Assembly: GCA_947086655.1 (NCBI GenBank)
Contig: CAMTZM010000003.1
Span: 1 to 64,000 of the forward strand
Length of the DNA: 64,000 nt
Direction: 5' to 3'
DNA from: an uncultured Eubacteriaceae bacterium
GTDB taxonomy: Bacteria > Bacillota > Clostridia > Lachnospirales > CAG-274
Below the pieces are notes generated by a model. That model ran no database searches. It saw only the letters and a program-made list of their open reading frames with translations, and was not told where the DNA came from. Both the position numbers and the translations under genes were made by a program. Below are positions 1 through 64,000 of the stretch, piece after piece. Numbering within the stretch: position 1 is the stretch's first letter; each line of letters begins with the position of its first letter.

Positions 1-69
1 ACTTGATTGTGCGGTTTTACTAAAGGTTATATCTGAAAATTGATTTCCGTGCCCCAAAATATAAATAAC

Positions 70-98
70 TTTTGCATTAAGATTAAAAGTGTTATAAT
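70..98 (+). promoter_or_regulatory. Probable promoter of the C-C lyase gene
   Basis: A perfect TATAAT lies at 93-98. The -35 position 17 bp upstream (TTTTGC) is weak. The site is about 32 nt ahead of the start codon at 130. Confidence 0.45.
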
Positions 99-129
99 TA
101 TTAGAATGTATTTGAAAGGAAAGAGTATC

Positions 130-1095
130 ATGTATTTTAAAAATAATTTAAAATTTAGTGTAGGGGCTTTATTATACTCACCGGCGGCAAATGATAAAAT
201 TGCCGATTTTATTATAAATGAGAAGTTTGGAAAAATGTTTTCTTTAGCGTTGTGCCTTGAAGATACAATAAATGACATATCGGTTGATTATGCTGAAAAA
301 CAGCTTATAAAATCATTAAAAAGTATAAAAGACGCATATTGCCAAAAAAAGTTTTACATACCGAAAATATTTATAAGGGTAAGATATCCGAAACAGGTTT
401 TAAAAATATTTAATATGTTAAATGACAGTATTTCAATTTTAACAGGGTTTATATTTCCTAAATTTTGTATAAATAACGCTTTTGAATATATAAAAGCAAT
501 AAAACAAATAAATGATATGTCTTCAAAATGTTTTTTTATAATGCCTATTTTAGAGGATTCAAGTCTTATTAATCTTATTAACAGAAGAACTGTTTTATAT
601 GACTTAAAAAAATCCCTTGACAGTATATATGATTATGTATTAAACATAAGGGTTGGAGGAAATGATTTATGTAATGCTTTTGGGATTCGGAGAAATGTTT
701 TTCAAACAATTTATGATATAATGCCTGTAAGTTCTATATTAAGTGACATATTATCTGTTTTTAGTTTAGATTATGTTGTTTCGGGGGCTGTTTGGGAATA
801 TTTTAATGAAGATACTCCTTTTTGGAAAAAAGGGCTTGAAAAGGAATTAAAAATTGACATGCTTAACGGTTTTATAGGAAAAACTGTAATACATCCAAAT
901 CAAATACCTGTTATAAATAACGCTTTAAAGGTAAGTCAAGCTGATTATAATGATGCCATGGATATTTTAAATTGGGACAGTTCATCAAAGTTAATGGTTT
1001 CAAAAAGCCGTTTAGGAAGAATGAATGAATTTAAAACCCATTTTAATTGGGCAAACAAAATTAAAATATTAGCAGATATTTATGGAATTAAATAA
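130..1095 (+). CDS. HpcH/HpaI aldolase / citrate-lyase-type C-C bond lyase (Ter-module family)
   Basis: A 321-residue TIM-barrel enzyme of the citrate lyase beta / malyl-CoA lyase superfamily. Visible motifs are the acidic LCLEDT near residue 40, FIRVRYP near 80, MPILEDS near 140, VGGNDLCNAFG near 175 and the C-terminal GKTVIHPNQIP, which is typical of CitE-like proteins. I start it at the ATG at 130 because GAAAGGAAAGAG lies just upstream; the upstream in-frame ATG has no ribosome site. It faces the StiP-like and PRTase-TRSP genes across a shared terminator. In other bacteria these three families sit together in the biosynthetic module of Ter stress-response loci, which is predicted to make a nucleoside-like metabolite. 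The substrate is unknown. No TerD or TerC gene is in the window, but the left side is cut off. Confidence 0.85.
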   Translation: MYFKNNLKFSVGALLYSPAANDKIADFIINEKFGKMFSLALCLEDTINDISVDYAEKQLIKSLKSIKDAYCQKKFYIPKIFIRVRYPKQVLKIFNMLNDSISILTGFIFPKFCINNAFEYIKAIKQINDMSSKCFFIMPILEDSSLINLINRRTVLYDLKKSLDSIYDYVLNIRVGGNDLCNAFGIRRNVFQTIYDIMPVSSILSDILSVFSLDYVVSGAVWEYFNEDTPFWKKGLEKELKIDMLNGFIGKTVIHPNQIPVINNALKVSQADYNDAMDILNWDSSSKLMVSKSRLGRMNEFKTHFNWANKIKILADIYGIK

Positions 1096-1113
1096 ATTTA
1101 GAAAGGTTTAAAA

Positions 1114-1161
1114 CGGATAAGTTCTATGGATTAAAAAAATCCTTTGAACTTATCGTTTTTT
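1114..1161. terminator. Bidirectional terminator between convergent genes
   Basis: GATAAGTTC (1116-1124) pairs with GAACTTATC (1146-1154), with an inner GGATT/AATCC stem, and is followed by six T. It lies between the stop codons of the convergent genes ending at 1095 and 1181. Confidence 0.8.
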
Positions 1162-1180
1162 CAAACGTGCAAATATGCAG

Positions 1181-2221
1181 TTAATATTTTTTTATTATTG
1201 CGCAAGTTTTATAATTTGTCATTGTAAAATATTGAATTTGTACGTTTTTTTCTTTTGCAAGTTCTAAAATATGATTTATTTCCAAATCGTTTTTATTTTT
1301 ATAATTTATAAGTATTTTTTCTGGTATACGTCTTAAAAGCGCTCTTGTAGTTTCACCTAAGCCGGGTTTAATTAAATTTATATCGTTTATATTAAACTTA
1401 TTAGCTATTTCCATTACTTCATCTATACCTTTTCTAACAAATTTTTTATTTAAGAAAATATTTTCTTTTTTAAATTTTTTTTCAATAGTATTTATAAATT
1501 CGTATGATAAATCGTTTTCCTTTAAATTTTCATAATATATAGCTCCATGAAAATCATTTTCTTTTATTATATCGTCTCTTAGAAATGTGCGGCTTATAAG
1601 ACCGCATACAGATGCGTTTAAACAAGATGAAGGTATTAATATATCTTCATTAGTTCCGCAAAATTCAGTTACATAAGCCGGGTCAGCCAAAACAGCAAGT
1701 TCTTTTGACAATCCTTTAAAACTTTTAACTGAAAGTTTTAATTCATTTAGTATAGCACCTTTTCCAATCCATCCGTCCAAAAATAAAATATCTTCAGGCT
1801 TATGTCTTTCAAGTATATATTTTACGGCGTTTTTATCGATTCCGCGCCCGCGTATAATTGAAAGTGTATAATGAGTAATATCAATTTTATATTTAAACTT
1901 AATATATCTTTTAATTAGTATACCAATAGGCGTACCGGCTCTTGCCAAAGAAACAAGAGTTATATTTTTACCTTTTTTATCAATTATTTTATCTGACAAA
2001 CAGCCGGCGGCGTTTGCAACTAAGTCAGAAAAGTTGTTTAAAGCTTTTTTATAAGCAAGCATATAATCTTTTGACGGTTTATACTCAATAGGAAGCATTT
2101 CACAATAATGAGTGCCTGACTGTATAAGTTTTTCTCTTATTTCGGAGGGCTTAGGTTCAACAAGTCCGGTAATGTCTTTAAGAAGAATAATTACATCGTT
2201 TTTATCATATGTACTTTTCAT
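1181..2221 (-). CDS. StiP-family protein (PRTase-like, Ter-associated)
   Basis: A 346-residue protein matching the family annotated as 'cysteine protease StiP'. Comparative work on Ter loci reinterprets this family as phosphoribosyltransferase-like. Visible features are GTHYCEMLPIEY near residue 37, SLARAGTPIG near 90, HYTLSIIRGRGID near 115 and FLDGWIGKGA near 145. The last resembles the acidic PRPP-loop region of PRTases. It starts only 3 bp after the PRTase-TRSP gene stops, so the two are translationally linked. The likely role is one step in making or salvaging a ribosyl-containing metabolite. I do not support a protease role, since no protease motif is recognisable. The reaction is unknown. 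Confidence 0.8.
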   Translation of the reverse strand: MKSTYDKNDVIILLKDITGLVEPKPSEIREKLIQSGTHYCEMLPIEYKPSKDYMLAYKKALNNFSDLVANAAGCLSDKIIDKKGKNITLVSLARAGTPIGILIKRYIKFKYKIDITHYTLSIIRGRGIDKNAVKYILERHKPEDILFLDGWIGKGAILNELKLSVKSFKGLSKELAVLADPAYVTEFCGTNEDILIPSSCLNASVCGLISRTFLRDDIIKENDFHGAIYYENLKENDLSYEFINTIEKKFKKENIFLNKKFVRKGIDEVMEIANKFNINDINLIKPGLGETTRALLRRIPEKILINYKNKNDLEINHILELAKEKNVQIQYFTMTNYKTCAIIKKY

Positions 2222-2224
2222 TTA

Positions 2225-3337
2225 TTAATAGCACCACCTAAACATATATATATTTTTATTTCCATAACTTTTCAAAGCGGCTGTCAAATTCTGCATTCCG
2301 GCTTTGTATTTATTTTGAGAGTCCGTAATTATTAATACATAATCATATTTTTTTATATTGTATATATATGTTGGTCTATTTTCGTCATACATACTTTTTA
2401 AGTAATATCTTGAGTAAAGGGGATATTCGTTTTCATTGCTTACTATTATGGGGCTTCTTGTTGTTGCGTGAAACAATACATTATTTCCCAATTTCTCAAG
2501 TTTAAATGCTGTATAAAGAGCGGGGTACATAAATTCTTCAGTACCCAAAACCAATATATTTTTTGATTTAAGCTTTGTGTAATTTAATATTTTTTCGGAA
2601 AGTTTTTCGCAGGCGCATTTATATTCATAACTTTTAACTATTCTTCTTGCGTCCAATAATCCGTCAAATTCAACATTTATGCAGTTATAACCTATATCTT
2701 TATTAAACATGTCGTAATATTTCCCGTCGCCTTTGCAATATAAAACTTTTTTTTCATATAAAGAATGATTAGTTTTAATAAGGTAAAAAAATTCAATTTC
2801 GTCTTCTTTAAATTTATTTATAAATTCAATTTCCATTCCATTTAAAATAGAAAAGACTTTAAATTTAATTTTTTTACCTATATATGTTTTTTTTATTATA
2901 TTTATTATATTTTTTATTGTATTTCCTGTTGTTATTTCATCCTCAACAAATGCTATTGTATCAATAGAATTGATTATATTATCCAAATCGCTTTTAACAA
3001 GTTTTTGCTCTGAGGCATGAGAATGTTCCTCTGTAAAATATAAATATTCAACATTCTGTATATACTCACGTGTAGTTTGCATATACAGACAGTCAATTTC
3101 ACAAGCTGCCGCCGCTCCTATTGCAGTTGCCGTTTCAGCAAAACCTATAATAAGAAGTTTTTCATTTACGCACACATTTTTTATTTTATTTGAGAGTTCA
3201 TTAAATAATTTAAGTGATTCCGACGGAATAGCCGGAACATGTTTTCCCTGCAGTTTATTTACAATTAGATAATTTCGTTTTTTATTATTATCTCTTTTTG
3301 CGGCGGCAACAAAATCACTCTCTTTATATTTAATCAT
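2225..3337 (-). CDS. Phosphoribosyltransferase with C-terminal TRSP domain
   Basis: A 370-residue protein. The N-terminal half is a type I PRTase fold: GFAETATAIGAA near residue 65 and the PRPP-binding loop FVEDEITTGNT near 130. The C-terminal part contains a literal TTRSP near residue 290, the signature of the TRSP domain that follows this PRTase family. A second loop, VLIITDSQNK, lies near 335. It is first in a two-gene operon with the StiP-like gene. Family knowledge places it in Ter-linked stress modules, where a PRPP-dependent transfer is predicted. The base or acceptor substrate is not known. Confidence 0.85.
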   Translation of the reverse strand: MIKYKESDFVAAAKRDNNKKRNYLIVNKLQGKHVPAIPSESLKLFNELSNKIKNVCVNEKLLIIGFAETATAIGAAAACEIDCLYMQTTREYIQNVEYLYFTEEHSHASEQKLVKSDLDNIINSIDTIAFVEDEITTGNTIKNIINIIKKTYIGKKIKFKVFSILNGMEIEFINKFKEDEIEFFYLIKTNHSLYEKKVLYCKGDGKYYDMFNKDIGYNCINVEFDGLLDARRIVKSYEYKCACEKLSEKILNYTKLKSKNILVLGTEEFMYPALYTAFKLEKLGNNVLFHATTRSPIIVSNENEYPLYSRYYLKSMYDENRPTYIYNIKKYDYVLIITDSQNKYKAGMQNLTAALKSYGNKNIYMFRWCY

Positions 3338-3420
3338 AATAGCCTCCGATAAATACTTCTTAATTTAGTATATACAGAAATTTCTGTTTTGAGCATTATA
3401 AAAATAATTTTTATTTTCTT

Positions 3421-4356
3421 TTATACTTGCTGAATAAGCAAGTCAAGTACATATTCTCCGTAAATACCTTCGAAATAAATTTCATTTTCCATAAAGTATT
3501 TCATTAAAGCGTTTCCGAAGTTCATATTAATTTCATTAAGTCTTTCGCTGTAAGAGGCAATTCTCCCTTGAATAGGTTTTGTAAGTCCGCTAAATAAGTT
3601 ATTAGGGTTATCTTGTCTTGAAAAATCAATAACTTCCTCTAAGAGTATTAAATAATCTGAAACGCATTCATGTATATCAGACATTTCCTTTGGAGGCTGC
3701 AAGTTTTCTATTTTTTTAGCAATATTTAAAAGTTCATCATATTTTTCTCCGCTTACAGCATTTGTTTGCTGTATATTCAAATCTCCAACATTAAATACTC
3801 TTGATAAAATCAAATCGTTCATTTCTCCGGCGTATTCTTTAAGTTCTTTTATACCGGAAATAAGTGCCTGCATATATTCTTTTTCTGTAACTTCCATTTT
3901 GTTATATGTTTCGTCTGCATAGAGAGGTGCGTTTTTATCATATGTTACAGATGCAAGTCTTTCGTCTTTATTCCATTCAACAGTTGCGTTTGATATTTCA
4001 GCAACTGCCCTTAAAGGAATCATTGTTCTTGAGTTTATAATTTGAGCGGGAACATCAACAGAAACTGAATTACCATTAGCTTTAATTTCGTTTGAGCCTA
4101 TTTTAATAATTATACTAACTCCGTCTTTAATTAAAGCTGCTGTTTTTGAGTCTTCAAGCCATTTGATTTCATATCCCATAGCGTCAAAAACACCTCTTAA
4201 AGGTACGAGAGTTCTTCCGTCTTGTATAATAGGTTTTTGGTCTGCAAATTCAATAATGCTTCCGTTTAAAGAAACATTTATGTCAGAGTCTGCAAAAACA
4301 GATACAGAGGTTATAATGCTTATTAAAACGGAAGTTGCAAAAAGCTTTAATTTCAT
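3421..4356 (-). CDS. Secreted stalk-domain protein (copper amine oxidase N-terminal-like)
   Basis: A 311-residue exported protein. It has a typical signal peptide (residues 1-22, ending VFA) followed by two 'stalk' repeats. These are the LNGSIIEF..QDGRTLVPLRGVFDAMGYEIKW and NSRTMIPLRAVAEISNATVEW segments at about residues 30-145, which in Firmicutes are surface modules and not amine oxidases. The C-terminal 160 residues are helical and carry no motif I know. Its ATG overlaps the pepF stop by one base (TAATG), so it is co-translated with the peptidase. A cell-wall role is likely but unproven. Confidence 0.8.
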   Translation of the reverse strand: MKLKLFATSVLISIITSVSVFADSDINVSLNGSIIEFADQKPIIQDGRTLVPLRGVFDAMGYEIKWLEDSKTAALIKDGVSIIIKIGSNEIKANGNSVSVDVPAQIINSRTMIPLRAVAEISNATVEWNKDERLASVTYDKNAPLYADETYNKMEVTEKEYMQALISGIKELKEYAGEMNDLILSRVFNVGDLNIQQTNAVSGEKYDELLNIAKKIENLQPPKEMSDIHECVSDYLILLEEVIDFSRQDNPNNLFSGLTKPIQGRIASYSERLNEINMNFGNALMKYFMENEIYFEGIYGEYVLDLLIQQV

Positions 4357-6143
4357 TATTTGTTCATCCTTTCAAAATAATTTTCCATTTGTTCTATAAG
4401 TTTTTCAAAAACTTTCATAGCGTTTTCAACAGGAGCTGGAGACGACATATCAACTCCGGCAAGTTTAAGAAGATTAATAGAATAATCTGACGAGCCGCTT
4501 TTAAGGAATTTAATATAATTTTCTGCTCCATTGTCTTCAAGTATTTTTTTACTAAGGGCTATTGCAGCGCTGTAACCTGTTGCATACTGATAAACATAAA
4601 AAGAGTTATAAAAATGAGGTATTCTTGCCCATTCCCAATTAATTTGCTTATCGTTTATTATTTCATCTCCGTAATATTTTTTATTAAGGTTTCCATAAAT
4701 TTCACAAAGCGAATCAAAATTAAGCGGCTGAGCATTTTCGCACATTTCATGGGTTTTCATTTCAAACTCAGCGAACATTGTTTGTCTGAAAAGCGTACCT
4801 CTGAACTGTTCCATAAAATAATTAATAAGGTACATTTTTTTATCTTCGTCGTTTGTTGTTTTAAGCAGATACTCCATTAAAAGAGCTTCATTAACCGTTG
4901 AAGCAACTTCGGCTACAAAAATAGTATAATCTCCATAAACGTAAGGCTGATTTTTCCATGTATAAAAACTGTGCATAGCATGCCCCATTTCATGGGCAAG
5001 AGTAAACATGCTGTTTATTGTATTGTCATAATTAAGAGAGACAAAAGGGTGAGTTCCATAAGCTCCCCACGCATAAGCGCCGCTTCTTTTTCCTTTATTT
5101 TCATAGACATCTATCCAGCCTTCGTTAAGTCCTTTTTCAAATTCATATGAATAATCTTCACCAAGAGGTTTTATAGCGCAAAGTACAGTTTTTTTTGCGT
5201 TTTCAAAATCCATATAAGTATTTGTGTCCTTAATGATAGGAGTATATAAATCATACATATGGAGTTCGTCAACAGAGAGCATTTTTTTTCTTAATTTTAT
5301 ATATCTATGCATAAGAGGCAAATAGCGATTTACTGTATCAATAAGGTTTATATATACTTCTTTATCAACATTCACTGAAAACAATGACGCTTCAAGAGAA
5401 GAATTATATTTTTTTATTTTTGATATAGCCACATCATTTTTAACACTTGCTGCATAAATAGATGATATAGAATTTTTTAATTTATAAAATGAATCGTAAT
5501 AGGATTCAAAAGCATTTTTTCTAAGAACTCTGTCTTGAGACTCAAGAAGCGATATATATTTTCCATGAGTAATGTTATAAACCTTTCCATCTGATGCCTT
5601 TACGTCTTTAAAAACCAAATCGGCGTTATTAAGCATTGAGTAAATATTTTCAGGAGCGCTTGAAACCTCATAAAATCTTGATATAATTTCTTCTTGTTCG
5701 TGAGGCAATATATGCTCTTTTGTTCTTAAAATATTTTTAATCATATGTTTATATACAGCTGCATCTGTATTAGAGTTTAAAACCTCAAAAATTTTATTTT
5801 CATCCATTTTAAGTATGGAAGGCTCAATAAAGCTGACAGCGCTTGAATATTCAGAAATAAGAGTATCAGATTTAGATGCCATTCCTTGATAAAATGTATT
5901 TGAACTGTCCTCATTTGCTTTTAAATTAGCGTAAACATAAACCCTTTCGGTTCTTAGTCCCAATTCGTCTTGTTTTTTTAGGCAGTCAATTAAATTATCT
6001 TCTGTAAGAGGATTAAAATTTTTTATATCGTTTATTTTTTTTGAAAGTTCGTCGAATTCAGTTTGCCACATTTCATCATTTGAAAACAAGTCATTGACAG
6101 ACCATTTAAAACAATCGCTTATATCATTTCTATTTTTAATCAT
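4356..6143 (-). CDS. pepF: Oligoendopeptidase F
   Basis: A 595-residue M3-family zinc metallopeptidase, the usual length for PepF. The zinc site HEMGHAMH is near residue 383, and the downstream glutamate region VAEVASTVNEALL supplies the third ligand. The C-terminal segment with HFYNSFYVYQYATGYSAA is conserved in the family. The product is cytoplasmic and cleaves oligopeptides of roughly 7-17 residues; no signal peptide is present. It is the first gene of a two-gene operon with the stalk-domain protein, which is an odd pairing of a cytosolic peptidase with an exported protein. Confidence 0.95.
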   Translation of the reverse strand: MIKNRNDISDCFKWSVNDLFSNDEMWQTEFDELSKKINDIKNFNPLTEDNLIDCLKKQDELGLRTERVYVYANLKANEDSSNTFYQGMASKSDTLISEYSSAVSFIEPSILKMDENKIFEVLNSNTDAAVYKHMIKNILRTKEHILPHEQEEIISRFYEVSSAPENIYSMLNNADLVFKDVKASDGKVYNITHGKYISLLESQDRVLRKNAFESYYDSFYKLKNSISSIYAASVKNDVAISKIKKYNSSLEASLFSVNVDKEVYINLIDTVNRYLPLMHRYIKLRKKMLSVDELHMYDLYTPIIKDTNTYMDFENAKKTVLCAIKPLGEDYSYEFEKGLNEGWIDVYENKGKRSGAYAWGAYGTHPFVSLNYDNTINSMFTLAHEMGHAMHSFYTWKNQPYVYGDYTIFVAEVASTVNEALLMEYLLKTTNDEDKKMYLINYFMEQFRGTLFRQTMFAEFEMKTHEMCENAQPLNFDSLCEIYGNLNKKYYGDEIINDKQINWEWARIPHFYNSFYVYQYATGYSAAIALSKKILEDNGAENYIKFLKSGSSDYSINLLKLAGVDMSSPAPVENAMKVFEKLIEQMENYFERMNK

Positions 6144-6430
6144 TTAACCGCTCCTTTATAAAGTTTTTTATTATATAAGCCTTTATAGTCAAATCACTTA
6201 ATTTTGCTCTTTTTCAAGTAATTTGACTTTAATGAAATACTGCACAATTGTAATTTTACAAATTTTATTGATATTTTTCGTTTTCGTATCAAATCTGTTT
6301 TATTAAATTATGCGGTATTGTTTTAAATATATAAAGTATTTCACTTATTAATTATATATAAACAACTATGTTTTTGCAATCTGAAAAATATACATATTAA
6401 CAAAGTTTTAATCTAAAAAATAAACTTTCT
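6144..6430. other. Intergenic region upstream of pepF, with a hairpin repeat
   Basis: A gap of about 290 bp, very AT-rich and without a supportable gene. It contains the inverted repeat listed at 6183-6232. It must hold the pepF promoter on the minus strand, but I see no clear -35/-10 pair for it. Confidence 0.6.
6183..6232. repeat. Small inverted-repeat element, copy 1 (MITE-like)
   Basis: The ends TTATAGTCAAATCACTT and CAAGTAATTTGACTTTAA form an imperfect inverted repeat. The same arms recur at 14763-14841 inside the phage-like tail operon. Two copies with matching ends and different centres suggest a dispersed non-autonomous element. Confidence 0.5.
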
Positions 6431-6459
6431 TTGACTTATTGCGAAAATTATAGTATTAT
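6431..6459 (+). promoter_or_regulatory. glgA promoter
   Basis: TTGACT (6431-6436), a 17-bp spacer, then TATTAT (6454-6459). This predicts a leader of about 215 nt before glgA. Confidence 0.7.
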
Positions 6460-6611
6460 TAAATTATGTCAGTACATAAAAAGTTAAATGATATAAACTT
6501 TATAGTAAGGTTTATTATATAAAGATATTTTTTACATAATATTTCGCAAATATGTATAAGCGTGTTTGAGCAAATAACATACAATTTTCATATACGCTTT
6601 GTAATAATTGA

Positions 6612-6655
6612 AAAAATGTTAAACTTATTTTATTTTTTATTAATTTAACATTTTT
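6612..6655 (+). other. Hairpin in the glgA leader
   Basis: AAAAATGTTAAA (6612-6623) is exactly complementary to TTTAACATTTTT (6644-6655) and the hairpin runs into a T-rich stretch. An upstream AAGCGT/ACGCTT pair also exists. It could be an attenuator or a translation-modulating stem. Confidence 0.45.
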
Positions 6656-6683
6656 AATTTATATGAAAGAGAGGTTTTAATGA

Positions 6684-8111
6684 ATGGGTGTAAAAGTTTT
6701 ATTTGTAGCAAGCGAGGTATCTCCTTATGCGAAAAGCGGTGGTTTAGGCGATGTTGCCGGTTCACTTCCAAAGGCTTTAAAAGCTGCTGGTATGGATGTT
6801 AAAGTAATATGTCCAAAATATAAGGACATAAAGCCGGAATTAATTGAAGATATTGAGTATGTAGGTTCGTTTGCGGTAAATACAGGCTGGAGAGCACAAG
6901 GTGCATCAGTATATTTAAAAAAAGGAAATGTAGATATATACTTTATAGAAAATGATTTTTATTTTGGAAGAAATGGTTATTATGGTTATGGAGACGATAA
7001 CGAGCGTTTTGCGTTTTTTTCAAGGGCAGTGCTTGACAGTCTTAATATAATAGATTTCATACCAGATATAATACATTGCAACGATTGGCAGACAGGGCCT
7101 GTATGTTTATATTTAAAAGATGTTTACAGAAATTTTGATGCTTTAGCAAATACGAAAAGTATTTTTACTATTCACAATCTTCAATATCAAGGTAATTTTG
7201 ACCCTTCAACATTAGGATATATGGAACTTGATGGAAGTTACAATTCGGCAGACAGGCTTGAGTTTAATGGAAGAATAAGTTTTATGAAAGCCGGAATATT
7301 TTATTCAGACTATGTAACAACGGTAAGCCGTACATATGCTCATGAGATACAAACACCTCAATATGGTTATGGTTTTGACGGAATACTTCGTTGTCGCAGA
7401 GAGCAGTTATTTGGAATAGTAAATGGAATAGATTATGATGAGAACAATCCTGAGACAAGCAAGAAGATATATACTAATTTCAGTGCTGAAAATAAAGAAG
7501 GAAAGCGTGAAAATAAAAGGCGTCTGCAAAAGGAGCTTAATTTAAACGAATCAGATAAGCCGATGTTTAGCCTCATATCAAGACTTGTTGACCAAAAAGG
7601 CATAGATTTAGTAATAAGCTGTTTAGATGAGCTTATGTTTAAAGATACGCAAGTAGTAATATTGGGAACAGGTGATGGAAGATATGAGCATATATTTAGG
7701 GAATTTGCATCAAGATATCCCGGAAAAATAAGTGCCAACATACTTTTTGACGATACATTAGCTCAAAAAATATATGCTGGTTCAGATATGTTTTTAATGC
7801 CGTCGTTATTTGAGCCATGTGGTTTAGGGCAGTTATTTGCAATGAGTTATGGAACAGTGCCTATTGCAAGAACTACGGGAGGTTTAGTGGACACTGTTGA
7901 AGATTACAATTTTGAAACTGGAAAAGGAAATGGTTTTGTATTTCATGATTATATACCAAGTGGTTTAATGTGGGCTATAAATATGTCTTTAAAAGCATAT
8001 TATGAGCCTAATCATTGGGATAATGTAGTAAACAATGCTTTTGCTGCACGTTTTAGTTGGGAGCGTTCAGCTAAAGAATATGAGAAACTCTACAATAATT
8101 TAATGCAGTAA
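6684..8111 (+). CDS. glgA: Glycogen synthase (ADP-glucose type)
   Basis: A 475-residue GT5 glycosyltransferase that elongates alpha-1,4-glucan from ADP-glucose in the cytoplasm. Motifs are KSGGLGDVAGSLPKAL at residues 17-32 (ADP-glucose binding), HCNDWQTG near 130, SRLVDQKGIDL near 300 and PSLFEPCGLGQL near 375 with the catalytic-region glutamate. It starts at 6684 after AAGAGAGG; an out-of-frame ATG lies 4 nt upstream. It is monocistronic here: no glgC, glgD or glgP is adjacent, so glycogen genes must lie elsewhere. It has its own promoter and a long structured leader. Confidence 0.95.
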   Translation: MGVKVLFVASEVSPYAKSGGLGDVAGSLPKALKAAGMDVKVICPKYKDIKPELIEDIEYVGSFAVNTGWRAQGASVYLKKGNVDIYFIENDFYFGRNGYYGYGDDNERFAFFSRAVLDSLNIIDFIPDIIHCNDWQTGPVCLYLKDVYRNFDALANTKSIFTIHNLQYQGNFDPSTLGYMELDGSYNSADRLEFNGRISFMKAGIFYSDYVTTVSRTYAHEIQTPQYGYGFDGILRCRREQLFGIVNGIDYDENNPETSKKIYTNFSAENKEGKRENKRRLQKELNLNESDKPMFSLISRLVDQKGIDLVISCLDELMFKDTQVVILGTGDGRYEHIFREFASRYPGKISANILFDDTLAQKIYAGSDMFLMPSLFEPCGLGQLFAMSYGTVPIARTTGGLVDTVEDYNFETGKGNGFVFHDYIPSGLMWAINMSLKAYYEPNHWDNVVNNAFAARFSWERSAKEYEKLYNNLMQ

Positions 8112-8115
8112 TAAT

Positions 8116-8160
8116 TAAAAAGATATAGGCGTCTTGTATTTTAACGAGATGCCTATATCT
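8116..8160. terminator. Terminator shared by glgA and the small gene at 8185
   Basis: AGATATAGGC (8121-8130) pairs with GCCTATATCT (8151-8160), extended by a weaker inner stem. The best T-run is on the minus-strand side (8116-8120), serving the convergent gene that ends at 8185. Confidence 0.75.
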
Positions 8161-8184
8161 ATATTAAAGTATAATTATCAATTA

Positions 8185-8424
8185 TTAATCGGTCATTATT
8201 TTTATTCCGTCTTTAATACCTTGAATATATAATTGTTCTTCATACATTGAGTTTATATAATTTATTTCGTCTAAAAATTCCAAAAAAATTTCTTTTTGTT
8301 CATCATTAAATTGCAAAGAAGTTTTTTTTATAATTTCACTGCTTTTTTTATCGAAATCCATTTTTTTAGAAACTTCCTCACATCTTTTTGCTGCGAATTC
8401 ACTTAAAAACTTATCAAAATCCAT
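8185..8424 (-). CDS. Small acidic helical protein of unknown function
   Basis: A 79-residue charged protein with no signal or membrane segment. I prefer the internal ATG at 8424 because GGAGAGG lies 6 nt before it and overlaps the upstream in-frame ATG at 8439. The C-terminus ends YIQGIKDGIKIMTD. That resembles the Y-x-x-G-x-x-x-G-x ending of short Firmicutes proteins in the DUF6809 group, but the match is by eye and weak. It is monocistronic and convergent with glgA, just outside the phage-like element. No function is proposed. Confidence 0.65.
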   Translation of the reverse strand: MDFDKFLSEFAAKRCEEVSKKMDFDKKSSEIIKKTSLQFNDEQKEIFLEFLDEINYINSMYEEQLYIQGIKDGIKIMTD

Positions 8425-8439
8425 TTCAAACCTCTCCAT

Positions 8440-8763
8440 ATACTTATTTTGGTAAAATTAAATTACAGATTTTATTATAAATATCTAATAAGATTTAAAG
8501 CTACTTAAAATTCGTATAGTAGTATTTATCTGATACTTTAAATAAATACTAATGTTTATATATAACTTTGTCAATAAAATTATAAAGTGTGTTTTTAGAA
8601 TAATAATGCCAGCTATTTCAAGTTATTTATTTTAATTATACTGTTTTGTATGGAGTATATAAATACAGAATATAAAAAAATTTTCAAATGCAAGAAAAGT
8701 AAGCTTTTTGCATTAATATTTAATAAAAGTATTTATATATTATAACATGTTGAATTATTTTTA
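8440..8763. other. Gap at the 3' edge of the phage-like operon
   Basis: About 320 bp with no gene. This is where holin and endolysin genes would normally sit, and none is present. It holds the terminator listed at 8688-8713 and a hairpin TAGTATTTAT/ATAAATACTA near 8518-8553. I could not find a repeat shared with the right edge of the element. Confidence 0.6.
8688..8713 (-). terminator. Terminator of the phage late operon
   Basis: ATGCAA-GAAAAG pairs with CTTTT-TGCAT across a short loop. On the minus strand it is followed shortly by a run of seven T. It lies 50 bp after the last phage gene. Confidence 0.55.
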
Positions 8764-9447
8764 TTATTTTGTAATTGTCTCAAAGTTATTTAAAAATTCT
8801 CCTGTAAGAGGCATGCCATAGTATACATTATTTAAGTCCTCGGCTGTTTCAAGGCTTTTAATATAAGCCATAATGTGATTACAGTATGTAGTTTGAGATA
8901 TAATATACTCGGCTGCTTTGTTGGCTATTAAATTAAAATCGCTTATAGAAAAAAGAGTACACATTTCACCGTCAGCATGATAAGGAACTTTAGTTTCATT
9001 GTTTAAGTTGCCTATACTTATTTGAGAGGCAAGTCCATTTATATTTATTTGGTCTTCTAAAGTCAATGAAAAATGTTTTTTCTCACCATTTTCCAAATCT
9101 ACATCAATTCCGTTATAAATATGGTTTTTACATTCTTGTTTAATTTCGCTGATTTTTTTATCAATTAATTCATTAATTGTTGGTTCTAAAAGTTTCCTTG
9201 CCTCCTCATAGTCTGAAACAGCGAGTCCGTTATATTTTAAAATATTATCTGTATCAAGTTTATGGCATTCGTAATCCAAACTTTTTCTTTCAAGTTCCGA
9301 TATAAGTCCATTTAATTCCATATCGTCATATACATATTGTATAATATCTGAATTAGTTATCACCTTATTTGAAGTTGTCAAGTTTTTATATTTAACGACA
9401 TATTTGTTTATAATAATTATACCATTTTCAACATAATAATTTATCAT
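8764..9447 (-). CDS. DUF4376-type tail-fibre-associated protein
   Basis: A 227-residue protein. The C-terminal 110 residues match the DUF4376 pattern: a coiled-coil lead KISEIKQECKNHI, then IDVDLENGEKKHFSLTLEDQ, VPYHADGEMCTLF and a terminal helix. This domain is usually encoded next to phage tail fibres and is thought to aid fibre assembly or attachment. The N-terminal half (residues 1-90) is not recognisable. It is the last gene of the late operon, 17 bp after the fibre gene, with AAAAGGAGAAAAG before the ATG. Confidence 0.75.
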   Translation of the reverse strand: MINYYVENGIIIINKYVVKYKNLTTSNKVITNSDIIQYVYDDMELNGLISELERKSLDYECHKLDTDNILKYNGLAVSDYEEARKLLEPTINELIDKKISEIKQECKNHIYNGIDVDLENGEKKHFSLTLEDQININGLASQISIGNLNNETKVPYHADGEMCTLFSISDFNLIANKAAEYIISQTTYCNHIMAYIKSLETAEDLNNVYYGMPLTGEFLNNFETITK

Positions 9448-9464
9448 TTTTACTTTTCTCCTTT

Positions 9465-11591
9465 TTATAAAGATATTTCTGTTATTGTACTTTCGCTTAC
9501 AACATTTGCAGTTTCAACATTATCGTATGCATCCCAGCCTCTCCCAATAAATATTAGGTTTATTTCGCAGGATGTATCGGAACTTTGTGTAAAATAAACG
9601 TCTATATACTGGTCTGGTGTTCCGTATTTTGTAACTAATCTTATTTTAGTTATGCAGTCGTTAAAAGAGGAGTGGGTAATTTTTGTTATTTTATTATTTC
9701 CGGAGCTTGAACTGTATTGCTGTGCTGCTGAAAATACGGTAGTGCTGTTTTTGCCGAAAACTCCTCCGTGCATAATAAAAATACCTCCGCAGGCGTCTCC
9801 TTTGCTATGTATGATTCTATACCAATTACCGGCTGTTGGAGTAAGTGACAGTATTTTATTAAATCCCAATTCGGAACAGCCTAAGTACAGTTTTTTCCAG
9901 TCGTTATCAATACGTCTTTTAAATATATATTCTGTATCTCCATCTGGTATAAACATTTGAAAAGGAGTTCCTACGGTATTATTTACATATAAAGCGCCGT
10001 GATGTGATGCTGGATTATTTGTTCCGACTGTTGTTTTTATATTATATATACCTGTATTAGTAAGATTATTCCAATTAACATTTGATGTAATATTAGATGT
10101 ACTTACAAAATCGCTTGCGTGTTTATTGTCTACTGTATCGGCGTTTCCTCCGTTTGCCGGGAAACTTTCTGGTAAATTTGTTATTTGGCTTATAGTATGT
10201 GTATGTTCTTTATTGGCTTTGCCGTCAGCTAAATCGTATGCTTTTTTTAAAGAGTTAGCAGTTGCCGCCATAGTTTTGCTTGTGCTTGAGGTACTGTCTG
10301 TAAGCTGTACAATACCTTTATATTCTGTTGATGCTTGAATAAGCTGAGGGTTTAATATTTTAAGATATGTACCATCCCATACAACTGTATAAATTCCGTT
10401 ATTTCTAACCCAAAGGTTACTAATTGGAATAGTTGTAAAACCTGAACTTGATATTGATGGAAAATAAATATTTTTAGCTCCTAAATTATTTATATTAAGG
10501 GTACTTTCATTTGTGTCTCCATATGTATGCGCTTTAATATTAAGAGGTATATTTTTTACATCATTCCAGCTTTGAACTCCTTCTATGCTGACTGTTCTTA
10601 TTGTTGTAGAAGCTGATGTTTCAGAAAATACGGTTGTAGAGAGTTTACTTTTTAATGCTGTTTTGTTTATATTTTCCACATTTTCGGCAGCTGCAAAATA
10701 TTCAGGAGGCTTACCGTCTAAAGTGTTTGCATTTCCATAATCAGATATATTATTCCATTCGCTCCATTTTCCATTTTTAGCTGCTCTTATATACATTTTA
10801 GCTTGTGAGAAAGGCATTGCTATTTGAGTGCCTGAGCCGTTATTATATGGGAAAAACATAATATGCCAATAATTTGAGTCAGATTTATTTGTTTCAGGTA
10901 CAACATTTTCTGAATTAGTAAATGTAATATAAGCTTTTTCAAAACCGGCGTTATTTAAGTCTTCATCTGTAAAATAAACTCCTGATGTAACAAAACTGTT
11001 GTAGTTTTTTCCGTTAAGTTTGTTAGAATCCCAAGCATACTCTGAATAACTTACAGTTACTTTTCCTTCATTTCCTATTTTCAAATCGTCTAAATCTGTT
11101 ATATCGCTTTTCAGATGATTATGTCTGCTTTTACATAGAGAATCTGAATTGTGTACAGTCCATTGCGGATTTGGGGCATAATCCTCATCGCTTTCAAATT
11201 CGGTTTTAACATTAAGTGTGCTGTTTACAAATATTATATCGTTTTCATCGGCGTATAGTGTTATATACTCATAAATAGTATTTTTTTCAATTTTATAGGA
11301 ATTACTAAGTAAATGAAGACCTGTTTTATCATCATCTGGAATTTTAAAAGCGCATGGATATTCACATTCAAAAGCCTCTTTTAAATTATTAAATATTTTA
11401 TATTCCAAAAAATCATTTGCGTGTTTTCCATCTAATGTATCAGCATTTCCGCCGTCTTTATTTTTAGCTATTGTATCAATTTCCTTCATATTTTGGTCTA
11501 TAATATCAAAATTACTGTTAAATACGTCAACATTATAAAAATCTTCTTGTGAATCTTTTCTAAGTCCATAATTTTGGGTGAGTTCAGCCAT
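9465..11591 (-). CDS. Tail fibre protein with pyocin-knob-like modules
   Basis: A 708-residue fibre. The N-terminus (NYGLRKDSQEDFYNVDVFNSNFDIID) is the usual baseplate-attachment start of Firmicutes fibres. The motif GNADTLDGKHA(N/S)DF recurs near residues 48, 290 and 480. Two knob-like modules with TSGVYFT..W and NTGIYNI..DWKKLYL lie near residues 205-285 and 510-570. The C-terminal 120 residues form a distinct receptor-binding-type tip. It should determine which cells the particle binds. It begins right after the xkdU-like gene. No chaperone-type self-cleaving tail is obvious. Confidence 0.85.
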   Translation of the reverse strand: MAELTQNYGLRKDSQEDFYNVDVFNSNFDIIDQNMKEIDTIAKNKDGGNADTLDGKHANDFLEYKIFNNLKEAFECEYPCAFKIPDDDKTGLHLLSNSYKIEKNTIYEYITLYADENDIIFVNSTLNVKTEFESDEDYAPNPQWTVHNSDSLCKSRHNHLKSDITDLDDLKIGNEGKVTVSYSEYAWDSNKLNGKNYNSFVTSGVYFTDEDLNNAGFEKAYITFTNSENVVPETNKSDSNYWHIMFFPYNNGSGTQIAMPFSQAKMYIRAAKNGKWSEWNNISDYGNANTLDGKPPEYFAAAENVENINKTALKSKLSTTVFSETSASTTIRTVSIEGVQSWNDVKNIPLNIKAHTYGDTNESTLNINNLGAKNIYFPSISSSGFTTIPISNLWVRNNGIYTVVWDGTYLKILNPQLIQASTEYKGIVQLTDSTSSTSKTMAATANSLKKAYDLADGKANKEHTHTISQITNLPESFPANGGNADTVDNKHASDFVSTSNITSNVNWNNLTNTGIYNIKTTVGTNNPASHHGALYVNNTVGTPFQMFIPDGDTEYIFKRRIDNDWKKLYLGCSELGFNKILSLTPTAGNWYRIIHSKGDACGGIFIMHGGVFGKNSTTVFSAAQQYSSSSGNNKITKITHSSFNDCITKIRLVTKYGTPDQYIDVYFTQSSDTSCEINLIFIGRGWDAYDNVETANVVSESTITEISL

Positions 11592-12128
11592 TTAAAAACC
11601 CCTTTCAATCAAATCATTTTGAATACTTAAATGAGAAAAATTTTTTAATTTTGAATGTTTCAAAGGTTTAAAAAACTCATGTATATTTTTAAAAACAATA
11701 TTTATAACCATATTAGCTGGAATCATTTTATCAAGTATTTCCTTAACTTCACTTAAAGCCGTATTATCCATATTTAAAAGTCTTACATAAATCATATAAT
11801 CGTTATGTTTTACAAATAAGAAAAAGTTATCTTTTCCGCACACTATACAAAGCTGTTTTGAAAGGTTAATTATAGTATAAGGCAATTTATCGGTTATTCT
11901 TATATAGAGAGCAATTCTTCTTTGTTCAATATTTTTTTTGCCTTTTTTTAGTCCCATTATTTTTTCATATCTTTGTACGCTTTCTTCTCCGGCATAAAGT
12001 ACATATTGGTCTAAAAAAGCTTGATTAATTTGAGTTTTAAGTTTATCAATAAAAAAATCTTCAGCATCAAAAAGTTTTTTAAATTCCTCAATATTTTGTA
12101 AAAATTCCGGAAGGTATTCTATAAGCAA
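11592..12128 (-). CDS. Baseplate protein, XkdU/YmfQ-like (DUF2313)
   Basis: A 178-residue protein with the DUF2313 layout: an N-terminal helix LLIEYLPEFLQNIEEFKKLF, a central R-rich turn YEKIMGLK..EQRRIALYIR near residue 65, and an (I/V)VCGKDNFFLFVKHNDYMIYVRL strand segment. This family forms part of the contractile-tail baseplate wedge next to baseplate J. It starts one base after the J gene ends and is followed immediately by the fibre. Length is normal for the family. Confidence 0.8.
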   Translation of the reverse strand: MLIEYLPEFLQNIEEFKKLFDAEDFFIDKLKTQINQAFLDQYVLYAGEESVQRYEKIMGLKKGKKNIEQRRIALYIRITDKLPYTIINLSKQLCIVCGKDNFFLFVKHNDYMIYVRLLNMDNTALSEVKEILDKMIPANMVINIVFKNIHEFFKPLKHSKLKNFSHLSIQNDLIERGF

Positions 12129-12129
12129 A

Positions 12130-13215
12130 TTAATTCACCTCAACTTTGTAGTTATTTATAATTAATTCTTTCATCACTGGAATATAGTCAATATCAAGTA
12201 TTAAATTATCAAATGAGTCAGAATTATTAATTATAATAGAGGATATAGCTTTAATGCCGTTAATATTAAATATATTTGTTCCTATACGCATAGCTATAAT
12301 TTCTGTATTTTCAGAATCAGCCCATTTAGCAGCTAATTCTTTCATATAATCATTTATTTCATTAATAACATATTCTGAAATATCTTCTAATTCATAACCA
12401 TTTTCGTATGTAAGTTCAATATTTACATTAATGTCATATTCTCTTACTCCAACAACTGTTACCTTATGTCCGATAGGAGCGAATCCGTCTCCGTTTCCTG
12501 TTGTTTTTTCAGGGTCAGTTATTTCTTTCACTTCTTTTATAAATTCTTCAGAAGGTGTTGTATAACCACTTGATATAATAATAATTTTAACAGTGCCGCC
12601 GCCGTTAAAAACCGGTATAATTTTACAGCCGCCCACTCCATTTATAGAGTTAATTTTTTCAATGTAATCTTTTTTATTACCTCCAAAAGCAAGGGAGTTA
12701 AAGCTGTCAAAATATCTTTGTCTAAAGTTTTCGGTAGTTTCCTCGTCTTCACCGGTTATTATAACATCTGTTATAACAGCGTATGTAAGCCCCTCTATAT
12801 TATCAAGCGGAAGTAAATTTCCAAACGCTCTATGTCCGGCTGTTCCTTTTGTTTCGCATACAAGTTTATAGCAGCCGTTTTCTATTTTTTCGTCTGCAGA
12901 AAATATAAGGTTATTAATTGAAAACCTTGAGCCAATAGGAATATTTATATTAAAAACACCTTTCATAACGGCATAAGAGGATTGTTTTGGGCTGAGACCT
13001 CTTTCAGCGGCTCGTTTAATAAGGTATTCTCTTCCGGCGGTATCGGCAAAAGTTTGATTAAGGAGGTTATCAAGTGAAATATACATTTGCGCAAGTTCTG
13101 CACAAGCGGGAGCAAGAGCGTCATAAATGACGCTTCCCTGTCTTTTGTCAACATTTGAAGGAACTAATGACAATGCTTTTTTAATTATTGATTCAAATGT
13201 TTGTTCTTCATACAT
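12130..13215 (-). CDS. xkdT: Baseplate J-like protein, XkdT
   Basis: A 361-residue baseplate J/gp47-type protein. The start MYEEQTFESI at 13215 is chosen because its ATG overlaps the preceding stop (TAATG) and GGGAGG lies about 10 nt upstream. Hallmarks are VDKRQGSVIYDALAPACAELAQMY near residue 20, AAERGLSP near 70, FNINIPIGSRFSI near 90, GTAGHRAFGNLLPLDNIEGL near 130 and ETTENFRQRYFDS near 165. It forms the wedge that triggers sheath contraction. It lies between the xkdS-like and xkdU-like genes, as in PBSX. Confidence 0.9.
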   Translation of the reverse strand: MYEEQTFESIIKKALSLVPSNVDKRQGSVIYDALAPACAELAQMYISLDNLLNQTFADTAGREYLIKRAAERGLSPKQSSYAVMKGVFNINIPIGSRFSINNLIFSADEKIENGCYKLVCETKGTAGHRAFGNLLPLDNIEGLTYAVITDVIITGEDEETTENFRQRYFDSFNSLAFGGNKKDYIEKINSINGVGGCKIIPVFNGGGTVKIIIISSGYTTPSEEFIKEVKEITDPEKTTGNGDGFAPIGHKVTVVGVREYDINVNIELTYENGYELEDISEYVINEINDYMKELAAKWADSENTEIIAMRIGTNIFNINGIKAISSIIINNSDSFDNLILDIDYIPVMKELIINNYKVEVN

Positions 13216-13625
13216 TAAATATTTACCTCCCATTCAAATTCTTCTGTACCAAAAATGGAGCGCACGTTAAATTTAACTTCAAGTGCGTTTTTATCTATAT
13301 ATGAGTCTGAAAAAACGAAATTATAAACATCTTTTATTCTGTCGTCAACGCTTAGAGCGTCTTTTATTCTGTTTGGAATTTCAGCTTTTACAAGTTCACG
13401 GCTTTTTCCTATAAGGTCGTTAAGTTCTACGCCGTAATTAAAATCATATATTTCATAAGCGTATCTGTCAGTCATAAGAGTTTTATATACAGTTTGTTTT
13501 ATACTTTCAATTCCATTAATATAATCTTCTATTTTATCTTTTTCATTTTTAATTTTATAAGTAAATGAAGGTCTTGTTTCAATTTCAAGTTCAGAGTTAA
13601 ATTTATTGCTTTTAATAGGAATCAT
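13215..13625 (-). CDS. xkdS: Tail lysozyme-fold/wedge protein, XkdS (DUF2634)
   Basis: A 136-residue DUF2634 protein. Seen are FTYKI near residue 20, VYKTLMTDRYAYEIYDFNYGVEL near 45, LIGKSRELVKAEIPNRIKDAL near 70 and a C-terminal beta segment. It corresponds to the gp25-type baseplate wedge component. Its stop overlaps the start of the baseplate J gene. In PBSX an xkdR (DUF2577) gene lies between xkdQ and xkdS; here only a 42-bp gap separates them, so xkdR is absent. Confidence 0.8.
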   Translation of the reverse strand: MIPIKSNKFNSELEIETRPSFTYKIKNEKDKIEDYINGIESIKQTVYKTLMTDRYAYEIYDFNYGVELNDLIGKSRELVKAEIPNRIKDALSVDDRIKDVYNFVFSDSYIDKNALEVKFNVRSIFGTEEFEWEVNI

Positions 13626-13667
13626 TTAATACACCCCTTTGTTGTTTTAAAAAATTTGTTTTATGTT

Positions 13668-14678
13668 TTAGTAATATTTAAAAGTTCCATTATACACCTC
13701 GCTAAATGTAAGTTCTAAAATATGTTCGTTATCAGAAAAGCGATGTATGCAGTTTTCAGTAAGAAGCATGCTGTCTACGCTAAGTTCGGCAAGATTATTT
13801 ATTTTTATATATACAGTACTTCCGCCTCGTATATCAATTTCTCCGTTATCTGTACCCATACATATAATGTTAAGTTTTTTTCTTTCACGGCATTTTTGAG
13901 ACAATATTTCTTCAGCAAGCAATTTTGCTTGTTTAGAGTTATAATCGGAATTAATTCTTTTAAAATATTGCAAAACACCCCATTTTTTTTGTGCCTGTGA
14001 ATTTTCGGCAACAGTAATACTGTCAATTTTAGTTTTTTTATTTTTTCTCCAAAGTTTTACTTTGTTATATGTATCGCTGTCAATTTCCGTTTTATAGTTA
14101 TAATCTATCATTGATGTAGTGTCGGCTAACAAAAGCGGCATAACAAGGTTTTTAACATCTCTTACGCATAGTTTTCCGGCGTCGTCATATACAGTATAAT
14201 TTTTTGCGTTATTTTGTTTTGTAATATCAAGGCAGCTTAAAATAATTTGAATTAATGATTTTCCCTGAAAGTTTTGTTTATTAATAATAAATGCTGTATC
14301 GTCTATAATTCCGGTTTCTATTTTATAATCGGTACAGATTTTTTTTATAACATCAGATGCTTTTTTATAGTATACATAATAGTTATCTTTATTTTTAAGA
14401 TACCTTAATTGGTCATAGCACATAACGGAAATAATTTGGTTTTTATCTCTTTCTTTTGAAAAAACATAACCATGAAAAATAAATTTGTCATTATATTTAA
14501 GCCATACAGAGTCTCCCTCAAAAAAAGAAAATTCTTTAATTGAATTAAAAGGTTTTGCCACATTAAATTTTAATACAGATGCTTCGTTAATTGTTCTTTG
14601 AAGTATAACTTCACCTATACAAACATCACTGACGTCAAAAATATTTTCATTGTATTCAATATAAATTTTAATTTCCAT
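13668..14678 (-). CDS. xkdQ: Tail hub protein, XkdQ-like
   Basis: A 336-residue phage late-control-D/hub family protein. Family features are the N-terminal ANEASVLKFNV-like strand (INEASVLKFNVAKPF, residue 30), FHGYVFSKERDK near 70, VMCYDQLRYLKNKDNYVY near 85 and a second beta domain with ADTTSMIDYNYKTEIDSDTYNKVKLW near 185. It forms the central trimeric hub under the tube, above the spike. Length is close to PBSX XkdQ (about 330). It is preceded by a 217-bp gap that contains the inverted-repeat element. Confidence 0.85.
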   Translation of the reverse strand: MEIKIYIEYNENIFDVSDVCIGEVILQRTINEASVLKFNVAKPFNSIKEFSFFEGDSVWLKYNDKFIFHGYVFSKERDKNQIISVMCYDQLRYLKNKDNYYVYYKKASDVIKKICTDYKIETGIIDDTAFIINKQNFQGKSLIQIILSCLDITKQNNAKNYTVYDDAGKLCVRDVKNLVMPLLLADTTSMIDYNYKTEIDSDTYNKVKLWRKNKKTKIDSITVAENSQAQKKWGVLQYFKRINSDYNSKQAKLLAEEILSQKCRERKKLNIICMGTDNGEIDIRGGSTVYIKINNLAELSVDSMLLTENCIHRFSDNEHILELTFSEVYNGTFKYY

Positions 14679-14762
14679 AAAAGTCTCCTTAATAGTTAAT
14701 ACTAAACACCATTCAAATTTTTATTTATATATTAAATAGTGTTTAGTATAAGATTATGGATT

Positions 14763-14841
14763 TATAGTCAAAACACTTGAAAAATGAACAAGTTTGGAGA
14801 CTGAAAATCATTTTTGTTTATTTTCAAATGATTTGACTATA
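14763..14841. repeat. Small inverted-repeat element, copy 2, inside the tail operon
   Basis: The 21-base arms at 14763-14783 and 14821-14841 are inverted copies with two mismatches; the right arm ends ATTTGACTATA. They share ends with the element at 6183-6232. The element sits between the xkdP-like and xkdQ-like genes. An outer pair TACTAAACAC/GTGTTTAGTA (about 14699-14749) lies just beside it. Confidence 0.6.
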
Positions 14842-14895
14842 TAAGTAAATTAATTTTTAGGAAATACCATGTTTATAATTTTTAATAATGTTTTT

Positions 14896-15555
14896 TTAAG
14901 GCAGTAAAAGAGTTGTTCCGACACTAATAACATCGGGGTTATCAATACCGTTAAGTTTAGCGATTTCATTATATTTTGAGCCGTCATTAAGTTCTTTTCT
15001 TGCTATTTTCCATAAAGAATCGCCTTTTCTAACAACATAAGTTTTTTTGTTTTCCTTTGAGGTTCTTATTTTTTCGGAAAATGCTTTATCATTTGATACA
15101 TCTACTTTTTTTATTTCGGGACACCTATATTCCATAAGTGTTAAATCAATCCAAAATTCACCTTCTTCTCCGGCATATTCAGTAATAGAATAATCTTCAA
15201 CAGATACAAGAGTATTTGTTTTAAATATTTCCGAATTATCCGAAGCGTTTCTAAGTATTATAAATCTTACAGGTGTTTTGCCTTCTTTAAATAGTCTTAG
15301 TCTGTTAAGGTAATAAAGCGGTTCAAAAATAATCCCTAATGTATTAAAAGCAGGGGAGTCTTTTTTTGGAAGAATTGCTTTAAATTTATAAAGTCTAAGA
15401 GGTGCGCTTTTCAAAATAGATGTATCTCCGGAGCTTATAAGGTTAATTACCTTAGAATTACCTTTATAGCTTGTTTCAAGACTTTCAGGAGCTACCGGAA
15501 GATTAATTCGGCTTGTTTCGTCTTTATCATAACAAAGAGTAAAATAATACATCAT
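14896..15555 (-). CDS. xkdP: LysM-domain tail protein, XkdP-like
   Basis: A 219-residue protein with an N-terminal tail domain (residues 1-150) containing INLPVAPESLETSYKGNSKVINLISSGDTSIL, and a C-terminal LysM (residues 170-219, TYVVRKGDSLWKIARKEL..LLLP). LysM binds peptidoglycan or closes the tube end; in PBSX-type tails XkdP sits with the hub. Its ATG overlaps the stop of the tape-measure gene (TAATG). Length is near the PBSX homologue (about 235 residues). Confidence 0.85.
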   Translation of the reverse strand: MMYYFTLCYDKDETSRINLPVAPESLETSYKGNSKVINLISSGDTSILKSAPLRLYKFKAILPKKDSPAFNTLGIIFEPLYYLNRLRLFKEGKTPVRFIILRNASDNSEIFKTNTLVSVEDYSITEYAGEEGEFWIDLTLMEYRCPEIKKVDVSNDKAFSEKIRTSKENKKTYVVRKGDSLWKIARKELNDGSKYNEIAKLNGIDNPDVISVGTTLLLP

Positions 15556-16307
15556 TAATGAATCCCCTCCGCTGCTGCGTGTACAGCCTCATTAAGCATT
15601 TTTGATACATCGTTTATAACTTTTCTAACATCAGCCGTTTCATGAACATCTCCGAATGACAAGTTAATTTTAGGAGTAACGGTAGTATTTGAAACTTTAT
15701 TTACAACGCCGCCTTCTGATATACTTTCAAAATTAATTTGATTATTTTTCATTAAAAAGCTGTTTTGTTTTTCGAGTTCATTTATATACTCAAATTGATT
15801 TTTTACTTCTTCAGGCGTTATAAAGTCCTTATCATTTATAATATTAAATTGGTTTAAATTATTAATATCATTTAAGTTATCAATATCTTTTGTATTATTA
15901 AGATTATAATTATCAAAGCTATAATCTTTTTCGATTTCTTCATTTTTCATAATGTCAGTATCTTTATTGTTTAGAATTTCAGGATTTACTGTAATGTCTT
16001 TTACAACATCCTCAATACATTTTATAACGCCGTTATTAACACTGTTTTCATAATTAAACTCATAATTATTATCATAATCATATTTATAATTATCTAAATT
16101 ATTTGGAGAAACAGAAAAAGTTTCTTCTGTTTCCCCGTTATTTTTATTTTGATTATATACATAATTTTCCTGTTGTAATATGTCATTTACAGGATTAAGT
16201 TCAATAAGGCTGTTAAAATCAAGATAAATTTGATTATATTCATACAATACATCGGCGTATAAATTAACATCGGCGCTGCTTCGTAAAAAATCATAATCAT
16301 CTTCCAT
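15555..16307 (-). CDS. Miniature tape-measure-like protein
   Basis: A 250-residue protein in the tape-measure position, between the tail chaperone and XkdP. The last 50 residues contain VTPKINLSFGDVHETADVRK and an amphipathic helix VINDVSKMLNEAVHAAAEGIH. This matches the C-terminus of many Firmicutes tape measures as I recall them. The first 190 residues are low-complexity and rich in Asn, Asp, Tyr and Glu, with no long hydrophobic helices. Usual tape measures of contractile Xkd systems exceed 800-1300 residues. The gene is intact, with AAAAGGAGGG 10 nt before ATG. It is either a genuinely short ruler or a degenerate one. Confidence 0.6.
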   Translation of the reverse strand: MEDDYDFLRSSADVNLYADVLYEYNQIYLDFNSLIELNPVNDILQQENYVYNQNKNNGETEETFSVSPNNLDNYKYDYDNNYEFNYENSVNNGVIKCIEDVVKDITVNPEILNNKDTDIMKNEEIEKDYSFDNYNLNNTKDIDNLNDINNLNQFNIINDKDFITPEEVKNQFEYINELEKQNSFLMKNNQINFESISEGGVVNKVSNTTVTPKINLSFGDVHETADVRKVINDVSKMLNEAVHAAAEGIH

Positions 16308-16844
16308 TTTTAGCAGCCCTCCTTTTCTGTTTTACATATTCATCAATAAAAGCTATTACGACTGCCTTTTGCAAAATATCCATATTAATAAAATCTCGTG
16401 GAAGAATATTAAATTTAATGAGGGCGAAGTAAGCGTAGCTTGTTTCTCCATCGCCCCCATCAATTAGTTTTTTACTTCTTCGACCAATTCTTCGATATTC
16501 TTTTTAAAGCCGGAAAGTTCTATTATGCTTCTTGCAAGTGTAGAGGCTTCACCGGCAAGCAATACGTTATCAAGGTACTGTTCGGGTGTTTTTAATCCAA
16601 GAGAATTTATACTTTTAGCGTCTTTAAAATTAGGTTCTAAAGTATTTTCAATAATAATACATCTGTTAAAAGCGGCTGAATTTCCCCCGCATTTTTTTCT
16701 TATTTCCTCGAACACACTTTGTCTCATAGCTTTTATTTTAAATTTCAAAGAATTTCCGTTTTCGTCTTTGAATCTTTCAGATACATTAACAAAAGCCGTT
16801 ACATTATCGGCTTTTCTGCCGTTAAGGAACTCTTGCAAGTTCAT
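16297..16844 (-). CDS. Tail assembly chaperone, -1 frameshift product (GT-like)
   Basis: Predicted 182-residue product made by -1 frameshifting at the end of the gene at 16464-16844. The heptamer A_AAA_AAC (16473-16467) is in the correct phase and directly precedes the TAA stop. After the shift, 56 more codons are open (LIDGGDGETSYAYFALIKF..LPRDFINMD..KAVVIAFIDEYVK), ending at TGA 16299-16297, inside the start of the next gene. The extension looks like the T domains of tail chaperones, with LPRDF and a final amphipathic helix. Frameshifted G-GT pairs are standard at this position in long-tailed phages. Not experimentally shown here. Confidence 0.8.
16420..16475 (-). promoter_or_regulatory. 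Programmed -1 ribosomal frameshift signal
   Basis: Slippery heptamer AAAAAAC at 16473-16467, 8-nt spacer, then an 8-bp stem: GGGGGCGA (16458-16451) with TCGCCCTC (16427-16420), seven Watson-Crick pairs and one G-U. A small AAGC/GCTT hairpin sits in the loop. Spacing and stem strength are what -1 frameshift sites need. In this AT-rich genome such a GC-rich stem stands out. Confidence 0.8.
16464..16844 (-). CDS. xkdN: Tail assembly chaperone, short (G-like) form, XkdN
   Basis: A 126-residue XkdN-type protein. It carries MNLQEFLNGRKADNVTAFVNVSERFKD at the N-terminus and a helical core with KAMRQSVFEEIRKKCGG and the LLAGEASTLARSIIELSGF segment. It keeps the tape measure soluble and guides tail-tube polymerisation, and is not part of the final particle. 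It lies between the tube gene and the tape measure. Its last codons form the slippery sequence for the longer frameshift product. Confidence 0.85.
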   Translation of the reverse strand: MNLQEFLNGRKADNVTAFVNVSERFKDENGNSLKFKIKAMRQSVFEEIRKKCGGNSAAFNRCIIIENTLEPNFKDAKSINSLGLKTPEQYLDNVLLAGEASTLARSIIELSGFKKNIEELVEEVKN

Positions 16845-16857
16845 TTAAATCACTTCC

Positions 16858-17322
16858 TTATTCTCCTATAACTTTATCAAATGAGTTTCTCACCTCAACG
16901 CCGTTAAATGTAAATTCTATTTCTTCGTCAAGTTCTGTTGAGTCAATATCGATTTTGGCAATATCTACTGTATTAATGTTAACTTGTTTTAAAATAACAG
17001 TTTGTCTGCCTATTTCGCTTGATGGGTCTTCATTTTCAATAAGCATTTCAAAATATGTATCTACGCTTTCGTCAATATATTTAACCATCATTTCTCTAAA
17101 TTTTGATGTACAATAATACATTTTCATTGAGCCTGTACCCCTCCAGCCAGTTGCTTTATGTTTAGCACCTGTTTGCCCGAGCACTTTAATTTCTGATTTT
17201 GTTTTTTCAACTTTTGCTTTAATATTTTTAACATAAATCATATCTTCGACACTGCCGTTAATAGTTGCCACACATCTTCCGGTTGCTCCGTTAATGGCAT
17301 CCCATGCTTTAAGAGTTGACAT
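16858..17322 (-). CDS. xkdM: Tail tube protein, XkdM (DUF2001)
   Basis: A 154-residue tube protein. It begins STLKAWDAINGATGRCVATINGSVEDMIYVKNIKAKVEK and carries KVLGQTGAKHKATGWRGTGSMKMYYC near residue 50, typical of the DUF2001 family, then a beta-rich C-terminus ending EIEFTFNGVEV. It polymerises into the rigid inner tube inside the sheath. It lies 23 bp after the sheath gene. Length is as in PBSX XkdM (about 148). Confidence 0.9.
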   Translation of the reverse strand: MSTLKAWDAINGATGRCVATINGSVEDMIYVKNIKAKVEKTKSEIKVLGQTGAKHKATGWRGTGSMKMYYCTSKFREMMVKYIDESVDTYFEMLIENEDPSSEIGRQTVILKQVNINTVDIAKIDIDSTELDEEIEFTFNGVEVRNSFDKVIGE

Positions 17323-17345
17323 GTTTATTCCCCCTTTAAAAATAA

Positions 17346-18656
17346 TTATTCAACAACGCAAGTCATATAAAGCTTGTCCATAGCTCCTACGGGTTCAACA
17401 AATTCGCTGACAATTACATCGCCTTTTTCAGTACCTTTTTCGACTGTAATATTTGTTGGGTCAAAATTGGTAATAGCTTCTATTGCCTGTAATGTTTCAT
17501 GATATTTAACAAGTTCAGTTTTAAATATATCCCTTCCAACAGAGTTATTTTGCTGTTTGCCTAAATAATAGTCGTTAAAAATCCTTGCCGTATCGTTTGC
17601 GATTGCGTCAAGCACACGAATTACTTGATTATTTGAAAAGTCGGAATTTTTATCGCTTGAAAATTCGGTAAATGAATTAATATCTTTAAGTACACGGCAG
17701 CCTTTTTTATCGTTATAGAATACAAATTCACCGTTTTTAACAATATTTTTAAGCTGGCTTTTTTTATAATTTCCGTTAAATTCAAGTTCGCCGTCATACA
17801 AAGCGTTTGTAAGGCTTTCATTAACTTCAGCGCCTGCTGTTTTTCCGGCAACCCAATAAACGGCGTTTTTTGTATTTTTAACGCTTATAATACCTTCATG
17901 GTTTGCCTGAGGATAATCATATAATACACAAGATATTTTATAGCCCTCATCGTCTCTAAGCCTTTTTGTAAAGCTTGTAAAAAGGGCTTTTGTTGTATTA
18001 TCTTCACCGGCATAGCATATTGTTGTAAAGTCATAAGCCTCTATTTTATCAAGAAACTCTGAATAATCAGAGCCTTTTGCGCTTAATTCGCTGCCTCCTG
18101 ACAAATTAGTTCCTAAAGAAACGGCAGGTTTTCCCTGTCCGTTAAATGAAACAAAGTCGTTATTTATAAGTTCATTAAAATTAGATATACTTTGTTCATC
18201 AACGCTTGTAGTATTAGTATCTACAATTGTTTTAACAATAAAGTTTCCTTCTGTGTCTATATCGTTTTCAATAACAATTTTTATATCGTTTCCTCTTGTG
18301 CCGGGGTTAATTGCCGTAACGGTAAGGGCATTATCTCCTGTGCCTATAACAGCAGATGCTTTTGTACCGCTTGATATTCTGTAAACAAGAGCCTCATTTG
18401 CACCTATAAAAATTTCTCTTAAAAATTGCATTTCGTCTGAGTTGTAGTTATAGCCGAAAATACTAAAGCAATTTTTCTGAAAATCCTCAAGGCTCACTCT
18501 TACGACTTCGCCTGTTTTTCCCCAGCCGCCTTCATAAGCTACGGCTACTATTCCTCTTTCTCCTAAGTTTCCAAGCGCTCTTGCTTTTGATACAAAATTA
18601 ATATAAGCGCCCGGCAATACTTTATTTTGTGTAGTAAAAGTTCCTCCTGCTGCCAT
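17346..18656 (-). CDS. xkdK: Tail sheath protein, XkdK
   Basis: A 436-residue contractile sheath subunit. It opens GGTFTTQNKVLPGAYINFVSKA, has GERGIVAVAYEGGWG near residue 35, and the C-terminal sheath domain with SFTEFSSDKNSDFSNNQVIRVLDAIANDTARIF near 330 and the final VSEFVEPVGAMDKLYMTCVVE strand used for handshake contacts. Its presence shows this is a contractile (myovirus-like) tail. The ATG overlaps the stop of the small upstream gene (TAATG). Length is close to PBSX XkdK (466). Confidence 0.93.
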   Translation of the reverse strand: MAAGGTFTTQNKVLPGAYINFVSKARALGNLGERGIVAVAYEGGWGKTGEVVRVSLEDFQKNCFSIFGYNYNSDEMQFLREIFIGANEALVYRISSGTKASAVIGTGDNALTVTAINPGTRGNDIKIVIENDIDTEGNFIVKTIVDTNTTSVDEQSISNFNELINNDFVSFNGQGKPAVSLGTNLSGGSELSAKGSDYSEFLDKIEAYDFTTICYAGEDNTTKALFTSFTKRLRDDEGYKISCVLYDYPQANHEGIISVKNTKNAVYWVAGKTAGAEVNESLTNALYDGELEFNGNYKKSQLKNIVKNGEFVFYNDKKGCRVLKDINSFTEFSSDKNSDFSNNQVIRVLDAIANDTARIFNDYYLGKQQNNSVGRDIFKTELVKYHETLQAIEAITNFDPTNITVEKGTEKGDVIVSEFVEPVGAMDKLYMTCVVE

Positions 18657-18820
18657 TATCTAATCACCTTTCCTTTTAAATAATTTTCAACAAGCCTTTC
18701 GGCATGTTTTTTAGTATAACTTTTCCCATTTTCAAGCAGTGCGTCTAATAGGTCTCTTTTTTCCTTATATTCACTGCTTTTTAAAAAAGCTTCTTTTGAG
18801 TAAGTTTTTTCATCTGCCAT
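18656..18820 (-). CDS. Small conserved phage protein upstream of the sheath
   Basis: A 54-residue charged protein (MADEKTYSKEAFLKSSEYKE..RDLLDALLENGKSYTKKHAERLVENYLKGKV). Similar 50-60-residue proteins with RDLL(N/T)ALL and a terminal helix ending F(L/M)KGKV occur just upstream of sheath genes in clostridial phages, from memory. It is coupled to the sheath by TAATG overlap. The function is unknown; the position suggests a tail-completion or sheath-folding helper. Confidence 0.7.
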   Translation of the reverse strand: MADEKTYSKEAFLKSSEYKEKRDLLDALLENGKSYTKKHAERLVENYLKGKVIR

Positions 18821-18821
18821 A

Positions 18822-19280
18822 TTAATGTCCTCCCATAATTAATCTTTCCATATAAATTGGTTCTTTGTCGTCAATAACATGAAAATCATAGCTTACAAAA
18901 AAGTTAAGTACACAATCTCCGTTTTCATAAGTACTGTTAAGTCCGCTTGTCAATACACCTCCGCTTTTTTTCATAGACATATTGCGGCCTTTAACTTTAT
19001 GTCCGTCAATTTCTATTTCATTAAGAGCGGAAGATAGTTTTTCATACATATCATTCATATTAAAGTTTTTTTTGTTTAATGGAGGAAAATATAAAATGTC
19101 AATAGGGTTAATAAGTCTTCTTCTTTTGCCTAAAGCCTGTTTTATACTTGCCTCAGATGCTTTTATAAAAAAGCATGGTTCATTAAAGCCTTGTTTTACT
19201 TCGTCTGTATAGATAACTATATTTTCCCCGAAATAGAGGGTTAAATTTTTAGCTACTGCCTGTACAATTTTTTCTGTCAT
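18822..19280 (-). CDS. Tail terminator / tail completion protein, XkdI-position
   Basis: A 152-residue protein beginning MTEKIVQAVAKNLTLYFGENIVIYTDEVKQGFNEPCFFIK, the standard opening of the phage tail-terminator family in Firmicutes. It ends in a beta strand FFVSYDFHVI. I place the start at 19280, where CGCCTCC on the plus strand (GGAGGCG) lies 7 nt before the ATG; an upstream in-frame start at 19298 would bury that site. It joins head and tail or caps the tube. It has a 1-bp gap to the next small gene. Confidence 0.75.
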   Translation of the reverse strand: MTEKIVQAVAKNLTLYFGENIVIYTDEVKQGFNEPCFFIKASEASIKQALGKRRRLINPIDILYFPPLNKKNFNMNDMYEKLSSALNEIEIDGHKVKGRNMSMKKSGGVLTSGLNSTYENGDCVLNFFVSYDFHVIDDKEPIYMERLIMGGH

Positions 19281-19321
19281 AGAAATACGCCTCCACAATT
19301 TTAATTAACAAGCGTCTTTTA

Positions 19322-19675
19322 TCATGCGAAGCTATCAAAAAGGCTTAAAATAATTTCCTGATGAGTATTATAAAAAGCACTTTCACCGCTTTTCTGATAA
19401 ACCTTTGTTTCCCCGCATTGAGTAACTTCAATTTTAGAGCCGGATTTTATAGGCTTATCACAATAAGTAATAAGTTTAATTTCCTGCCTTATAAAAGAGG
19501 CGCTTTTACCTTGAACTGCTGAATTAAGGCTTTTATATGACAATCTGCATGAAACATCTTTATATACAAGCTTTTCTTTAAATTCAGTAATTCCTGTTTC
19601 TTTATTTATAAAAGGAATAAATTCATAAACGTTCATTTTTCCCGTAAAAAGCTTTTCTATATCATTTTTAATCAA
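19322..19675 (-). CDS. Head-closure protein, XkdH-like
   Basis: A 117-residue protein in the XkdH/DUF3599 position. It has a short helix then a beta-barrel body: NVYEFIPFINKETGITEFKEKLVYKDVSCRLSYKS, a loop with SASFIRQEIKLITYCDKPIKSGSKI, and a C-terminal EIILSLFDSF. I propose a TTG start at 19675, since GGAG lies 8 nt upstream; the earlier in-frame GTG at 19696 overlaps the previous gene. It likely seals the portal and connects head to tail. Confidence 0.65.
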   Translation of the reverse strand: MIKNDIEKLFTGKMNVYEFIPFINKETGITEFKEKLVYKDVSCRLSYKSLNSAVQGKSASFIRQEIKLITYCDKPIKSGSKIEVTQCGETKVYQKSGESAFYNTHQEIILSLFDSFA

Positions 19676-19689
19676 TATATGCGCTCCTT

Positions 19690-20076
19690 TCACCACACAA
19701 TAGCTCTATGGGCAATAATTTCGTCATTTCCGCATGTCATTAGTTTTTGTATAAGCAAGTCTTCATAACTTCCTTTTGACTGACAAGTTGAAGTATCATA
19801 TATAACGGAAACATCACCTTCTTTTAGTTCTTTTAGTGCACCGTTATCACATGCTGCTATACTAAAATCGCTGTCTATTCGCTTTTTTATAAATAAGAAT
19901 CCTCCTGCTGCTCTGTCAATTAAAATACCTTTAAGTACTTTTGGCACGCAATCAACTCCGATAGACTGGCATATATAGCATTGCACTCTTTCTATTTCCA
20001 TTTCTATAAGCGGATAATCTTTTGAAGAAACGTCATAACCTATGTTTTTTATTCTTTTTATAACCTCATCACGCAT
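19690..20076 (-). CDS. Head-tail connector (YqbG/gp6-like)
   Basis: A 128-residue helical protein between the capsid and head-closure genes. The N-terminal region IKRIKNIGYDVSSKDYPLIEMEIERVQCYICQSIGVDCVP resembles the DUF3199/gp6-type adaptor, and LKGILIDRAAGGFLFIKKR follows. The adaptor ring sits directly under the portal. It lies 5 bp after the capsid gene and overlaps nothing. Family assignment rests on position and helical pattern more than on a sharp motif. Confidence 0.65.
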   Translation of the reverse strand: MRDEVIKRIKNIGYDVSSKDYPLIEMEIERVQCYICQSIGVDCVPKVLKGILIDRAAGGFLFIKKRIDSDFSIAACDNGALKELKEGDVSVIYDTSTCQSKGSYEDLLIQKLMTCGNDEIIAHRAIVW

Positions 20077-20081
20077 AATAG

Positions 20082-21134
20082 TTAACCTCTTGATATAATT
20101 CTTGCTATACTTATAGCCTTATGGTCAATATATTCTTTTTTAGAGCCGCTTTCACCGTTATTTACGAGTTCCCAGTTACTTCCGTCCATAAGTTCATCAT
20201 TTGTAGGCGAAAGAGTTTGTTGATTTTTCTTTACATAAGAAATTCCAAAAGGAGCAAAACATTTTCTTGTTCTTACATATAATGTATCTTCGCCGCCGTT
20301 TGTTTTTGGGTCTCGGCTCATTTCAAAAGGCACTTTTGCACCTATATCCTCATAATCTATGGAGCCTTTTCCTAAAATATATGTAGTATAAACAGCTTTT
20401 CCGTCAGAACCTATTTCAGTAGGCATACTATCGTCTATAAGAACTGTTCTTCCATTCCATGTAGCTAAGGCAAGGTCTCTTTGTATACCATATTTATCTG
20501 TTTGTTTTAAATAAGACAAAAGGTTTATATTTTCAAGGTTTGTTGCCACAGCGGAGTGCATAATAGCGGCTGTATAATTGTTTTTATTGTCACCTGAAGC
20601 TTTTTGTATAGCCGTATTAAGTGTTGTTGGACCTACTAAGCTGTCGTCTCCTGTTTCAGAAGATATATCAAAAGTATGTTCATCTACGAATTTAAGATTT
20701 TCAGTTCCTGTCATATTAAAAATACCGTTTAAAATTGCAAGCAGTGTATTTTGGTCAACTTCGTCAATGTAATCACTTACTTGAAGAGCGACGTTATCCA
20801 TAAATCTTGCGCCGCCTGTAACGTCGTATGCGAAGTCGCTTTCAAGCCATGCCTTAGCACGGCCGATTACAACAGCACCTCTTTCAAATGTTTGAGTAGT
20901 ATCGGCTGTTATGTCTGTTTGTCCGTCGTAATTAAGTACTTCTCCGCCTATTCTTCCATACATAGGCAAAATAGCGTAAGCAGCTCCGGTATTTTGGCTG
21001 AACGCTCCTTTTATTTCAGAGTTTCCTTTAAAAATTCCTGAGCGAATCAGTTCATTTTTTTTTGTTTTTGGAAGCACGTCTATATACGCTCCAAAGGCTG
21101 AAGGGTTAAAAGTCTTACTATTAAATTTACTCAT
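20082..21134 (-). CDS. xkdG: Major capsid protein
   Basis: A 350-residue capsid protein of the PBSX XkdG/encapsulated HK97-like type. It carries NPSAFGAYIDVLPKTKKNELIRSGIFKGNSEI near the N-terminus, GRAKAWLESDFAYDVTGGARFMDNVA near residue 95, IMHSAVATNLENINLLSYLKQTDKYGI near 190 and the C-terminal YVRTRKCFAPFGISYVKK. It forms the icosahedral shell. It follows the scaffold gene, with AAAGGAGAAA before the ATG. An intact capsid gene argues against a headless tailocin. Confidence 0.9.
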   Translation of the reverse strand: MSKFNSKTFNPSAFGAYIDVLPKTKKNELIRSGIFKGNSEIKGAFSQNTGAAYAILPMYGRIGGEVLNYDGQTDITADTTQTFERGAVVIGRAKAWLESDFAYDVTGGARFMDNVALQVSDYIDEVDQNTLLAILNGIFNMTGTENLKFVDEHTFDISSETGDDSLVGPTTLNTAIQKASGDNKNNYTAAIMHSAVATNLENINLLSYLKQTDKYGIQRDLALATWNGRTVLIDDSMPTEIGSDGKAVYTTYILGKGSIDYEDIGAKVPFEMSRDPKTNGGEDTLYVRTRKCFAPFGISYVKKNQQTLSPTNDELMDGSNWELVNNGESGSKKEYIDHKAISIARIISRG

Positions 21135-21156
21135 TAAACATTTCTCCTTTATATAT

Positions 21157-21519
21157 TTATATATTTTCGTTATTCATAATTTGGCACATTTCTGTATATG
21201 TCATTTTTTTTAAATCTTTTGGTGCTGTTTCTTGGGCTTCTTGAGGAGCTGCGCCTTTTACATCGTTTTTCTCAAAAAGGAAAGAACTGTCTTTTTCTTT
21301 TAGCAGTTTATCAATTTGAGAATTTATATCGCCTTTTTTAGCCGCATCAAAATCCACAAGTGCTCTTGCCGCCTTTATATTTTTTGCTCCGGCTTTTATA
21401 AGTGCTGTATCAACATCAAAATTTACTAAAGCGTTATTAAGTTCTTTTTTATGTATATCAAATATTTTTTTTGATGTTTCTTCATCAACTCCCAATTCCA
21501 TAATATCTTTAATTTCCAT
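21157..21519 (-). CDS. Short GP20-like scaffold protein
   Basis: A 120-residue protein ending in the C-terminal pattern of phage GP20 scaffolds: DTALIKAGAKNIKAARALVDFDAAK..IDKLLKEKDSSFLF. GP20 proteins usually have a long central coiled coil and about 180-200 residues; here the coil is nearly absent, the N-terminal part being only about 30 residues. The start at 21519 is chosen because AGGAGGG lies 7 nt upstream and the ATG two codons earlier is too close to it. It is expected to guide capsid assembly. Confidence 0.65.
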   Translation of the reverse strand: MEIKDIMELGVDEETSKKIFDIHKKELNNALVNFDVDTALIKAGAKNIKAARALVDFDAAKKGDINSQIDKLLKEKDSSFLFEKNDVKGAAPQEAQETAPKDLKKMTYTEMCQIMNNENI

Positions 21520-21605
21520 AGGCATACCCTCCTTTCTAAAATTTATTTTGTATTTAAAAATACAATTTCAGGTTTTTTTATTAAATTATGTGGTATTTTT
21601 TTATT

Positions 21606-23033
21606 TTAATTTTTCAAATTAAGTATTTGAGGGTTTTGAGATTTTTTATTTTTTTCATATTGTTCGTCAAGTCTTTTTAATTCAGCGGTTATATCTTTAA
21701 CCCATGGATGTTGTTCAATTATGCTTTTTTGCGACAATATTTCAGTTGATTTTATACAATTTTCAATACTTTCCGTTTCATTAATAAGTATATCTCTGTT
21801 AAAAACAATATCTGCCTTACAGTTAGGAAATGTATTTTGTCTTATTTTTATGAATGTTCCTATTAGTTCTATTATTTTGCTTATAGACCATTGAAATTCA
21901 CATTCCATAATGTTTGCGTCAAGGTCGATATCGCTGTAAACAGATTGTATATTCATTCTTGTAACATTGCCTGTAAGTCTGTCGTCTTTTGAGTCGATTC
22001 CCCTTGCATTTTCCATAATGCTTCTTTTAAGCATATCCGCTATAATTTTATAATTACCGCTGTCTACATTAACTTTAAGTGTTTGTATATCTCCGGCAGC
22101 GCCGTCTATACTCTTTACTTTAACAGCGCCGTATTTTGCGAGATTACATCTAAACTCCTCAAGGTTTGTACCATCATAATTTTTCAATACAAGTATTGTG
22201 TTTCTTGCATCTTCCTGCATGTTATTCATAAAATCGCTCTCAATAATATTGAGAGAATCCTGAAGTTTTTTAACTCTTGAAATAAGCGGTATTTCTTTTG
22301 AGTTAAGTTTAAAAGGAATAACAGGTACATAATTTAGATTAAAAACATTGCCCAATGTATCGGAAAGGTAATATTCACTTTCCTCAAAAACAAGAGAGGT
22401 ATTTTTAATAAAATACCTCTCAATGCCTTTATCAGTATAAATTTCTGCTTTTTCCTTAATAATTTCCCTATCGCCCTCATAAACCGACACATAAAAAAGT
22501 CTTACTATACAATCAAGTTCTCTATGTTCGCTGTCCTTATAGAAAGGAATAATGTTATAAGGCTCAAACCTTTTAAATTTAAAGTCAACTCCGTTTTTGG
22601 TATATATATAAATATATCCGCTGCCGCAGTTTAAACAATCTTCTCCAGTATCTTTTAAAATTCTGAAAAAGTCATTATTAAAAATACTATTAAGCAATTC
22701 TAAAAGTTCAGTATTTTCGCATTTAATTGTAAAAGGTTTTGATAAAAGATAGCTGCATTTTTGGTCAACAAGTCTTGCGTATTGATTATCAACGATTTTA
22801 TTGTTAGGAAGATTTGACACTTCCGACAAATTTCCATCTTTTCCTATAACTGTGCGCTTTCTTTCGAGAATATCATGTATACCCTTATAATATCTGTCTC
22901 CGTCAATCATAGTTTTTCTTTTTTTACTTGTTTTAAATTTAAGTATTTCCTTTTCAATAACCTGCAATCGGGTTAATGAATTAGATTTAATAATTTCGTT
23001 TATTCTTTGGGTTTCGCTTCCTGCAAAAATCAA
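21606..23033 (-). CDS. xkdE: Portal protein (SPP1 gp6 / XkdE type)
   Basis: A 475-residue portal. Family motifs are the N-terminal helix NEIIKSNSLTRLQVIEKEILKFKTSKKRKTMIDGDRYYKGIHDIL, NNKIVDNQYARLVDQKCSYLLSKPFT near residue 90, IIPFYKDSEHRELDCIVR near 170 and the crown region NARGIDSKDDRLTGNVTRMNIQSVYSDIDLDAN near 355. It begins with TTG (GGGAG 9 nt upstream). It forms the 12-mer DNA gate for the terminase. No Mu gpF-like minor head gene follows, which many relatives have. Confidence 0.88.
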   Translation of the reverse strand: MIFAGSETQRINEIIKSNSLTRLQVIEKEILKFKTSKKRKTMIDGDRYYKGIHDILERKRTVIGKDGNLSEVSNLPNNKIVDNQYARLVDQKCSYLLSKPFTIKCENTELLELLNSIFNNDFFRILKDTGEDCLNCGSGYIYIYTKNGVDFKFKRFEPYNIIPFYKDSEHRELDCIVRLFYVSVYEGDREIIKEKAEIYTDKGIERYFIKNTSLVFEESEYYLSDTLGNVFNLNYVPVIPFKLNSKEIPLISRVKKLQDSLNIIESDFMNNMQEDARNTILVLKNYDGTNLEEFRCNLAKYGAVKVKSIDGAAGDIQTLKVNVDSGNYKIIADMLKRSIMENARGIDSKDDRLTGNVTRMNIQSVYSDIDLDANIMECEFQWSISKIIELIGTFIKIRQNTFPNCKADIVFNRDILINETESIENCIKSTEILSQKSIIEQHPWVKDITAELKRLDEQYEKNKKSQNPQILNLKN

Positions 23034-23051
23034 AAAATCACACTCCCAAAA

Positions 23052-24296
23052 TTAATTAAAGCTGAATGTATCGCCTTTAATAAAATCCTCAAGGGCATAT
23101 CGCATAGCGTCAAGAAGGTGGTTAAAACTGTCAATAGGCTGATTGATAAGTTTACCGAAATTATTTTTTTCCCATGTGTAGTTATTAATTTCTGTAATAA
23201 AGTTTACACATTTAGGATGAATAATAATTTTAAAACCCTGAATATATTGAATACCGTTTAACACACTGTCTTTTCCTTTTCTTGCTGCTCGTATATTACA
23301 AAGACCGAGTTGTCTAAGTTCTTCAATAGACTTAGGTTCAGCGCTGTCGGCTTTAATTTTTTCTTTAGCGAATTTCATATTTACGATGCGTTTATAAATC
23401 ATTTCATTTGTAAGCGCTTTTTCGTAAAGTTCATCGAATACAAAAATTTCTTTGTTAATACAATCGACGATACCGGCGAAAAAAGCGGTAGGGTCGTTTG
23501 TATATCCGAAGTCAAGTCCGAATGCGGTTTTAACAGATTTTCTTTTAAGTATAAAATCAACGGAAAATTCTTTTTCTTCAAAGTTTTCATAGATAAGTCC
23601 GTCTGATATGCCCCATTCTCCGAGTCCGGCTACTCTGTATCTTTTAGGATTATGAAGTTTCATTTGTTCAAATACTTTTTTATCTGCATCATCAAGAAAT
23701 TCGTTAATCATATAGTTAGTAGTTTTTGCTAAAACGTCCGAATTTTTGACATCAAAAAAACGCCTTTTTATCCAATGGCGTTCATTCCAAGGGTTTAAAG
23801 TAAGAGTAATTTGTTTAAAAAGACCCTCAGGCACTTCACCCCTAATTGATTCATCAAGTATATTGAAATCGTCTTCGTTTGAAATTTCATAAGCTTCTTC
23901 AATCCAAAGCCAGCAAAGAACTCCTTTTTCTACTGTAATTGAAGTAATTTTCAAACCGTCGTCAAGTCCTCTAAAGTATATTTTTTGTCCGGTAGGTTTA
24001 TAAGTCATTTCAAGAGGCGAGCGTTTACATTCCCATTTATCTTTTACATTAAGCCTTTCAATAGCCCAAAGCAGTTCTGTATAACAGCTGTCTTTAATAG
24101 TTGAAAATACTTTTCTTACAACAAGAGTGTTTGCGTCTTTGTATTTCATCATTCTAAAAATTATATTAATAGCCGTAGTTTTGCTTTTTTTGCTTGCTCG
24201 TGAGCCTTTGCATATTCTGTAACGACCTTTAAAGTTACAGAAGTCTGAATATCCTTTTCCTATAATTTCCTGCAAAGAAATTATTTTTTTATTCAT
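23052..24296 (-). CDS. xtmB: Terminase large subunit (PBSX XtmB family)
   Basis: A 414-residue packaging motor. The ATPase part has a degenerate Walker A KGSRASKKSKTTA near residue 32, common in this family, and Walker B LCWLWIEEAYEI near 130, followed by LTLNPWNERHWIKRRFF near 165. The RNase H-like nuclease has FGLDFGYTNDPTAFF near 258, KADSAEPKS near 310 and a final FNHLLDAMRYALED near 400. All key acidic residues are present, so it looks active. The start at 24296 is preferred because AAAGGAC lies about 8 nt upstream; it overlaps the TerS remnant by 8 bases. Confidence 0.92.
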   Translation of the reverse strand: MNKKIISLQEIIGKGYSDFCNFKGRYRICKGSRASKKSKTTAINIIFRMMKYKDANTLVVRKVFSTIKDSCYTELLWAIERLNVKDKWECKRSPLEMTYKPTGQKIYFRGLDDGLKITSITVEKGVLCWLWIEEAYEISNEDDFNILDESIRGEVPEGLFKQITLTLNPWNERHWIKRRFFDVKNSDVLAKTTNYMINEFLDDADKKVFEQMKLHNPKRYRVAGLGEWGISDGLIYENFEEKEFSVDFILKRKSVKTAFGLDFGYTNDPTAFFAGIVDCINKEIFVFDELYEKALTNEMIYKRIVNMKFAKEKIKADSAEPKSIEELRQLGLCNIRAARKGKDSVLNGIQYIQGFKIIIHPKCVNFITEINNYTWEKNNFGKLINQPIDSFNHLLDAMRYALEDFIKGDTFSFN

Positions 24297-24474
24297 TAAC
24301 ATCGTCCTTTATAACAACAGGATAGTCTTTCTGTTCCTTTTCATCAACGTATGTATATTTTCTTGCAAGAAGTTCTGCTGCTTTCATTCTGTCTTTAATT
24401 GAAATTTCTTCCCCCTCCCCCCTCATAACCTGTGTAAGATAAGCCATAACCTCCTTTGCTGAAGCTACTTTCAT
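24289..24474 (-). CDS. Terminase small subunit remnant, lacking the DNA-binding domain
   Basis: A 61-residue protein (MKVASAKEVMAYLTQVMRGE..SIKDRMKAAELLARKYTYVDE..PVVIKDD) matching only the C-terminal half of Terminase_2-type small subunits. The usual N-terminal helix-turn-helix of about 80-100 residues is missing. AAGGAGGTG lies 9 nt before the ATG at 24474, and a promoter-like TATAAT lies about 37 bp upstream of that, so the short form appears to be the real product rather than a frameshifted tail of a longer gene. It overlaps the TerL gene. It may keep oligomerisation or TerL contact without sequence-specific pac recognition. Confidence 0.75.
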   Translation of the reverse strand: MKVASAKEVMAYLTQVMRGEGEEISIKDRMKAAELLARKYTYVDEKEQKDYPVVIKDDVNE

Positions 24475-24510
24475 ATTAATAAGCACCTCCTTCTTTTTTA
24501 ACTCATTTAT

Positions 24511-24570
24511 ATTATAACACCAAAGTTAGTGACATGGTGTGTCTTAAAGTGTCTTTTAATGTCATAATAA
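24511..24570 (-). promoter_or_regulatory. Late promoter with 10-bp-phased upstream repeats
   Basis: On the minus strand TATAAT occupies 24516-24511, about 37 bp before the TerS start. No -35 hexamer lies 17 bp away (CACCAT). Instead GTC blocks on the plus strand start at 24541, 24551 and 24561 (TGTGTCTT, AGTGTCTT, AATGTCAT), exactly one helical turn apart. This resembles an activator-dependent phage late promoter. Confidence 0.6.
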
Positions 24571-24887
24571 ATTAGATTATATCAAAAAGGATAAATGATT
24601 TTTATTTTTATGCAGTTTTATGTATATTTCAATAAAGTAAAATATTAAAAACTTACAATTATATATTTTTAAATATTATTTATTAAAAAAACAACAATAA
24701 AACAATATCAATAAAATTAAAATTGATTTTGCTTTTTTGTTGTTTTTTTAAAATATTTTGTTTTTTATAATTATGTGGGATATTTTTGTTATGCAAAGAA
24801 GTGTAATAGATAAGAAAATCAAGTTTTTATATAGTATAAAAAATAATAATATATAGTTTATAAACCGCCTTAGAGGATAATTTAATA
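24571..24887. other. AT-rich gap between activator and late genes
   Basis: Together with the promoter this is a 400-bp gene-free stretch. It holds the long inverted repeat listed at 24683-24751. Stop codons are dense in all frames and I see no small gene. Confidence 0.6.
24683..24751 (-). terminator. Terminator-like hairpin after the activator gene
   Basis: TTAAAAAAACAACAA (24683-24697) is a perfect inverted copy of 24737-24751, with an inner ATCAAT/ATTGAT pair. The T-run ending the stem on the minus strand suggests termination of the early transcript before the late promoter. Confidence 0.5.
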
Positions 24888-25373
24888 TTATTTAGAAGAT
24901 AATTTAAGTTTTTTATCGCTAAAGCTGCTTTCAGCTTGACTTCCGAATTTTTCAATAGCTCTATCATGAATTCTAAAGCATTGTTTTCGGCTTTTATGTA
25001 TAATATCGGGTATATTGTCCCAGCTAAGTCCTTCTTTATATCTCAGTATAATTACTTTTTGTTCGTCGTTTTCGAGGGTACTCATAACGTAGTCTATAAT
25101 TGATTTTTCTTTAAGAGCGTTTTCTATTTCCTTTTCATATTCTTCCATTTGTTTTTCATAAATCATAATTGTTTTAATAACTGTATTTTCTACTCTTGAG
25201 GATATTTGTACGTTTGTTCTTATATAGTCGTAAGAAATTCCAACAGAGTATGAACTGTCGGCGCAAATTTTTTCAAGTTCCTTTATACGTATTGTAAGCT
25301 CTTTACAATAATCAACAACACCGCCCCAGCGTCTAAGCAAAGATTTTATATTTTCCTTTTCTCTTTTATTCAT
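24888..25373 (-). CDS. Sigma-region-4-like late activator (ArpU/Xpf type)
   Basis: A 161-residue protein. Its C-terminal HTH, LENDEQKVIILRYKEGLSWDNIPDIIHKSRKQCFRIHDRAI at about residues 100-140, is of the sigma-70 region 4 / ArpU / DUF1492 type. The N-terminal half is a predicted coiled coil. In PBSX the equivalent Xpf factor switches on the late operon. It is placed just upstream of the late promoter with phased repeats. The start at 25373 (GGTGG 8 nt upstream) overlaps the previous stop; an ATG five codons earlier at 25388 is the alternative. Confidence 0.78.
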   Translation of the reverse strand: MNKREKENIKSLLRRWGGVVDYCKELTIRIKELEKICADSSYSVGISYDYIRTNVQISSRVENTVIKTIMIYEKQMEEYEKEIENALKEKSIIDYVMSTLENDEQKVIILRYKEGLSWDNIPDIIHKSRKQCFRIHDRAIEKFGSQAESSFSDKKLKLSSK

Positions 25374-25650
25374 AAAGGATTCCACCATCCTTTATTTTAC
25401 TTTCGAGCTTTTTTTCTTCTATTTTGTATTCTTTAAGTTTACTTTCATAAATATTAATATTATGTTTTACATAGCAAAGCTGTTGGAGATTATCAAGATT
25501 AAGTGCTATTTTTTTTCGTTTTTCGTTAAGTTGTATTATTACATTATTGTCTGAGCGGCAGCCACATCGGCATTTAGATAGAATTTCTTTATCAGTGTCG
25601 AAAAGGCGTTTTTTTAGCGTTAAAATAGTAGTATCGATATCAATATCCAT
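25366..25650 (-). CDS. Early phage-element protein with a cysteine cluster
   Basis: A 94-residue protein of unknown family. It starts MDIDIDTTILTLKKRLFDTDKEIL, has an unusual SKCRCGCRSDNN segment near residue 25 with three closely spaced cysteines, and continues as a charged coiled coil. The start at 25650 fits GGAGG 8 nt upstream. It is the first gene of the leftward early operon and overlaps the activator gene by 8 bases. A role in regulation is only suggested by context. The cysteines could bind zinc. Confidence 0.6.
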   Translation of the reverse strand: MDIDIDTTILTLKKRLFDTDKEILSKCRCGCRSDNNVIIQLNEKRKKIALNLDNLQQLCYVKHNINIYESKLKEYKIEEKKLESKIKDGGILYE

Positions 25651-25677
25651 AAGCATATCCTCCATAAGAAATATTTT

Positions 25678-25695
25678 TGTTTCTTTTAAGAAACA
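25678..25695. promoter_or_regulatory. Operator-like palindrome
   Basis: TGTTTCTT-TT-AAGAAACA is a perfect 8+8 inverted repeat. It lies just downstream of the early promoter -10 box, where a bound repressor would block transcription. The divergent Xre gene is the obvious candidate regulator. Confidence 0.6.
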
Positions 25696-25706
25696 TATTT
25701 ATTTAC

Positions 25707-25735
25707 AGTATATATTTACTTGATTTTTTTGTCAA
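25707..25735 (-). promoter_or_regulatory. Early operon promoter
   Basis: On the minus strand TTGACA (25735-25730), a 17-bp spacer and TATACT (25712-25707). This near-consensus promoter reads towards the 25650 gene and the activator. Confidence 0.75.
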
Positions 25736-25775
25736 TTATTTTAGAGCAAAAAATCAATTTATCGACACATTTTTG

Positions 25776-25803
25776 TTTACAAAATGAAATAAAAATTTAT
25801 AAT
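25776..25803 (+). promoter_or_regulatory. Xre repressor promoter
   Basis: TTTACA (25776-25781), 16-bp spacer, TATAAT (25798-25803). The palindromic TTTTGTTTACAAAA overlaps the -35 and could be a second operator. Confidence 0.6.
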
Positions 25804-25847
25804 ATTATTAAAGGATAAATTAATTAATTGACTAAGGAGGTTATTTA

Positions 25848-26174
25848 ATGTATAGCTTTGGCACAAAAATACGTGATTTAAGGAGAGAAAGAAAGTTAAG
25901 TCAAGATGAGGTTGCTGTTGAGACGGGGATAACTAAATCAACAATATCTAAATACGAGCACAATCAAATAGACCCTACATTATCAGCGGCTAAAAAATTA
26001 GCTGATTTTTTTTCAGTAACTCTTGATTTTTTAGCTGATGATAACAACAAGCAGTCTGAATTTACGATACCGTCGAAATATGCAGTTGCTATAAGAAAAG
26101 CAATAAATGAAAATATAACAAGTGAACAATTGGAAGTAATTATAACAGTCATATCTGATATAAAAAATAATTAA
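25848..26174 (+). CDS. Xre-family repressor
   Basis: A 108-residue cI/Xre-type regulator. The HTH at residues 8-60 reads IRDLRRERKLSQDEVAVETGITKSTISKYEHNQIDPTLSAAKKLADFF, followed by a short C-terminal helix region without a LexA-like protease domain. It resembles the PBSX repressor Xre in size and divergent position. It probably holds the early promoter (25707-25735) off. A strong AAGGAGG precedes the ATG. Without a cleavable domain, induction would need another route, such as an anti-repressor or Lon/Clp-type turnover. Confidence 0.88.
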   Translation: MYSFGTKIRDLRRERKLSQDEVAVETGITKSTISKYEHNQIDPTLSAAKKLADFFSVTLDFLADDNNKQSEFTIPSKYAVAIRKAINENITSEQLEVIITVISDIKNN

Positions 26175-26260
26175 ATGAAAAGACATTTTATAAAATATAG
26201 TTATTTTTATAATTATTTACAATAATTTTTATTTATTCTATCTCTTGCTATAAATTTTTG

Positions 26261-26289
26261 TTGAAGAATACATAATTATATTATATAAT
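26261..26289 (+). promoter_or_regulatory. Promoter of the PocR-MCP gene
   Basis: TTGAAG (26261-26266), 17-bp spacer, TATAAT (26284-26289). It predicts a leader of about 165 nt. Confidence 0.6.
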
Positions 26290-26459
26290 AAATAACAGAA
26301 TAATGTATATAAAGTGTATCTGAAATATAGAATGAAATTAAATAGTTTTCATTTTATTTTTTACAATTTTTTAAATTATTAAAATTTTATATAATTTGAA
26401 CAATATATAAAAAGTTTTTGGATATGCTGTATTTAATAAAATTAGGGGGAGGTACGTAA

Positions 26460-27464
26460 ATGTTTGACATAAAATTAACAGACGTAATAGATGTAAATGA
26501 GCTTCAATTACTTCAGGATACGTTTTCAAATGCTACGGGAATGGCTTCTATTTCTCTTGATTTAAGAGATGATGTAACACGTCCAAGTAATTTTAATGAT
26601 TTTTGTATGAAATATACAAGAGGTTGTTCGGAGGGGTTTCGCAGATGTAAAGAGTGTGATTTAAGGGGAGGAGAAGAGGCTAAAAGAACAGGTCGTCCGT
26701 CGGTTTATTATTGTCACGCAGGATTAATGGATTTTGCTGTTCCTATAATGTTAAATGGTGAGCAAATAGGCAGTGTTATAGGAGGGCAGGTACTTCCTAA
26801 TCCTCCAGATGAGGAAAAGTTTAGGCAAATAGCAAAAGAGTTATCCATTGACCCGGAACTTTATGTAGAGGCGGTTAAAAAGATACCGATAGTACCTGAA
26901 ATAAGGATAAGAGAAGCAGCGAAACTTTTAGGTTTAGTTGTACAGTTAATGTCTGATAATTATTCGAAGCTTAGTACGTTAAGAAATATATGTTTTGACA
27001 TACAAGGACATACTGATTCTATACAAAAGACTTTAAAATCATTTGCTAGCATATCTGATAATTTAAAGAACAATCAAAAGTCTTTAATGTCTGAGATAAA
27101 GAACATAACAAAACTTTTAGCGGAGATAAATAATGTTGTTAGTTCTGTATCAAGTCTTGCAGATGAAACGCATATGATAAGTTTTAATGCTTCAATAGAG
27201 GCATCTCGTGCGGGAGAGTTTGGGAAAAGTTTTACTGTTATAGCAGATGAGATAAGGCGTTTATCGGAAGATTCAAAAAGGACAATGGATAATATACAAG
27301 AGTTTACGGAAAAAATACAAAAGTCAATAGAGAAAACCGCTAATCAAAGCAATGTTTGTACAGAGGCGGTTAAAGATGAAATTTCTCAGTTATCATCTTT
27401 AACAGATAATGTAAACAAAATACGTAAGCTTTTAGACACTTTAGAGAATATACATAAAAGTTAA
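26460..27464 (+). CDS. Soluble PocR-domain methyl-accepting signalling protein
   Basis: A 334-residue cytoplasmic protein. Residues 1-165 form a PocR ligand-binding domain with a cysteine-rich segment: CMKYTRGCSEGFRRCKECDLRGGEEAKRTGRPSVYYCHAGLMDFAVPI. Residues 175-330 form a chemoreceptor-type coiled coil with the hairpin tip SLADETHMISFNASIEASRAGEFGKSFTVIADEIRRLSE. There are no membrane segments. PocR domains sense small hydrocarbon-like ligands in the propanediol regulator. The MCP part should contact CheA/CheW, which are not in the window. It has GGGGGAGG before the ATG and its own promoter. Confidence 0.88.
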   Translation: MFDIKLTDVIDVNELQLLQDTFSNATGMASISLDLRDDVTRPSNFNDFCMKYTRGCSEGFRRCKECDLRGGEEAKRTGRPSVYYCHAGLMDFAVPIMLNGEQIGSVIGGQVLPNPPDEEKFRQIAKELSIDPELYVEAVKKIPIVPEIRIREAAKLLGLVVQLMSDNYSKLSTLRNICFDIQGHTDSIQKTLKSFASISDNLKNNQKSLMSEIKNITKLLAEINNVVSSVSSLADETHMISFNASIEASRAGEFGKSFTVIADEIRRLSEDSKRTMDNIQEFTEKIQKSIEKTANQSNVCTEAVKDEISQLSSLTDNVNKIRKLLDTLENIHKS

Positions 27465-27508
27465 TATAAAATCAATACGGCGGTGAAAGTATTTGCCTTT
27501 GTATCCAG

Positions 27509-27549
27509 AAAAAATCCAAAAAACATTTAGGTTTTTTGGATTTTTTTTA
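27509..27549. terminator. Bidirectional terminator
   Basis: AAAATCCAAAAAAC pairs with GTTTTTTGGATTTT and is flanked by A and T runs. It separates the convergent PocR-MCP and DUF1015 genes. Confidence 0.85.
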
Positions 27550-27558
27550 AAATATTAA

Positions 27559-28809
27559 TTATTTTAATAAATGTATAAACAAACCGCTTCTAAGTTTTGG
27601 TTCAAACCATGTAGATTTAGGCGGCATAATTTTACCGGCGTCTGCAATATCCATAAGTTGTTCCATTGAAGTTGGAAACATAGAAAAAGCAGCACGCATT
27701 TCACCGCTGTCGACACGTTTTTCAAGTTCTTCAAGACCTCTTATTCCACCTACAAAATCTATACGTTTATCGGTTCGTGGGTCTTTTATACCAAGAATAG
27801 GCTCTAAAAGTTCATTTTGAAGTATAGACACATCAAGGCGTAAAACAGGGTCATTTTCGTTTATAATTTTATCTTTTGCAGTAAGTTCGAACCATTTTCC
27901 GTCAATATACAATCCAAAGCTATGTTGTTTAATAGGAGTAAAACAGCCGTTTCCGTTATAAGCTTTACATTCAAATTTATCTTCAATCAATTTAAAAAAC
28001 TCATCTGATGAAAGATTGTTTAAATCTTTAACTACACGGTTATAATCCATAATATGAAGTTGATTGTCAGGAAATAAAACTGACAAATAGAAATTAAATT
28101 CGGCGTTCCTATCATATTCAGTATTTTCTTCACGGCGTTTAAGTCCTACACTAACAGCAGATGCGTTTCTGTGGTGTCCATCGGCTATATAAAGAGAATC
28201 AACCTGTTTAAAAAGTTTTTCTATATCGTTTATTATATTTTCATTGTCAATAACCCATGCCTTATGTCCTATATTATCTTCTGATACGAAATCGTAAACA
28301 GGTTCATTGTCTTTTTTAAAATTTTCTATTATATTGTTTATTTCGTCATTTGAACGATATGTCAAAAATATAGGACCTGTATTTGCATCAAGTGTGTTTA
28401 CATGTCTTATTCTGTCCATTTCTTTGTCTTTTCTTGTAAGTTCATGTTTTTTTATTTTATTTTGTATGTATTCATCTATTGAAGTACAAGCTACGATACC
28501 GGTTTGACTTTTTCCGTTCATAGTAAGGGTATATATGTAAAACATAGGCTTTTCATCTTGAAAATAAATTTTATCATCTATCATTTTATTAAAGTTTTCA
28601 AGAGCCTTATTATAAACCTCATCGGAATAAATATCTACATTTTTATCAAGGTCAATTTCCGCTTTATCGATATGAAGAAAGGAATAGGGATTATCTTTAA
28701 CCATATCCCTTGCTTCATCGCTTGTCATAACATCGTAAGGAAGAGCGGCAACTTTTTCAGCAAGATTTTTTGTTGGTCTTACCGCTTTAAATGGGCGAAC
28801 AACAGCCAT
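27559..28809 (-). CDS. DUF1015 family protein (serine operon)
   Basis: A 416-residue DUF1015 protein. It opens VVRPFKAVRPTKNLAEKVAALPYDVM, the family signature, and has LYIADGHHRNASA near residue 205. It ends in a region with DPRTDKRIDFVGGIRGLEELE. The family often sits with serA and serC, as here, where it is the third gene. The operon has no phosphoserine phosphatase (serB), so DUF1015 is a candidate for a step in serine metabolism. The GHHR motif recalls the GxRR motif of ParB/SerK-fold enzymes, but that link is my inference. Confidence 0.88.
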   Translation of the reverse strand: MAVVRPFKAVRPTKNLAEKVAALPYDVMTSDEARDMVKDNPYSFLHIDKAEIDLDKNVDIYSDEVYNKALENFNKMIDDKIYFQDEKPMFYIYTLTMNGKSQTGIVACTSIDEYIQNKIKKHELTRKDKEMDRIRHVNTLDANTGPIFLTYRSNDEINNIIENFKKDNEPVYDFVSEDNIGHKAWVIDNENIINDIEKLFKQVDSLYIADGHHRNASAVSVGLKRREENTEYDRNAEFNFYLSVLFPDNQLHIMDYNRVVKDLNNLSSDEFFKLIEDKFECKAYNGNGCFTPIKQHSFGLYIDGKWFELTAKDKIINENDPVLRLDVSILQNELLEPILGIKDPRTDKRIDFVGGIRGLEELEKRVDSGEMRAAFSMFPTSMEQLMDIADAGKIMPPKSTWFEPKLRSGLFIHLLK

Positions 28810-28822
28810 AAATAAATCCTCC

Positions 28823-29980
28823 TTATCCGATAACTCTAAGCTTTATAACACCGCTTACTTGTTTCAAAGCGGAAATAATATTGTCGTTAAAATCAGAATC
28901 AATATCAACTATTGTACATGAATACTCATTGCGGCTTTTATTAACCATATTGTCTATATTAATACCATCTTTGCCTAAAGCGCTTGTAATTGAAGCAACA
29001 ACATTTGGTTCATTTTTATGAAGCACTGACAATCTTTTTTTGCCTGTATAAGACAAAGAGCAGTTAGGATAATTTACAGAATTTACAATATTTCCATATT
29101 CCATATACTCTCTAAGTTCTTCAGCAGCCATAACAGCGCAGTTATCTTCAGCTTCTGGAGTAGATGCTCCAAGGTGTGGGAGAGTGATTATATTTTCAGT
29201 TCCAAGAAGTTCTTCGTTAGGGAAATCTGTAACATAACATGAAACAATACCGTTTTTAATAGCTTCTTTCATATCTTGATTATTAACGAGTTCACCTCTT
29301 GCAAGATTAATTATACGCACGCCTTTTTTAACTTTATCAAAGTTTTCTTTTCTAAACATTTCTTTTGTATCGTCTGTAAGAGGAACATGGACAGTAATAT
29401 AATCGCATTCTTTAAATATTTCATCAAGGTTTTTAGTGTATTTAACATCTGTACGTAAGTGCAGAGCGCCTTTAACAGATAAATAAGGGTCATAGCCTAT
29501 AACTTTCATACCAAGCGAAGCAGCAGCGTTAGCTGAAAGAGCGCCTATTGCGCCTAAGCCGACAACGCCTAAAGTTTTACCTTTAATTTCAGGGCCTTGA
29601 AATTGTGATTTACCCTTTTCAACATTTGCTGAAACATTTTCAGTCAAAGCCTGTGTCCAGTTATAACTGTCTATAATTTTTCTTGATGAAATTAAAAGAG
29701 CTGTCAAAACAAGTTCTTTAACGGCATTAGCGTTAGCTCCCGGAGTATTGAAAACAACAATACCTTTTTCGGCGCATTTTTCAAGAGGGATATTATTTAC
29801 GCCGGCGCCGCATCTTGCTACTGCCATAAGTGAGTCAGGAAGTTCCATATCGTGCATTTTAAAGCTTCTAAGCAAAATTGCATCTGGATTTGTTTCATTA
29901 TCTGAAACAGAATATAAATCTGTTGGAAGTTCATTTAAACCGAACTTTGAAATTTTATTAAGCGTTAATACTTTATACAT
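28823..29980 (-). CDS. serA: D-3-phosphoglycerate dehydrogenase
   Basis: A 385-residue NAD-dependent dehydrogenase, first step of serine synthesis from 3-phosphoglycerate. The Rossmann motif GVVGLGAIGALSANAAASLGMKVIGYDPY is near residue 140, catalytic Arg/Glu segments are in INLARGELVNN and TDFPNEELLG, and the His is in LPHLGASTPEAEDN near 270. A C-terminal ACT domain (residues 310-385) suggests serine feedback. It lacks the extra intervening domain of long SerA forms. It lies 42 bp after serC and 13 bp before the DUF1015 gene. Confidence 0.95.
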   Translation of the reverse strand: MYKVLTLNKISKFGLNELPTDLYSVSDNETNPDAILLRSFKMHDMELPDSLMAVARCGAGVNNIPLEKCAEKGIVVFNTPGANANAVKELVLTALLISSRKIIDSYNWTQALTENVSANVEKGKSQFQGPEIKGKTLGVVGLGAIGALSANAAASLGMKVIGYDPYLSVKGALHLRTDVKYTKNLDEIFKECDYITVHVPLTDDTKEMFRKENFDKVKKGVRIINLARGELVNNQDMKEAIKNGIVSCYVTDFPNEELLGTENIITLPHLGASTPEAEDNCAVMAAEELREYMEYGNIVNSVNYPNCSLSYTGKKRLSVLHKNEPNVVASITSALGKDGINIDNMVNKSRNEYSCTIVDIDSDFNDNIISALKQVSGVIKLRVIG

Positions 29981-30022
29981 TTGATATTGCTCCTTTTCAT
30001 TTATATATTATATAAATAATGA

Positions 30023-31108
30023 TTAATTTTCAGTTTCAAATGCCTTCATAAAGTCAACAAGTGCTTTAACGCCTTCAATAGGCATAGCGTTGTAAATACT
30101 TGCACGCATACCGCCTACGGTGCGATGTCCTTTAAGGTTTACAAAGCCTTTTGCCGATGCTTCTTTAATAAATTTAGCATTAAGTTCATCATTATCAGTA
30201 ACAAAAGGGATATTCATAAGCGACCTGTCTTCTTTAACTACTGTACCTCTAAACATTTTTGATTCATCAAGAAAATCGTAAAGAACGGCTGCCTTTTCCT
30301 CGTTCATTTGCTGGATGCCCTTTACTCCGCCGTTTTCTTTAATCCATTCAAATACAAGTTTAGATACATATATAGAGAAACAAGGAGGAGTGTTATACAA
30401 AGATTTATTTTTAGAGTGTATTTTATAATCAAGCATAGTAGGGCAAATATCCATTGCATTTCCTATAAGGTCGTCTCTAACAATAGCGATAGTAACTCCG
30501 GCAGGGCCTACGTTTTTCTGAGCTCCGGCAAAAAGAACGCCGTATTTTGAAACGTCCATAACTTCACTCATAATATTACTTGATATATCGCCTACAAGAG
30601 GTATATTTCCTGTATCAGGCAATTCTGTTTGTTTATATCTTGTTCCATATATAGTATTATTAACAGTTATATAAAAATAATCAGCATCAGGGGAGAATTT
30701 ACTTTTATCAAGTTTTGGTATATAAGTATAAATTTTATCCTCACTTGAGGCAACAACATTAACCGTACCATATTTTGATGCTTCTTCGAGAGCCTTTTTA
30801 GCCCATTGTCCTGTTTTAACTAAATCAGCTTTTTTATTTTTAGTAAAAAGGTTAAGCGGAATCATTGCGAATTGTGTAGATGCACCGCCTTGAAGGAACA
30901 TAACCTCGTAATTATCGGGTATACCCATAAGTTCTCTTAAAAGACTTTCAGCGGATTCTATAATATCTTCAAAAGCTTTTGAACGGTGGCTCATTTCCAT
31001 AACGCTCATTCCGGTATCACCGTAACAAACAAGTTCCTTCTGTGCCTTTTCAAGAACAGGCAACGGAAGCATAGACGGTCCTGCCGAAAAATTATAAACT
31101 CTTTCCAT
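30023..31108 (-). CDS. serC: Phosphoserine aminotransferase
   Basis: A 361-residue class V PLP aminotransferase that converts 3-phosphohydroxypyruvate to phosphoserine. It begins RVYNFSAGPSMLPLPVLEKAQKEL, the SerC signature. The PLP lysine is in GVLFAGAQKNVGPAGVTI near residue 197, and FLQGGASTQFAMIPLNL near 70 binds the cofactor phosphate. It is the first gene of the operon serC-serA-DUF1015 with AAGGAGGCAA before ATG and a promoter about 135 bp upstream. Confidence 0.96.
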   Translation of the reverse strand: MERVYNFSAGPSMLPLPVLEKAQKELVCYGDTGMSVMEMSHRSKAFEDIIESAESLLRELMGIPDNYEVMFLQGGASTQFAMIPLNLFTKNKKADLVKTGQWAKKALEEASKYGTVNVVASSEDKIYTYIPKLDKSKFSPDADYFYITVNNTIYGTRYKQTELPDTGNIPLVGDISSNIMSEVMDVSKYGVLFAGAQKNVGPAGVTIAIVRDDLIGNAMDICPTMLDYKIHSKNKSLYNTPPCFSIYVSKLVFEWIKENGGVKGIQQMNEEKAAVLYDFLDESKMFRGTVVKEDRSLMNIPFVTDNDELNAKFIKEASAKGFVNLKGHRTVGGMRASIYNAMPIEGVKALVDFMKAFETEN

Positions 31109-31242
31109 TGTAAATTGCCTCCTTAAATTTTGGGAAATACTGAATTAATTAATTTTTTATTTGTATTTTAGTTTATATATTATTTTATAATATAGTATTA
31201 TAATTAACCAGTGTTTCCATATTTTAAAAATTATTTTTTATA

Positions 31243-31271
31243 ATTATAATATAATGTTAATTCATAGTCAA
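31243..31271 (-). promoter_or_regulatory. serC operon promoter
   Basis: On the minus strand TTGACT (31271-31266), 17-bp spacer, TATAAT (31248-31243). The leader of about 130 nt contains GGAAACACTG, which can pair with CAGTATTTCC close to the Shine-Dalgarno. Confidence 0.7.
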
Positions 31272-31277
31272 TAAATT

Positions 31278-31305
31278 AAAGGCAAAAACAGTTGTTTTTG
31301 TCTTT
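31278..31305 (-). terminator. arg operon terminator
   Basis: AAAGGCAAAAACA and TGTTTTTGTCTTT form a hairpin 22 bp after the argD stop. The following T-run is weak. Confidence 0.5.
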
Positions 31306-31326
31306 AATTTTAAGTTTATATTTTTT

Positions 31327-32487
31327 TTACAAGCTATTTTCGAGTATACTTATAGCTATATCAACATCATTTTCAGAAACAATAAGAGGCGGTACAAAAC
31401 GTATAACATTTTTTCCGGCGCCAACAAGCAAAAGTCCATTTTCTATTGCACGTGCAATAATAGGGGCAGCTGGTTTATCAAGTTCAATACCATACATAAG
31501 TCCGACACCTCTCACATCAATAATAGATGAAAATTTTGATTTAAGGGATTTAAGAGCATTTCCCAAATATTCACCTACATTATATGCGTTATCGATTAAT
31601 CCGTTTTTAAGTTCATCAACGACTGCGTTTGCGGCAGCGGCAGCAAGAGGATTTCCGCCGAAAGTTGACGCATGGTCTCCGGGTTTAAAGCTTTTAGCAA
31701 GTTTTTCTTTTGCTATAAATACGCCCATAGGCACACCGCCGGCAATACCTTTTGCCATTGCAGCTGCATCCGGAACAACTCCGAAACGCTGATATGCGAA
31801 AAATGTTCCAAGACGGCCGACTCCGCACTGAACTTCGTCAAAAATAAGCATAATATCATTTTTATCGCAAAGTTCACGTAAATTTTGAAGAAATTCTTTT
31901 TTAGCCGGAATTATACCGCCTTCGCCTTGTATTGGTTCAATAATAATACCGCATGTTTTTTCATTAACTAAATTTTTAACCGATTCAAAGTTATTAAATT
32001 CAGCATATTTAATATTAGGCAAAAGTTCTCCAAGACCTTCTTGATAATGAGGCTGTCCTGTGGCTGTAACAGCGCCGAAAGTTCTTCCATGAAAAGAATG
32101 TTTCATTGTAATAATTTCATATCTTTCAGATTCACTTCCGTATTTGCGGCATATTTTAAGAGCAGATTCTATTGCTTCAGCACCGCTGTTGCAGAAAAAT
32201 ACTTTATCAAAATCGCCAAGTTTTACAAGTTTTTCAGAAAGTTCAAGCTGAGGTTTAGTCCAATATAAATTAGAACAATGCAAAAGTTTTTCAGACTGAT
32301 TTTTAATAGCGTCAGTCAATTTCTTATTATTATATCCCAATGAGTTTACGGCAATTCCAGCGGCGAAGTCTATATATTTTTTGCCATTTTCGTCATATAC
32401 ATACATTCCGTCTCCTTTTTCAAGTATTATAGGAAATCGGTTATACGTATTCATAATATATTTGCTTTTTTCTTCAAAACTATTCAT
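31327..32487 (-). CDS. argD: Acetylornithine aminotransferase
   Basis: A 386-residue class III PLP aminotransferase. It has YVYDENGKKYIDFAAGIAVNSLGY near residue 30, FCNSGAEAIESALK near 97, the LIFDEVQCGVGRLG strand near 215 and the PLP-lysine segment AMAKGIAGGVPMG near 245, then HASTFGGNPLAAAAA. It converts N-acetylglutamate semialdehyde to N-acetylornithine, fourth step of arginine synthesis. It is last in argC-argJ-argB-argD, 4 bp after argB, with AAAGGTGATTTT before the ATG. Confidence 0.93.
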   Translation of the reverse strand: MNSFEEKSKYIMNTYNRFPIILEKGDGMYVYDENGKKYIDFAAGIAVNSLGYNNKKLTDAIKNQSEKLLHCSNLYWTKPQLELSEKLVKLGDFDKVFFCNSGAEAIESALKICRKYGSESERYEIITMKHSFHGRTFGAVTATGQPHYQEGLGELLPNIKYAEFNNFESVKNLVNEKTCGIIIEPIQGEGGIIPAKKEFLQNLRELCDKNDIMLIFDEVQCGVGRLGTFFAYQRFGVVPDAAAMAKGIAGGVPMGVFIAKEKLAKSFKPGDHASTFGGNPLAAAAANAVVDELKNGLIDNAYNVGEYLGNALKSLKSKFSSIIDVRGVGLMYGIELDKPAAPIIARAIENGLLLVGAGKNVIRFVPPLIVSENDVDIAISILENSL

Positions 32488-32491
32488 AAAA

Positions 32492-33352
32492 TCACCTTTC
32501 TATCAAAGTACCGATACCTTTTTTAGTAAATATTTCAAGTATAAGACAATGAGGTATTCGTCCGTCTAATATGTGAACATGCTGGACTCCGGCGTTTACG
32601 CCGGCTATACAGCAATCTACCTTTGGAATCATTCCTCCGGAAATTATTCCGTTATCAATCATTTTTTCAACTTGTTTAACATTAATTACTGAAATAACGC
32701 TTTTAGGGTCGTTAATATCTTCAAGAACTCCTGAAACGTCTGTAATAAAAACAAGTTTATTTGCATTAAGCGCTCCGGCAATGGCAACAGCAGCATAATC
32801 AGCGTTAATGTTAAGGCTTTCTCCTGTCTTATCAAATCCTATTGGAGATATAACAGGAACAAAATCATTATCTACAAGAGATTGTATTAATTGTGTATTA
32901 ACCTTTTCTACTTCACCTACAAGACCGATATCTTCACCATTAGGCATAATTTTTTTTGCATAAAGTGTACCGGCGTCTTTTCCGCATATACCTACTGCAT
33001 TAATACCTTTTGAACTTAAATCGGCTGCCAGTTCTTTATTTATTTTTCCGGCAAGTACCATTTGAGCAACTTCCATTGTTTCAGCGTCTGTTACCCTAAG
33101 TCCGTTTCTAAATTCTGATTCTTTTCCAAGTTTTTCAAGCATATTAGTAATATCTTTGCCGCCGCCGTGTACTACCACGGGTTTAAGTCCTACGAATTTC
33201 ATAAGTGCTATATCTTTAATAATTGTTTCTTTAACATCTTCGTTAATAAGTGCACTTCCGCCATATTTAATAACAACTGTAAATCCTTTAAATTCATTAA
33301 TATAAGGTAATGCTTCTGTAAGAACTTCTGCTTTTTTAATAATTTGTTCCAT
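32492..33352 (-). CDS. argB: Acetylglutamate kinase
   Basis: A 286-residue amino-acid kinase that phosphorylates N-acetylglutamate. Motifs are VVIKYGGSALI near residue 25, VVHGGGKDITNML near 60, NINADYAAVAIAGAL near 185 and GGMIPKVDCCIAGVNAGVQHVHILDGR near 240. The start at 33352 follows a perfect GGAGG 9 nt upstream; an earlier in-frame ATG would overlap argJ and lacks a site. An N-terminal helix of the arginine-sensitive type is present (EQIIKKAEVLTEALPYI), so feedback inhibition is likely. Confidence 0.94.
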   Translation of the reverse strand: MEQIIKKAEVLTEALPYINEFKGFTVVIKYGGSALINEDVKETIIKDIALMKFVGLKPVVVHGGGKDITNMLEKLGKESEFRNGLRVTDAETMEVAQMVLAGKINKELAADLSSKGINAVGICGKDAGTLYAKKIMPNGEDIGLVGEVEKVNTQLIQSLVDNDFVPVISPIGFDKTGESLNINADYAAVAIAGALNANKLVFITDVSGVLEDINDPKSVISVINVKQVEKMIDNGIISGGMIPKVDCCIAGVNAGVQHVHILDGRIPHCLILEIFTKKGIGTLIER

Positions 33353-33368
33353 TATAAAATTCCTCCGA

Positions 33369-34580
33369 TTACGAACGGTAATCACCGTTTATTTTCACAT
33401 AATCATAAGTAAGGTCGCAGCCCCACGCCGTAGCTTTTGCTGTTCCTTCTTCAAGTATTATATCTATAAAAATATCAGTTTCTTTTAAAATCAAAGCTGC
33501 TTTTTGTTCATCAAAAATTATAGGGTTAGATTTATCCATTAAAAGTATTTCACCTTTAGAGCTTTTAAATTTAATAGTAACATTATCTGGGTCAAAATCT
33601 GCTTTTGAATATCCCATAGCACATAAAACCCTTCCCCAATTAGCGTCTTGTCCGAAAAGAGCTGCTTTAAAAAGGTTAGATGAAACAACGCTTTTAGCTA
33701 TAAGTCGGGCGTCGTTATCTGTTTTTGCATTTATAACATTGACTTCCATAAGTTTTGTAGCGCCCTCACCGTCTTTTACGCACATTTTAGCAAGTTTTTC
33801 AAGTACAAAGCAAAGTGCGTTTTTAAATTCATAATAATCGTTATTTTTATCTTTAATTTTTACTCCTGATTCACCGTTAGCCAATACAATTAACGTATCG
33901 TTTGTACTTGTGTCACCGTCTACGCTTATCATATTAAAAGTATTTTTAACACATTCATTTAAGGTTTCTTTAAGAAGTTTTTTATCTATTTCGGCATCGG
34001 TAGCAACAAAGCAAAGCATAGTAGCCATATTAGGGTTAATCATGCCTGTACCTTTTGCCATAGCGCATACGTTGACTTTTTTGCCTTCGCTTTCAAATTG
34101 TACGCATATTCTTTTAGGAACTGTATCGGTAGTCATAATTGCCTCGGCGGCGTTTTTTCCAGCTTGAATAGAGTAATCTGCCATAGAATATATATTTTTT
34201 ATTCCTTCTTTAACAATGTCCATAGGCATAGGCACTCCTATAACTCCCGTAGAACAGACAAGTATATTTTCGGGTTTTACACCGCAAAGTTTTGATAAAA
34301 TTTCGGTTTCGGTTTTTACGTCGTTCATTCCTTGAATGCCTGTACATGCGTTAGCGTTTCCGCTGTTAATAATAATAGCTTTTATTTCATTTTCAATTTT
34401 TTCAATATCCCATTTAACAGGAGCGGCTTTAACTAAATTAGTTGTAAAACATCCGGCAGCGGTACATAATTTATCAGAAATTAAAACAGCCATATCTTTT
34501 TTTTCTTTTTTAATTCCGCAATGAATCCCAAAAGCTTTAAAACCTTTGGGTGTATTTATTTCACCTTCAATAATTTTCAT
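33369..34580 (-). CDS. argJ: Bifunctional ornithine acetyltransferase / N-acetylglutamate synthase
   Basis: A 403-residue ArgJ that recycles the acetyl group between acetylornithine and glutamate. The self-cleavage and nucleophile site is in AKGTGMINPNMATMLCFVATDA near residue 178, with Thr as the nucleophile. STGVIGVPMP near 110 and the C-terminal DLTYDYVKINGDYRS are conserved. Having argJ explains the absence of argE in the operon; whether it also makes acetylglutamate from acetyl-CoA cannot be judged from sequence alone. It lies 23 bp after argC. Confidence 0.95.
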   Translation of the reverse strand: MKIIEGEINTPKGFKAFGIHCGIKKEKKDMAVLISDKLCTAAGCFTTNLVKAAPVKWDIEKIENEIKAIIINSGNANACTGIQGMNDVKTETEILSKLCGVKPENILVCSTGVIGVPMPMDIVKEGIKNIYSMADYSIQAGKNAAEAIMTTDTVPKRICVQFESEGKKVNVCAMAKGTGMINPNMATMLCFVATDAEIDKKLLKETLNECVKNTFNMISVDGDTSTNDTLIVLANGESGVKIKDKNNDYYEFKNALCFVLEKLAKMCVKDGEGATKLMEVNVINAKTDNDARLIAKSVVSSNLFKAALFGQDANWGRVLCAMGYSKADFDPDNVTIKFKSSKGEILLMDKSNPIIFDEQKAALILKETDIFIDIILEEGTAKATAWGCDLTYDYVKINGDYRS

Positions 34581-34603
34581 AAAAAAACACCTCCGATATT
34601 ATT

Positions 34604-35647
34604 TTAAATAGGGAAAGCAGAAATATTATCAAGTCCCTCACGCTCGTCAAATCCAAAAAGAATATTCATATTTTGAACAGCCTGTCCGGCAGCGCCTTTG
34701 ACAAGATTATCTATTGCGCCGACTACTATAATACGATTTGTTCTTTTATCTATTTTAAATCCTATATCGCAGAAATTAGAGCCTTTAACCCATTTTGTTT
34801 CAGGGAATATATCATTTTTTGTAAGTCTTATAAAATACTCATTTGAGTAATATTTTTCATAAGCTTTAAGTATATCGACATATTCAGCATTTTTTATAAT
34901 GTTTGCATAACAAGTCGATATAATACCTCTGTTCATAGGAACAAGGTGTGGTGTGAAATTAAGGACTATATCACAACCAGAAGCCTCTGATAATTCCTGT
35001 TCAATTTCAGGAGTATGTCTGTGAGATGCTATTTTATAAGCTTTAATTGATTCGTTTACCTCACAATAAATATTATTTATATTAACTGTACGGCCGGCGC
35101 CTGTAACACCAGATTTAGCGTCAATAATAATTGAATCAGTCTCAATAAGACCTTCTTTAACAAGAGGATAAAGAGAAAGTATGCTGCATGTTGTATAACA
35201 TCCCGGGTTAGCTATAATACGAGCGTTTTTAATTTCATTTCTATGAAGTTCGCATAAACCGTAAACGGCTTCTTTTAAAATTTCCGGACAATTATGTTTA
35301 ACATTATACCATGATTCATATGTATTTAATTTATGAAGTCTAAAATCAGCTCCTAAGTCAATTATTTTAGTATTTTTAAGAATATTTTCATTTATTCTTA
35401 CAGATGCTTCTCCATGAGGAAGAGCAAGAAAAATAACATCTAAATCAAGGGACATTTTCTCTATATTTTCATCTTCAAGAATAATATTTTCGTTATGTCT
35501 GTAATTTTCATATACGTCACTGTATTTTTTTCCTTTATAACTTCTTGATGTAACGCAATCCAATGAAACTTGAGGGTGATTATGCAAAATACGTACAAGT
35601 TCACTTCCGGCATAACCTGTGGCGCCAATTACACCTGCCTTAATCAT
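34604..35647 (-). CDS. argC: N-acetyl-gamma-glutamyl-phosphate reductase
   Basis: A 347-residue NADP-dependent reductase, third step of arginine synthesis. It begins KAGVIGATGYAGSELVRILHNHP (nucleotide binding), has FLALPHGEAS near residue 72 and the catalytic cysteine in IANPGCYTTCSIL near 150, and HRHTPEIEQEL near 208 with the catalytic histidine. It is the first gene of the arginine operon. No argF, argG or argH follows, so the ornithine-to-arginine steps are elsewhere. Confidence 0.95.
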   Translation of the reverse strand: MIKAGVIGATGYAGSELVRILHNHPQVSLDCVTSRSYKGKKYSDVYENYRHNENIILEDENIEKMSLDLDVIFLALPHGEASVRINENILKNTKIIDLGADFRLHKLNTYESWYNVKHNCPEILKEAVYGLCELHRNEIKNARIIANPGCYTTCSILSLYPLVKEGLIETDSIIIDAKSGVTGAGRTVNINNIYCEVNESIKAYKIASHRHTPEIEQELSEASGCDIVLNFTPHLVPMNRGIISTCYANIIKNAEYVDILKAYEKYYSNEYFIRLTKNDIFPETKWVKGSNFCDIGFKIDKRTNRIIVVGAIDNLVKGAAGQAVQNMNILFGFDEREGLDNISAFPI

Positions 35648-35663
35648 TATAAAACCTCCATTT

Positions 35664-35681
35664 TATGAATATATATTAAAA
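35664..35681. promoter_or_regulatory. Candidate ARG box (ArgR/AhrC operator)
   Basis: TATGAATATATATTAAAA matches the consensus TNTGAATWWWWATTCANA except at one strong position (A for C). A second half-site TATGAATTTTTGAA lies inside the promoter spacer. Confidence 0.5.
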
Positions 35682-35692
35682 ATTATTTTATA

Positions 35693-35721
35693 ATTATACA
35701 ACTTCAAAAATTCATATTCAA
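35693..35721 (-). promoter_or_regulatory. argC operon promoter
   Basis: On the minus strand TTGAAT (35721-35716), 17-bp spacer, TATAAT (35698-35693), about 45 nt before argC. Confidence 0.65.
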
Positions 35722-35808
35722 TATGCAATACATAAAATATTATACAATATTTTTTATTTTTTTTGTACAACTTTTTCCATGTAAAGTATAAGACTTATTT
35801 AAAGTATA

Positions 35809-35835
35809 TTTAATCCCATTAAATAGTCTTTGACT
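35809..35835 (+). repeat. Short dispersed repeat, copy 1
   Basis: TTTAATCCCATT followed directly by AAATAGTCTTTGACT. The same two blocks occur at 61158-61222 on the other strand, separated there by about 36 bp containing a hairpin. Confidence 0.45.
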
Positions 35836-35940
35836 GCTAAAAACTAAAAAAATTTATTAAAGATGAAATAAACGAATAATTTAATACAAAACTGCACAAA
35901 AATAAAATGTAGTAAAATAAAAAAAGGGAGCTGATATAAT

Positions 35941-36096
35941 ATGCATAAATTTACTACGGGTTTAATTGCCGGAGGAATTATAGGAGCAGCGGGATTAACT
36001 TACGCTCTTTCGGACAAGCGTTCACGCAAAAAATTAATGCGTGAAGGAAAGCACATGTTAAGACGTGCTGAAGACAAATTAGACAGATTTTGGTAA
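35941..36096 (+). CDS. Small glycine-rich membrane protein (YtxH-like)
   Basis: A 51-residue protein (MHKFTTGLIAGGIIGAAGLTYA then a basic tail SDKRSRKKLMREGKHMLRRAEDKL). The single hydrophobic GxxxG-rich segment at residues 6-22 followed by a basic amphipathic helix resembles YtxH-type small membrane proteins. GGGAG lies 10 nt before the ATG and a strong terminator follows. Codon phase is clean. No function is known; it could be a stress-related envelope peptide. Confidence 0.7.
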   Translation: MHKFTTGLIAGGIIGAAGLTYALSDKRSRKKLMREGKHMLRRAEDKLDRFW

Positions 36097-36120
36097 TTTT
36101 TAGATTTATGAATATGCGTA

Positions 36121-36157
36121 AAAAAATTCGGGAAAAAATTCCCGAATTTTTTTTATT
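36121..36157. terminator. Bidirectional terminator
   Basis: AAATTCGGGAA pairs with TTCCCGAATTT, flanked by A and T runs. It lies between the small + strand gene and the convergent TSCPD gene. Confidence 0.85.
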
Positions 36158-36162
36158 TAAAA

Positions 36163-36405
36163 TCATATTTTATAATTTTCGAGTGCTTTTGCAAGCTGGT
36201 CCGGACATGATGTCTGTTTAATGCCGCATTTAACGCCTTTAAGCTTATCAATAACAACATCAACATCAAGTCCTTCAACAAGGCGGCTTATACCTTGCAA
36301 ATTTCCGTTACAGCCTCCATAGAAACGGACGTTTGTAACTTTGCCGTCTTTTACGTCAAATTCGATTTTATTGCTGCATACACCCTTTGGAGTAAAATTC
36401 TCCAT
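36163..36405 (-). CDS. TSCPD domain protein (TIGR03905 type)
   Basis: An 80-residue protein with the literal motif TSCPDQLAKAL near residue 68 and conserved cysteines in VCSNKIEF, FYGGCNGN and GVKCGIKQTSC. This is the stand-alone form of the domain found at the C-terminus of class II ribonucleotide reductases and is probably metal-binding. The start at 36405 follows GAGGTGA; longer in-frame versions would run into the upstream gene. It sits 16 bp after the DUF4380 gene. Function is not established. Confidence 0.85.
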   Translation of the reverse strand: MENFTPKGVCSNKIEFDVKDGKVTNVRFYGGCNGNLQGISRLVEGLDVDVVIDKLKGVKCGIKQTSCPDQLAKALENYKI

Positions 36406-36421
36406 ATAAATCACCTCAAAA

Positions 36422-37345
36422 TTAGAATGAAATATATTTTTGAAGAAGTTCCTTAAACTGTTTTTCATTTTTTGAATCAGGCAGGCAAGGAGCTTCATAA
36501 ACTTCCCATTCTTCGCTTAAAAATACCTGTTCATTTGGAGCAAGTTTAACAAATTCGCCAAGAGCCTCCATTTCAATCATAGCTGAATTTGTATATGTTT
36601 CAAAACAGCAGCCATTATCAGGATAATTACCATTAAGTTTAGGCTCAAAAAACTTAATAAAAACCTGTTCTTTATTAAAATAAGCTGCAAAGCCGTCTTC
36701 GTTGTTTGTTCCTATTTTGAAAGCGCATTGAGCGTCAGGCGATTGTTTAAGAGAGATAAATTCATCTCCGAAATAAACTCTTTCATCGTTCATTTTACTA
36801 TATGGCCAAAGAACTACATATCTGTTATGAAGATAACCCGTATCACGTTTTGATTGAGGTATTATCTCAATACCTCCGGCTGCAAGCTGTGTAATAGACC
36901 ATGGGGCAAGTTCAATATCCCATACGCCGCAATTTTTAATAGTATTATCTACACTAACAAGAGAACTGTCAGGAGAGAAAGTTAAAGTAATAGATTTTTG
37001 TATATAATTAATTTCTTCAACTGGAGCGGTAAATGTAACTGAATTGTCTTCAACAATATAAGAAACAGGTTTATTATCAGGATAATAACATCTCGGCATT
37101 TCTTCAGGGCTAATCCAAAGTCTATGACCGCCGTAAAGTTTTATAATATCTCCGCCGTAGCAATCTTGAACATCTCCAAGAGTACTTTTATTTATATCTT
37201 CATAAAACATGTTATTTTTACCTTTTGCGGCAAAATAAATAACTCGTGGACCAACATCGATAGTGACTTTAACGTCAACAAAATCGTTTGAGATTTTCAC
37301 AAGTCTGCCGAATATAGAGTTATTTTCTTCTGAGACCGAAATCAT
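36422..37345 (-). CDS. DUF4380 family protein (mutarotase-like fold)
   Basis: A 307-residue beta-rich protein. Features seen are DVGPRVIYFAAKGKNNMFYED near residue 33, YGGHRLWISPEE near 70, CGVWDIELAPWSITQLAAGGIEIIP near 135 and a final SEEWEVYEAPCLP. This is the DUF4380 pattern, related to aldose-1-epimerase-like sugar-binding folds. No signal peptide is present, so it is probably cytosolic and acts on or senses a sugar. It starts after AGGAGG and precedes the TSCPD gene in a likely two-gene unit. Confidence 0.75.
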   Translation of the reverse strand: MISVSEENNSIFGRLVKISNDFVDVKVTIDVGPRVIYFAAKGKNNMFYEDINKSTLGDVQDCYGGDIIKLYGGHRLWISPEEMPRCYYPDNKPVSYIVEDNSVTFTAPVEEINYIQKSITLTFSPDSSLVSVDNTIKNCGVWDIELAPWSITQLAAGGIEIIPQSKRDTGYLHNRYVVLWPYSKMNDERVYFGDEFISLKQSPDAQCAFKIGTNNEDGFAAYFNKEQVFIKFFEPKLNGNYPDNGCCFETYTNSAMIEMEALGEFVKLAPNEQVFLSEEWEVYEAPCLPDSKNEKQFKELLQKYISF

Positions 37346-37611
37346 TTGAGCAAAACCTCCTAAAAAAATTTAATATAAAAGCAATATTTTATAAATTACA
37401 ATATGTTTACATTATAATACAAAAAAACCAATAAGTAAACCATTTTTTTACAAAATTTTTTAAAAAAGAGCAAAAAGTGCCCTTTAAATTTTTATGAATT
37501 TTTTAAGCGCTGCATTGAAAGAGTGAAATGTATATGTTAAAATAGAAACATTATGATATTATTTATTAATATGATTATATAATACGTTATAATTATTGGG
37601 AGGTAATCGAA

Positions 37612-38265
37612 ATGGATTATAAGAAAGAATTTATTAAATTTATGTATGAAAGCGGAGTTTTAACATTTGGCGAATTTACGCTTAAAAGCGGAAGGATTGC
37701 GCCTTATTTTATTAATACAGGCAATTATAATACAGGTGAGCAGATAAAAAAATTAGGTGAGTTTTATGCTCATTGCATAGAAGATAATAAAATAAAAGCG
37801 GATATATTTTTTGGACCGGCTTATAAAGGCATACCTCTTTGTGTGTCAGCGGCTGCGGCTGTATCCGATATTTATAAAAGGAATGTTTATTATAGTTTTA
37901 ATAGAAAAGAAGAAAAAGACCACGGAGAGGGAGGAGTTATTGTAGGCAAAAAACTTTCTGATGGAGACAATGTTGTAATAATAGAAGATGTTATTACAGC
38001 TGGAACAGCTATAAGGCAGACTCTTCCAATAATTAATAATGCAGCTAAAAATGTGTTGGTAAATGCTGTTATAATATCTGTTGACAGACAGGAAAGAGGA
38101 AAGAATGAAAAATCGGCGGTACAGGAAGTTTATGATGAGTTTGGGATAAAAGTATACTCAATTGTAACTCTTACAGATATAATTGAGTGTATAAATGAAG
38201 GATTAATTGATGCGAAGCAGTATCTTGACAAAATAATTAAATATAGAAATGAATATGGAGTTTAA
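37612..38265 (+). CDS. pyrE: Orotate phosphoribosyltransferase
   Basis: A 217-residue PRTase that makes orotidine 5'-phosphate from orotate and PRPP. It has GEFTLKSGRIAPYFINTG near residue 20, FFGPAYKGIPLC near 65, SFNRKEEKDHGEGG near 95 and the PRPP loop VVIIEDVITAGTA near 122. It is monocistronic here, with GGGAGG before ATG and TATAAT boxes upstream; no other pyr gene and no PyrR-type leader was seen. Confidence 0.95.
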   Translation: MDYKKEFIKFMYESGVLTFGEFTLKSGRIAPYFINTGNYNTGEQIKKLGEFYAHCIEDNKIKADIFFGPAYKGIPLCVSAAAAVSDIYKRNVYYSFNRKEEKDHGEGGVIVGKKLSDGDNVVIIEDVITAGTAIRQTLPIINNAAKNVLVNAVIISVDRQERGKNEKSAVQEVYDEFGIKVYSIVTLTDIIECINEGLIDAKQYLDKIIKYRNEYGV

Positions 38266-38270
38266 ATGAC

Positions 38271-38312
38271 ATAAGCAAGTCTCCGGTTATTTAAGCGGAG
38301 AGCTTGTGTATG
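38271..38312 (+). other. Hairpin after pyrE
   Basis: CAAG-T-CTCCG pairs with CGGAG-AG-CTTG around a 10-nt loop, with outer ATA/TAT pairs. There is no T-run after it, so it is more a 3' stabilising stem than a classical terminator. Confidence 0.5.
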
Positions 38313-38434
38313 TTGCCTCTGTAATCTATTCTTAATATATTATTCATAAAATGGAAATTGCGGAATTAAGTTAATTTTGTTATAATAACTATACAAAATA
38401 TTTAAGCAAAGCAATTTGAGAGGGAGGATGAATT

Positions 38435-40372
38435 ATGAAAAAGCTTTATATAATGCTTATATCTGTTTTTATGCTTGTTTTGTCTTTTGGAAGTATTTCA
38501 GCTTTAGCAGCAGGCATTGACGGAGTTTATGTAAATGGTTCAAAAATGATATTTAATGATGCTCAGCCTATAATTGTAAATAATAGGGTAATGGTTCCGG
38601 CGAGAGCAGCGGCTGAGTATTTAGGTATGACAGTTGATTGGAATAAAGAAACTGAAACTATGACTTTTACTAAGTCAGGACGTACAATTGTACATAAAAT
38701 GCGTTCAAATGTAATTACAGTAAATGGAACTGCGCTTACTTTTGACGTTCCTTCGATTAATTCTATGAATCGTACTTTAATGCCTATAAGAATGCTTGGA
38801 GAGTCAATTGGAGCTGATGTACAATGGGAAAATGATTTAAGAAGAGTTCTTATATCTACGGGAAGTTCTTCGGTAATGCGTGCAGAGGCAAATGTTGCGG
38901 CAGCAAGTTCAGGAGATTCGGTTATTGTAACGGTTGTAGCTTCATCAGATACTGAAAAAGTTAAACTTCAAGATACAGACAGCGGAAATATGGTAAATGA
39001 ATCATTTGTATATAATGAGAACGCTGATGGAAGCCGTGTATTTACATTAAATTGGATTCCTACATCGTCAACTTCAGGCTACAAATCTGTAAGGGCATAT
39101 GCTGGAAATTCAAGCGGGTATTCAAGTGATACATCAGGTACACAAGTTGTTACTATAAGTATTGCGGCTGGAACGAAACCAGAGATTAAAAATTATTATA
39201 TAAGTGATTATTCTGTTGATAGGAATGATTATGTAACTGTAACTGTTTATACAAATAATCTTGCCACAAGGGTAAAAATAGAAAATGATTTTAATACAGG
39301 TTCAAAAGAGCTTACAAGTTATAACACATCAGGTGAGAACAGAGTATTTGAGACAAAAATAAAAATGACTAAATCAGGTGACAGGGAATTAAATATTTAT
39401 GTAGGAAATTCAAAAGGCTATGAGTCTAATTGCACAAATGTTGTAATAGATGTTGACACATCTACGGGAAGCAGCAAAGATGACGATGATGACGATGATA
39501 AGGATATGATACAAAGAATTGAGTTAAGTGATGATGAGGTAGGTGTTGGAGGAGAAATAACGGTAGATATAAGAACTCATTATGATATTGACGAAGTTCG
39601 TATTTTAGATGGAGACGATGAAAGACTTGGAAAATCAATTTATCCTAAGACATCAAGCAGAACAGATAAAGAAAAAACATGGTCAATTACGATACCTATT
39701 GAAGAAGAAGGAAATAACACATATTTTGTATATGCTTATGAGAATGATGATGAGTATTATAGAAGTTTTAAAGTTAAAGGAATCAAGTATGATGACGATG
39801 ACCTTAGAATAATAAGTATTGTTCAGAAGACAAATTCAGTTTCATCAGGAGATTCTGTTGACTTTACTGTTACAACTACGTCTGAATGCCGTTATGTTGA
39901 GATAATGGATAATGACGAGAAGTTACTTGACAAAATTACAAATTATGATAAAAAAGGCGATTCAAGGGCATGGGATTTTACAATAAGAAAAGCCACTACA
40001 AAGAGTTATTATGTTTATATTTATGATAAAGACGACGATTCGGAATACAAAAAGTTTACAATTGACTTTGACGGAGGCGACGAGGCTGAAATAAACAGTT
40101 ATGACCTTGAAGACACAAAAGTTGACAGATATGATGATATTGAAGTAACAGTATGGACTAATAAAGCCGTTACATCAGTATGGATTGAGGATAATGACGG
40201 TGACAGAGTATGTAAAAAGAAAACAAAGTATACAAGAAAAGACGGCGATGAATATATTTGGGAATTATCTTTTGAAGCTGACGAAGAAGGCAGAATAAAA
40301 TATACGATTTATGCCGAAGATGATGATGGAAATACTGACAAGCAGTCATTTACAGTAACAGTAAGAGACTAA
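38435..40372 (+). CDS. Secreted stalk-domain protein with tandem acidic Ig-like repeats
   Basis: A 645-residue exported protein. A signal peptide (1-26) is followed by two stalk repeats (PIIVNNRVMVPARAAAEYLGMTVDW and SMNRTLMPIRMLGESIGADVQW, residues 30-145). Then come about five repeats of 85-100 residues with the pattern SVxxGDxVxVTVxT..V.I.D..G..L..Y....R.W...I......Y.VYAxDxDG. A seven-Asp run sits near residue 350, and the later repeats are very rich in Asp, suggesting calcium binding. There is no anchor motif, so attachment would be through the stalk repeats. It is monocistronic with terminators on its 3' side. Confidence 0.75.
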   Translation: MKKLYIMLISVFMLVLSFGSISALAAGIDGVYVNGSKMIFNDAQPIIVNNRVMVPARAAAEYLGMTVDWNKETETMTFTKSGRTIVHKMRSNVITVNGTALTFDVPSINSMNRTLMPIRMLGESIGADVQWENDLRRVLISTGSSSVMRAEANVAAASSGDSVIVTVVASSDTEKVKLQDTDSGNMVNESFVYNENADGSRVFTLNWIPTSSTSGYKSVRAYAGNSSGYSSDTSGTQVVTISIAAGTKPEIKNYYISDYSVDRNDYVTVTVYTNNLATRVKIENDFNTGSKELTSYNTSGENRVFETKIKMTKSGDRELNIYVGNSKGYESNCTNVVIDVDTSTGSSKDDDDDDDKDMIQRIELSDDEVGVGGEITVDIRTHYDIDEVRILDGDDERLGKSIYPKTSSRTDKEKTWSITIPIEEEGNNTYFVYAYENDDEYYRSFKVKGIKYDDDDLRIISIVQKTNSVSSGDSVDFTVTTTSECRYVEIMDNDEKLLDKITNYDKKGDSRAWDFTIRKATTKSYYVYIYDKDDDSEYKKFTIDFDGGDEAEINSYDLEDTKVDRYDDIEVTVWTNKAVTSVWIEDNDGDRVCKKKTKYTRKDGDEYIWELSFEADEEGRIKYTIYAEDDDGNTDKQSFTVTVRD

Positions 40373-40391
40373 ATTTATTAAGTTTTATAGG

Positions 40392-40440
40392 TGGGGATTT
40401 TTATTTATTGATATAAAATTTTAAAAGTCCCCATTTATTT
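40392..40440 (+). terminator. Terminator of the repeat protein gene
   Basis: TGGGGATTTTTA pairs with TTAAAAGTCCCCA and is followed by a T-rich tract. Confidence 0.75.
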
Positions 40441-40448
40441 TTAATAAT

Positions 40449-40503
40449 AAAAAAACTCAAACATAGTAATTTTAAAATACAATGTTTGAGTTTTTTATTT
40501 TTT
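40449..40503. terminator. Bidirectional terminator before cheC
   Basis: AAAAAACTCAAACAT pairs with ATGTTTGAGTTTTTT, flanked by A and T runs. It serves the convergent cheC gene. Confidence 0.8.
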
Positions 40504-40534
40504 TAAAGTGCCGATTATATTACAATAATATTTT

Positions 40535-41125
40535 TTATTTATCGGATACTTTTCCGAAGTCTGGTATAAGTATAAAATAGCCCGACATATATGTATTATC
40601 GTTTACGGTTGACTTAATTAGAAGAACTTTATCACCTATTTTTCCGAATTCAATAGCCGGTACGCTTAAAACTGCTCCAGCCATATCAACAGCTAAGTAT
40701 GGTATTGATGGAACAATTTTAAAGTGCATAAGTTCAGACATTGAAGAAAGATAAGAACTTGTAAGTATATTCCCCATTTCAGTTAAAACCGAATAATCCA
40801 TTTCATCAAAATCCGCAAATGACTTATTGTTTTTATTTAAAATATGATTAGTAAGACTGCATGCGGAACTTTCTTCCATAACATACATCATTATGCCGTT
40901 AATATCACCTGAAAGACTAACAAGTATACCGGCAACGATGTTCTCAGGACCATTAAGGATATCCGGAAGGTGTTTAAATTCAGGCATATTAACTTCAGGT
41001 ACGTTCATATCAATGCGGGTATTAAGCATATTAGCAAGACTTGTAGCCGCATTTCCCGCACCTATATTTGCTATTTCTTTAAGTATATCAAGATCCAGAA
41101 GATTAAATTTCCAATCAGTAGACAT
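40535..41125 (-). CDS. cheC: CheC-type CheY-P phosphatase
   Basis: A 196-residue CheC/CheX/FliY-family protein with two copies of the phosphatase motif (acidic/Ser-x3-E-x2-N-x~21-P): LKEIANIGAGNAATSLANML near residue 14 and LTEMGNILTSSYLSSMSELM near 112. Both Glu and Asn are kept in each copy, as in true CheC. It dephosphorylates CheY-P and often works with CheD. No other chemotaxis gene is adjacent; the only receptor-like gene in the window is the distant PocR-MCP. Confidence 0.88.
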   Translation of the reverse strand: MSTDWKFNLLDLDILKEIANIGAGNAATSLANMLNTRIDMNVPEVNMPEFKHLPDILNGPENIVAGILVSLSGDINGIMMYVMEESSACSLTNHILNKNNKSFADFDEMDYSVLTEMGNILTSSYLSSMSELMHFKIVPSIPYLAVDMAGAVLSVPAIEFGKIGDKVLLIKSTVNDNTYMSGYFILIPDFGKVSDK

Positions 41126-41188
41126 AATAATTTCTCCTTTTGGCAGACGCTTTTAAGCAGCTTGTTACAATACTGTTTACATACTTAT

Positions 41189-41218
41189 ATAATATCATTA
41201 ATACGATAGTTTTGTCAA
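41189..41218 (-). promoter_or_regulatory. cheC promoter
   Basis: On the minus strand TTGACA (41218-41213), 18-bp spacer, TATTAT (41194-41189). Confidence 0.6.
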
Positions 41219-41347
41219 ATTTATTAAAGCATTAATTTTATTATTGGCATATAAAATTTGTTTAATAGAATTTATATATACATATGAATAATTTAAAGTA
41301 TGCTTTAGTAAATATAATTTATCAGAAAAAAAATAAGGAAGGATTTT

Positions 41348-42031
41348 ATGAAACCTGTTATAGGGATTACTCCGGCGTTTGGTGAAAATATAATAAAATT
41401 AAATAAAGATTATATAAAAGCCATAAGCAAATCCGGGGGGATAAGTCTTATACTTACCTATGAAAGCGACATAGATGAAATAGAGGATATTACAGATGGA
41501 TATTTGCTTACCGGAGGAGGAGATGTTGATGCAAGTATTATAAATGAAAAGCAGCATTTTTTATCAAGAGATGTTTGTATTAAAAGGGATTTATTTGAAA
41601 TAGAACTTCTTAAGAGGGCTATAAAGGCAAAAAAACCTGTATTGGGGATATGCCGCGGCATGCAGCTTATGTGTATTGCTTCCGGCGGAAAAATAGAACA
41701 ACACATAGAAGGGCATTTTCAGCAGAGAAAAAGAAGCGAACCTTTTCACAATGTAAAAATACTTGAAAAAAGTTACTTAAATAAAATTATGAATATGTCT
41801 ATTGCGGAGGTTAATTCTTTTCATCATCAAGCAGTATCAAACCTTCCGGCTGATATTCTTGTATGTGCATGTGCTATGGATGGTGTTGTAGAGGCGATAG
41901 AGCATAAAAATCATCCTTTTTATATAGGTGTTCAATGGCATCCAGAGGCTATGTTTGATAAAAATGAGGAACAGAAATACATTTTTGAGGAATTTATAAA
42001 ATGTTCTGTTGACTTTAGGGGTGAAAAATAG
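41348..42031 (+). CDS. puuD: Gamma-glutamyl-gamma-aminobutyrate hydrolase-like class I amidotransferase
   Basis: A 227-residue peptidase C26 / PuuD-type protein. It has YLLTGGGDVD near residue 53, the nucleophile elbow LGICRGMQLMCIASGG near 100 (Cys), SFHHQAV near 158 and VQWHPEAM near 195 supplying the His-Glu pair. PuuD cleaves gamma-glutamyl-GABA in putrescine breakdown, but no other puu gene is here, so other gamma-glutamyl substrates are possible. AAGGAAGG precedes the ATG. The mscS gene follows at once. Confidence 0.85.
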   Translation: MKPVIGITPAFGENIIKLNKDYIKAISKSGGISLILTYESDIDEIEDITDGYLLTGGGDVDASIINEKQHFLSRDVCIKRDLFEIELLKRAIKAKKPVLGICRGMQLMCIASGGKIEQHIEGHFQQRKRSEPFHNVKILEKSYLNKIMNMSIAEVNSFHHQAVSNLPADILVCACAMDGVVEAIEHKNHPFYIGVQWHPEAMFDKNEEQKYIFEEFIKCSVDFRGEK

Positions 42032-42035
42032 TACA

Positions 42036-42920
42036 ATGGAAAAAATAATGATTATAAAGCGGTGGTTTGTTTTGAAAAATGCTTTGATTTCAGCTATAAA
42101 GCTTGATAGTTTGCTTAATTTTGTAATAAGTATTGCGCTTTGTGTGCTTGCCTTTATTATAGGTACACTTCTTATTAAAGTTATTCAAGTTTGTATAACA
42201 AAGAGCGTTGATGCGCATAAGTCATTTGTTCCAAGGAAAGCGGCTACTATAAAAGGCATTGGCAAAAGCGTTACTAAATATGTTGTTTATTTTTTTGTTT
42301 TTTGTATTGTGTTATCTATATTTGGAATAGACCCATCTTCGATTATTGCGGTTGCTGGAGTAGGAAGTGTTGCGCTTGCGTTTGGGGCGCAAAGTCTTGT
42401 ACAGGATATTCTTGCTGGTTTTTTTATATTATTTGAAGACCAATTTGGAGTAGGTGACATAATAAGTGTTGAAGGCTGTACAGGTACAGTTGAAGTTATA
42501 GGGCTTAAAACAACAAGAATAAGAAGCGCTGACGGCAATGTATATATTATCCCTAACGGGCAGGTTAAAATAATTACAAATATGTCTAAAGGGTTTAACC
42601 GTGCAGTAGTTGATATTGGAATTTCTTATGAATCTGATGTTGATTATGCTATATCGGTTATGTCGGATGAACTCAAAAAGGCGTATGATAATTCAAAAAT
42701 AAAAGCACTTTTAGCTCCTCCTTCTGTTTTGGGTGTTGTAGACCTTTCGGAAAGTGCGGTTGTTATACGTATTTCTGCTGATTGTAATGTTGGTGAAAAC
42801 TGGGCTATTGAAAGAGAAATAAGGCGAATTATTAAGAAACGTCTTGATAAAGAAAATATAAATATTCCTTATCCTCAAATGGTAGTACATTTTGAAAGTG
42901 ATAAGGAGGATAAAGCTTAA
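42036..42920 (+). CDS. mscS: Small-conductance mechanosensitive channel (MscS family)
   Basis: A 294-residue three-helix MscS-type channel. The pore helix has VAGVGSVALAFGAQSLVQDILAGFFILFEDQFGVGDII near residue 115, the most conserved MscS stretch, followed by the beta domain with TTRIRSADGNVYIIPNGQV. It releases solutes on hypo-osmotic shock. Two starts are possible: ATG 42036, with a distant GGGGTG, or TTG 42072, with GGTGG 6 nt upstream; the latter may be the real one. It is between puuD and the DUF951 gene. Confidence 0.9.
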   Translation: MEKIMIIKRWFVLKNALISAIKLDSLLNFVISIALCVLAFIIGTLLIKVIQVCITKSVDAHKSFVPRKAATIKGIGKSVTKYVVYFFVFCIVLSIFGIDPSSIIAVAGVGSVALAFGAQSLVQDILAGFFILFEDQFGVGDIISVEGCTGTVEVIGLKTTRIRSADGNVYIIPNGQVKIITNMSKGFNRAVVDIGISYESDVDYAISVMSDELKKAYDNSKIKALLAPPSVLGVVDLSESAVVIRISADCNVGENWAIEREIRRIIKKRLDKENINIPYPQMVVHFESDKEDKA

Positions 42921-43105
42921 TGGATTTATGTGTAGGAGATATTGTATATTTAAAAAAGAAACACCCATGCGGCTGTCATGAATGGGAGATTTTAAGAGCC
43001 GGAGCTGATTTTAGAATAAAATGTTTAGGTTGTGGGCATATGTTTATGCTTTCAAGGGTAAAACTTGAAAAATCAATTAAAAAGGTTATAAAAAAACAAG
43101 ATTAA
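42920..43105 (+). CDS. DUF951 zinc-ribbon-like protein
   Basis: A 61-residue protein with MDLCVGDIVYLKKKHPCGCHEWEILRAGADFRIKCLGCGHMFMLSR. The CGCH and CLGCGH pairs look like a metal-binding knuckle; the whole is a textbook DUF951 protein. Its ATG overlaps the mscS stop (TAATG). DUF951 commonly follows mscS in Firmicutes, so a link to the channel or envelope is likely, but no function is established. Confidence 0.9.
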   Translation: MDLCVGDIVYLKKKHPCGCHEWEILRAGADFRIKCLGCGHMFMLSRVKLEKSIKKVIKKQD

Positions 43106-43124
43106 TATATAATTTATAGAATGT

Positions 43125-43165
43125 AAAAAAATACCCATAGTTTTTAATATGATGGGTATTTTTTT
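43125..43165. terminator. Bidirectional terminator
   Basis: AAAAAATACCCAT pairs with ATGGGTATTTTTTT between the convergent DUF951 and fusion-protein genes. Confidence 0.85.
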
Positions 43166-43181
43166 ATATTTTTAAAATATT

Positions 43182-45224
43182 TTATTTAGAGTTAAGGGAA
43201 CTGCGAGGACCTTTTAGTGTTTTATTTTCTAAGTTATTTTTGTCGTTTTTGCTTGTATCATTGTCAGTTTTGTTTCCAAAGGAAAACATCCAATTGGTAA
43301 CATTTTTATCATTAAAAAACTCAATAGGAGTTTTATTGTAATTACCTTCATATTTTGTAAATTTAAAATTAGGGTTTATTTCAGCAAGCATACTGCAAAA
43401 GTTTTCCGTAGAGTTTAAATTTGTATTTTCATTGTCATATTCTGAAAATGCAATCCATAAAGGTGTATTTTTAAGAGCAAGAGCGAGTTTCTCATTTTTT
43501 TCGTGATATTTTTCAGATGGTTCTGCTGATAAAGCTGCTGCAAAATAATCAGGATACATTTGTATAAGAGATAATACGTTTTCACCTCCCATTGAGAATC
43601 CGGCTATATAAATTCTATTTGTATCTATTGAGTAATTTTCAATAAGTTCATTTTCTATAAGGCTGTAAACCTGTTTGTTAAAGCTTATACGTTTATCACT
43701 GTCATCAACAAAAAAAGGGTATTGAGGTACAACTATAATGCAGTCTTCTTTGTTTGATGTAAGATTTTCTGAAAGTATTATATCGTCAGAGTTAATTATT
43801 TGAGAGTTATTCTCCGTACCTATACACCCATTTCCGTGAAGTTCTACAATTAATGGATACTTTTTATTTGAATCGTAATTTTCGGGAGTATATATTCTTA
43901 AAGGAAGTACGAAATCAAAATTTTTATTTCCGTATAAGTATGGTTTATAAATATCAGTTTTGTCAAGATATGCTCGAATATCAGGAACAAGACCAGATAC
44001 GTTTGGAAGTTCTCCGGCAAAATCAGTATAATTATAAAGGTATTTTTCCATATATTCGATAGCGCTGTTATAATCAATTTCACCTTTATAATATTTTTTC
44101 AAACATCTTATAAGTGTTTTATCCATATTAAGGCTTGGTATAATACAGTCTATTGTATTAGAAAGTATTGTTTTAATTTTATCTCCAAATTTTTTATTAT
44201 TTTTTACATAATCATTATTTATATTTTTGTTTACTGAGTACATTTTTCCGCCATTTTCATAATAAGGTTTATCCATAAGTTTTCTTAAAAGAATGTATGT
44301 ATTTTCTTTATTTTGAGAAAGATGATTTATTGCAGCAAAAGTTGAGGCTGTTGCATGTATATTTAAAGCGTCATCTCTTATTGGGTATATATCAAATTCA
44401 TTTCCGTAAATAGATTCTAATTTTTCTATTGTTTGAAGTGTATTTGTAAGTGTGTATATAAAAACGCTGTTTGTATCTTTTTTTATATCTGACAGGGAAA
44501 TATTTTTATAATTTTCTTTATTATAAATACGAGAATATACAGCGTTTCCAAATTCTGCTGTATCTTTAAATTCATTTGAATTTATATTATAACTTCCGTC
44601 ATTATAATTATAAAATTCTATACCCATTGAACGCATATATGTGCCTATTCTTTCATAGCTTTCGTCAACTTCAATAAGACCTGTTTTATCGTTTGAATTA
44701 GAATATTTTTTTATAATTGATGAGACAATAGATAAAAGTTCGTCTCCAAAACTAAGAGATGTCAAGTCAATTTCTTCGTTTTTAAGATTTTCATTTGATG
44801 CAAAAAACAAAGGTATATACATTTCTAAAGGCTGTAAATATAAATTACTGCTTGTGTAATAATTTTTTATATTATAGCTATCATCAGAATCAAAGTATGT
44901 TTGAAGATTTTCAAATAATCCATTTTCAGCTAAAAGGTTTGCATCAATATTATTGTCAGCCCCAAATATAAAAAGGTCAGCATGTTCCTCCCCGTCTAAT
45001 ACTCTTTTTAAACCAACTTTTATATCGGCATCACTGTCAAAATTTTTTACAGATACTTTTAAGTTTGTTTCATTCATAAAATCTGATATAACAGAAAGGT
45101 CATAATTTGGATTCATATTATAAACAACGATTTCATCATCTGAATCTTTAAAAAAAAGTATAAATATAAAAGAAGTAATAATAATTAAAGATAACGCTAA
45201 AAATACTATTTTATTTTTACTCAC
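43182..45224 (-). CDS. Membrane-anchored substrate-binding protein fused to an esterase-like domain
   Basis: A 680-residue protein. Residues 1-27 are a signal-anchor (no lipobox Cys). Residues 30-400 look like an ABC extracellular sugar-binding protein (VVYNMNPNYDLSVISDFMNET.., a DLFIFGADNN region, a late small-domain helix). Residues 430-660 are an alpha/beta hydrolase of the LpqC/feruloyl-esterase type: PLIVELHGNGCIG near 458, IYIAGFSMGGENVLSLI with the nucleophile Ser near 541 and an SEYDNEN acid loop. The usual catalytic-His motif (GHNSW-like) near 626 reads EGNYNKTP, so His seems absent. Downstream of the pectate lyase gene, it may bind or process pectin fragments. Confidence 0.7.
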   Translation of the reverse strand: MSKNKIVFLALSLIIITSFIFILFFKDSDDEIVVYNMNPNYDLSVISDFMNETNLKVSVKNFDSDADIKVGLKRVLDGEEHADLFIFGADNNIDANLLAENGLFENLQTYFDSDDSYNIKNYYTSSNLYLQPLEMYIPLFFASNENLKNEEIDLTSLSFGDELLSIVSSIIKKYSNSNDKTGLIEVDESYERIGTYMRSMGIEFYNYNDGSYNINSNEFKDTAEFGNAVYSRIYNKENYKNISLSDIKKDTNSVFIYTLTNTLQTIEKLESIYGNEFDIYPIRDDALNIHATASTFAAINHLSQNKENTYILLRKLMDKPYYENGGKMYSVNKNINNDYVKNNKKFGDKIKTILSNTIDCIIPSLNMDKTLIRCLKKYYKGEIDYNSAIEYMEKYLYNYTDFAGELPNVSGLVPDIRAYLDKTDIYKPYLYGNKNFDFVLPLRIYTPENYDSNKKYPLIVELHGNGCIGTENNSQIINSDDIILSENLTSNKEDCIIVVPQYPFFVDDSDKRISFNKQVYSLIENELIENYSIDTNRIYIAGFSMGGENVLSLIQMYPDYFAAALSAEPSEKYHEKNEKLALALKNTPLWIAFSEYDNENTNLNSTENFCSMLAEINPNFKFTKYEGNYNKTPIEFFNDKNVTNWMFSFGNKTDNDTSKNDKNNLENKTLKGPRSSLNSK

Positions 45225-45258
45225 TAAACTAACCTCCCTTTAAACAATAGTGATGTAC

Positions 45259-45288
45259 AAAAAGGTTTGGCTAAAGCCAAACCTTTTT
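45259..45288 (-). terminator. Terminator after the PL1 gene
   Basis: AAAAAGGTTTGGCT pairs perfectly with AGCCAAACCTTTTT. It is in the 85-bp gap before the fusion-protein gene and may allow partial read-through. Confidence 0.8.
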
Positions 45289-45309
45289 GTATTATAAAAA
45301 TAACAGTTT

Positions 45310-48300
45310 TTATTGGTTTATAGAAATTTTATAAATATATGGGTTTACGCTTGCAGTAGCATGTATATAATATGTTCCGGATGTTTTTGCTGTATATGTA
45401 ACAGGAGTTGGTTTTTTTCCTGTTACGTTAAACATATCGGAAGATACAAATGTATCTGCTTCTACAAATACTATTGATGCTGTTTCGGAATCTTTTCCGG
45501 CTGCAAAGTATACAGTTATTTTATCTCCGGCAGATACATTTACAGCAAAAGCATTTTTAGTCGGTGCTTTTGTTAATGCCGAACTTAATTTATTTATTTT
45601 TAATTTTGCATTTAATTGTGTTCCGTCGGTAGCTGTAACCTTGTCAGCAGTCAAAGCAGAAGCCGGTTTATATATTGTAAGACCGTCTTGTAAAAGAGGG
45701 CTGCTCTCTACAATTGCACTTATAGCCGCAGCATCGAATGTTCCGAAATCCCAAGCTTTTCCTCCTGATGGAGATGGAGGATTAGGGGTATTTCCGCCGG
45801 AACTATCTACAAAACCATCGTTTGGAAACTCAAATGAGCCTAAAGCGTATCTAAGTATCATTGACGCATCAAGTGCAGTTATATCCATATCGGCTGAAAC
45901 GTCGGCAGCTTTTTCATTAAATTTATCAAATAAAGTATCATTATTAAGTGTATATTGAAGTACAGAAGCTGCATCAGCGAAATTAATTTCACCGTCTTCA
46001 TTTACGTCACCGTATTTAACTCCGGAAATAGGAGTATCAGGTTTAGTAGTATTTTCTAAAGTATTTGAAGTTGTTTCAACAACAGGGTCTGTGGTTGTTT
46101 CTGTTCCGTCAGAATAAATTTTGCTTATAACTGCTTTAGCGCTTTCGCCGGCTTTTTCAGATTTAGCTGATATTGTACATTTTAAAACATCTCCGTTTTT
46201 AAATGTTATATTTGGAATTGTGTAATTGCTTTCTGTTAAGTTTAAACATTTTGTATCGCTGATTTTTTCTCCGTTTACCTCATAAATAAGGTCGTAGCTT
46301 TCAGCTTTTGCGTCGGCAGCCCATGAAACAGAAGCCATTTTTGTTTCAATATCAAAGTTAATTTTTACATCTGAAGGTTTTTTAAGAGTTTCTATAATTT
46401 CACCATCAATTTCAGTTGCCAAAACGGAGAAATTATCAATTGTATAATTATGAACTTTTGTAGTGCTTGTTTGTAGTTCAAATCTGTTTATTCCGGTTTG
46501 GCTAAAACTTTCTGAAAGTACAAGAGGATAACTCATAGCATCAGGTTTATTAGGAGATTGAGCATAAAGGTCGTAAATTTTCTTGTCTATATCTCCTACA
46601 ATTTTAAGTTTAATAGTCTGTCCGGCAGATATTTTAGAACCGACAAGCTTTGTATTTCCAACAGGTGCTCCGCTGCTTACAGTTGCTTTATCTCCGGAGT
46701 TAATATAAAGGTTTTGTGAATTTATTGTAAGTGCAAACACTATATCGTTTCCGCTCATAAGTTTAATAAAATCGTTTACACCGTTTGGCTTTTCTCCAAA
46801 TGTAATATCGAAAGAGTATACAAATCTTCCGCTTTTAATAGGAGTTATATTGCGTGATATTTTAACAGCTAAAGTTTCCGAGTTATCTTTTATAATAAGT
46901 GCTCCGTTATTTGAAGTAACATCAAGTGAAGAATTTGCAGTATCGTAATCAAATGTATAATTTCCTAAGTCATAGCTTAAACCTGTGGAGTCATCAATTT
47001 CGTCAAAGTTATCATCTACTACCGTATAATCAAGACCGCTTTCACTTATATAACATACGGCAGTTGCGTTAGCTGTAACAGCGCTGCTTGAAAGATGCCC
47101 TGTTTTTGCTTTTACAGAAAATGTATATGTTTTGCCGTCTGTAAGTTCTTCAAAGCTGTAACTCAAATCTGTTGTAGTAAATGGACCTATTATTAAATCT
47201 CCGTCAGAAAGAGATACTTCATAGCTGCTTGCTCCTTGTGAAGCGTTCCATTCTCCTAAAATCAAAGCGTTTCCAACTGTCAATTTAAGTCCGGTAGGAG
47301 GCTGTGGGGCAACATAAGATGCTTCTCCACGGCTGCTTGTTCCTATTATATTTTCTTCACCGTTTTTCTTTACAGAACTTACGTCAAAAGTTACTTTTTG
47401 ATTTTCTGCCAATTTAAGTTCAGGTATACTATAACTTGTTTCTTCAGATATTATATTGCTTCCCTTTACTTCTCCGTCAACGCTGTATGATAAGTTATAG
47501 TAATCGGCTTCAGTAACCATATCCCAGCTTAAAGTAACATTTCCTTCATCGTCAATAGATACAGAAGGATTTTGAGGAGCTTTTGGAGGCATTTTTGGGT
47601 CGAGATTTCTTACACGTCCGGCATATTCCACAGCTTTAGCTTTTGCCACTTCAGGAGTATCTGGAGTGTATTCATACATATCAGCTGAAGTGTCAAAATT
47701 ATTATATGTTGTATTGCCTTTAAAAGCATAAAAAGAGGAAGGAACAATCTCATCTCTTGATTCAGCGTTATAGCAGTCAGGCTGCTGAGTATTAGGCAAA
47801 GAAGGATTAATCTCACGACCGCCTCCGTTAAAGTATGTACAGCCCGTACATGCTTTTGTTACTTTATTAAGTTTACTGTCTATATATGTAACACTTTTTC
47901 CGCAAGTTGTAAATGTATTTCCAAAAGATTTAATTACTCCGCCGTTTTCACCGCTTGAGAAACTTGAGCCGTCTTCTTTTATATCGTTTCCCTGTCCGGC
48001 TGAAAATACAGGTCTTACTACGTCTTCAAAATAGTTGTTTTCAAGAAACGCAGATGCGCCTGTTGTAATTCCTATACCACCTGAGTAATTATGGTCGTAA
48101 TAATTATTATATGAATGAACTGTAATTGTTCTTATTCGAGGATGTCTTGAGCCTGATTTATCATACCAGTTATGATGATATGTTACAAAGCCAACGCCTG
48201 GTGTCTCACTTTTCATACCGCAAAGAGATGTTTTTCCCGTACTATGAAAATGGTTATAGCTTACAGTTACATAAGTTGTGTCATCTTTAATATCGCAGGA

Positions 48301-49185
48301 GCCATCACCTTTGCTTTTGTCTCCTCCTCCGTTTCGTCCTATATGAAAATCGTTATTATGAATCCATATGTTTGCATTGTCTGTCTGCATACTAACGGAG
48401 TCGTCAGGAAAGTCCTCAAAAGCAAGATTTCTTATTTCTATGTTTGAAGCATTTCTTATATTAAGTCCCCAGCCTGTAAGCAGAGTATCTTCCCCTATAC
48501 CTTCAACCGTTATATTTTGTACATTTTTAAGATTTAAAAGACTAAGAGAGTCAACTCCTTTTGGAGGCGTTACTTTGCCTATAATTCTTATAACAACAGG
48601 GTCAGTTGATTTAGCTGATTCTCTGGCTTTCATTATTTCTCCGATACCAGTACACTCAGTTGATGAGCTGCCCTTTATAATTGTATCTTTTATAGTGTCT
48701 TTTGTTTGTTCTGATACGTAATATATTTTTGCATTTTCTTTTATGCTGCCGTCAATGTTATATCCTCCAGTTGTATTTTTATGCGGTGATTTTTGAGAAA
48801 AAGCAAATCCGCTTCTATCATATTTCATAGGAGTTATTTGAGTTACGGTTTGATTAGCCGTATCTTCAAGTGTATTTATTACAGGAACGATTTTTATATC
48901 ATATTTTATATCTCCTATAAGTCCCAAAATATCCGCTCTTTTATTTCTTATAAGTTCACTGTCAATTTTCTGATAAGAAGATTCTCCGTCATCAGCTTTT
49001 TTATAGTATACGTTGTAACTTGAAGCGGAAAGGCTGTCAGTCCATTCCACATATCCACCTTCAAACCATGGGCTTGCTGTTGTTATGGTAATTGAGTTAG
49101 TTTGTGCTGTTATGCTTAATATAGAAATAGAAGAAAAAGCCAAAACCATAGAAAGCAATAATCCGATAATTCTTTTAGTTTTCAA
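45310..49185 (-). CDS. Secreted PL1 pectate lyase with Fn3 modules and a dockerin
   Basis: A 1291-residue modular enzyme starting with TTG (GGGGG 8 nt upstream) and a signal peptide (1-27). An Fn3-like domain is followed by a PL1 parallel beta-helix at about residues 150-530: NIWIHNNDFHI, GDGSCDIKDDTTYVTVSYNHF and the catalytic-Arg strand HHNWYDKSGSRHPRIR. Then come two Fn3 domains, a beta-sandwich (750-920), another Fn3, and a type I dockerin near 1045-1110 (GDVNEDGEINFADAASVLQYTL and DVSADMDITALDASMILRYAL). The C-terminal 150 residues are a further beta module. It cleaves polygalacturonate by beta-elimination, needing calcium. Confidence 0.9.
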   Translation of the reverse strand: MKTKRIIGLLLSMVLAFSSISILSITAQTNSITITTASPWFEGGYVEWTDSLSASSYNVYYKKADDGESSYQKIDSELIRNKRADILGLIGDIKYDIKIVPVINTLEDTANQTVTQITPMKYDRSGFAFSQKSPHKNTTGGYNIDGSIKENAKIYYVSEQTKDTIKDTIIKGSSSTECTGIGEIMKARESAKSTDPVVIRIIGKVTPPKGVDSLSLLNLKNVQNITVEGIGEDTLLTGWGLNIRNASNIEIRNLAFEDFPDDSVSMQTDNANIWIHNNDFHIGRNGGGDKSKGDGSCDIKDDTTYVTVSYNHFHSTGKTSLCGMKSETPGVGFVTYHHNWYDKSGSRHPRIRTITVHSYNNYYDHNYSGGIGITTGASAFLENNYFEDVVRPVFSAGQGNDIKEDGSSFSSGENGGVIKSFGNTFTTCGKSVTYIDSKLNKVTKACTGCTYFNGGGREINPSLPNTQQPDCYNAESRDEIVPSSFYAFKGNTTYNNFDTSADMYEYTPDTPEVAKAKAVEYAGRVRNLDPKMPPKAPQNPSVSIDDEGNVTLSWDMVTEADYYNLSYSVDGEVKGSNIISEETSYSIPELKLAENQKVTFDVSSVKKNGEENIIGTSSRGEASYVAPQPPTGLKLTVGNALILGEWNASQGASSYEVSLSDGDLIIGPFTTTDLSYSFEELTDGKTYTFSVKAKTGHLSSSAVTANATAVCYISESGLDYTVVDDNFDEIDDSTGLSYDLGNYTFDYDTANSSLDVTSNNGALIIKDNSETLAVKISRNITPIKSGRFVYSFDITFGEKPNGVNDFIKLMSGNDIVFALTINSQNLYINSGDKATVSSGAPVGNTKLVGSKISAGQTIKLKIVGDIDKKIYDLYAQSPNKPDAMSYPLVLSESFSQTGINRFELQTSTTKVHNYTIDNFSVLATEIDGEIIETLKKPSDVKINFDIETKMASVSWAADAKAESYDLIYEVNGEKISDTKCLNLTESNYTIPNITFKNGDVLKCTISAKSEKAGESAKAVISKIYSDGTETTTDPVVETTSNTLENTTKPDTPISGVKYGDVNEDGEINFADAASVLQYTLNNDTLFDKFNEKAADVSADMDITALDASMILRYALGSFEFPNDGFVDSSGGNTPNPPSPSGGKAWDFGTFDAAAISAIVESSPLLQDGLTIYKPASALTADKVTATDGTQLNAKLKINKLSSALTKAPTKNAFAVNVSAGDKITVYFAAGKDSETASIVFVEADTFVSSDMFNVTGKKPTPVTYTAKTSGTYYIHATASVNPYIYKISINQ

Positions 49186-49442
49186 TAAAAATACCCCCTT
49201 CTTATAAACTTTGCAATTTTTTTACAGAAAAATAGAGAACACATTACATTAAGGAATAAAAAATTGATTTTATATTTTTGTTAAATCAGAAATTTCCCCC
49301 ATAAACAATCCGCTATTTTATGCTTAATTTTAACACGAAAAACACAATATAACAACATGGCAAAATAAACAAATTTAGAATAAATACATAATATAAGGAA
49401 TAAAGTACGATTTATAATATACATAATATACAAAATTAATAC

Positions 49443-49485
49443 AATAAAAAACTGCCGTAAAATAAAATTTATTATATTACGGCAG
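49443..49485 (-). terminator. Terminator inside the long intergenic region
   Basis: CTGCCGTAA (49452-49460) pairs with TTACGGCAG (49477-49485) with an AT inner stem; on the minus strand it is followed by six T. No coding gene ends here. Confidence 0.75.
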
Positions 49486-49839
49486 CCTTTATTATGCTTT
49501 ATTATATATGTTTTAATGTTTTTGTCTTTCTTTTGCCTATATAAAGGTTTTAAATTAATTGTGTTATACTATACTTTTATCATTTTCCGCTTTATTTAAT
49601 TTATATAATACGTTGTTTATGCTTTTTTAAGTAAAAATAAAATTAATTTATGGCAGGATAAAATGAACAAGTATACAATTTAACTGAAAACAAATTAAGG
49701 CATTATGTTAAAAATATTGTCGTTATATACGAAAGACTTATTTAAATATCAGAAAATACTGTTTTAAGCTGTTTTTTTTAATAAGTTACCAATACGAATA
49801 TTTAAGTTTACTAATACATCAACTCCTTTCTCATAAGTC

Positions 49840-49868
49840 ATATTATTATAATATTTATAATTTGTCAA
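49840..49868 (-). promoter_or_regulatory. Orphan promoter in the long intergenic region
   Basis: On the minus strand TTGACA (49868-49863), 17-bp spacer, TAATAT. It reads towards the terminator at 49443-49485. Confidence 0.5.
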
Positions 49869-49972
49869 CAAAAAAAACGATATTTTAAAATAGCTTAAAA
49901 TCAGAGTTAAAGTTTAATATTAACTATATTTCATATTGATTTACATACAGTTATTTTACTGAAAAAATTTTT

Positions 49973-50698
49973 TTACTCATCCCAATTATGGAAAACATTT
50001 TTAACGTCATCATCGTCTTCAAGCAAAGAAAGAAGTCTGTTCATTTTTTTAATATCATCTTCATCTGAAAGAGTAGTATATGTCTGAGGTATCATTGTAA
50101 TAGATGCTTCAGCCATTTCTATTTTAGCGTTTTCAATAGCTTCTCTTACAGTTGAGAAATCTTCTGGAGCTGTTATAATTTCGTAGCCTTCGTCTTCTTC
50201 TGATATATCTTCTGCTCCGGCTTCTATTGCAACTGTTTCAAGGTTATCTTTATCTACGTCGCTGTCTTTTTCAATCATTATTTGTCCTTTTTGGTCAAAC
50301 ATAAAGCTTACGCAACCGGTAGTACCCATGTTTCCGCCGCCTTTTGTAAAGGCGCTTCTCACATTTGCAGCAGAGCGGTTTTTGTTATCTGTTAAAACTT
50401 CCACTATAACAGCAACGCCTTTAGGACCATATCCTTCATAGGTTATTGACTCATAATTTACACCATCTAAATTTCCGGCTGCTTTTTTAATACTTCTTTC
50501 TATTGTATCATTAGGCATATTATTGCTTTTTGCTTTTGCTATTACATCTCTAAGTCTTGAGTTTGTTGCCGGTTCAGGACCTCCTGATTTTACGGCGACT
50601 GCAATTTCACGACCTAAGATAGTAAATATTTTACCTTTTGCAGCATCATTTTTTTCCTTTTTGTGTTTTATATTAGCAAATTTTGAATGACCTGACAT
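49973..50698 (-). CDS. yebC: YebC/PmpR family regulator
   Basis: A 241-residue YebC protein beginning [34 protein letters not shown], with [14 protein letters not shown] near residue 78 and [35 protein letters not shown] near 103. Members act as DNA-binding regulators or, as shown more recently for some, help ribosomes through proline-rich stretches. Length and motifs are complete. It is the last gene of a minus-strand run, after yigZ. Confidence 0.95.
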
Positions 50699-50806
50699 AG
50701 TAACCTCCTATATAAATTAAATGAAAATATTTTGTGATATTTTATCATAAATATAATTATATTACAAGAATAATTATATTTACAAAGTTTTTAAAAAAAT
50801 GTTAAG

Positions 50807-51454
50807 TCATAATGTATGTTTTAATTTATTCAATTTATAATAACTTTGTCCAAGTTTTTTAGCTTTTGCTTGTCCTTTGGTAATATCAGTTATAAACTCA
50901 ATAAAATTTTCGGCATTTTTTTCTTTAGTCAATACGCTTATTAATATAGTATCTGTATAATCTATGTTTTTTATTATATGCCCCATACGTTCCGTTTCAT
51001 ACTGGAGTTTTCCCAAAAGGCTGTAATCAGCGTTTATCTCAATTTCTCTAAGCAAAGTTTTTTCAACAATAACAGCATTTTCAACAGCGCCTTTAGCGCT
51101 TTTTCCGTATGCTCTTACAAGTCCGCCTGTACCTAAGAGAACACCTCCAAAGTATCTTGTAACAACAATAGCGGCATTTTTAATATTTGCACCCCTTAAT
51201 ACATCAAGGACAGGAAGTCCGGCAGTGCCGCTTGGTTCTCCATCGTCGCTTTGTTTTATAATTTCATTGTTTTGCCCTATTTGATATGCAAAAACATTAT
51301 GGCGTGCGTCTCTGTATTTTTTTTTAATTTTGTTTATAAATTCATTGGCTTCATTTTCCGATTCAACAGGAGATGCGTTTGCTATAAATCTTGATTTTTT
51401 TTCAACTATTTCATATTCGGCTTTTTTATCTAATGTTTTAAAGCTTTCAAGCAT
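50807..51454 (-). CDS. YigZ/IMPACT family protein
   Basis: A 215-residue UPF0029 protein: KKSRFIANASPVESENEANEFINKIKKKYRDARHNVFAYQIG, then SDDGEPSGTAGLPVLDVLRG and VVTRYFGGVLLGTGGLVRAYG, all near residues 20-125. A C-terminal DUF1949 ferredoxin-like domain follows. The start at 51454 gives AAAGGA a 9-nt spacing; the ATG three codons earlier abuts that site. The function is unclear (translation-related in eukaryotic IMPACT). Confidence 0.93.
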   Translation of the reverse strand: MLESFKTLDKKAEYEIVEKKSRFIANASPVESENEANEFINKIKKKYRDARHNVFAYQIGQNNEIIKQSDDGEPSGTAGLPVLDVLRGANIKNAAIVVTRYFGGVLLGTGGLVRAYGKSAKGAVENAVIVEKTLLREIEINADYSLLGKLQYETERMGHIIKNIDYTDTILISVLTKEKNAENFIEFITDITKGQAKAKKLGQSYYKLNKLKHTL

Positions 51455-51482
51455 ATTATTCATTCCTTTTTTAAAAAAATTA

Positions 51483-52178
51483 TCATTTTATAATATCTGT
51501 AATCATATTTAAAATCAAATTATTTTCATAAAACCAGCCAGATATAGGAGAAGATGAAATTGAGTCAATAAATTCCCTATTTTCTGGTTTGGCATAAAAG
51601 AGAGTTGCCAAAGCCATTAAAATCCATATAAGAAAGACTGCCTGAGCGCATCCCAAAACAGCGCCTAAGAGTTTATCTGCCGTATGTATAACAGGAAGTT
51701 TTTTAATTATATTAAGAGCACGCCCCACAAGCCTTATTGCCAAAAACACGATAACAAATACAACAAGCCAAGATATAATATTTATAAGTATACCAGCAAT
51801 AAATTTAGCTATATAATCTCCTATTCCGGAAGCATCCAATATATTATATATTTCTGAATTATTATTTTCAATCAAAGCCTTTACAATAAAGTCAGGAAAA
51901 CCAAGGTTATTTATAGCATCTGTTTGAGTTTTCAATGTTTCTGCGTTAAGAGTATTTTCAGATATATACTTAAATACAACGTTTTTAATATTATCAAACA
52001 AAGCTGAATCCATTAAAAATATACTTACAACAGGGTATAAAAGTTTTGCTGCAAAAATAGATACTATACTGGATAGAAAACCAAAAATTGCTTTAACAGC
52101 GCCTTTTTTATAAAATATATATACAAAGAGCATAATAATTGCTATAACAATAAAATCCGCTATGGAAAATTGATTCAT
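51483..52178 (-). CDS. CvpA family membrane protein
   Basis: A 231-residue protein with four hydrophobic segments: residues 8-25 (DFIVIAIIMLFVYIFY), 28-50, a pair near 120-150 (IINIISWLVVFVIVFLAIRLVGR) and one near 175-200 (GCAQAVFLIWILMAL). LLGAVLGCAQAVFLIW is the CvpA-family turn. CvpA-like proteins affect envelope integrity and secretion. It follows the DUF5711 gene with AAGGAGG. Confidence 0.85.
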   Translation of the reverse strand: MNQFSIADFIVIAIIMLFVYIFYKKGAVKAIFGFLSSIVSIFAAKLLYPVVSIFLMDSALFDNIKNVVFKYISENTLNAETLKTQTDAINNLGFPDFIVKALIENNNSEIYNILDASGIGDYIAKFIAGILINIISWLVVFVIVFLAIRLVGRALNIIKKLPVIHTADKLLGAVLGCAQAVFLIWILMALATLFYAKPENREFIDSISSSPISGWFYENNLILNMITDIIK

Positions 52179-52218
52179 AATAAAAATACCTCCTTATGTT
52201 TTTATAGTATTGCCCGGT

Positions 52219-53577
52219 TTATGCAGCTGATGGTGATACGGTATTATCAGGAGGCAAAGCCTCTTTTGTTTCTTTTTCATTATTTTTATTTTTGTTATTA
52301 TTTTTATTTTGTGTATTTTGATTATTGTTATTTGCTGTATCTTCTGTTTGTTTTTCAGTATTTTCGTTTGTATTGTTATTTGTTGTTTCATCTTCTGAAG
52401 AATCATTGTCTTCATTAGCCATATTTTCTACTATTGTAACGTCGGCTTCGCTTTGAGTTATAAACAAAATGTCTTGATATTCATCTATAAACAATATTTT
52501 TTTAACATCTTGAATTGTATTATAACTCCATATAAGGCTGCCGTTATTTTTAACAGCGTTAAAACTTCTGTCAGCGGCAATTATTGTAGCTTTTTCGTAA
52601 GGATACAATCCTGTAACAGTTTTATTGCTTTTAAAATAGGCTTCTTCTTTTCCTGTCAGACCAAACCATTTTACGATATTTTCATCTTCAGGGTTTTTAG
52701 CGTTTATAAATTTTTTTCCAAATGCTATGGCAACATATTTTTTTTCAGGAAAAGCTATGGCTGATAATTCGTTATTAAGTTCTTTTGACCATCTTTCTGT
52801 ATATCCGTTTGAAAAATCAATACATGATATTTTACTATCTGAAACAACAATAACGCTTCCGTCTTTCATAAAGCAAATCATTGCCCCTATGCTGTTATCA
52901 AGCACAAAAGATGCGAACATATTGTCGCTGTCACTTTCCTCATTTTCTTTTTCACCTATATAGTAAAATAAAACTTTTGTTTTTAAATTTATTTCATCAA
53001 TAGTCACAAAACTTACAGCGAGTATTTTTCCGTCATCAGATATATCGGAGGCCACAGGAAAACCATCATCCATTTGGAAGTTGCCGAAAAAGACACGTTC
53101 ACCGGAGTTATTATATACATTAAGCTCGTAATATTCATCAAAACTTGATACGGAGCATAAATATCCTTTTGTATTAACAGAAATAAAAGAAATATTTCCT
53201 TTAGATTCAATTGTATACATTCTTCCCTTTAAATTATAAACATATATATTTTTTCCTCGAGGTTCGCAAACGGCTGTAATTTCTCCGTCATTTACCATAT
53301 AAGGTTCTGAAAGTGTATATGTATCGCTCCATACAATATTTCCATCGTCGCTTAAAAGCTGCATGCCGTCTTTTGTACAATAATAAATTTTATTATTATA
53401 AGTATAAAAGTCTGCTTTAGCGGACGCCTCATATTTTATTTGATTAATTGGAGTATTGTTATATGCGGGCTGTTTTATTCCCGAAACATTTCCATACTCC
53501 GCTATATATAGTCCGGATGCGGCGCATAGCACGAAAATGATTGATATAATTTTTTTAATATTTTTTATATGATTCAA
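52219..53577 (-). CDS. DUF5711 family membrane-anchored beta-propeller
   Basis: A 452-residue protein with an N-terminal membrane anchor (IKKIISIIFVLCAASGLYIAEYG), then repeated beta-sheet blades at residues 60-380 (for example YTYNNKIYYCTKDGMQLLSDDGNIVWS and FFGNFQMDDGFPVASDISDDGKILAVSFV), the DUF5711 pattern. The C-terminal 70 residues are low-complexity Asn/Thr/Lys. I propose a TTG start at 53577, since GGAGG lies 8 nt upstream. It likely works at the outside of the membrane, with the adjacent CvpA gene as a partner candidate. Confidence 0.78.
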   Translation of the reverse strand: MNHIKNIKKIISIIFVLCAASGLYIAEYGNVSGIKQPAYNNTPINQIKYEASAKADFYTYNNKIYYCTKDGMQLLSDDGNIVWSDTYTLSEPYMVNDGEITAVCEPRGKNIYVYNLKGRMYTIESKGNISFISVNTKGYLCSVSSFDEYYELNVYNNSGERVFFGNFQMDDGFPVASDISDDGKILAVSFVTIDEINLKTKVLFYYIGEKENEESDSDNMFASFVLDNSIGAMICFMKDGSVIVVSDSKISCIDFSNGYTERWSKELNNELSAIAFPEKKYVAIAFGKKFINAKNPEDENIVKWFGLTGKEEAYFKSNKTVTGLYPYEKATIIAADRSFNAVKNNGSLIWSYNTIQDVKKILFIDEYQDILFITQSEADVTIVENMANEDNDSSEDETTNNNTNENTEKQTEDTANNNNQNTQNKNNNKNKNNEKETKEALPPDNTVSPSAA

Positions 53578-53672
53578 AAGCATAACCTCCAAGCTTTTTA
53601 TCATTTGATTTTATATATTTATAATTGTACCATTTCACTTTTGGCTTTTCAAGAGAAGTATAATAATTTGCT

Positions 53673-54725
53673 TTATACTCTGTGTTTTTTTAATACATGT
53701 ATACCTGTAATTATGGAAAAAAGTTCAAAAAGTCCTATAAATCCGAAAAGGGGGTATATTTTTTCGACAAAAGCTCTAAAGCCTAAGGAAGATATTAAAA
53801 ATCCGAGAATACATGTAAGTAATTTTATTTCAACGCTGTTTTTTTTAGCTTTTTCCTCAAGTCTTTTAATAGTTTCAAATCCGTTTGCACATGCTGTTGT
53901 TGCGGCAGCTGAAAATAAAACGGCTGCTGCTGTAATTTTTATAAACAGAGGGTAATTTTCAGCAAGTTTTATAATTGGGACATTTGCCTCCTGTATTTTT
54001 CCATATAAAGAAAAGTAAGGCAAAATCATAAAAAGTCCAAGAACAGTCATTGTTAAAGATGCTATAAAACAGCCTTTTTTGCCTGTTTTCAAATCACTGC
54101 TGTATTTTTTCATTGATATTAGTACAGGTACTATTGTTATAATATTATAAGATGTATACAAAAAAGAAGATAAAACAAAGTTATCTGTCACATTATAAAA
54201 TCCGTTATTGTATAATTCAATATTTCCGCTTTCTTTTATAAATACATATAAGCCTATAAATATACCTCCGGCTATAATTATAGGGCACATAACCATGTTT
54301 ATTTGAACAAGTCCTTTTACATCGAACAAAAATGCCAAAAAGCATAGAGATGTCATTATTATTCTTCCGTAAAATACGTTTATACCTTTTATTAATGAAA
54401 GTATTTCACCTCCGGCGGCAATCATTGTTGAAAATAGAGTAATTAAAAATAAGAAACTTACTATTTTAACAAAAGTTCCTATTTTTTTGCCGAAAATTTC
54501 ATCTATAAAAAAGTCATATGAATCTGAATTAGTTTTATGTATAAAGTCAAATATGCCTTTTCCGGCTAAATAAAAAAGTATTCCTGATAATACAAGTCCG
54601 GCTGCTGCCCATATGCCGAAACGAGCAAAAAATACAATAAGTTCTTTGCCAGATGCGAATCCGGCTCCCAAAATAGCTCCTGTATATACTCCGGCGATTT
54701 TTAATGCGGAATTATTATTTTTCAT
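53673..54725 (-). CDS. YkvI family membrane transporter-like protein
   Basis: A 350-residue protein with about ten hydrophobic helices. It opens KIAGVYTGAILGAGFASGKELIVFFARFG, the signature of the COG3949/YkvI family of APC-superfamily-like transporters. The unwound-helix glycine pattern GAILGAGFASG resembles substrate-binding TM1 of such carriers. The substrate is unknown. It is probably the first gene of a minus-strand run with DUF5711, cvpA, yigZ and yebC. Confidence 0.85.
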   Translation of the reverse strand: MKNNNSALKIAGVYTGAILGAGFASGKELIVFFARFGIWAAAGLVLSGILFYLAGKGIFDFIHKTNSDSYDFFIDEIFGKKIGTFVKIVSFLFLITLFSTMIAAGGEILSLIKGINVFYGRIIMTSLCFLAFLFDVKGLVQINMVMCPIIIAGGIFIGLYVFIKESGNIELYNNGFYNVTDNFVLSSFLYTSYNIITIVPVLISMKKYSSDLKTGKKGCFIASLTMTVLGLFMILPYFSLYGKIQEANVPIIKLAENYPLFIKITAAAVLFSAAATTACANGFETIKRLEEKAKKNSVEIKLLTCILGFLISSLGFRAFVEKIYPLFGFIGLFELFSIITGIHVLKKHRV

Positions 54726-54868
54726 TACACACCTCCATAATAATTAAATTAAAATTTTGGTTATTATTTGTTTTAAAGGTATAACAATATTTAGTTTAGT
54801 TAGTATTTTATTCTTTATTATCAAATTATGAAAATATTTAAAAATATATTACAAAGCATAAGAAATAA

Positions 54869-54901
54869 AAAAACACAAGTAAAATTAACTTGTGTTTTTT
54901 A
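54869..54901. terminator. Terminator after tRNA-Leu(CAG)
   Basis: AAAAACACAAGT pairs with ACTTGTGTTTTT. It lies just beyond the 3' end of the minus-strand tRNA. Confidence 0.7.
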
Positions 54902-54927
54902 AAAGAAAGGAATGAGTATTTAATTTA

Positions 54928-55011
54928 TGCGGATAATGGGACTTGAACCCACACAAGAAAAACTCTTACAGGAATCTGAATCCTGCGCGTCTGCCATTCC
55001 GCCATATCCGC
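54928..55011 (-). tRNA. tRNA-Leu(CAG)
   Basis: 84 nt with a closed acceptor stem (GCGGATA/TATCCGC), a long variable arm typical of leucine tRNAs, TTC-loop GTTCAAGTC, and an anticodon loop TTCAGAT giving CAG. CCA is not encoded. Confidence 0.93.
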
Positions 55012-55021
55012 ATACTCTTTA

Positions 55022-55050
55022 ACTATATAATATACTGCTAAATTTGTCAA
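55022..55050 (-). promoter_or_regulatory. tRNA-Leu promoter
   Basis: On the minus strand TTGACA (55050-55045), 17-bp spacer, TATAGT (55027-55022), 11 bp before the tRNA. Confidence 0.75.
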
Positions 55051-55239
55051 TGGAAATAAAAGTAAAAAACTCATGTTTTGAAGTTATATGTACAACTTTA
55101 CCATTGTTACGTATAACTTTAAAATATTTTAAAATGTATAATATTTATAATTTATGCTTATATTTCAAATTAGTTTTTGTTATTTTCATACTAAAATAGT
55201 TATTTTTTTTTAATTTTATGTTACAAAAAAAATAATTTG

Positions 55240-55268
55240 TTGCTTTTCATTTATAAATATTGTATACT
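55240..55268 (+). promoter_or_regulatory. Promoter of the SLH-PL9 gene
   Basis: TTGCTT (55240-55245), 17-bp spacer, TATACT (55263-55268), giving a leader of about 90 nt. Upstream, at about 55080-55121, an imperfect palindrome AAGTTATATGTACAA/TTGTTACGTATAACTT could be an operator. The rest of the 350-bp gap shows nothing more. Confidence 0.6.
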
Positions 55269-55364
55269 AATATTGCCCGTAAGTTAATGTAAAACAGTAT
55301 ATTTTACAATTTATTTTTTACTGTTTTAATTATTTATGTACAAATTAAAAAAGGAGGATGAAAA

Positions 55365-58300
55365 ATGAAAAAGCAAAGATTTTTAGCTTTTCTTTTGTCA
55401 GTGGTAATGATTATTTCTCAAATTTCATTTGCCGCTTTTGCAGAAGAAACAGACACTACTGTAAGTATTTCTGAGGAACAGACAGCTTATAATGAAACAG
55501 ATATTTCCGAAGAAACAGATACTACTGATGAAACAATATCAGGTTCAGCCGTTTTGGCTGATACAGAAATTAATCTTACTCAGGCTGTTTCAGGCGGCTG
55601 GGTTGCTGGAACTACTAAATCGGCTGTAAGTTTTTCAGGCGATGCAGCAAAAGAAGTAACAGTAACGGCGTCTTCAGCAAATCAAGGCAAATGGTCAAGC
55701 AACGAAGACACACACGCTTTTTTTGCACATGAAATGAGCAAAAGTTCAAATTTTGTGCTTAAAGCAGACATGACAGTAAATAATCATAACTCAATAGACG
55801 GTAAAGATTCAAATCAAAATCAGTCAGCAGTAGGTATGGCTGTTTTAAACGGCATAGGTACAAGCGATACACTTGTAAATTATGTTGGACTTACAACATA
55901 TGCGGCAGCAAAAACTGATTCGCATGCAAGTTTCAGAGCAAGTTACAGAAATAATGCGGCAGAAGGCAAAGATGTTTCAAAAAGAGTATGGGGAGATATA
56001 CTTGGTGAAAATGCGTTGAAATTAGTATCAACTGATAATCAAGGTCCTTACACTCTTGAGATAAGAAAAAGCGGTGACGTATATGAAATGATTTATGACG
56101 GAAACTCATATGTTATTGACGATAGAGACAATAAAATTTTTACGGGTCAAAATGTATATCCGGCATTTGTAGCCGCAAGAAATATAAAAGCGACTTTTAC
56201 GAATATTTCATTAGAAACACCGGACAAAACAATTTCAAAGATTGAGCTTACAAAAGCTCCAGACACAAATGATTTTATTGTTGGTTCAAGACCGGATTTT
56301 AAATCGGCCGGTGCTTTAGTTACAGCAACATACTCAGACGGAACAAAAGGAGAAATAGATGATTACTATGTTCTTCTTGATGATTTAAACGCTTTAGGAG
56401 AGCAGAAAGCTCTTATTTACAAAGATGGCGTATCTGTGGAATATACAGTAAATCTTGTTAAAAACAGTCCATCTGAGATAATAATTAATTCTGCACCTAT
56501 GAAAGATACTTATTATGTAGGACAGCATATGAAAACCAACCTTTTAAGTGTATCAGCTTTATTTATGGATGGAACGAAAAAAGACCTTGAAGAAGGCGAA
56601 TATGAGCTTTATATAGATAATAAGCTTATAACTAATGAAACTTTCATTACAAAAGATATGGCTGGAAAGAACAAAGAGGTTAAGGTTAAATTTACAGCTA
56701 CTGAAAATATTAATCAAGGCGATAAATATGGTTCTTTCAATGTAGATATACTTGATTATGAATTGCAGGGATTAGCTGTGGCAGTAAGACCATCTAAGTC
56801 TTTCTATGTAGGAGATAAATTTGACCCGGCTGGAATGCAGGTAAGAGCTAATTTCTTAAATGACGATGGTGTTATTGTAAGCGATGTTTTAAGTGAAGAT
56901 GAGTATACTTTGGACAGTTCCGAGTTTGATTCATCAAAAGCGGGAAAATATTCTATACTTGTAACTTATAATCATTCTCTTGAGGAAGGCACAAATTACG
57001 GAGATAAAGCTCAAACAAAATTTAATGTAGATGTTATTGTTAAAAATATAATCAATTTCTTATTAACTGATTATCCTGTTACAACATATGAACTTGTTCC
57101 AGGTGCAGAAGATTCATCAAAATATTTTAACAAAGCTAACATGAAAGCTGCATATCACTGTAATAATGGTGAGTATATATATCTTGAAGAAGATAAAGAT
57201 TATACAATTGACCTTTCAGAGTTTTCTGTTAAAGAAGTATCAAACGACAAAGACGGTTATAAAAGCTTTATAAATATTGTTCCTAAGGATTCATCTGTTT
57301 CAACAATAAAGCTTCCTGTAACTGTAAGAGAGCAGCCTAAGCATAAATGGCAGGCTACAAGGTTTGGAGCTACTACAAGCGGCAGCACAAACTCAACAGA
57401 GGGAAGTCTTTCAAGTGTTGACAATTCAGGAAGTGTTACATTAAATGCTGGAAAAAATACAACAGGTGACGCTTCTTCAACAACAGGAACAAGTCCTGGA
57501 GGAAAACTTGCAACAGACCATGATGGATTAACTTTTTACTATACAAGAGTTTCAGGCGACCAAAACTTCATGCTTTCAGCAGATGTAACTATTAATTCTT
57601 ATTTAATTAAAGATTTTAATGATGTAAGCCGTGCCGGACAAGAGGCATGGGGACTTATGGCAAGAGATGCTATACCTATGACAGGAGCGTCAGGCGGTGT
57701 AGTTGAGAAAGCAAGCGAAGCTAAATTAGACGGAGACGGAGAGCCTACGCCTAACACATCAGGCGGAGATTTCTTTGGCAATATAGTTTTATGCGGCGGT
57801 TACAGCGGCACAAGCTATCCTACTGACCCAACAGCAGCAAGTTATACTAAAAACAGAGACATTAACAGAGTAAATCTTGTTTACAGAAAAGGCGTACAGA
57901 CATATACAGCCGGTACAGGTTCTGAAAGAGCTATTTCAGGAGCTCCTTTAAATGATAATATGTTCCAAAAGGGAGAGAAATTCAGAATTACTCTTCAGAA
58001 AGTTAAAGGCGGCTACAAAGGATACTGCTATGATTATCAAACAGGAACTACAAAGTCAAGCACATATTTTTGGAACAGCGATGAAGGCGATAATTTGCTT
58101 GCGCAAGATCCGGATAATATTTATGTAGGTTTCTTTACTGCTCGTTTTGCAAATATAACTGTTGAAAATGTAGATTTTGTAATATCTGATTCTTTAACAG
58201 ACTGTACTTTCAGAGGAGAAAACGCTTTAACAACTGTTACTCCGGCAGTTACTCTTGAATCAAGAAATTACACAAATAGTGAAAACTACAACGTAGTATT

Positions 58301-61091
58301 AAAAGCTAACAACAAATCAGGCGGATATGTTGATATTAAACAAGATGGAAAAGTAGTTTATAAAAATTACTTTATATCTAAGAAAAATGTTTCATTCCCT
58401 GTTAAAATAGCTGAAGGTACTACAAGCGATTTTGTTGTTACTTACAAACCTCGTTATGTAAATGAACTTGATAATAATTATGAGCCTTTATCATCATATG
58501 ATGATGTTGTATTAAAATTTGATGTAACATGCAGAGATTTTGATACAGAAGCCGGACGTGTATTTTATGTATCTCCTGACGGCAGCCAGCATGGTGACGG
58601 TACGGTTGAGAATCCTTATGATTTAGATACAGGTTTTGGACTTATGGAAATGGGTCAAACAATGATACTTCTTGAGGGTGTATACTATCGTACAGAAGAT
58701 ATTAATACTGGTATAATGAGAGACGGAGTTGAAAAATATCCGTATACAATAAAAGGTGAAGAAGGAAAAGAAGTTGTAATTGATTTACAAGGAATAGTAG
58801 GCGGTATGACTGTTGGTTCTGATTATTGGACAGTAGAAAATATACATTTCAGACATTCAGCAAATAATCAGAGAGCGTTCCAGCTCGGCGGAAATTACTG
58901 TAAGGTAATAAATTGTAAATTCTATGACAACGGAGATACAGGTTTCCAATTAAGCCGTGTAGACGGTTCGCAAAACGCTATTAATGTATGGCCTCATGGA
59001 AATCTTATTAAATACTGTGAAGTATGGAACAGTGCAGACCCTTCAGGTATTAATGCCGATGGTTTTGGTGCAAAACTTACAGTAGGAAACGGAAATAAAT
59101 TCTATGGCTGTGTATCTCATCACAATCTTGATGATGGATGGGATTTATATACAAAAGGCGGAACAGGTCCAATTGGTGTAATTACGCTTGAAAACTGTAT
59201 ATCTTACAGACAAGGTTTTAAACTTAATGAAGACGGAACAGAAGGCGGAATCATGTCAAGTACTGCCGGACATAATGGTTATAAAGTAGGAGGAGAAAAA
59301 GTACCTGTAAGTCATGTTCTTAAAAACTGTAAAGCTTTTGGAAATAACAGTTCAGGCATAACATCAAATTCTAATCCTCGTATGGTAATAAGAAATGCCG
59401 TTTCATGGAATAACAAAGGAGCAAACTTCTCTCTTACATCTGGATATAAAGAAGGACAGGATTTTGATGTTAAGGGTATTGTTTCTTACAAGCCAGGTGG
59501 TTCTGATTCAATAGGAAGTCATGCTGTTTTAGATGAAAAAGGCAATAAAGTATATAAATTAGATGAAAATGGAAATAAAATATATGACTTATATAAAGTT
59601 GCGCTTTATGAACTTGAAAGTTATAAACCGGTACCATATAACTATGTAAATGGAAAGAACTCTTTAGATGAGACAATTACTGAAGATTCATTTAAGACTC
59701 TTAACTATGAGCAGTATATGGATAGATATCATTTTCTTCAGTCAGATAAGCCAGATGCTGACGGAGATGTAGGTGCGTTTATTACGGGAGATTTCCTTGA
59801 GCTTACAGATGAGCTTAAAGCTTATATTGAGTCACAGCCGGGTTATGATGACCCAGAGCCAGAAGATAATGAAAGTACTGAAACAACTACAAAAGATGTA
59901 GTTTCAGATAACGACAGAGGACCTGTAAGAGGTTCAGGCGGGGGTTCATCATCTTCAAGCAGCAAAGACAATTCACAAAGCAATAAAAAAGAAGATAATA
60001 AAAAAGATGACAATGAAAAAGAAGACAGTAAGACAGATGACAAGAAAACAGAAAATACTCCTGTAAAAGTTGAGAAAGAAAAGGAAAAGGATGTAAAAGT
60101 AACTGCTGATGAACTTAAAAAAGCTGATAATAAAATTACAGTTGATTATGGTGATTCAAATGTAGCTAATGTTTCTATTCCTAAAACAGAAGACGATGTA
60201 AAAATAACAGCTGGAAATGTAGGAGTAAGTATTACAAATGGTATTGCGGCAAACGGTATGAATGTACAGATTAAAAAATCTGAAGTACTTTCTGAAGCAG
60301 TACAAAGTAAAGCTTTAGACAACGCTGTGGAGATAAATATTACAGATGCAGAAGGAAATACTGTTAAACTTGATAAGTATATATGGGTATCTATTGATTA
60401 TAGTAAAGAGGTAACAGCGCCGGAAAAAGTTGTAGCTGCTTATGTTAATAAAAATGACAGTATGAAAGCAATAGTAGCAAGTTACTATGATAAAGCAACG
60501 AAAAAGGTAATGTTCCCTATACGTGAATCAGGTATATTTGCTGCATATGAGTCAACTGTTTCATTTGATGATGTCAGCGACCATTGGGCTAAAGTTTATA
60601 TTGAAACTATGGCAGCAAGAGATATAATAAATGGAATAGGAAACAACTTGTTTGCTCCAAATCAGAATATTAAAAAAGGCGATTTTATAAAAATTTTAGT
60701 TGAAATGCTTGAGTTAAAAGCGTCTTCAAATAGTTCATATTCTGATGTATCAAGTTCCGATTATTATAGTGCGCAAATAGCGGCTGCTAAAGAATATGGA
60801 ATACTTGCAGCATTTAACGGAGATGCTCTTGGAGCGAAAGATAATGCTACAAGAGAGGAAGTTATGGTAATGATAGCTGCCACAATGAAACTTATGAACA
60901 AGAGTGGACAAAAGGCTGATTTATCTAAATTCTCAGATTCAGACCAAATTTCAGATTATGCTAAAGATAGTGTTGCGGAGTTAGTAGGAATGGGAATAAT
61001 AGAGGGTTCTGATGGAAAACTCAATCCTAAGAGTGAATTAACTCGTGCAGAAGCTACTAAACTTATTTATAGTGTTTGGAAAGAATATTAA
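55365..61091 (+). CDS. Cell-surface PL9-type pectate lyase with SLH anchor
   Basis: A 1908-residue exported enzyme. Signal peptide 1-26; a beta-sandwich module at 60-310; three Ig-like domains (about 312-570; PTVGD-like GDKFDPAGMQVRANF); a second related beta-sandwich at 660-945. The right-handed beta-helix at 1060-1480 has FYVSPDGSQHGDGTVENPYDL, GINADGFGAKLTVGNGNKF and SHHNLDDGWDLYTKGG, as in PL9 lyases. A Gly/Ser/Lys/Asp linker (about 1520-1580) leads to a beta domain and three SLH motifs (1726-1908: FDDVSDHWAKVYIE, YSDVSSSDYYSAQI, FSDSDQISDYAKDS). It should cut pectate at the wall surface. AAAGGAGG precedes ATG. Confidence 0.9.
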   Translation: MKKQRFLAFLLSVVMIISQISFAAFAEETDTTVSISEEQTAYNETDISEETDTTDETISGSAVLADTEINLTQAVSGGWVAGTTKSAVSFSGDAAKEVTVTASSANQGKWSSNEDTHAFFAHEMSKSSNFVLKADMTVNNHNSIDGKDSNQNQSAVGMAVLNGIGTSDTLVNYVGLTTYAAAKTDSHASFRASYRNNAAEGKDVSKRVWGDILGENALKLVSTDNQGPYTLEIRKSGDVYEMIYDGNSYVIDDRDNKIFTGQNVYPAFVAARNIKATFTNISLETPDKTISKIELTKAPDTNDFIVGSRPDFKSAGALVTATYSDGTKGEIDDYYVLLDDLNALGEQKALIYKDGVSVEYTVNLVKNSPSEIIINSAPMKDTYYVGQHMKTNLLSVSALFMDGTKKDLEEGEYELYIDNKLITNETFITKDMAGKNKEVKVKFTATENINQGDKYGSFNVDILDYELQGLAVAVRPSKSFYVGDKFDPAGMQVRANFLNDDGVIVSDVLSEDEYTLDSSEFDSSKAGKYSILVTYNHSLEEGTNYGDKAQTKFNVDVIVKNIINFLLTDYPVTTYELVPGAEDSSKYFNKANMKAAYHCNNGEYIYLEEDKDYTIDLSEFSVKEVSNDKDGYKSFINIVPKDSSVSTIKLPVTVREQPKHKWQATRFGATTSGSTNSTEGSLSSVDNSGSVTLNAGKNTTGDASSTTGTSPGGKLATDHDGLTFYYTRVSGDQNFMLSADVTINSYLIKDFNDVSRAGQEAWGLMARDAIPMTGASGGVVEKASEAKLDGDGEPTPNTSGGDFFGNIVLCGGYSGTSYPTDPTAASYTKNRDINRVNLVYRKGVQTYTAGTGSERAISGAPLNDNMFQKGEKFRITLQKVKGGYKGYCYDYQTGTTKSSTYFWNSDEGDNLLAQDPDNIYVGFFTARFANITVENVDFVISDSLTDCTFRGENALTTVTPAVTLESRNYTNSENYNVVLKANNKSGGYVDIKQDGKVVYKNYFISKKNVSFPVKIAEGTTSDFVVTYKPRYVNELDNNYEPLSSYDDVVLKFDVTCRDFDTEAGRVFYVSPDGSQHGDGTVENPYDLDTGFGLMEMGQTMILLEGVYYRTEDINTGIMRDGVEKYPYTIKGEEGKEVVIDLQGIVGGMTVGSDYWTVENIHFRHSANNQRAFQLGGNYCKVINCKFYDNGDTGFQLSRVDGSQNAINVWPHGNLIKYCEVWNSADPSGINADGFGAKLTVGNGNKFYGCVSHHNLDDGWDLYTKGGTGPIGVITLENCISYRQGFKLNEDGTEGGIMSSTAGHNGYKVGGEKVPVSHVLKNCKAFGNNSSGITSNSNPRMVIRNAVSWNNKGANFSLTSGYKEGQDFDVKGIVSYKPGGSDSIGSHAVLDEKGNKVYKLDENGNKIYDLYKVALYELESYKPVPYNYVNGKNSLDETITEDSFKTLNYEQYMDRYHFLQSDKPDADGDVGAFITGDFLELTDELKAYIESQPGYDDPEPEDNESTETTTKDVVSDNDRGPVRGSGGGSSSSSSKDNSQSNKKEDNKKDDNEKEDSKTDDKKTENTPVKVEKEKEKDVKVTADELKKADNKITVDYGDSNVANVSIPKTEDDVKITAGNVGVSITNGIAANGMNVQIKKSEVLSEAVQSKALDNAVEINITDAEGNTVKLDKYIWVSIDYSKEVTAPEKVVAAYVNKNDSMKAIVASYYDKATKKVMFPIRESGIFAAYESTVSFDDVSDHWAKVYIETMAARDIINGIGNNLFAPNQNIKKGDFIKILVEMLELKASSNSSYSDVSSSDYYSAQIAAAKEYGILAAFNGDALGAKDNATREEVMVMIAATMKLMNKSGQKADLSKFSDSDQISDYAKDSVAELVGMGIIEGSDGKLNPKSELTRAEATKLIYSVWKEY

Positions 61092-61104
61092 AATCTAAAT
61101 AAAG

Positions 61105-61148
61105 TTGCTGCGAAATAACAAATTCAAGTTATTTCGCAGCAATTTTTT
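61105..61148 (+). terminator. Terminator of the SLH-PL9 gene
   Basis: TTGCTGCGAAATAAC pairs perfectly with GTTATTTCGCAGCAA and is followed by six T. Confidence 0.93.
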
Positions 61149-61157
61149 AAAAATATT

Positions 61158-61222
61158 TTAGTCAAAGACTATTTGCATTTTTGCTTTGCAAAAATACTCA
61201 TATGTAGTAAATGGGATTAAAA
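61158..61222 (-). repeat. Short dispersed repeat, copy 2
   Basis: On the minus strand TTTTAATCCCATT, about 36 bp with a TTTTTGC/GCAAAAA hairpin, then AAATAGTCTTTGACT. The outer blocks match 35809-35835, which lacks the hairpin part. Confidence 0.45.
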
Positions 61223-61251
61223 TACCACTTACTTCGTTTATTAAAATAAAA

Positions 61252-61297
61252 AAAATAAACCAACCTTTATTATAAATATAAAGATTGGTTTATTTTG
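61252..61297. terminator. Terminator of the tRNA cluster
   Basis: AAAATAAACCAA-C-CTTTAT pairs with ATAAAG-A-TTGGTTTATTTT just after tRNA-Leu(TAA). Confidence 0.75.
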
Positions 61298-61305
61298 AAT
61301 TTTAA

Positions 61306-61391
61306 TGCCCGAAACCGGAATCGAACCGGTACGGGATTTAACTCCCGCAGGATTTTAAGTCCTGTGCGTCTGCCAGTTCCGCCATTCGGGC
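61306..61391 (-). tRNA. tRNA-Leu(TAA)
   Basis: 86 nt, acceptor GCCCGAA/TTCGGGC, long variable arm, T-loop GTTCGATTC, anticodon loop CTTAAAA giving TAA. CCA is not encoded. Confidence 0.93.
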
Positions 61392-61396
61392 ATAAA

Positions 61397-61469
61397 TGGG
61401 AACAATAGGGCTCGAACCTATGACCCTCTGCTTGTAAGGCAGATGCTCTCCCAGCTGAGCTATGCTCCC
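61397..61469 (-). tRNA. tRNA-Val(TAC)
   Basis: 73 nt, GGGAGCATAGCTCAGCTGGG opening, anticodon stem TCTGC/GCAGA around CTTACAA giving TAC, T-arm GGTTCGAGCC. It lies 5 bp from tRNA-Leu(TAA). Confidence 0.95.
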
Positions 61470-61473
61470 AAAA

Positions 61474-61547
61474 CGACTCAAAAGGGGCTCGAACCCTCGA
61501 CCTCTGGCGTGACAGGCCAGCGCTCTAACCAACTGAGCTATTGAGCC
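61474..61547 (-). tRNA. tRNA-Asp(GTC)
   Basis: 74 nt, GGCTCAATAGCTCAGTTGG opening, anticodon stem CTGGC/GCCAG around CTGTCAC giving GTC, T-arm GGTTCGAGCC. First of the three-tRNA transcript. Confidence 0.95.
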
Positions 61548-61578
61548 GCATGCAATAATTTAATTTAACGACTTTGAT

Positions 61579-61607
61579 AGTATACAATATAATGGAATAA
61601 AAGTCAA
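61579..61607 (-). promoter_or_regulatory. tRNA cluster promoter
   Basis: On the minus strand TTGACT (61607-61602), 17-bp spacer, TATACT (61584-61579), about 32 bp before tRNA-Asp. Confidence 0.8.
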
Positions 61608-61712
61608 TACTTTTTTAAAAAATTTTTATATTTATTTTAAAAAAATTTTAAAATCATATAAAAACCCTGTATTTACTGCCAAATCGATTTATCAAAAATT
61701 CTTATAAGTTTA

Positions 61713-62978
61713 TTATATGATAAATTCTTTTAGCCGTCCCTCATTTTCAGGAGATGCAAATATTTCAAAATATCTTCCTTCAGGCTTATACTCATCGTTT
61801 ATTATATCGCAGTCATCAAAAATAATTTTTAAATAATTTCCTTTTTCATAAGGTATAAGCACTTTAATATTTTTTTTGAAACTTTTAATAATTTTTTCTA
61901 CTGTTTCAAGCATTTCGTCTATTCCTTTATTTTTTTTAGCTGAAATTAAAATATTATATTCAGCGGTTTTATCAATAGGAAGAGGCTTTTGAAAAGGCAT
62001 ATCTGTTTTATTAAAAACTGTGATAATAGGCTTTCCTACGCAGCCTAATTCATTAAGCGTATCATAGACAACTTTCATTTGATTTTGTCTTGAATCGTTT
62101 GAGGCATCTACGACATGTATTATAATATCAGCGTATTTAACTTCTTCAAGCGTAGACCTAAAAGCTTTTATAAGGTTGTGAGGGAGTTTTTGTATAAATC
62201 CTACCGTATCAGTAAAAAGACATTGTGTTCTGCTTGAAAGTTCAATTTTTCTTGTAGTTGTCTCAACGGTTGCAAAAAGTTTGTTTTCCTGCAATACTCC
62301 GGCATTTGATACTTTATTCATAAGTGTTGATTTTCCGGCGTTTGTATATCCGGCAAAAGCAACAACTGGTATTTTATTTTTCATTCTTTTTTGTCTTAGA
62401 ATATTTCTATGTTTTTCAATTTGAACAAGTTCTTTGTTCAATTCAGCTATTCTATCGGAAATGCAGCGTCTGTCTGTTTCAAGTTTTTTTTCACCGGGGC
62501 CTCTTGTTCCTATGCCGCCGCCTTGTCGGCTCATATTTATTCCCATACCAATAAGATGCGACATTTTATATTTAAGCTGAGCTAATTCTACTTGTGCTTT
62601 AGCCTCGGCAGATTTTGCTCTTAGAGCAAATATATCAAGTATTACAAGGGTACGGTTCATAATTTTTACTTTAAGTATTTCCTCCATGTTTTTCATTTGA
62701 CTTGATGTCAATTCGTCATCACATATTACGCCGTCGGCGTTTGTTTCTATTATAAGTTCTTTCAATTCTTCGAGTTTTCCTTTTCCAAAGTAATGCGCTC
62801 TGTCAATACTTTCTCTTTTTTGAAGCATTTTGCCTACGCATACAGCGCCGGCTGTTTCTGCAAGTGCTTTAAGTTCGTCAAGACTTGATATAGCGTCAAA
62901 AAGCTGATTATCACGTTCTACCGCTATTAAAATCACTTTTTCTTTTTTATCAGCGGTATCAAATAATTTTGTTTCCAT
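61713..62978 (-). CDS. hflX: GTPase HflX
   Basis: A 421-residue HflX ribosome-rescue GTPase. The N-terminal domain has LDELKALAETAGAVCVGKMLQKRESIDRAHYFGKGKLEEL, then RQGGGIGTRGPGEKKLETDRR near residue 155, the G1 loop VAFAGYTNAGKSTLMNKV near 208, G3 DTVGFIQKLPHNLIKAFRSTLEE near 253 and G4 FNKTD near 323. It binds 50S subunits and splits stalled or hibernating ribosomes. The start at 62978 follows GAGGTG; a GTG three codons earlier overlaps that site. It is monocistronic, upstream of the tRNA cluster. Confidence 0.95.
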   Translation of the reverse strand: METKLFDTADKKEKVILIAVERDNQLFDAISSLDELKALAETAGAVCVGKMLQKRESIDRAHYFGKGKLEELKELIIETNADGVICDDELTSSQMKNMEEILKVKIMNRTLVILDIFALRAKSAEAKAQVELAQLKYKMSHLIGMGINMSRQGGGIGTRGPGEKKLETDRRCISDRIAELNKELVQIEKHRNILRQKRMKNKIPVVAFAGYTNAGKSTLMNKVSNAGVLQENKLFATVETTTRKIELSSRTQCLFTDTVGFIQKLPHNLIKAFRSTLEEVKYADIIIHVVDASNDSRQNQMKVVYDTLNELGCVGKPIITVFNKTDMPFQKPLPIDKTAEYNILISAKKNKGIDEMLETVEKIIKSFKKNIKVLIPYEKGNYLKIIFDDCDIINDEYKPEGRYFEIFASPENEGRLKEFII

Positions 62979-63120
62979 TATTCTCACCTCTTTTTTTATT
63001 TTTAATTAAAATTTATTTCATTGCAAAATACTTTTTAATTATTGAATGTTAGCTTTTTTTATAATATAATAATATAATAACATATAAAATATATAAAATG
63101 AAGTAAAGGGGGAGGATTTT

Positions 63121-64000
63121 TTGAAAATAAAAATACACTATATACATATAATTTCCCTTACTCTTTTTATTATACTTACAATATTGCTATATTCATTTAG
63201 TTGGTTTAAAGTTTCATTAACAAATGCAATAGAAGATATATACGCTGAATATCTTGAGGAATCTTCAAATCAGTATAATGCTGCTTTTAACATAAAATTA
63301 AATTCATATATAAACACATTAGAAGCACTTGCTAAAAGTTTTAAAGATGTAGATTTTGATGATTATTCAGTTCTTAGAAAGAACATTAACTATACAAAAA
63401 ATTATAATGATTTTAAAAGAATTTCCGTAGCTATGCCATCAGGTTTATCTTTAAACAATAATAATACAGCCGGCGGAAATATATCAAAAAATGAATATTT
63501 TATAGCTGCCATAAACGGTCGTTCAAATATATCGGCAACAACACATACAGATATAGATGGTGAAAAGGTTTTAGTTATAGCTGTTCCTGTTTATGACGAG
63601 GAAAATAATATAAAGGGTGTTTTAACGGGAACATTTAACAAAAGTTTTTTAAATGAGATTTTTAGTGTTAATACGTTTAAAGGAAACAGCTATTCTTATT
63701 TAATTGAGTCAGACGGAGATGTAATATTAAAAACGTATAGCCCTTATGCTGCTTTTACTGATGGGAATTTTTTTGATTTTTTAAGCAGAGCTAAAATTGA
63801 GGGTGATGATACAATTGAAAGTGTAAAAAATGATTTTAATGATAATTCAAAAAATATAATCAAGTATAATGTCAATTCAGAAGGAAGAATATGCTTATAT
63901 CGTCCTACGGGATTACATGGCTGGTTTATTGTTACAATAATGCCTATTGATATAATAACGGCTGAAATAAAGAATATAAGCTTTGATATTTTTATATTGC
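63121..64000 (+). CDS. dCache-domain membrane sensor, N-terminal part (cut by window end)
   Basis: An open frame from a TTG at 63121 (GGGGGAGG 5 nt upstream) to the window end, at least 293 residues. A membrane helix at residues 8-28 is followed by an extracellular double-Cache domain at about 33-275: YAEYLEESSNQYNAAFNIKLNSYINTLEALAKSF (first helix), YFIAAINGRSNIS near 140, GEKVLVIAVPVYDEENNIKGVLTG near 160 and GLHGWFIVTIMPIDII near 268. The output domain (kinase, chemoreceptor or GGDEF) lies beyond the window. It senses a small extracellular ligand, unknown here. Confidence 0.8.
   Translation, partial: MKIKIHYIHIISLTLFIILTILLYSFSWFKVSLTNAIEDIYAEYLEESSNQYNAAFNIKLNSYINTLEALAKSFKDVDFDDYSVLRKNINYTKNYNDFKRISVAMPSGLSLNNNNTAGGNISKNEYFIAAINGRSNISATTHTDIDGEKVLVIAVPVYDEENNIKGVLTGTFNKSFLNEIFSVNTFKGNSYSYLIESDGDVILKTYSPYAAFTDGNFFDFLSRAKIEGDDTIESVKNDFNDNSKNIIKYNVNSEGRICLYRPTGLHGWFIVTIMPIDIITAEIKNISFDIFIL

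Follow-up and report, generated by a model that had tools for sequence, protein, structure and literature searches.

The window, the whole stretch of 64,000 nucleotides analysed here, carries a phage-derived gene cluster that appears to have been domesticated from a PBSX-type contractile phage and to have been inherited mostly with its host within one Clostridia family. On balance, we are inclined to read its genes as encoding a gene transfer agent (GTA)-like particle whose contractile tail would be very short. Profile matches show that 8185-26174 (Table 1) holds regulators together with packaging, head and contractile-tail genes that are intact and follow the PBSX order; host genes directly adjoin the cluster on both sides. 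Every head, packaging and tail gene listed in the initial annotation is present, and all structural genes in the window have open frames and keep their order. The region 24888-25665 forms a two-gene unit that includes a sigma-70-region-4-like regulator; a simple pattern search of the window found no LexA-type site (GAAC-N4-GTTC), a consensus that may not be the host's own box. The DUF6809 gene is probably part of the element, since its homologue (33%) in the related locus L141 stands after a fibre and a holin gene.

Table 1. Features of the cluster in the window (positions of the whole stretch)
Feature	Position	Strand	Evidence
Cro/C1-type HTH repressor, divergent from operon	25848..26174	+	HTH_3 E 1.6e-16; phrog_8
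18-base near-palindrome between divergent units, possible operator (putative function)	25678..25695	.	2 mismatches
99-aa protein, first gene of regulator unit	25366..25665	-	no convincing family
Sigma-region-4-like late regulator	24888..25388	-	phrog_36 E 6.9e-21; TIGR02937 E 1e-7 (under the cut-off)
Small terminase without N-terminal half, 65 aa (61 from ATG)	24289..24486	-	phrog_51 positions 149-223 of 261, E 1.1e-4; alignment
Large terminase	23052..24302	-	TIGR01547 180 bits, cut-off 105; motifs intact
Portal	21606..23033	-	PF05133 E 5e-78
Short scaffold, 122 aa	21157..21525	-	phrog_194 positions 106-215 of 335, E 7.3e-8
Major capsid protein	20082..21134	-	phrog_247 E 2.8e-87
Head-tail adaptor 1	19690..20076	-	phrog_132 E 9e-6
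Head-tail adaptor 2	19322..19696	-	phrog_615 E 1.6e-28
Tail terminator	18822..19298	-	PF20765 E 6.4e-28
Contractile sheath	17346..18656	-	phrog_279 E 4.4e-118
Tail tube	16858..17322	-	PF09393 E 2.8e-42
XkdN-like tail assembly chaperone	16464..16844	-	PF08890 E 1.3e-25
Tape-measure remnant, 250 aa: Asn/Asp/Glu-rich stretch and conserved C-terminal ~50 aa	15555..16307	-	phrog_1068 positions 662-705 of 706, E 7.2e-5; tblastn with 926-aa L136 tape measure, E 6.6e-8
XkdP-like LysM tail protein	14896..15555	-	phrog_380 E 1.9e-52; LysM
YqbQ/XkdQ-like tail protein	13668..14678	-	PF24032 E 4.2e-86
Sheath initiator	13215..13625	-	PF10934 E 1.8e-24
Baseplate J	12130..13233	-	PF04865 E 3.2e-49
Mu gp48-like baseplate protein	11592..12128	-	PF10076 E 9.4e-19
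Tail fibre	9465..11591	-	PF03406 E 1e-12
Second fibre or fibre-assembly protein	8764..9447	-	PF14301 E 2.4e-6; phrog_1348 E 1.7e-8
DUF6809 protein, probable last gene of element	8185..8439	-	PF20648 E 3.3e-7; homologue in L141

The absence of visible integrase, replication, holin and endolysin genes and att repeats, reported in the initial annotation, was borne out by tblastn, repeat scans and gene maps. A tblastn search at E 1e-3 with eight seeds, of which six integrases and a serine recombinase came from the same genome and a further serine recombinase from a phage contig, matched nothing in the window, nor in 30 related loci that contig ends truncate in some cases. The longest repeat common to both intergenic flanks has 12 bases, a length reached in 93 of 200 shuffles, and a wider repeat scan, judged by eye, gave no att-like pair; hidden att sites or a hidden integrase, considered as a possibility, were not found. 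Neither the holins of relatives nor one amidase have a match anywhere in the cluster, tblastn found no holin remnant at 8440-8763, and the gene maps show no replication genes in the cluster. The structural genes thus stand without the integrase and lysis genes of an active temperate phage (replication genes being judged from gene maps only), and a complete phage is unlikely, given that no integrase was found and host genes directly flank the cluster. An unlinked holin/endolysin pair does occur on another contig of the same genome (C6), with the holin beside a glucosaminidase and feoAB. This holin is 48-49% identical to the holin of the g7 element and 53-54% identical to G029 holins, which stand at apparent prophage ends and share with it a CmpB-like neighbour. 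Because of this closer identity and common neighbour, the pair is more likely a prophage remnant than part of a g7-like element, a point that counts against the GTA-like reading.

The small terminase (TerS), scaffold and tape measure had been described as coherently shortened, and all three are indeed short: for TerS and the tape measure, the match to the PHROG family is confined to the C-terminal part, and for the scaffold to the middle-to-C-terminal part. Short scaffolds and tape measures are common to the minimal clusters of the family (defined below), but the N-terminal half of TerS is lost, according to an alignment inspected by eye, only in the window and two IMG/VR contigs. By the same inspection, that half is retained in 16 of the 17 minimal clusters in which TerS was matched, and a shortened TerS was therefore rejected as a family trait. 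Also absent from the window cluster are MuF and HK97-gp10, neither of which the initial annotation had mentioned.

Our sample of the host family, 48 genomes with a single one from the window's own genus, contains two kinds of cluster. The long kind comprises ordinary prophages that have MuF, an HK97-gp10-like protein and, where visible, a tape measure of 594-990 aa. The minimal kind, the window and 29 other loci, has neither MuF nor gp10. Among the 42 family loci in which both intervals are visible, these 30 lack both genes, 10 have both, two have MuF only and none has gp10 only. In none of the 27 minimal loci assessed does a tape measure reach 500 aa, and minimal scaffolds measure 121-180 aa versus 193-270 aa in the long kind. 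In the g3, g5, g7 and G009 minimal clusters we found neither a tape-measure match nor a convincing C-terminal motif. The minimal kind is present in at least 29 of the 48 genomes (35 if partial views are counted), and capsid relatives at E 1e-60 occur in 40 of the 48 as against 4 of 344 other genomes of the order. Genera other than the window's have cluster neighbours of their own: in genus g10, spoIVA stands beside the cluster in five of the six loci with that side visible, and in genus g5 a protein of 882-913 aa adjoins four loci.

Inheritance with the host is supported, with reservations. Of 27 splits, 19 are common to a five-gene tree of the minimal kind and the host rpoB tree (at most 3 in shuffles), and single-gene trees share 12 to 17 of the 22 to 29 splits per gene. 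In 11 genomes used for both kinds, five-gene trees recover 6 of 8 host splits for the minimal kind versus 1 of 8 for prophages, a comparison that puts the prophages at a disadvantage because several of their loci are without some of the five genes at contig ends. Prophage sheaths, however, track the host equally well: in those 11 genomes their trees recover 6 of 8 host splits versus 5 of 8 for minimal sheaths, and sheath distance correlates with host distance at r 0.66-0.76 for prophages and 0.62 for the minimal kind, so that the distance correlation was dropped as a discriminator of vertical descent. Nor is the minimal kind one clade in the capsid tree, which requires six changes, at least three of them forced (mosaics L128 and L196 and intermediates L017 and L022 counted as long kind). 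A single domestication event is therefore not supported; by the capsid tree, the minimal kind must have arisen, or been exchanged, several times.

The dN/dS measurement suggested in the initial annotation revealed purifying selection in close pairs of relatives, the window itself being in no pair. Values were 0.024-0.127 for the large terminase (TerL; six pairs) and 0.019-0.234 for the capsid (11 pairs), both among the most constrained genes, and every finite value except that of the tape remnant was below 0.46; purifying selection likewise acts on the sheath, tube, sheath initiator and baseplate J genes of the measured pairs. Such low values also fit an active phage. Taken together, the open frames, TerL motifs intact in all 28 minimal clusters aligned, low dN/dS in relatives and the gene set shared by so many genomes make a random wreck unlikely and support domestication, as the initial annotation had proposed.

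How might such a particle work? Upon induction, capsids would form on the short scaffold and TerL would fill them with host DNA. In the window, packaging would not target a pac site, much as has been suggested for RcGTA, because its TerS is without the DNA-reading half; since most minimal clusters keep that half, the argument for unspecific packaging does not extend beyond the window. Tail length follows a rule of 0.15 nm per tape-measure residue, and the 250-aa remnant, which would keep the tail-tip anchor, therefore predicts a contractile tail of under 40 nm. Where no tape-measure match was found, tail length may be set by a different ruler, or the tail may amount to no more than a few rings; that the contractile machine of a GTA needs little or no tape measure is a tentative idea, rather doubtful at present. 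Lysis would be supplied from elsewhere in the genome, fibres would bind relatives, and the particles would hand over chromosomal DNA. ComEC is present in all 48 family genomes, a permissive condition only. In the family's prophages MuF can carry toxin domains, which were found on two prophage MuF proteins, and its loss would suit delivery to kin. GTAs are described as endogenized, vertically inherited particles with phage-derived proteins and a small head that deliver mostly random host DNA (PMC9662315). The cluster's particle proteins derive from tailed phages, it is fully endogenized by its host flanks and the empty integrase and att searches, and its descent is mostly host-congruent within the reservations given above; the short scaffold is only suggestive of a small head unable to package all of its own genes, and the intact TerL and halved TerS point no more than indirectly to packaging of mostly random host DNA.

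Set against the known gene order, gene sizes and long XkdO tape measure of B. subtilis PBSX, the designation PBSX-like holds only in gene order and TerL family. The cluster is chromosomal and headed, matches the PBSX order, and has a TerL of the PBSX family (TIGR01547 over its cut-off) and XkdN-, LysM- and YqbQ-type tail genes, but it differs in having no equivalents of MuF and gp10, hence no full neck, a 250-aa tape measure, a TerS that has lost half its length and no linked lysis gene. Diffocin, like other R-type tailocins, has a distantly related sheath (CD1363, 8v3t, E 7.3e-12). Tailocins have no head, whereas head and packaging genes are complete here; a headless tailocin was accordingly rejected. 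The capsid matches 4an5/6r3a (E 2.3e-25) and the TerL nuclease 2wbn (E 8e-18), which we take to be SPP1-type proteins; head and packaging parts were the sole parts compared with SPP1. The capsid is also 56% identical to that of Clostridioides phage AR1075-1, compared here solely through its capsid in a 41-kb record, and the long-kind prophages of the family (L126, L136, L193, L201) have homologous structural genes. RcGTA, from the alphaproteobacterium Rhodobacter capsulatus, has another phage ancestry and a non-contractile tail. Its TerS, gp1, is described as being without the N-terminal DNA-binding domain (PMC6854486), a likeness to the window TerS, and it is reported to co-diversify with its hosts (PMC9662315). 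A further precedent is FpGTA I/II of Faecalibacterium, characterized as a lineage-wide head operon with a TerS without an obvious DNA-binding domain, scaffold and capsid, no replication genes and probably a short tail (PMC12946183). FpGTA, from Ruminococcaceae, was judged podovirus-like, and its genes, a holin and an endolysin among them, are divided between two loci (PMC12946183); by that description it differs from the present cluster, which has contractile-tail sheath, tube and baseplate genes in one locus. The titles and abstract openings that we surveyed, most subscription papers lying outside the survey, contain no description of the cluster.

The main rival to the GTA-like reading is a headed PBSX-like killer that packages host DNA and acts as a bacteriocin, with fibres choosing the victims and the sheath piercing them. 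PBSX itself is reported to package random 13-kb pieces of host DNA, and PBSX-like particles of Bacillus pumilus combine random host DNA with bacteriocin activity (PMC8347963). The PBSX order and PBSX-family TerL would agree with a killer, as would the fibre genes of the window, g7 and G009, which differ between loci. We nevertheless consider it unlikely: six g10 loci (L120, L143, L145, L146, L148 and L149) have no fibre gene after gp48, the site at which prophages carry toxin domains is lost with MuF, and TerL and capsid rank among the most constrained genes in close pairs. The tail is also likely to be a stub, unlike the long tails of tailocins.

Slow decay of prophages that the family would have gained and stripped again and again could account for the multiple origins or exchanges implied by the capsid tree, the broken frames of one relative (L118) and the rearranged gene order in g3 and g5. 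Presence is also patchy, as decay would have it, with no minimal cluster in 13 of the 48 genomes, some of them incomplete; the relaxed selection that should accompany it is contradicted by the low dN/dS of close pairs. As TerL motifs are intact in all 28 clusters aligned and identical genes are missing and identical genes kept each time, we regard decay as improbable. We give still less credence to a helper-dependent defective phage, a parasite or spare-part store to which co-resident prophages would provide MuF, gp10, tape measure and lysis. Long-kind prophages do exist in the same family and, for the 11 compared, in the same genomes; the window's own genome has one on contig C60. However, a long-kind locus with a usable sheath turned up in 13 of the 48 genomes, as against up to 35 carrying the minimal kind, which leaves most carriers without a partner visible in our searches, and two of the missing genes have been lost from fixed places wherever the view is complete.

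Few GTAs have been studied in detail, and separating them by sequence from phages or dead prophages is described as an open problem (PMC12946183, PMC6854486). Here a single family contains both kinds of cluster, told apart by a fixed set of losses, and this provides a test for other genomes. The family may have arrived on more than one occasion at the losses of MuF, gp10, the ruler and some of the scaffold; if so, they would constitute a sequence signature for finding such particles. If particles are made, Clostridia would have a short-tailed contractile agent, and the cluster would serve as a natural experiment showing which phage components, the tape measure foremost, are dispensable for DNA transfer. 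Most members of one bacterial family would thus have kept a phage-derived machine that probably moves the cells' own DNA, or kills their rivals.

The window's genome (2.79 Mb, 96 contigs, the window on contig 3) carries between glgA and a PocR-MCP gene a phage-derived element of 23 genes. Read leftward, a divergent Cro/C1-type repressor, a 99-aa protein and a sigma-region-4-like regulator are followed by the small terminase (TerS), large terminase (TerL), portal, scaffold, capsid and two head-tail adaptors; then come the tail terminator, sheath, tube, XkdN-like chaperone, tape-measure remnant, LysM protein and YqbQ, and finally the sheath initiator, baseplate J, gp48, two fibre genes and DUF6809. 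The frames are open, as the initial annotation stated, and our searches at the element for an integrase, a linked lysis gene and a flank repeat found none, in line with its remark that such genes and att repeats were not visible. TerL and baseplate J have one match each in the genome. At the end of contig C46, beside a serine recombinase, lies a piece of a second sheath, its C-terminal 84 aa, with 81% identity to the sheath of the window; a search of this genome for a second TerL or baseplate J found neither.

Coordinates of the element, its flanking genes and related features
Feature	Contig	Positions
glgA	window	6684-8111
Phage-derived element	window	8185-26174
PocR-MCP gene	window	26460-27464
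Holin-endolysin pair (L235)	C6	1514-2634
Partial second sheath (L238)	C46	15924-16175
Protein presumably resembling IscB, beside an intermediate element	L017 (IMG/VR)	2797-3819

A sheath search gave matches, some weak, in 41 of the 48 genomes of the host's family, and genes were mapped up to 20 kb around the main ones. Two kinds of cluster can be distinguished. The long kind has a Mu-F-like protein (MuF) between portal and scaffold and an HK97-gp10-like protein (gp10) ahead of the tail terminator, as identified with Pfam in L126 and L133; its tape measure, which can be seen in 7 of 10 loci, has 594-990 aa there. The minimal kind lacks MuF and gp10. Both intervals are visible in 42 of the 58 family loci tabulated: both genes are absent from 30, both are present in 10, and MuF stands alone in two and gp10 in none (Fisher P 4e-8, treating loci as unrelated and ignoring kinship). 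The 30 minimal loci come from 29 genomes, and six more genomes in partial view bring the count to 35/48. A related capsid is encoded on 202 IMG/VR contigs, 80 of which were kept. The two intervals are both visible in 38 of the 80: MuF and gp10 occur together in 34, while two have only MuF and two (L017, L022) neither. The latter two nevertheless have tape measures of 634-699 aa and look like intermediates between the kinds. When the whole order is considered, 40/48 family genomes but only 4/344 others have a capsid relative at E 1e-60; the three of these four that were retrieved have gp10 and a tape measure that matches those of the long kind (in L239 it is cut by the contig end). The window's genome also has a separate long-kind prophage on contig C60 (L237), unusually ordered, with a partial portal gene, MuF, chaperone, 967-aa tape measure and capsid.

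Three of the window's proteins are short. TerS has 65 aa and aligns with positions 149-223 of the 261 in its family, the scaffold has 122 aa and aligns with positions 106-215 of 335, and the tape measure has 250 aa and aligns with the final 44 positions of 706. Over its C-terminal 50 residues this tape measure resembles the end of one of 926 aa from the prophage of a relative (tblastn E 6.6e-8), the remainder being rich in Asn, Asp and Glu. Judged by eye, plausible ribosome-binding sites precede all three. The initial annotation regarded this shortening as coherent, which holds among relatives for the scaffold (121-180 aa in 30/30 minimal loci versus 193-270 aa in the long kind, from 30 loci with a scaffold match out of 44, family and IMG/VR together) and for the tape measure (no match of at least 500 aa in the 27 minimal loci assessed of 30; longest 404, L219). 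It does not hold for TerS, whose N-terminal half, lost in the window and in L017 and L022, is retained in 16 of 17 minimal clusters giving a match; with the window's remnant as the only query, clusters of genera g3 and g5 and genome G002 gave none. Of the tape measure, the end alone is left in the window and genus g6; the same motif indicates this also for G002 and G031, which both served as seeds. In g10 the protein can barely be recognised, and searches of minimal clusters of g3, g5, g7 and genome G009 did not find it.

Inheritance with the host is supported by a five-gene tree of the element, which has 19 of 27 splits in common with the rpoB tree (30 genomes), against a mean of 0.24 and at most 3 in 2000 label shuffles. 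Single genes range from TerL (12/22) through capsid (17/29) to baseplate J (17/23). In the same 11 genomes, minimal clusters recover 6/8 splits and prophages 1/8, but this control is weak because the five-gene set is incomplete at several prophage loci; by sheath alone, prophages recover 6/8 and minimal clusters 5/8, and the minimal kind's sheath distances correlate with the host's no better (0.62 versus 0.66-0.76). To account for the minimal kind, a capsid tree built from 61 sequences requires 6 changes, at least 3 of them forced (shuffled mean 20.2); more than one origin, or exchange with phages, therefore has to be admitted. Neighbours of minimal clusters are kept within genera: spoIVA adjoins the g10 cluster in 5/6 loci with that side visible (L117, L120, L143, L146, L222), and an 882-913 aa protein is kept in four g5 loci. 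The reordered minimal clusters of g3 and g5 (L130, L131, L188, L189, L190, L191) are accompanied by a conserved protein of 826-913 aa that is apparently secreted and in L131 has an N-terminal copper-amine-oxidase domain. Two loci with gp10 (L115 in G039, L154 in G042) have capsids clustering with the g10 minimal kind and LysM and YqbQ genes preceding the scaffold, possibly through exchange with the domesticated cluster.

Is the minimal cluster simply decaying? The Walker A and Walker B motifs and the three nuclease aspartates of TerL are intact in 28/28 minimal clusters with TerL above 380 aa, a threshold leaving out the broken TerL of L118. Named as a check in the initial annotation, dN/dS was obtained from 11 pairs of relatives, the window in none, with dS above 1 in several and the ratios rough: TerL 0.024-0.127 (6 pairs), capsid 0.019-0.234 (11), tube 0.017-0.085 (11), other genes up to 0.45; for the tape remnant two pairs gave a value, 0.21 and 0.77. 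These results argue against decay, although an active phage might also produce them. L118 (G021, contig C256) has interrupted frames for terminase, portal, capsid and tape measure, owing to decay or sequencing error.

Two g7 loci (L139, L141) have a holin linked to the minimal cluster, and G009 has an amidase together with a gene judged holin-like by eye. In the window's genome, a holin-endolysin pair lies near the start of contig C6, the holin next to a glucosaminidase, with feoAB and a CmpB-like membrane protein also beside it; it is more likely a prophage remnant than a lysis locus acting in trans. On re-examination, this pair and the prophage control were given less weight; because neither carried the argument, the odds for a particle like a gene transfer agent (GTA) and for its rivals are unchanged.

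How might the particle work? Because the head and packaging set is complete and, in relatives, constrained, the heads would most likely be filled with DNA. The window's TerS lacks its DNA-reading half, a loss proposed (PMC6854486) as the cause of unspecific packaging by the Rhodobacter capsulatus agent (RcGTA), and it may act likewise here. On the simplest reading, the tail would be a contractile stub. Some prophage MuF proteins carry a toxin domain at their C-terminal end (PBECR2 in L133 and a deaminase in the C60 prophage), and loss of MuF would fit delivery to kin. RcGTA recipients import DNA through ComEC, found in 48/48 family genomes, which is permissive for DNA uptake and nothing more.

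The nearest described system in spirit is FpGTA of Faecalibacterium. According to PMC12946183, its head operon occurs throughout the lineage, its TerS has no obvious DNA-binding domain, a second locus holds baseplate and lysis genes, the 40-nm heads contain ~9 kb of DNA, and it is most likely podovirus-like. Unlike FpGTA, the window's cluster has a contractile tail set in a single locus. GTAs are defined by six features (PMC9662315), of which the cluster shows the three that sequence can address, one with reservations. Its TerL is of the PBSX family (TIGR01547), but neck and tape measure set the cluster apart from PBSX. The host-domesticated particle of the initial annotation, in its GTA-like option, can be kept as a domesticated headed particle: the cluster appears to be a new variant of such particles, one that putatively works like a gene transfer agent.

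Follow-up and report, generated by a model that had tools for sequence, protein, structure and literature searches.

A very short tape measure protein in a contractile-tail, phage-derived element of gut Clostridia

Introduction

A contractile tail gene module in an uncultured Eubacteriaceae bacterium encodes only 250 residues at the position of the tape measure protein (TMP), where the Clostridioides phage phiC2 has a gene annotated as a 762-aa TMP. Is this gene a genuine TMP, the remnant of one or an unrelated protein, and what kind of particle would it serve? The window analysed here is the whole stretch of 64,000 nucleotides, to which all coordinates refer.

Results

A short gene at the tape measure position has a TMP C-terminus

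The initial annotation had placed a gene of only 250 residues between the tail chaperone and XkdP, and this was confirmed. Positions 15555-16307 of the minus strand hold an ATG-started ORF of 250 aa flanked by an XkdN-like chaperone (Pfam Phage_TAC_5, E 1e-25) and a LysM-containing XkdP homologue; AGGAGGG lies upstream of the start, and the 3' side is coupled to XkdP by TAATG. The TMP-like C-terminus and the low-complexity polar body described at the same time were borne out as well. Residues 208-250 match positions 662-705 of 706 in PHROG 1068, 'tail length tape measure protein' (E 7e-5), and residues 193-250 are 34-36% identical to the ends of 849-967-aa TMPs (E 6e-10 to 3e-9). Profile-profile comparison matched the short C-termini to those of long TMPs (hhalign 96.5%, E 1e-9), the TMPs of genus g6 falling short at 8.9%. 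The protein contains 18.0% Asn and 9.6% Asp, compared with 8.0% and 6.6% in the remainder of the element. Its maximal KD19 value is 0.71, with no membrane segment; PBSX/phiC2-type TMPs typically have a long body that is hydrophobic or helical and carries membrane segments, and this protein has no such body. The gene can be divided as follows.

15555..16307, minus strand: short tape measure protein, 250 aa (position, TMP C-terminus, orthologues)
15558..15731, minus strand: TMP-like C-terminus, residues 193-250 (identity to long TMP ends, PHROG 1068, profile match)
15732..16307, minus strand: polar Asn/Asp/Tyr-rich body, residues 1-192, without membrane segment and predicted disordered (composition, hydropathy, pLDDT)

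Direct searches with the 250-aa protein found no relatives among viral contigs or among 50,697 phage records, and a PDB profile search with it gave no match. The AlphaFold model, built on a thin alignment of 13 sequences, had pLDDT mostly <50 outside the C-terminal helix (mean 44) and was too poor to be usable for a fold search. A random low-complexity ORF was ruled out by the conserved C-terminus and by frames that are open in many genomes. Both the place between chaperone and XkdP and the C-terminal sequence are those of a TMP; judged by its sequence, the 250-aa gene is a genuine, very short TMP.

The short TMP belongs to a phage-derived element with head and packaging genes

The gene is part of a phage-derived element of ~18 kb adjoined by host genes (glycogen synthase, M3 peptidase, a PocR/chemotaxis-like protein, DUF1015 and 2-hydroxyacid dehydrogenase). 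The other features of the element are listed below.

8764..9447, minus strand: DUF4376 protein, present too in g8 and g11 elements (Pfam, gene maps)
9465..11591, minus strand: tail fibre, 708 aa (Pfam Phage_fiber_2)
11592..12128, minus strand: XkdU-like baseplate protein (Pfam Phage_Mu_Gp48)
12130..13233, minus strand: XkdT-like baseplate J protein (Pfam Baseplate_J)
13215..13625, minus strand: XkdS-like sheath initiator (Pfam Sheath_initiator)
13668..14678, minus strand: XkdQ/YqbQ-like hub (Pfam YQBQ)
14896..15555, minus strand: XkdP-like LysM protein (Pfam LysM, PHROG 380)
16297..16473, minus strand: second chaperone frame, via a putative -1 frameshift at A AAA AAC, about 16467-16473 (open frame, conserved slippery site)
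16464..16844, minus strand: XkdN-like tail assembly chaperone (Phage_TAC_5, PHROG 389)
16858..17322, minus strand: tail tube (Pfam DUF2001)
17346..18656, minus strand: contractile tail sheath (Pfam Phage_sheath domains, PHROG 279)
18822..19298, minus strand: tail terminator (Pfam Phage_tail_terminator_8)
19322..20076, minus strand: two head-tail connection proteins (synteny only; no Pfam family over cut-off)
20082..21134, minus strand: major capsid protein (weak Pfam Gp13-like match; 60-73% identity to relatives)
21157..21525, minus strand: short scaffold protein, 122 aa (partial Pfam Phage_scaffold match below cut-off; length comparison)
21606..23033, minus strand: SPP1-type portal (Pfam SPP1_portal)
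23052..24302, minus strand: large terminase (TerL), ATPase and nuclease motifs kept (Pfam Terminase_3 and 3C, alignment)
24289..24486, minus strand: probable small terminase fragment, 65 aa (weak Pfam Terminase_2)
24888..25388, minus strand: sigma-70 region 4-like regulator (weak Pfam Sigma70_r4)
25848..26174, plus strand: divergent XRE-type repressor (Pfam HTH_3)

No integrase, replication or lysis genes were recognised in the element; phage structural genes without recognised integration or replication genes are one trait of gene transfer agents (GTAs). An R-type tailocin or headless injection system was ruled out by the presence of TerL, portal, scaffold and capsid genes. The TerL motifs are, in the alignment, the same as in phages. 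The chaperone gene keeps both the A AAA AAC slippery site and the open second frame, as would be expected if a TMP is still chaperoned. Between XkdP and XkdQ lies a 217-bp gap free of ORFs (14679-14895), and, unlike most relatives, the element has no XkdR/DUF2577 gene. Given the absence of XkdR and of lysis genes, the window element may be partly decayed.

A normal TMP encoded elsewhere had been named from the start as an alternative, and the genome does contain two further TMPs, one of 967 aa on contig C60 and an incomplete one of at least 480 aa on C90. A resident prophage might thus set tail length in trans, leaving the 250-aa protein as an accessory tail protein. However, the C60 ORF lies on a different contig from the element and adjoins its own chaperone, a portal and a distant capsid gene, and many element-bearing genomes gave only a short TMP in a search with a profile that misses g6 and some long TMPs. 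We regard supply in trans as very improbable. The same genome also carries a second, apparently reduced tail locus (L039, G000:C46) with XkdS, Q, R and P and a 134-aa tube protein, in which TMP, chaperone and sheath were not seen.

Short, polar TMPs recur across the host family

Of 48 genomes from the host family, 40 encode a relative of the capsid protein (E <= 1e-60), some of these hits being in ordinary prophages. A 60-73% identical capsid was consequently dropped as a sole marker of the element, being shared by ordinary phages and prophages. TMPs of the related elements measure about 200-470 aa, whereas those of related phages are mostly about 580-1,370 aa long. Short polar TMPs were found in elements of genera g1, g4, g5, g6, g7 and g9, with lengths of 200-312 aa in g6, 210-290 aa in g5/g9, 261 and 404 aa in g7, and 256-470 aa in g4, an almost twofold range within a single genus. 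At one locus (L107) no ATG-started TMP ORF was called and the frame is open for ~260 aa. An element of the same kind on an IMG/VR contig (L271) has an Asn-rich TMP of intermediate length, 634 aa. No long hydrophobic TMP occupies the site in the element orthologues found, which goes against the alternative named in the initial annotation, orthologous loci with a long tape measure. Truncation of a long TMP by deletion in this one strain was ruled out, the orthologues being short in several genera and N-terminal motifs being shared within a genus.

The short TMPs also differ in composition. Their maximal KD19 values are 0.49-1.23, against 1.82-3.45 for long TMPs, and none has a membrane-helix-like segment; they contain few aliphatic residues and are Tyr-rich, and mostly Asn-rich too.

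In g5 and g9, XkdP and the short TMP lie together at a separate chromosomal locus among host genes, the gene order of the main cluster differs, and the flanks of the relocated pair are common to three g5 species. One of two kinds of gene adjoins the pair on its upstream side at loci L067, L068, L063, L073 and L074. An SMC-like AAA ATPase (617 aa; L067 4021-5874) is directly upstream in g9, and a short coiled-coil protein of 172-260 aa takes that place in g5 (L068 5032-5814).

In g11, sister to the window element, and in g8, no TMP gene was found by sequence or by a profile that also misses g6 TMPs; a diverged or relocated TMP is possible in both. The second chaperone frame persists in g11 and g8 despite this. 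Three g11 loci (L124, L125, L126) have an XkdP without LysM and 129-456 bp between chaperone and XkdP, with no TMP there. Lysis genes occur in these relatives, a holin in g11 and a holin plus an amidase in g8; in L112 (g8), which has neither a TMP nor a recognised XkdQ, they follow DUF4376. In two IMG/VR phage contigs with MuF (L264, L266), the usual site holds no TMP, chaperone and XkdP being only about 268 bp apart as measured in L264. Chaperone-to-XkdP distances in g4 span two other genes, and some loci were counted twice, so that TMP lengths were relied on instead of the p-value of that comparison.

Elements lack head parts of related phages

Compared with phages that have related capsids, the elements lack the Phage_Mu_F (MuF) gene between portal and scaffold; the two classes were defined by portal-to-capsid distance, which makes the missing MuF part of the definition and leaves the other differences independent. 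The elements are also without the HK97-gp10-like gene ahead of the tail terminator, and their scaffold is shorter, with a median of 155 aa versus 201 aa in phages (p 3e-13, the rows being related and p-values therefore optimistic). The shorter scaffold may suggest a small head that could not hold the element's own genes.

Related elements track the host phylogeny and show purifying selection

A tree of 11 element proteins from 29 genomes, most of the genomes compared being fragmented metagenome assemblies, was compared with rpoB from the same genomes. The two had 20 of 26 splits in common; shuffling the labels gave no more than 4, and shuffling them within genera no more than 17. For structural genes in six species pairs, drawn from related genera as the window's own genus consists of one genome, dN/dS was about 0.02-0.36. 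The TMP evolved fastest, with dN/dS of 0.21, and 0.77 in a wider pair. The related elements thus show vertical inheritance together with purifying selection, a further GTA trait, and because their splits are congruent with rpoB and dN/dS is well below 1, they appear to be domesticated and mostly vertically inherited. One genome (G021) carries two element copies (L078 and L079), between which dN/dS is low.

These data bear on the possibility that the element is a decaying prophage and its TMP an inactive remnant. Decay would account for the missing XkdR and the ORF-less gap before XkdQ, as well as for the missing TMP in g8 and g11 and the missing XkdQ in g8. It sits poorly with dN/dS far below 1 in the six species pairs, the agreement between element and host trees, frames intact in many species and the preserved TerL motifs, and we consider it improbable.

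With phages included in the phylogeny, the element state was clustered and needed at least three changes. A single clade of all elements was rejected by the AU test; therefore, either several domestications or gene exchange with phages took place. L123 (g7, 404-aa TMP) lies amid g7 prophages, and L114, a g6 locus with MuF and a TMP of 594 aa, groups with g6 elements. Shortness of the TMP is a lineage-wide property of the domesticated element rather than of one odd prophage, and possibly a convergent one.

Discussion

The best reading of these results is a genuine, secondarily shrunken TMP of a GTA-like (or PBSX-like) short-tailed contractile particle. That the gene is the true TMP of a domesticated, phage-derived particle with a contractile tail is, in our judgement, probable. 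By a narrower measure we favour a GTA-like role for this particle, with host DNA packaged inside it; such packaging is suggested by the retained terminase in the absence of genes that would propagate the element's own genome. Support for the genomic part is good; from it we infer particle shape, DNA content and gene transfer. More tentative, and to us slightly doubtful as a whole, is the wider picture of a GTA with a very short contractile tail across most of a gut Clostridia family, split over two loci in two genera, whose TMP has shrunk and shed the body that spans the membrane, perhaps several times in separate lineages.

During assembly, the TMP C-terminus would dock at the baseplate end, and the chaperone and its frameshift product would help to build the tube around the short body. 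The tail would stop after a few rings, at about 30-40 nm with a helical body or up to about 70 nm with an extended one; by comparison, about 115 nm would be expected from the 762-aa TMP of phiC2. A tail far shorter than that of PBSX, as proposed at first, is the simplest consequence of the short TMP. The accompanying figure of under 40 nm stands as one end of the range only, because the rule of 0.15 nm per residue (PMC10194240) assumes an alpha-helix and the polar body is not predicted to be helical. The short TMP probably does not itself form the membrane channel attributed to long TMPs, because it has no membrane-spanning segment.

A PBSX-like killer, a defective phage with DNA in its head that uses its contractile tail to kill relatives and transfers no DNA, would leave the TMP assignment unchanged. 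The window element shares with PBSX the tail module and the pairing of a divergent XRE-type repressor with a sigma-like regulator, by which PBSX is regulated, and tail fibres are present in several genera. However, its TMP is far shorter than that of PBSX (about 1,300 aa) and without membrane segments, the window element has no lysis genes, and g6 elements show no fibre gene after XkdU. We consider killing without transfer unlikely, though it is the leading alternative.

Set against known systems, the GTA-like reading has partial precedents. RcGTA of Rhodobacter capsulatus has a TMP of about 216 residues and a tail of 49 nm (PMC7296036), and it likewise represents a domesticated, vertically inherited structural cluster with a very short TMP and a short tail (PMC7296036, PMC9662315), the tail of the window element being deduced from its genes. 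The RcGTA tail is non-contractile, and its TMP has a long alpha-helix as N-terminal part, whereas the window element has a sheath and a polar, predicted-disordered body; the likeness between the TMPs is in length, and homology is not claimed. FpGTA of Faecalibacterium is also a GTA-like element of gut Clostridia, found as two separate operons in some strains, but is reported to be podovirus-like, with no visible tail and with lysis genes in the second operon (PMC12946183), while the window element has a complete contractile tail module. PBSX-/phiC2-type tails have the same tail gene order with the TMP in the same place, and the sheath is ~41% identical to that of phiC2; phiC2, a complete phage with a 56.5-kb genome, differs in its 762-aa TMP and in having one more head gene, located between portal and scaffold.

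Few lineages are known to have GTAs. In the papers found, their tails are either non-contractile or not visible (PMC9662315, PMC12946183), and the formally recognised GTAs belong to the non-contractile group (PMC9662315). No contractile GTA in Firmicutes/Bacillota was found among the open-access papers searched. If the GTA-like reading is true, a contractile, family-wide candidate in gut Clostridia would be a new GTA origin with many species to compare. The repeated absence of MuF, the gp10-like protein, the tape body with membrane segments and part of the scaffold points to parts that become dispensable once a phage stops spreading its own genome. The natural TMP length variants (about 200-634 aa) could show how a non-helical tape sets tail length. 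The element with the longest of these (L271) is flanked by a divergent XRE gene and an RRXRR-like gene.
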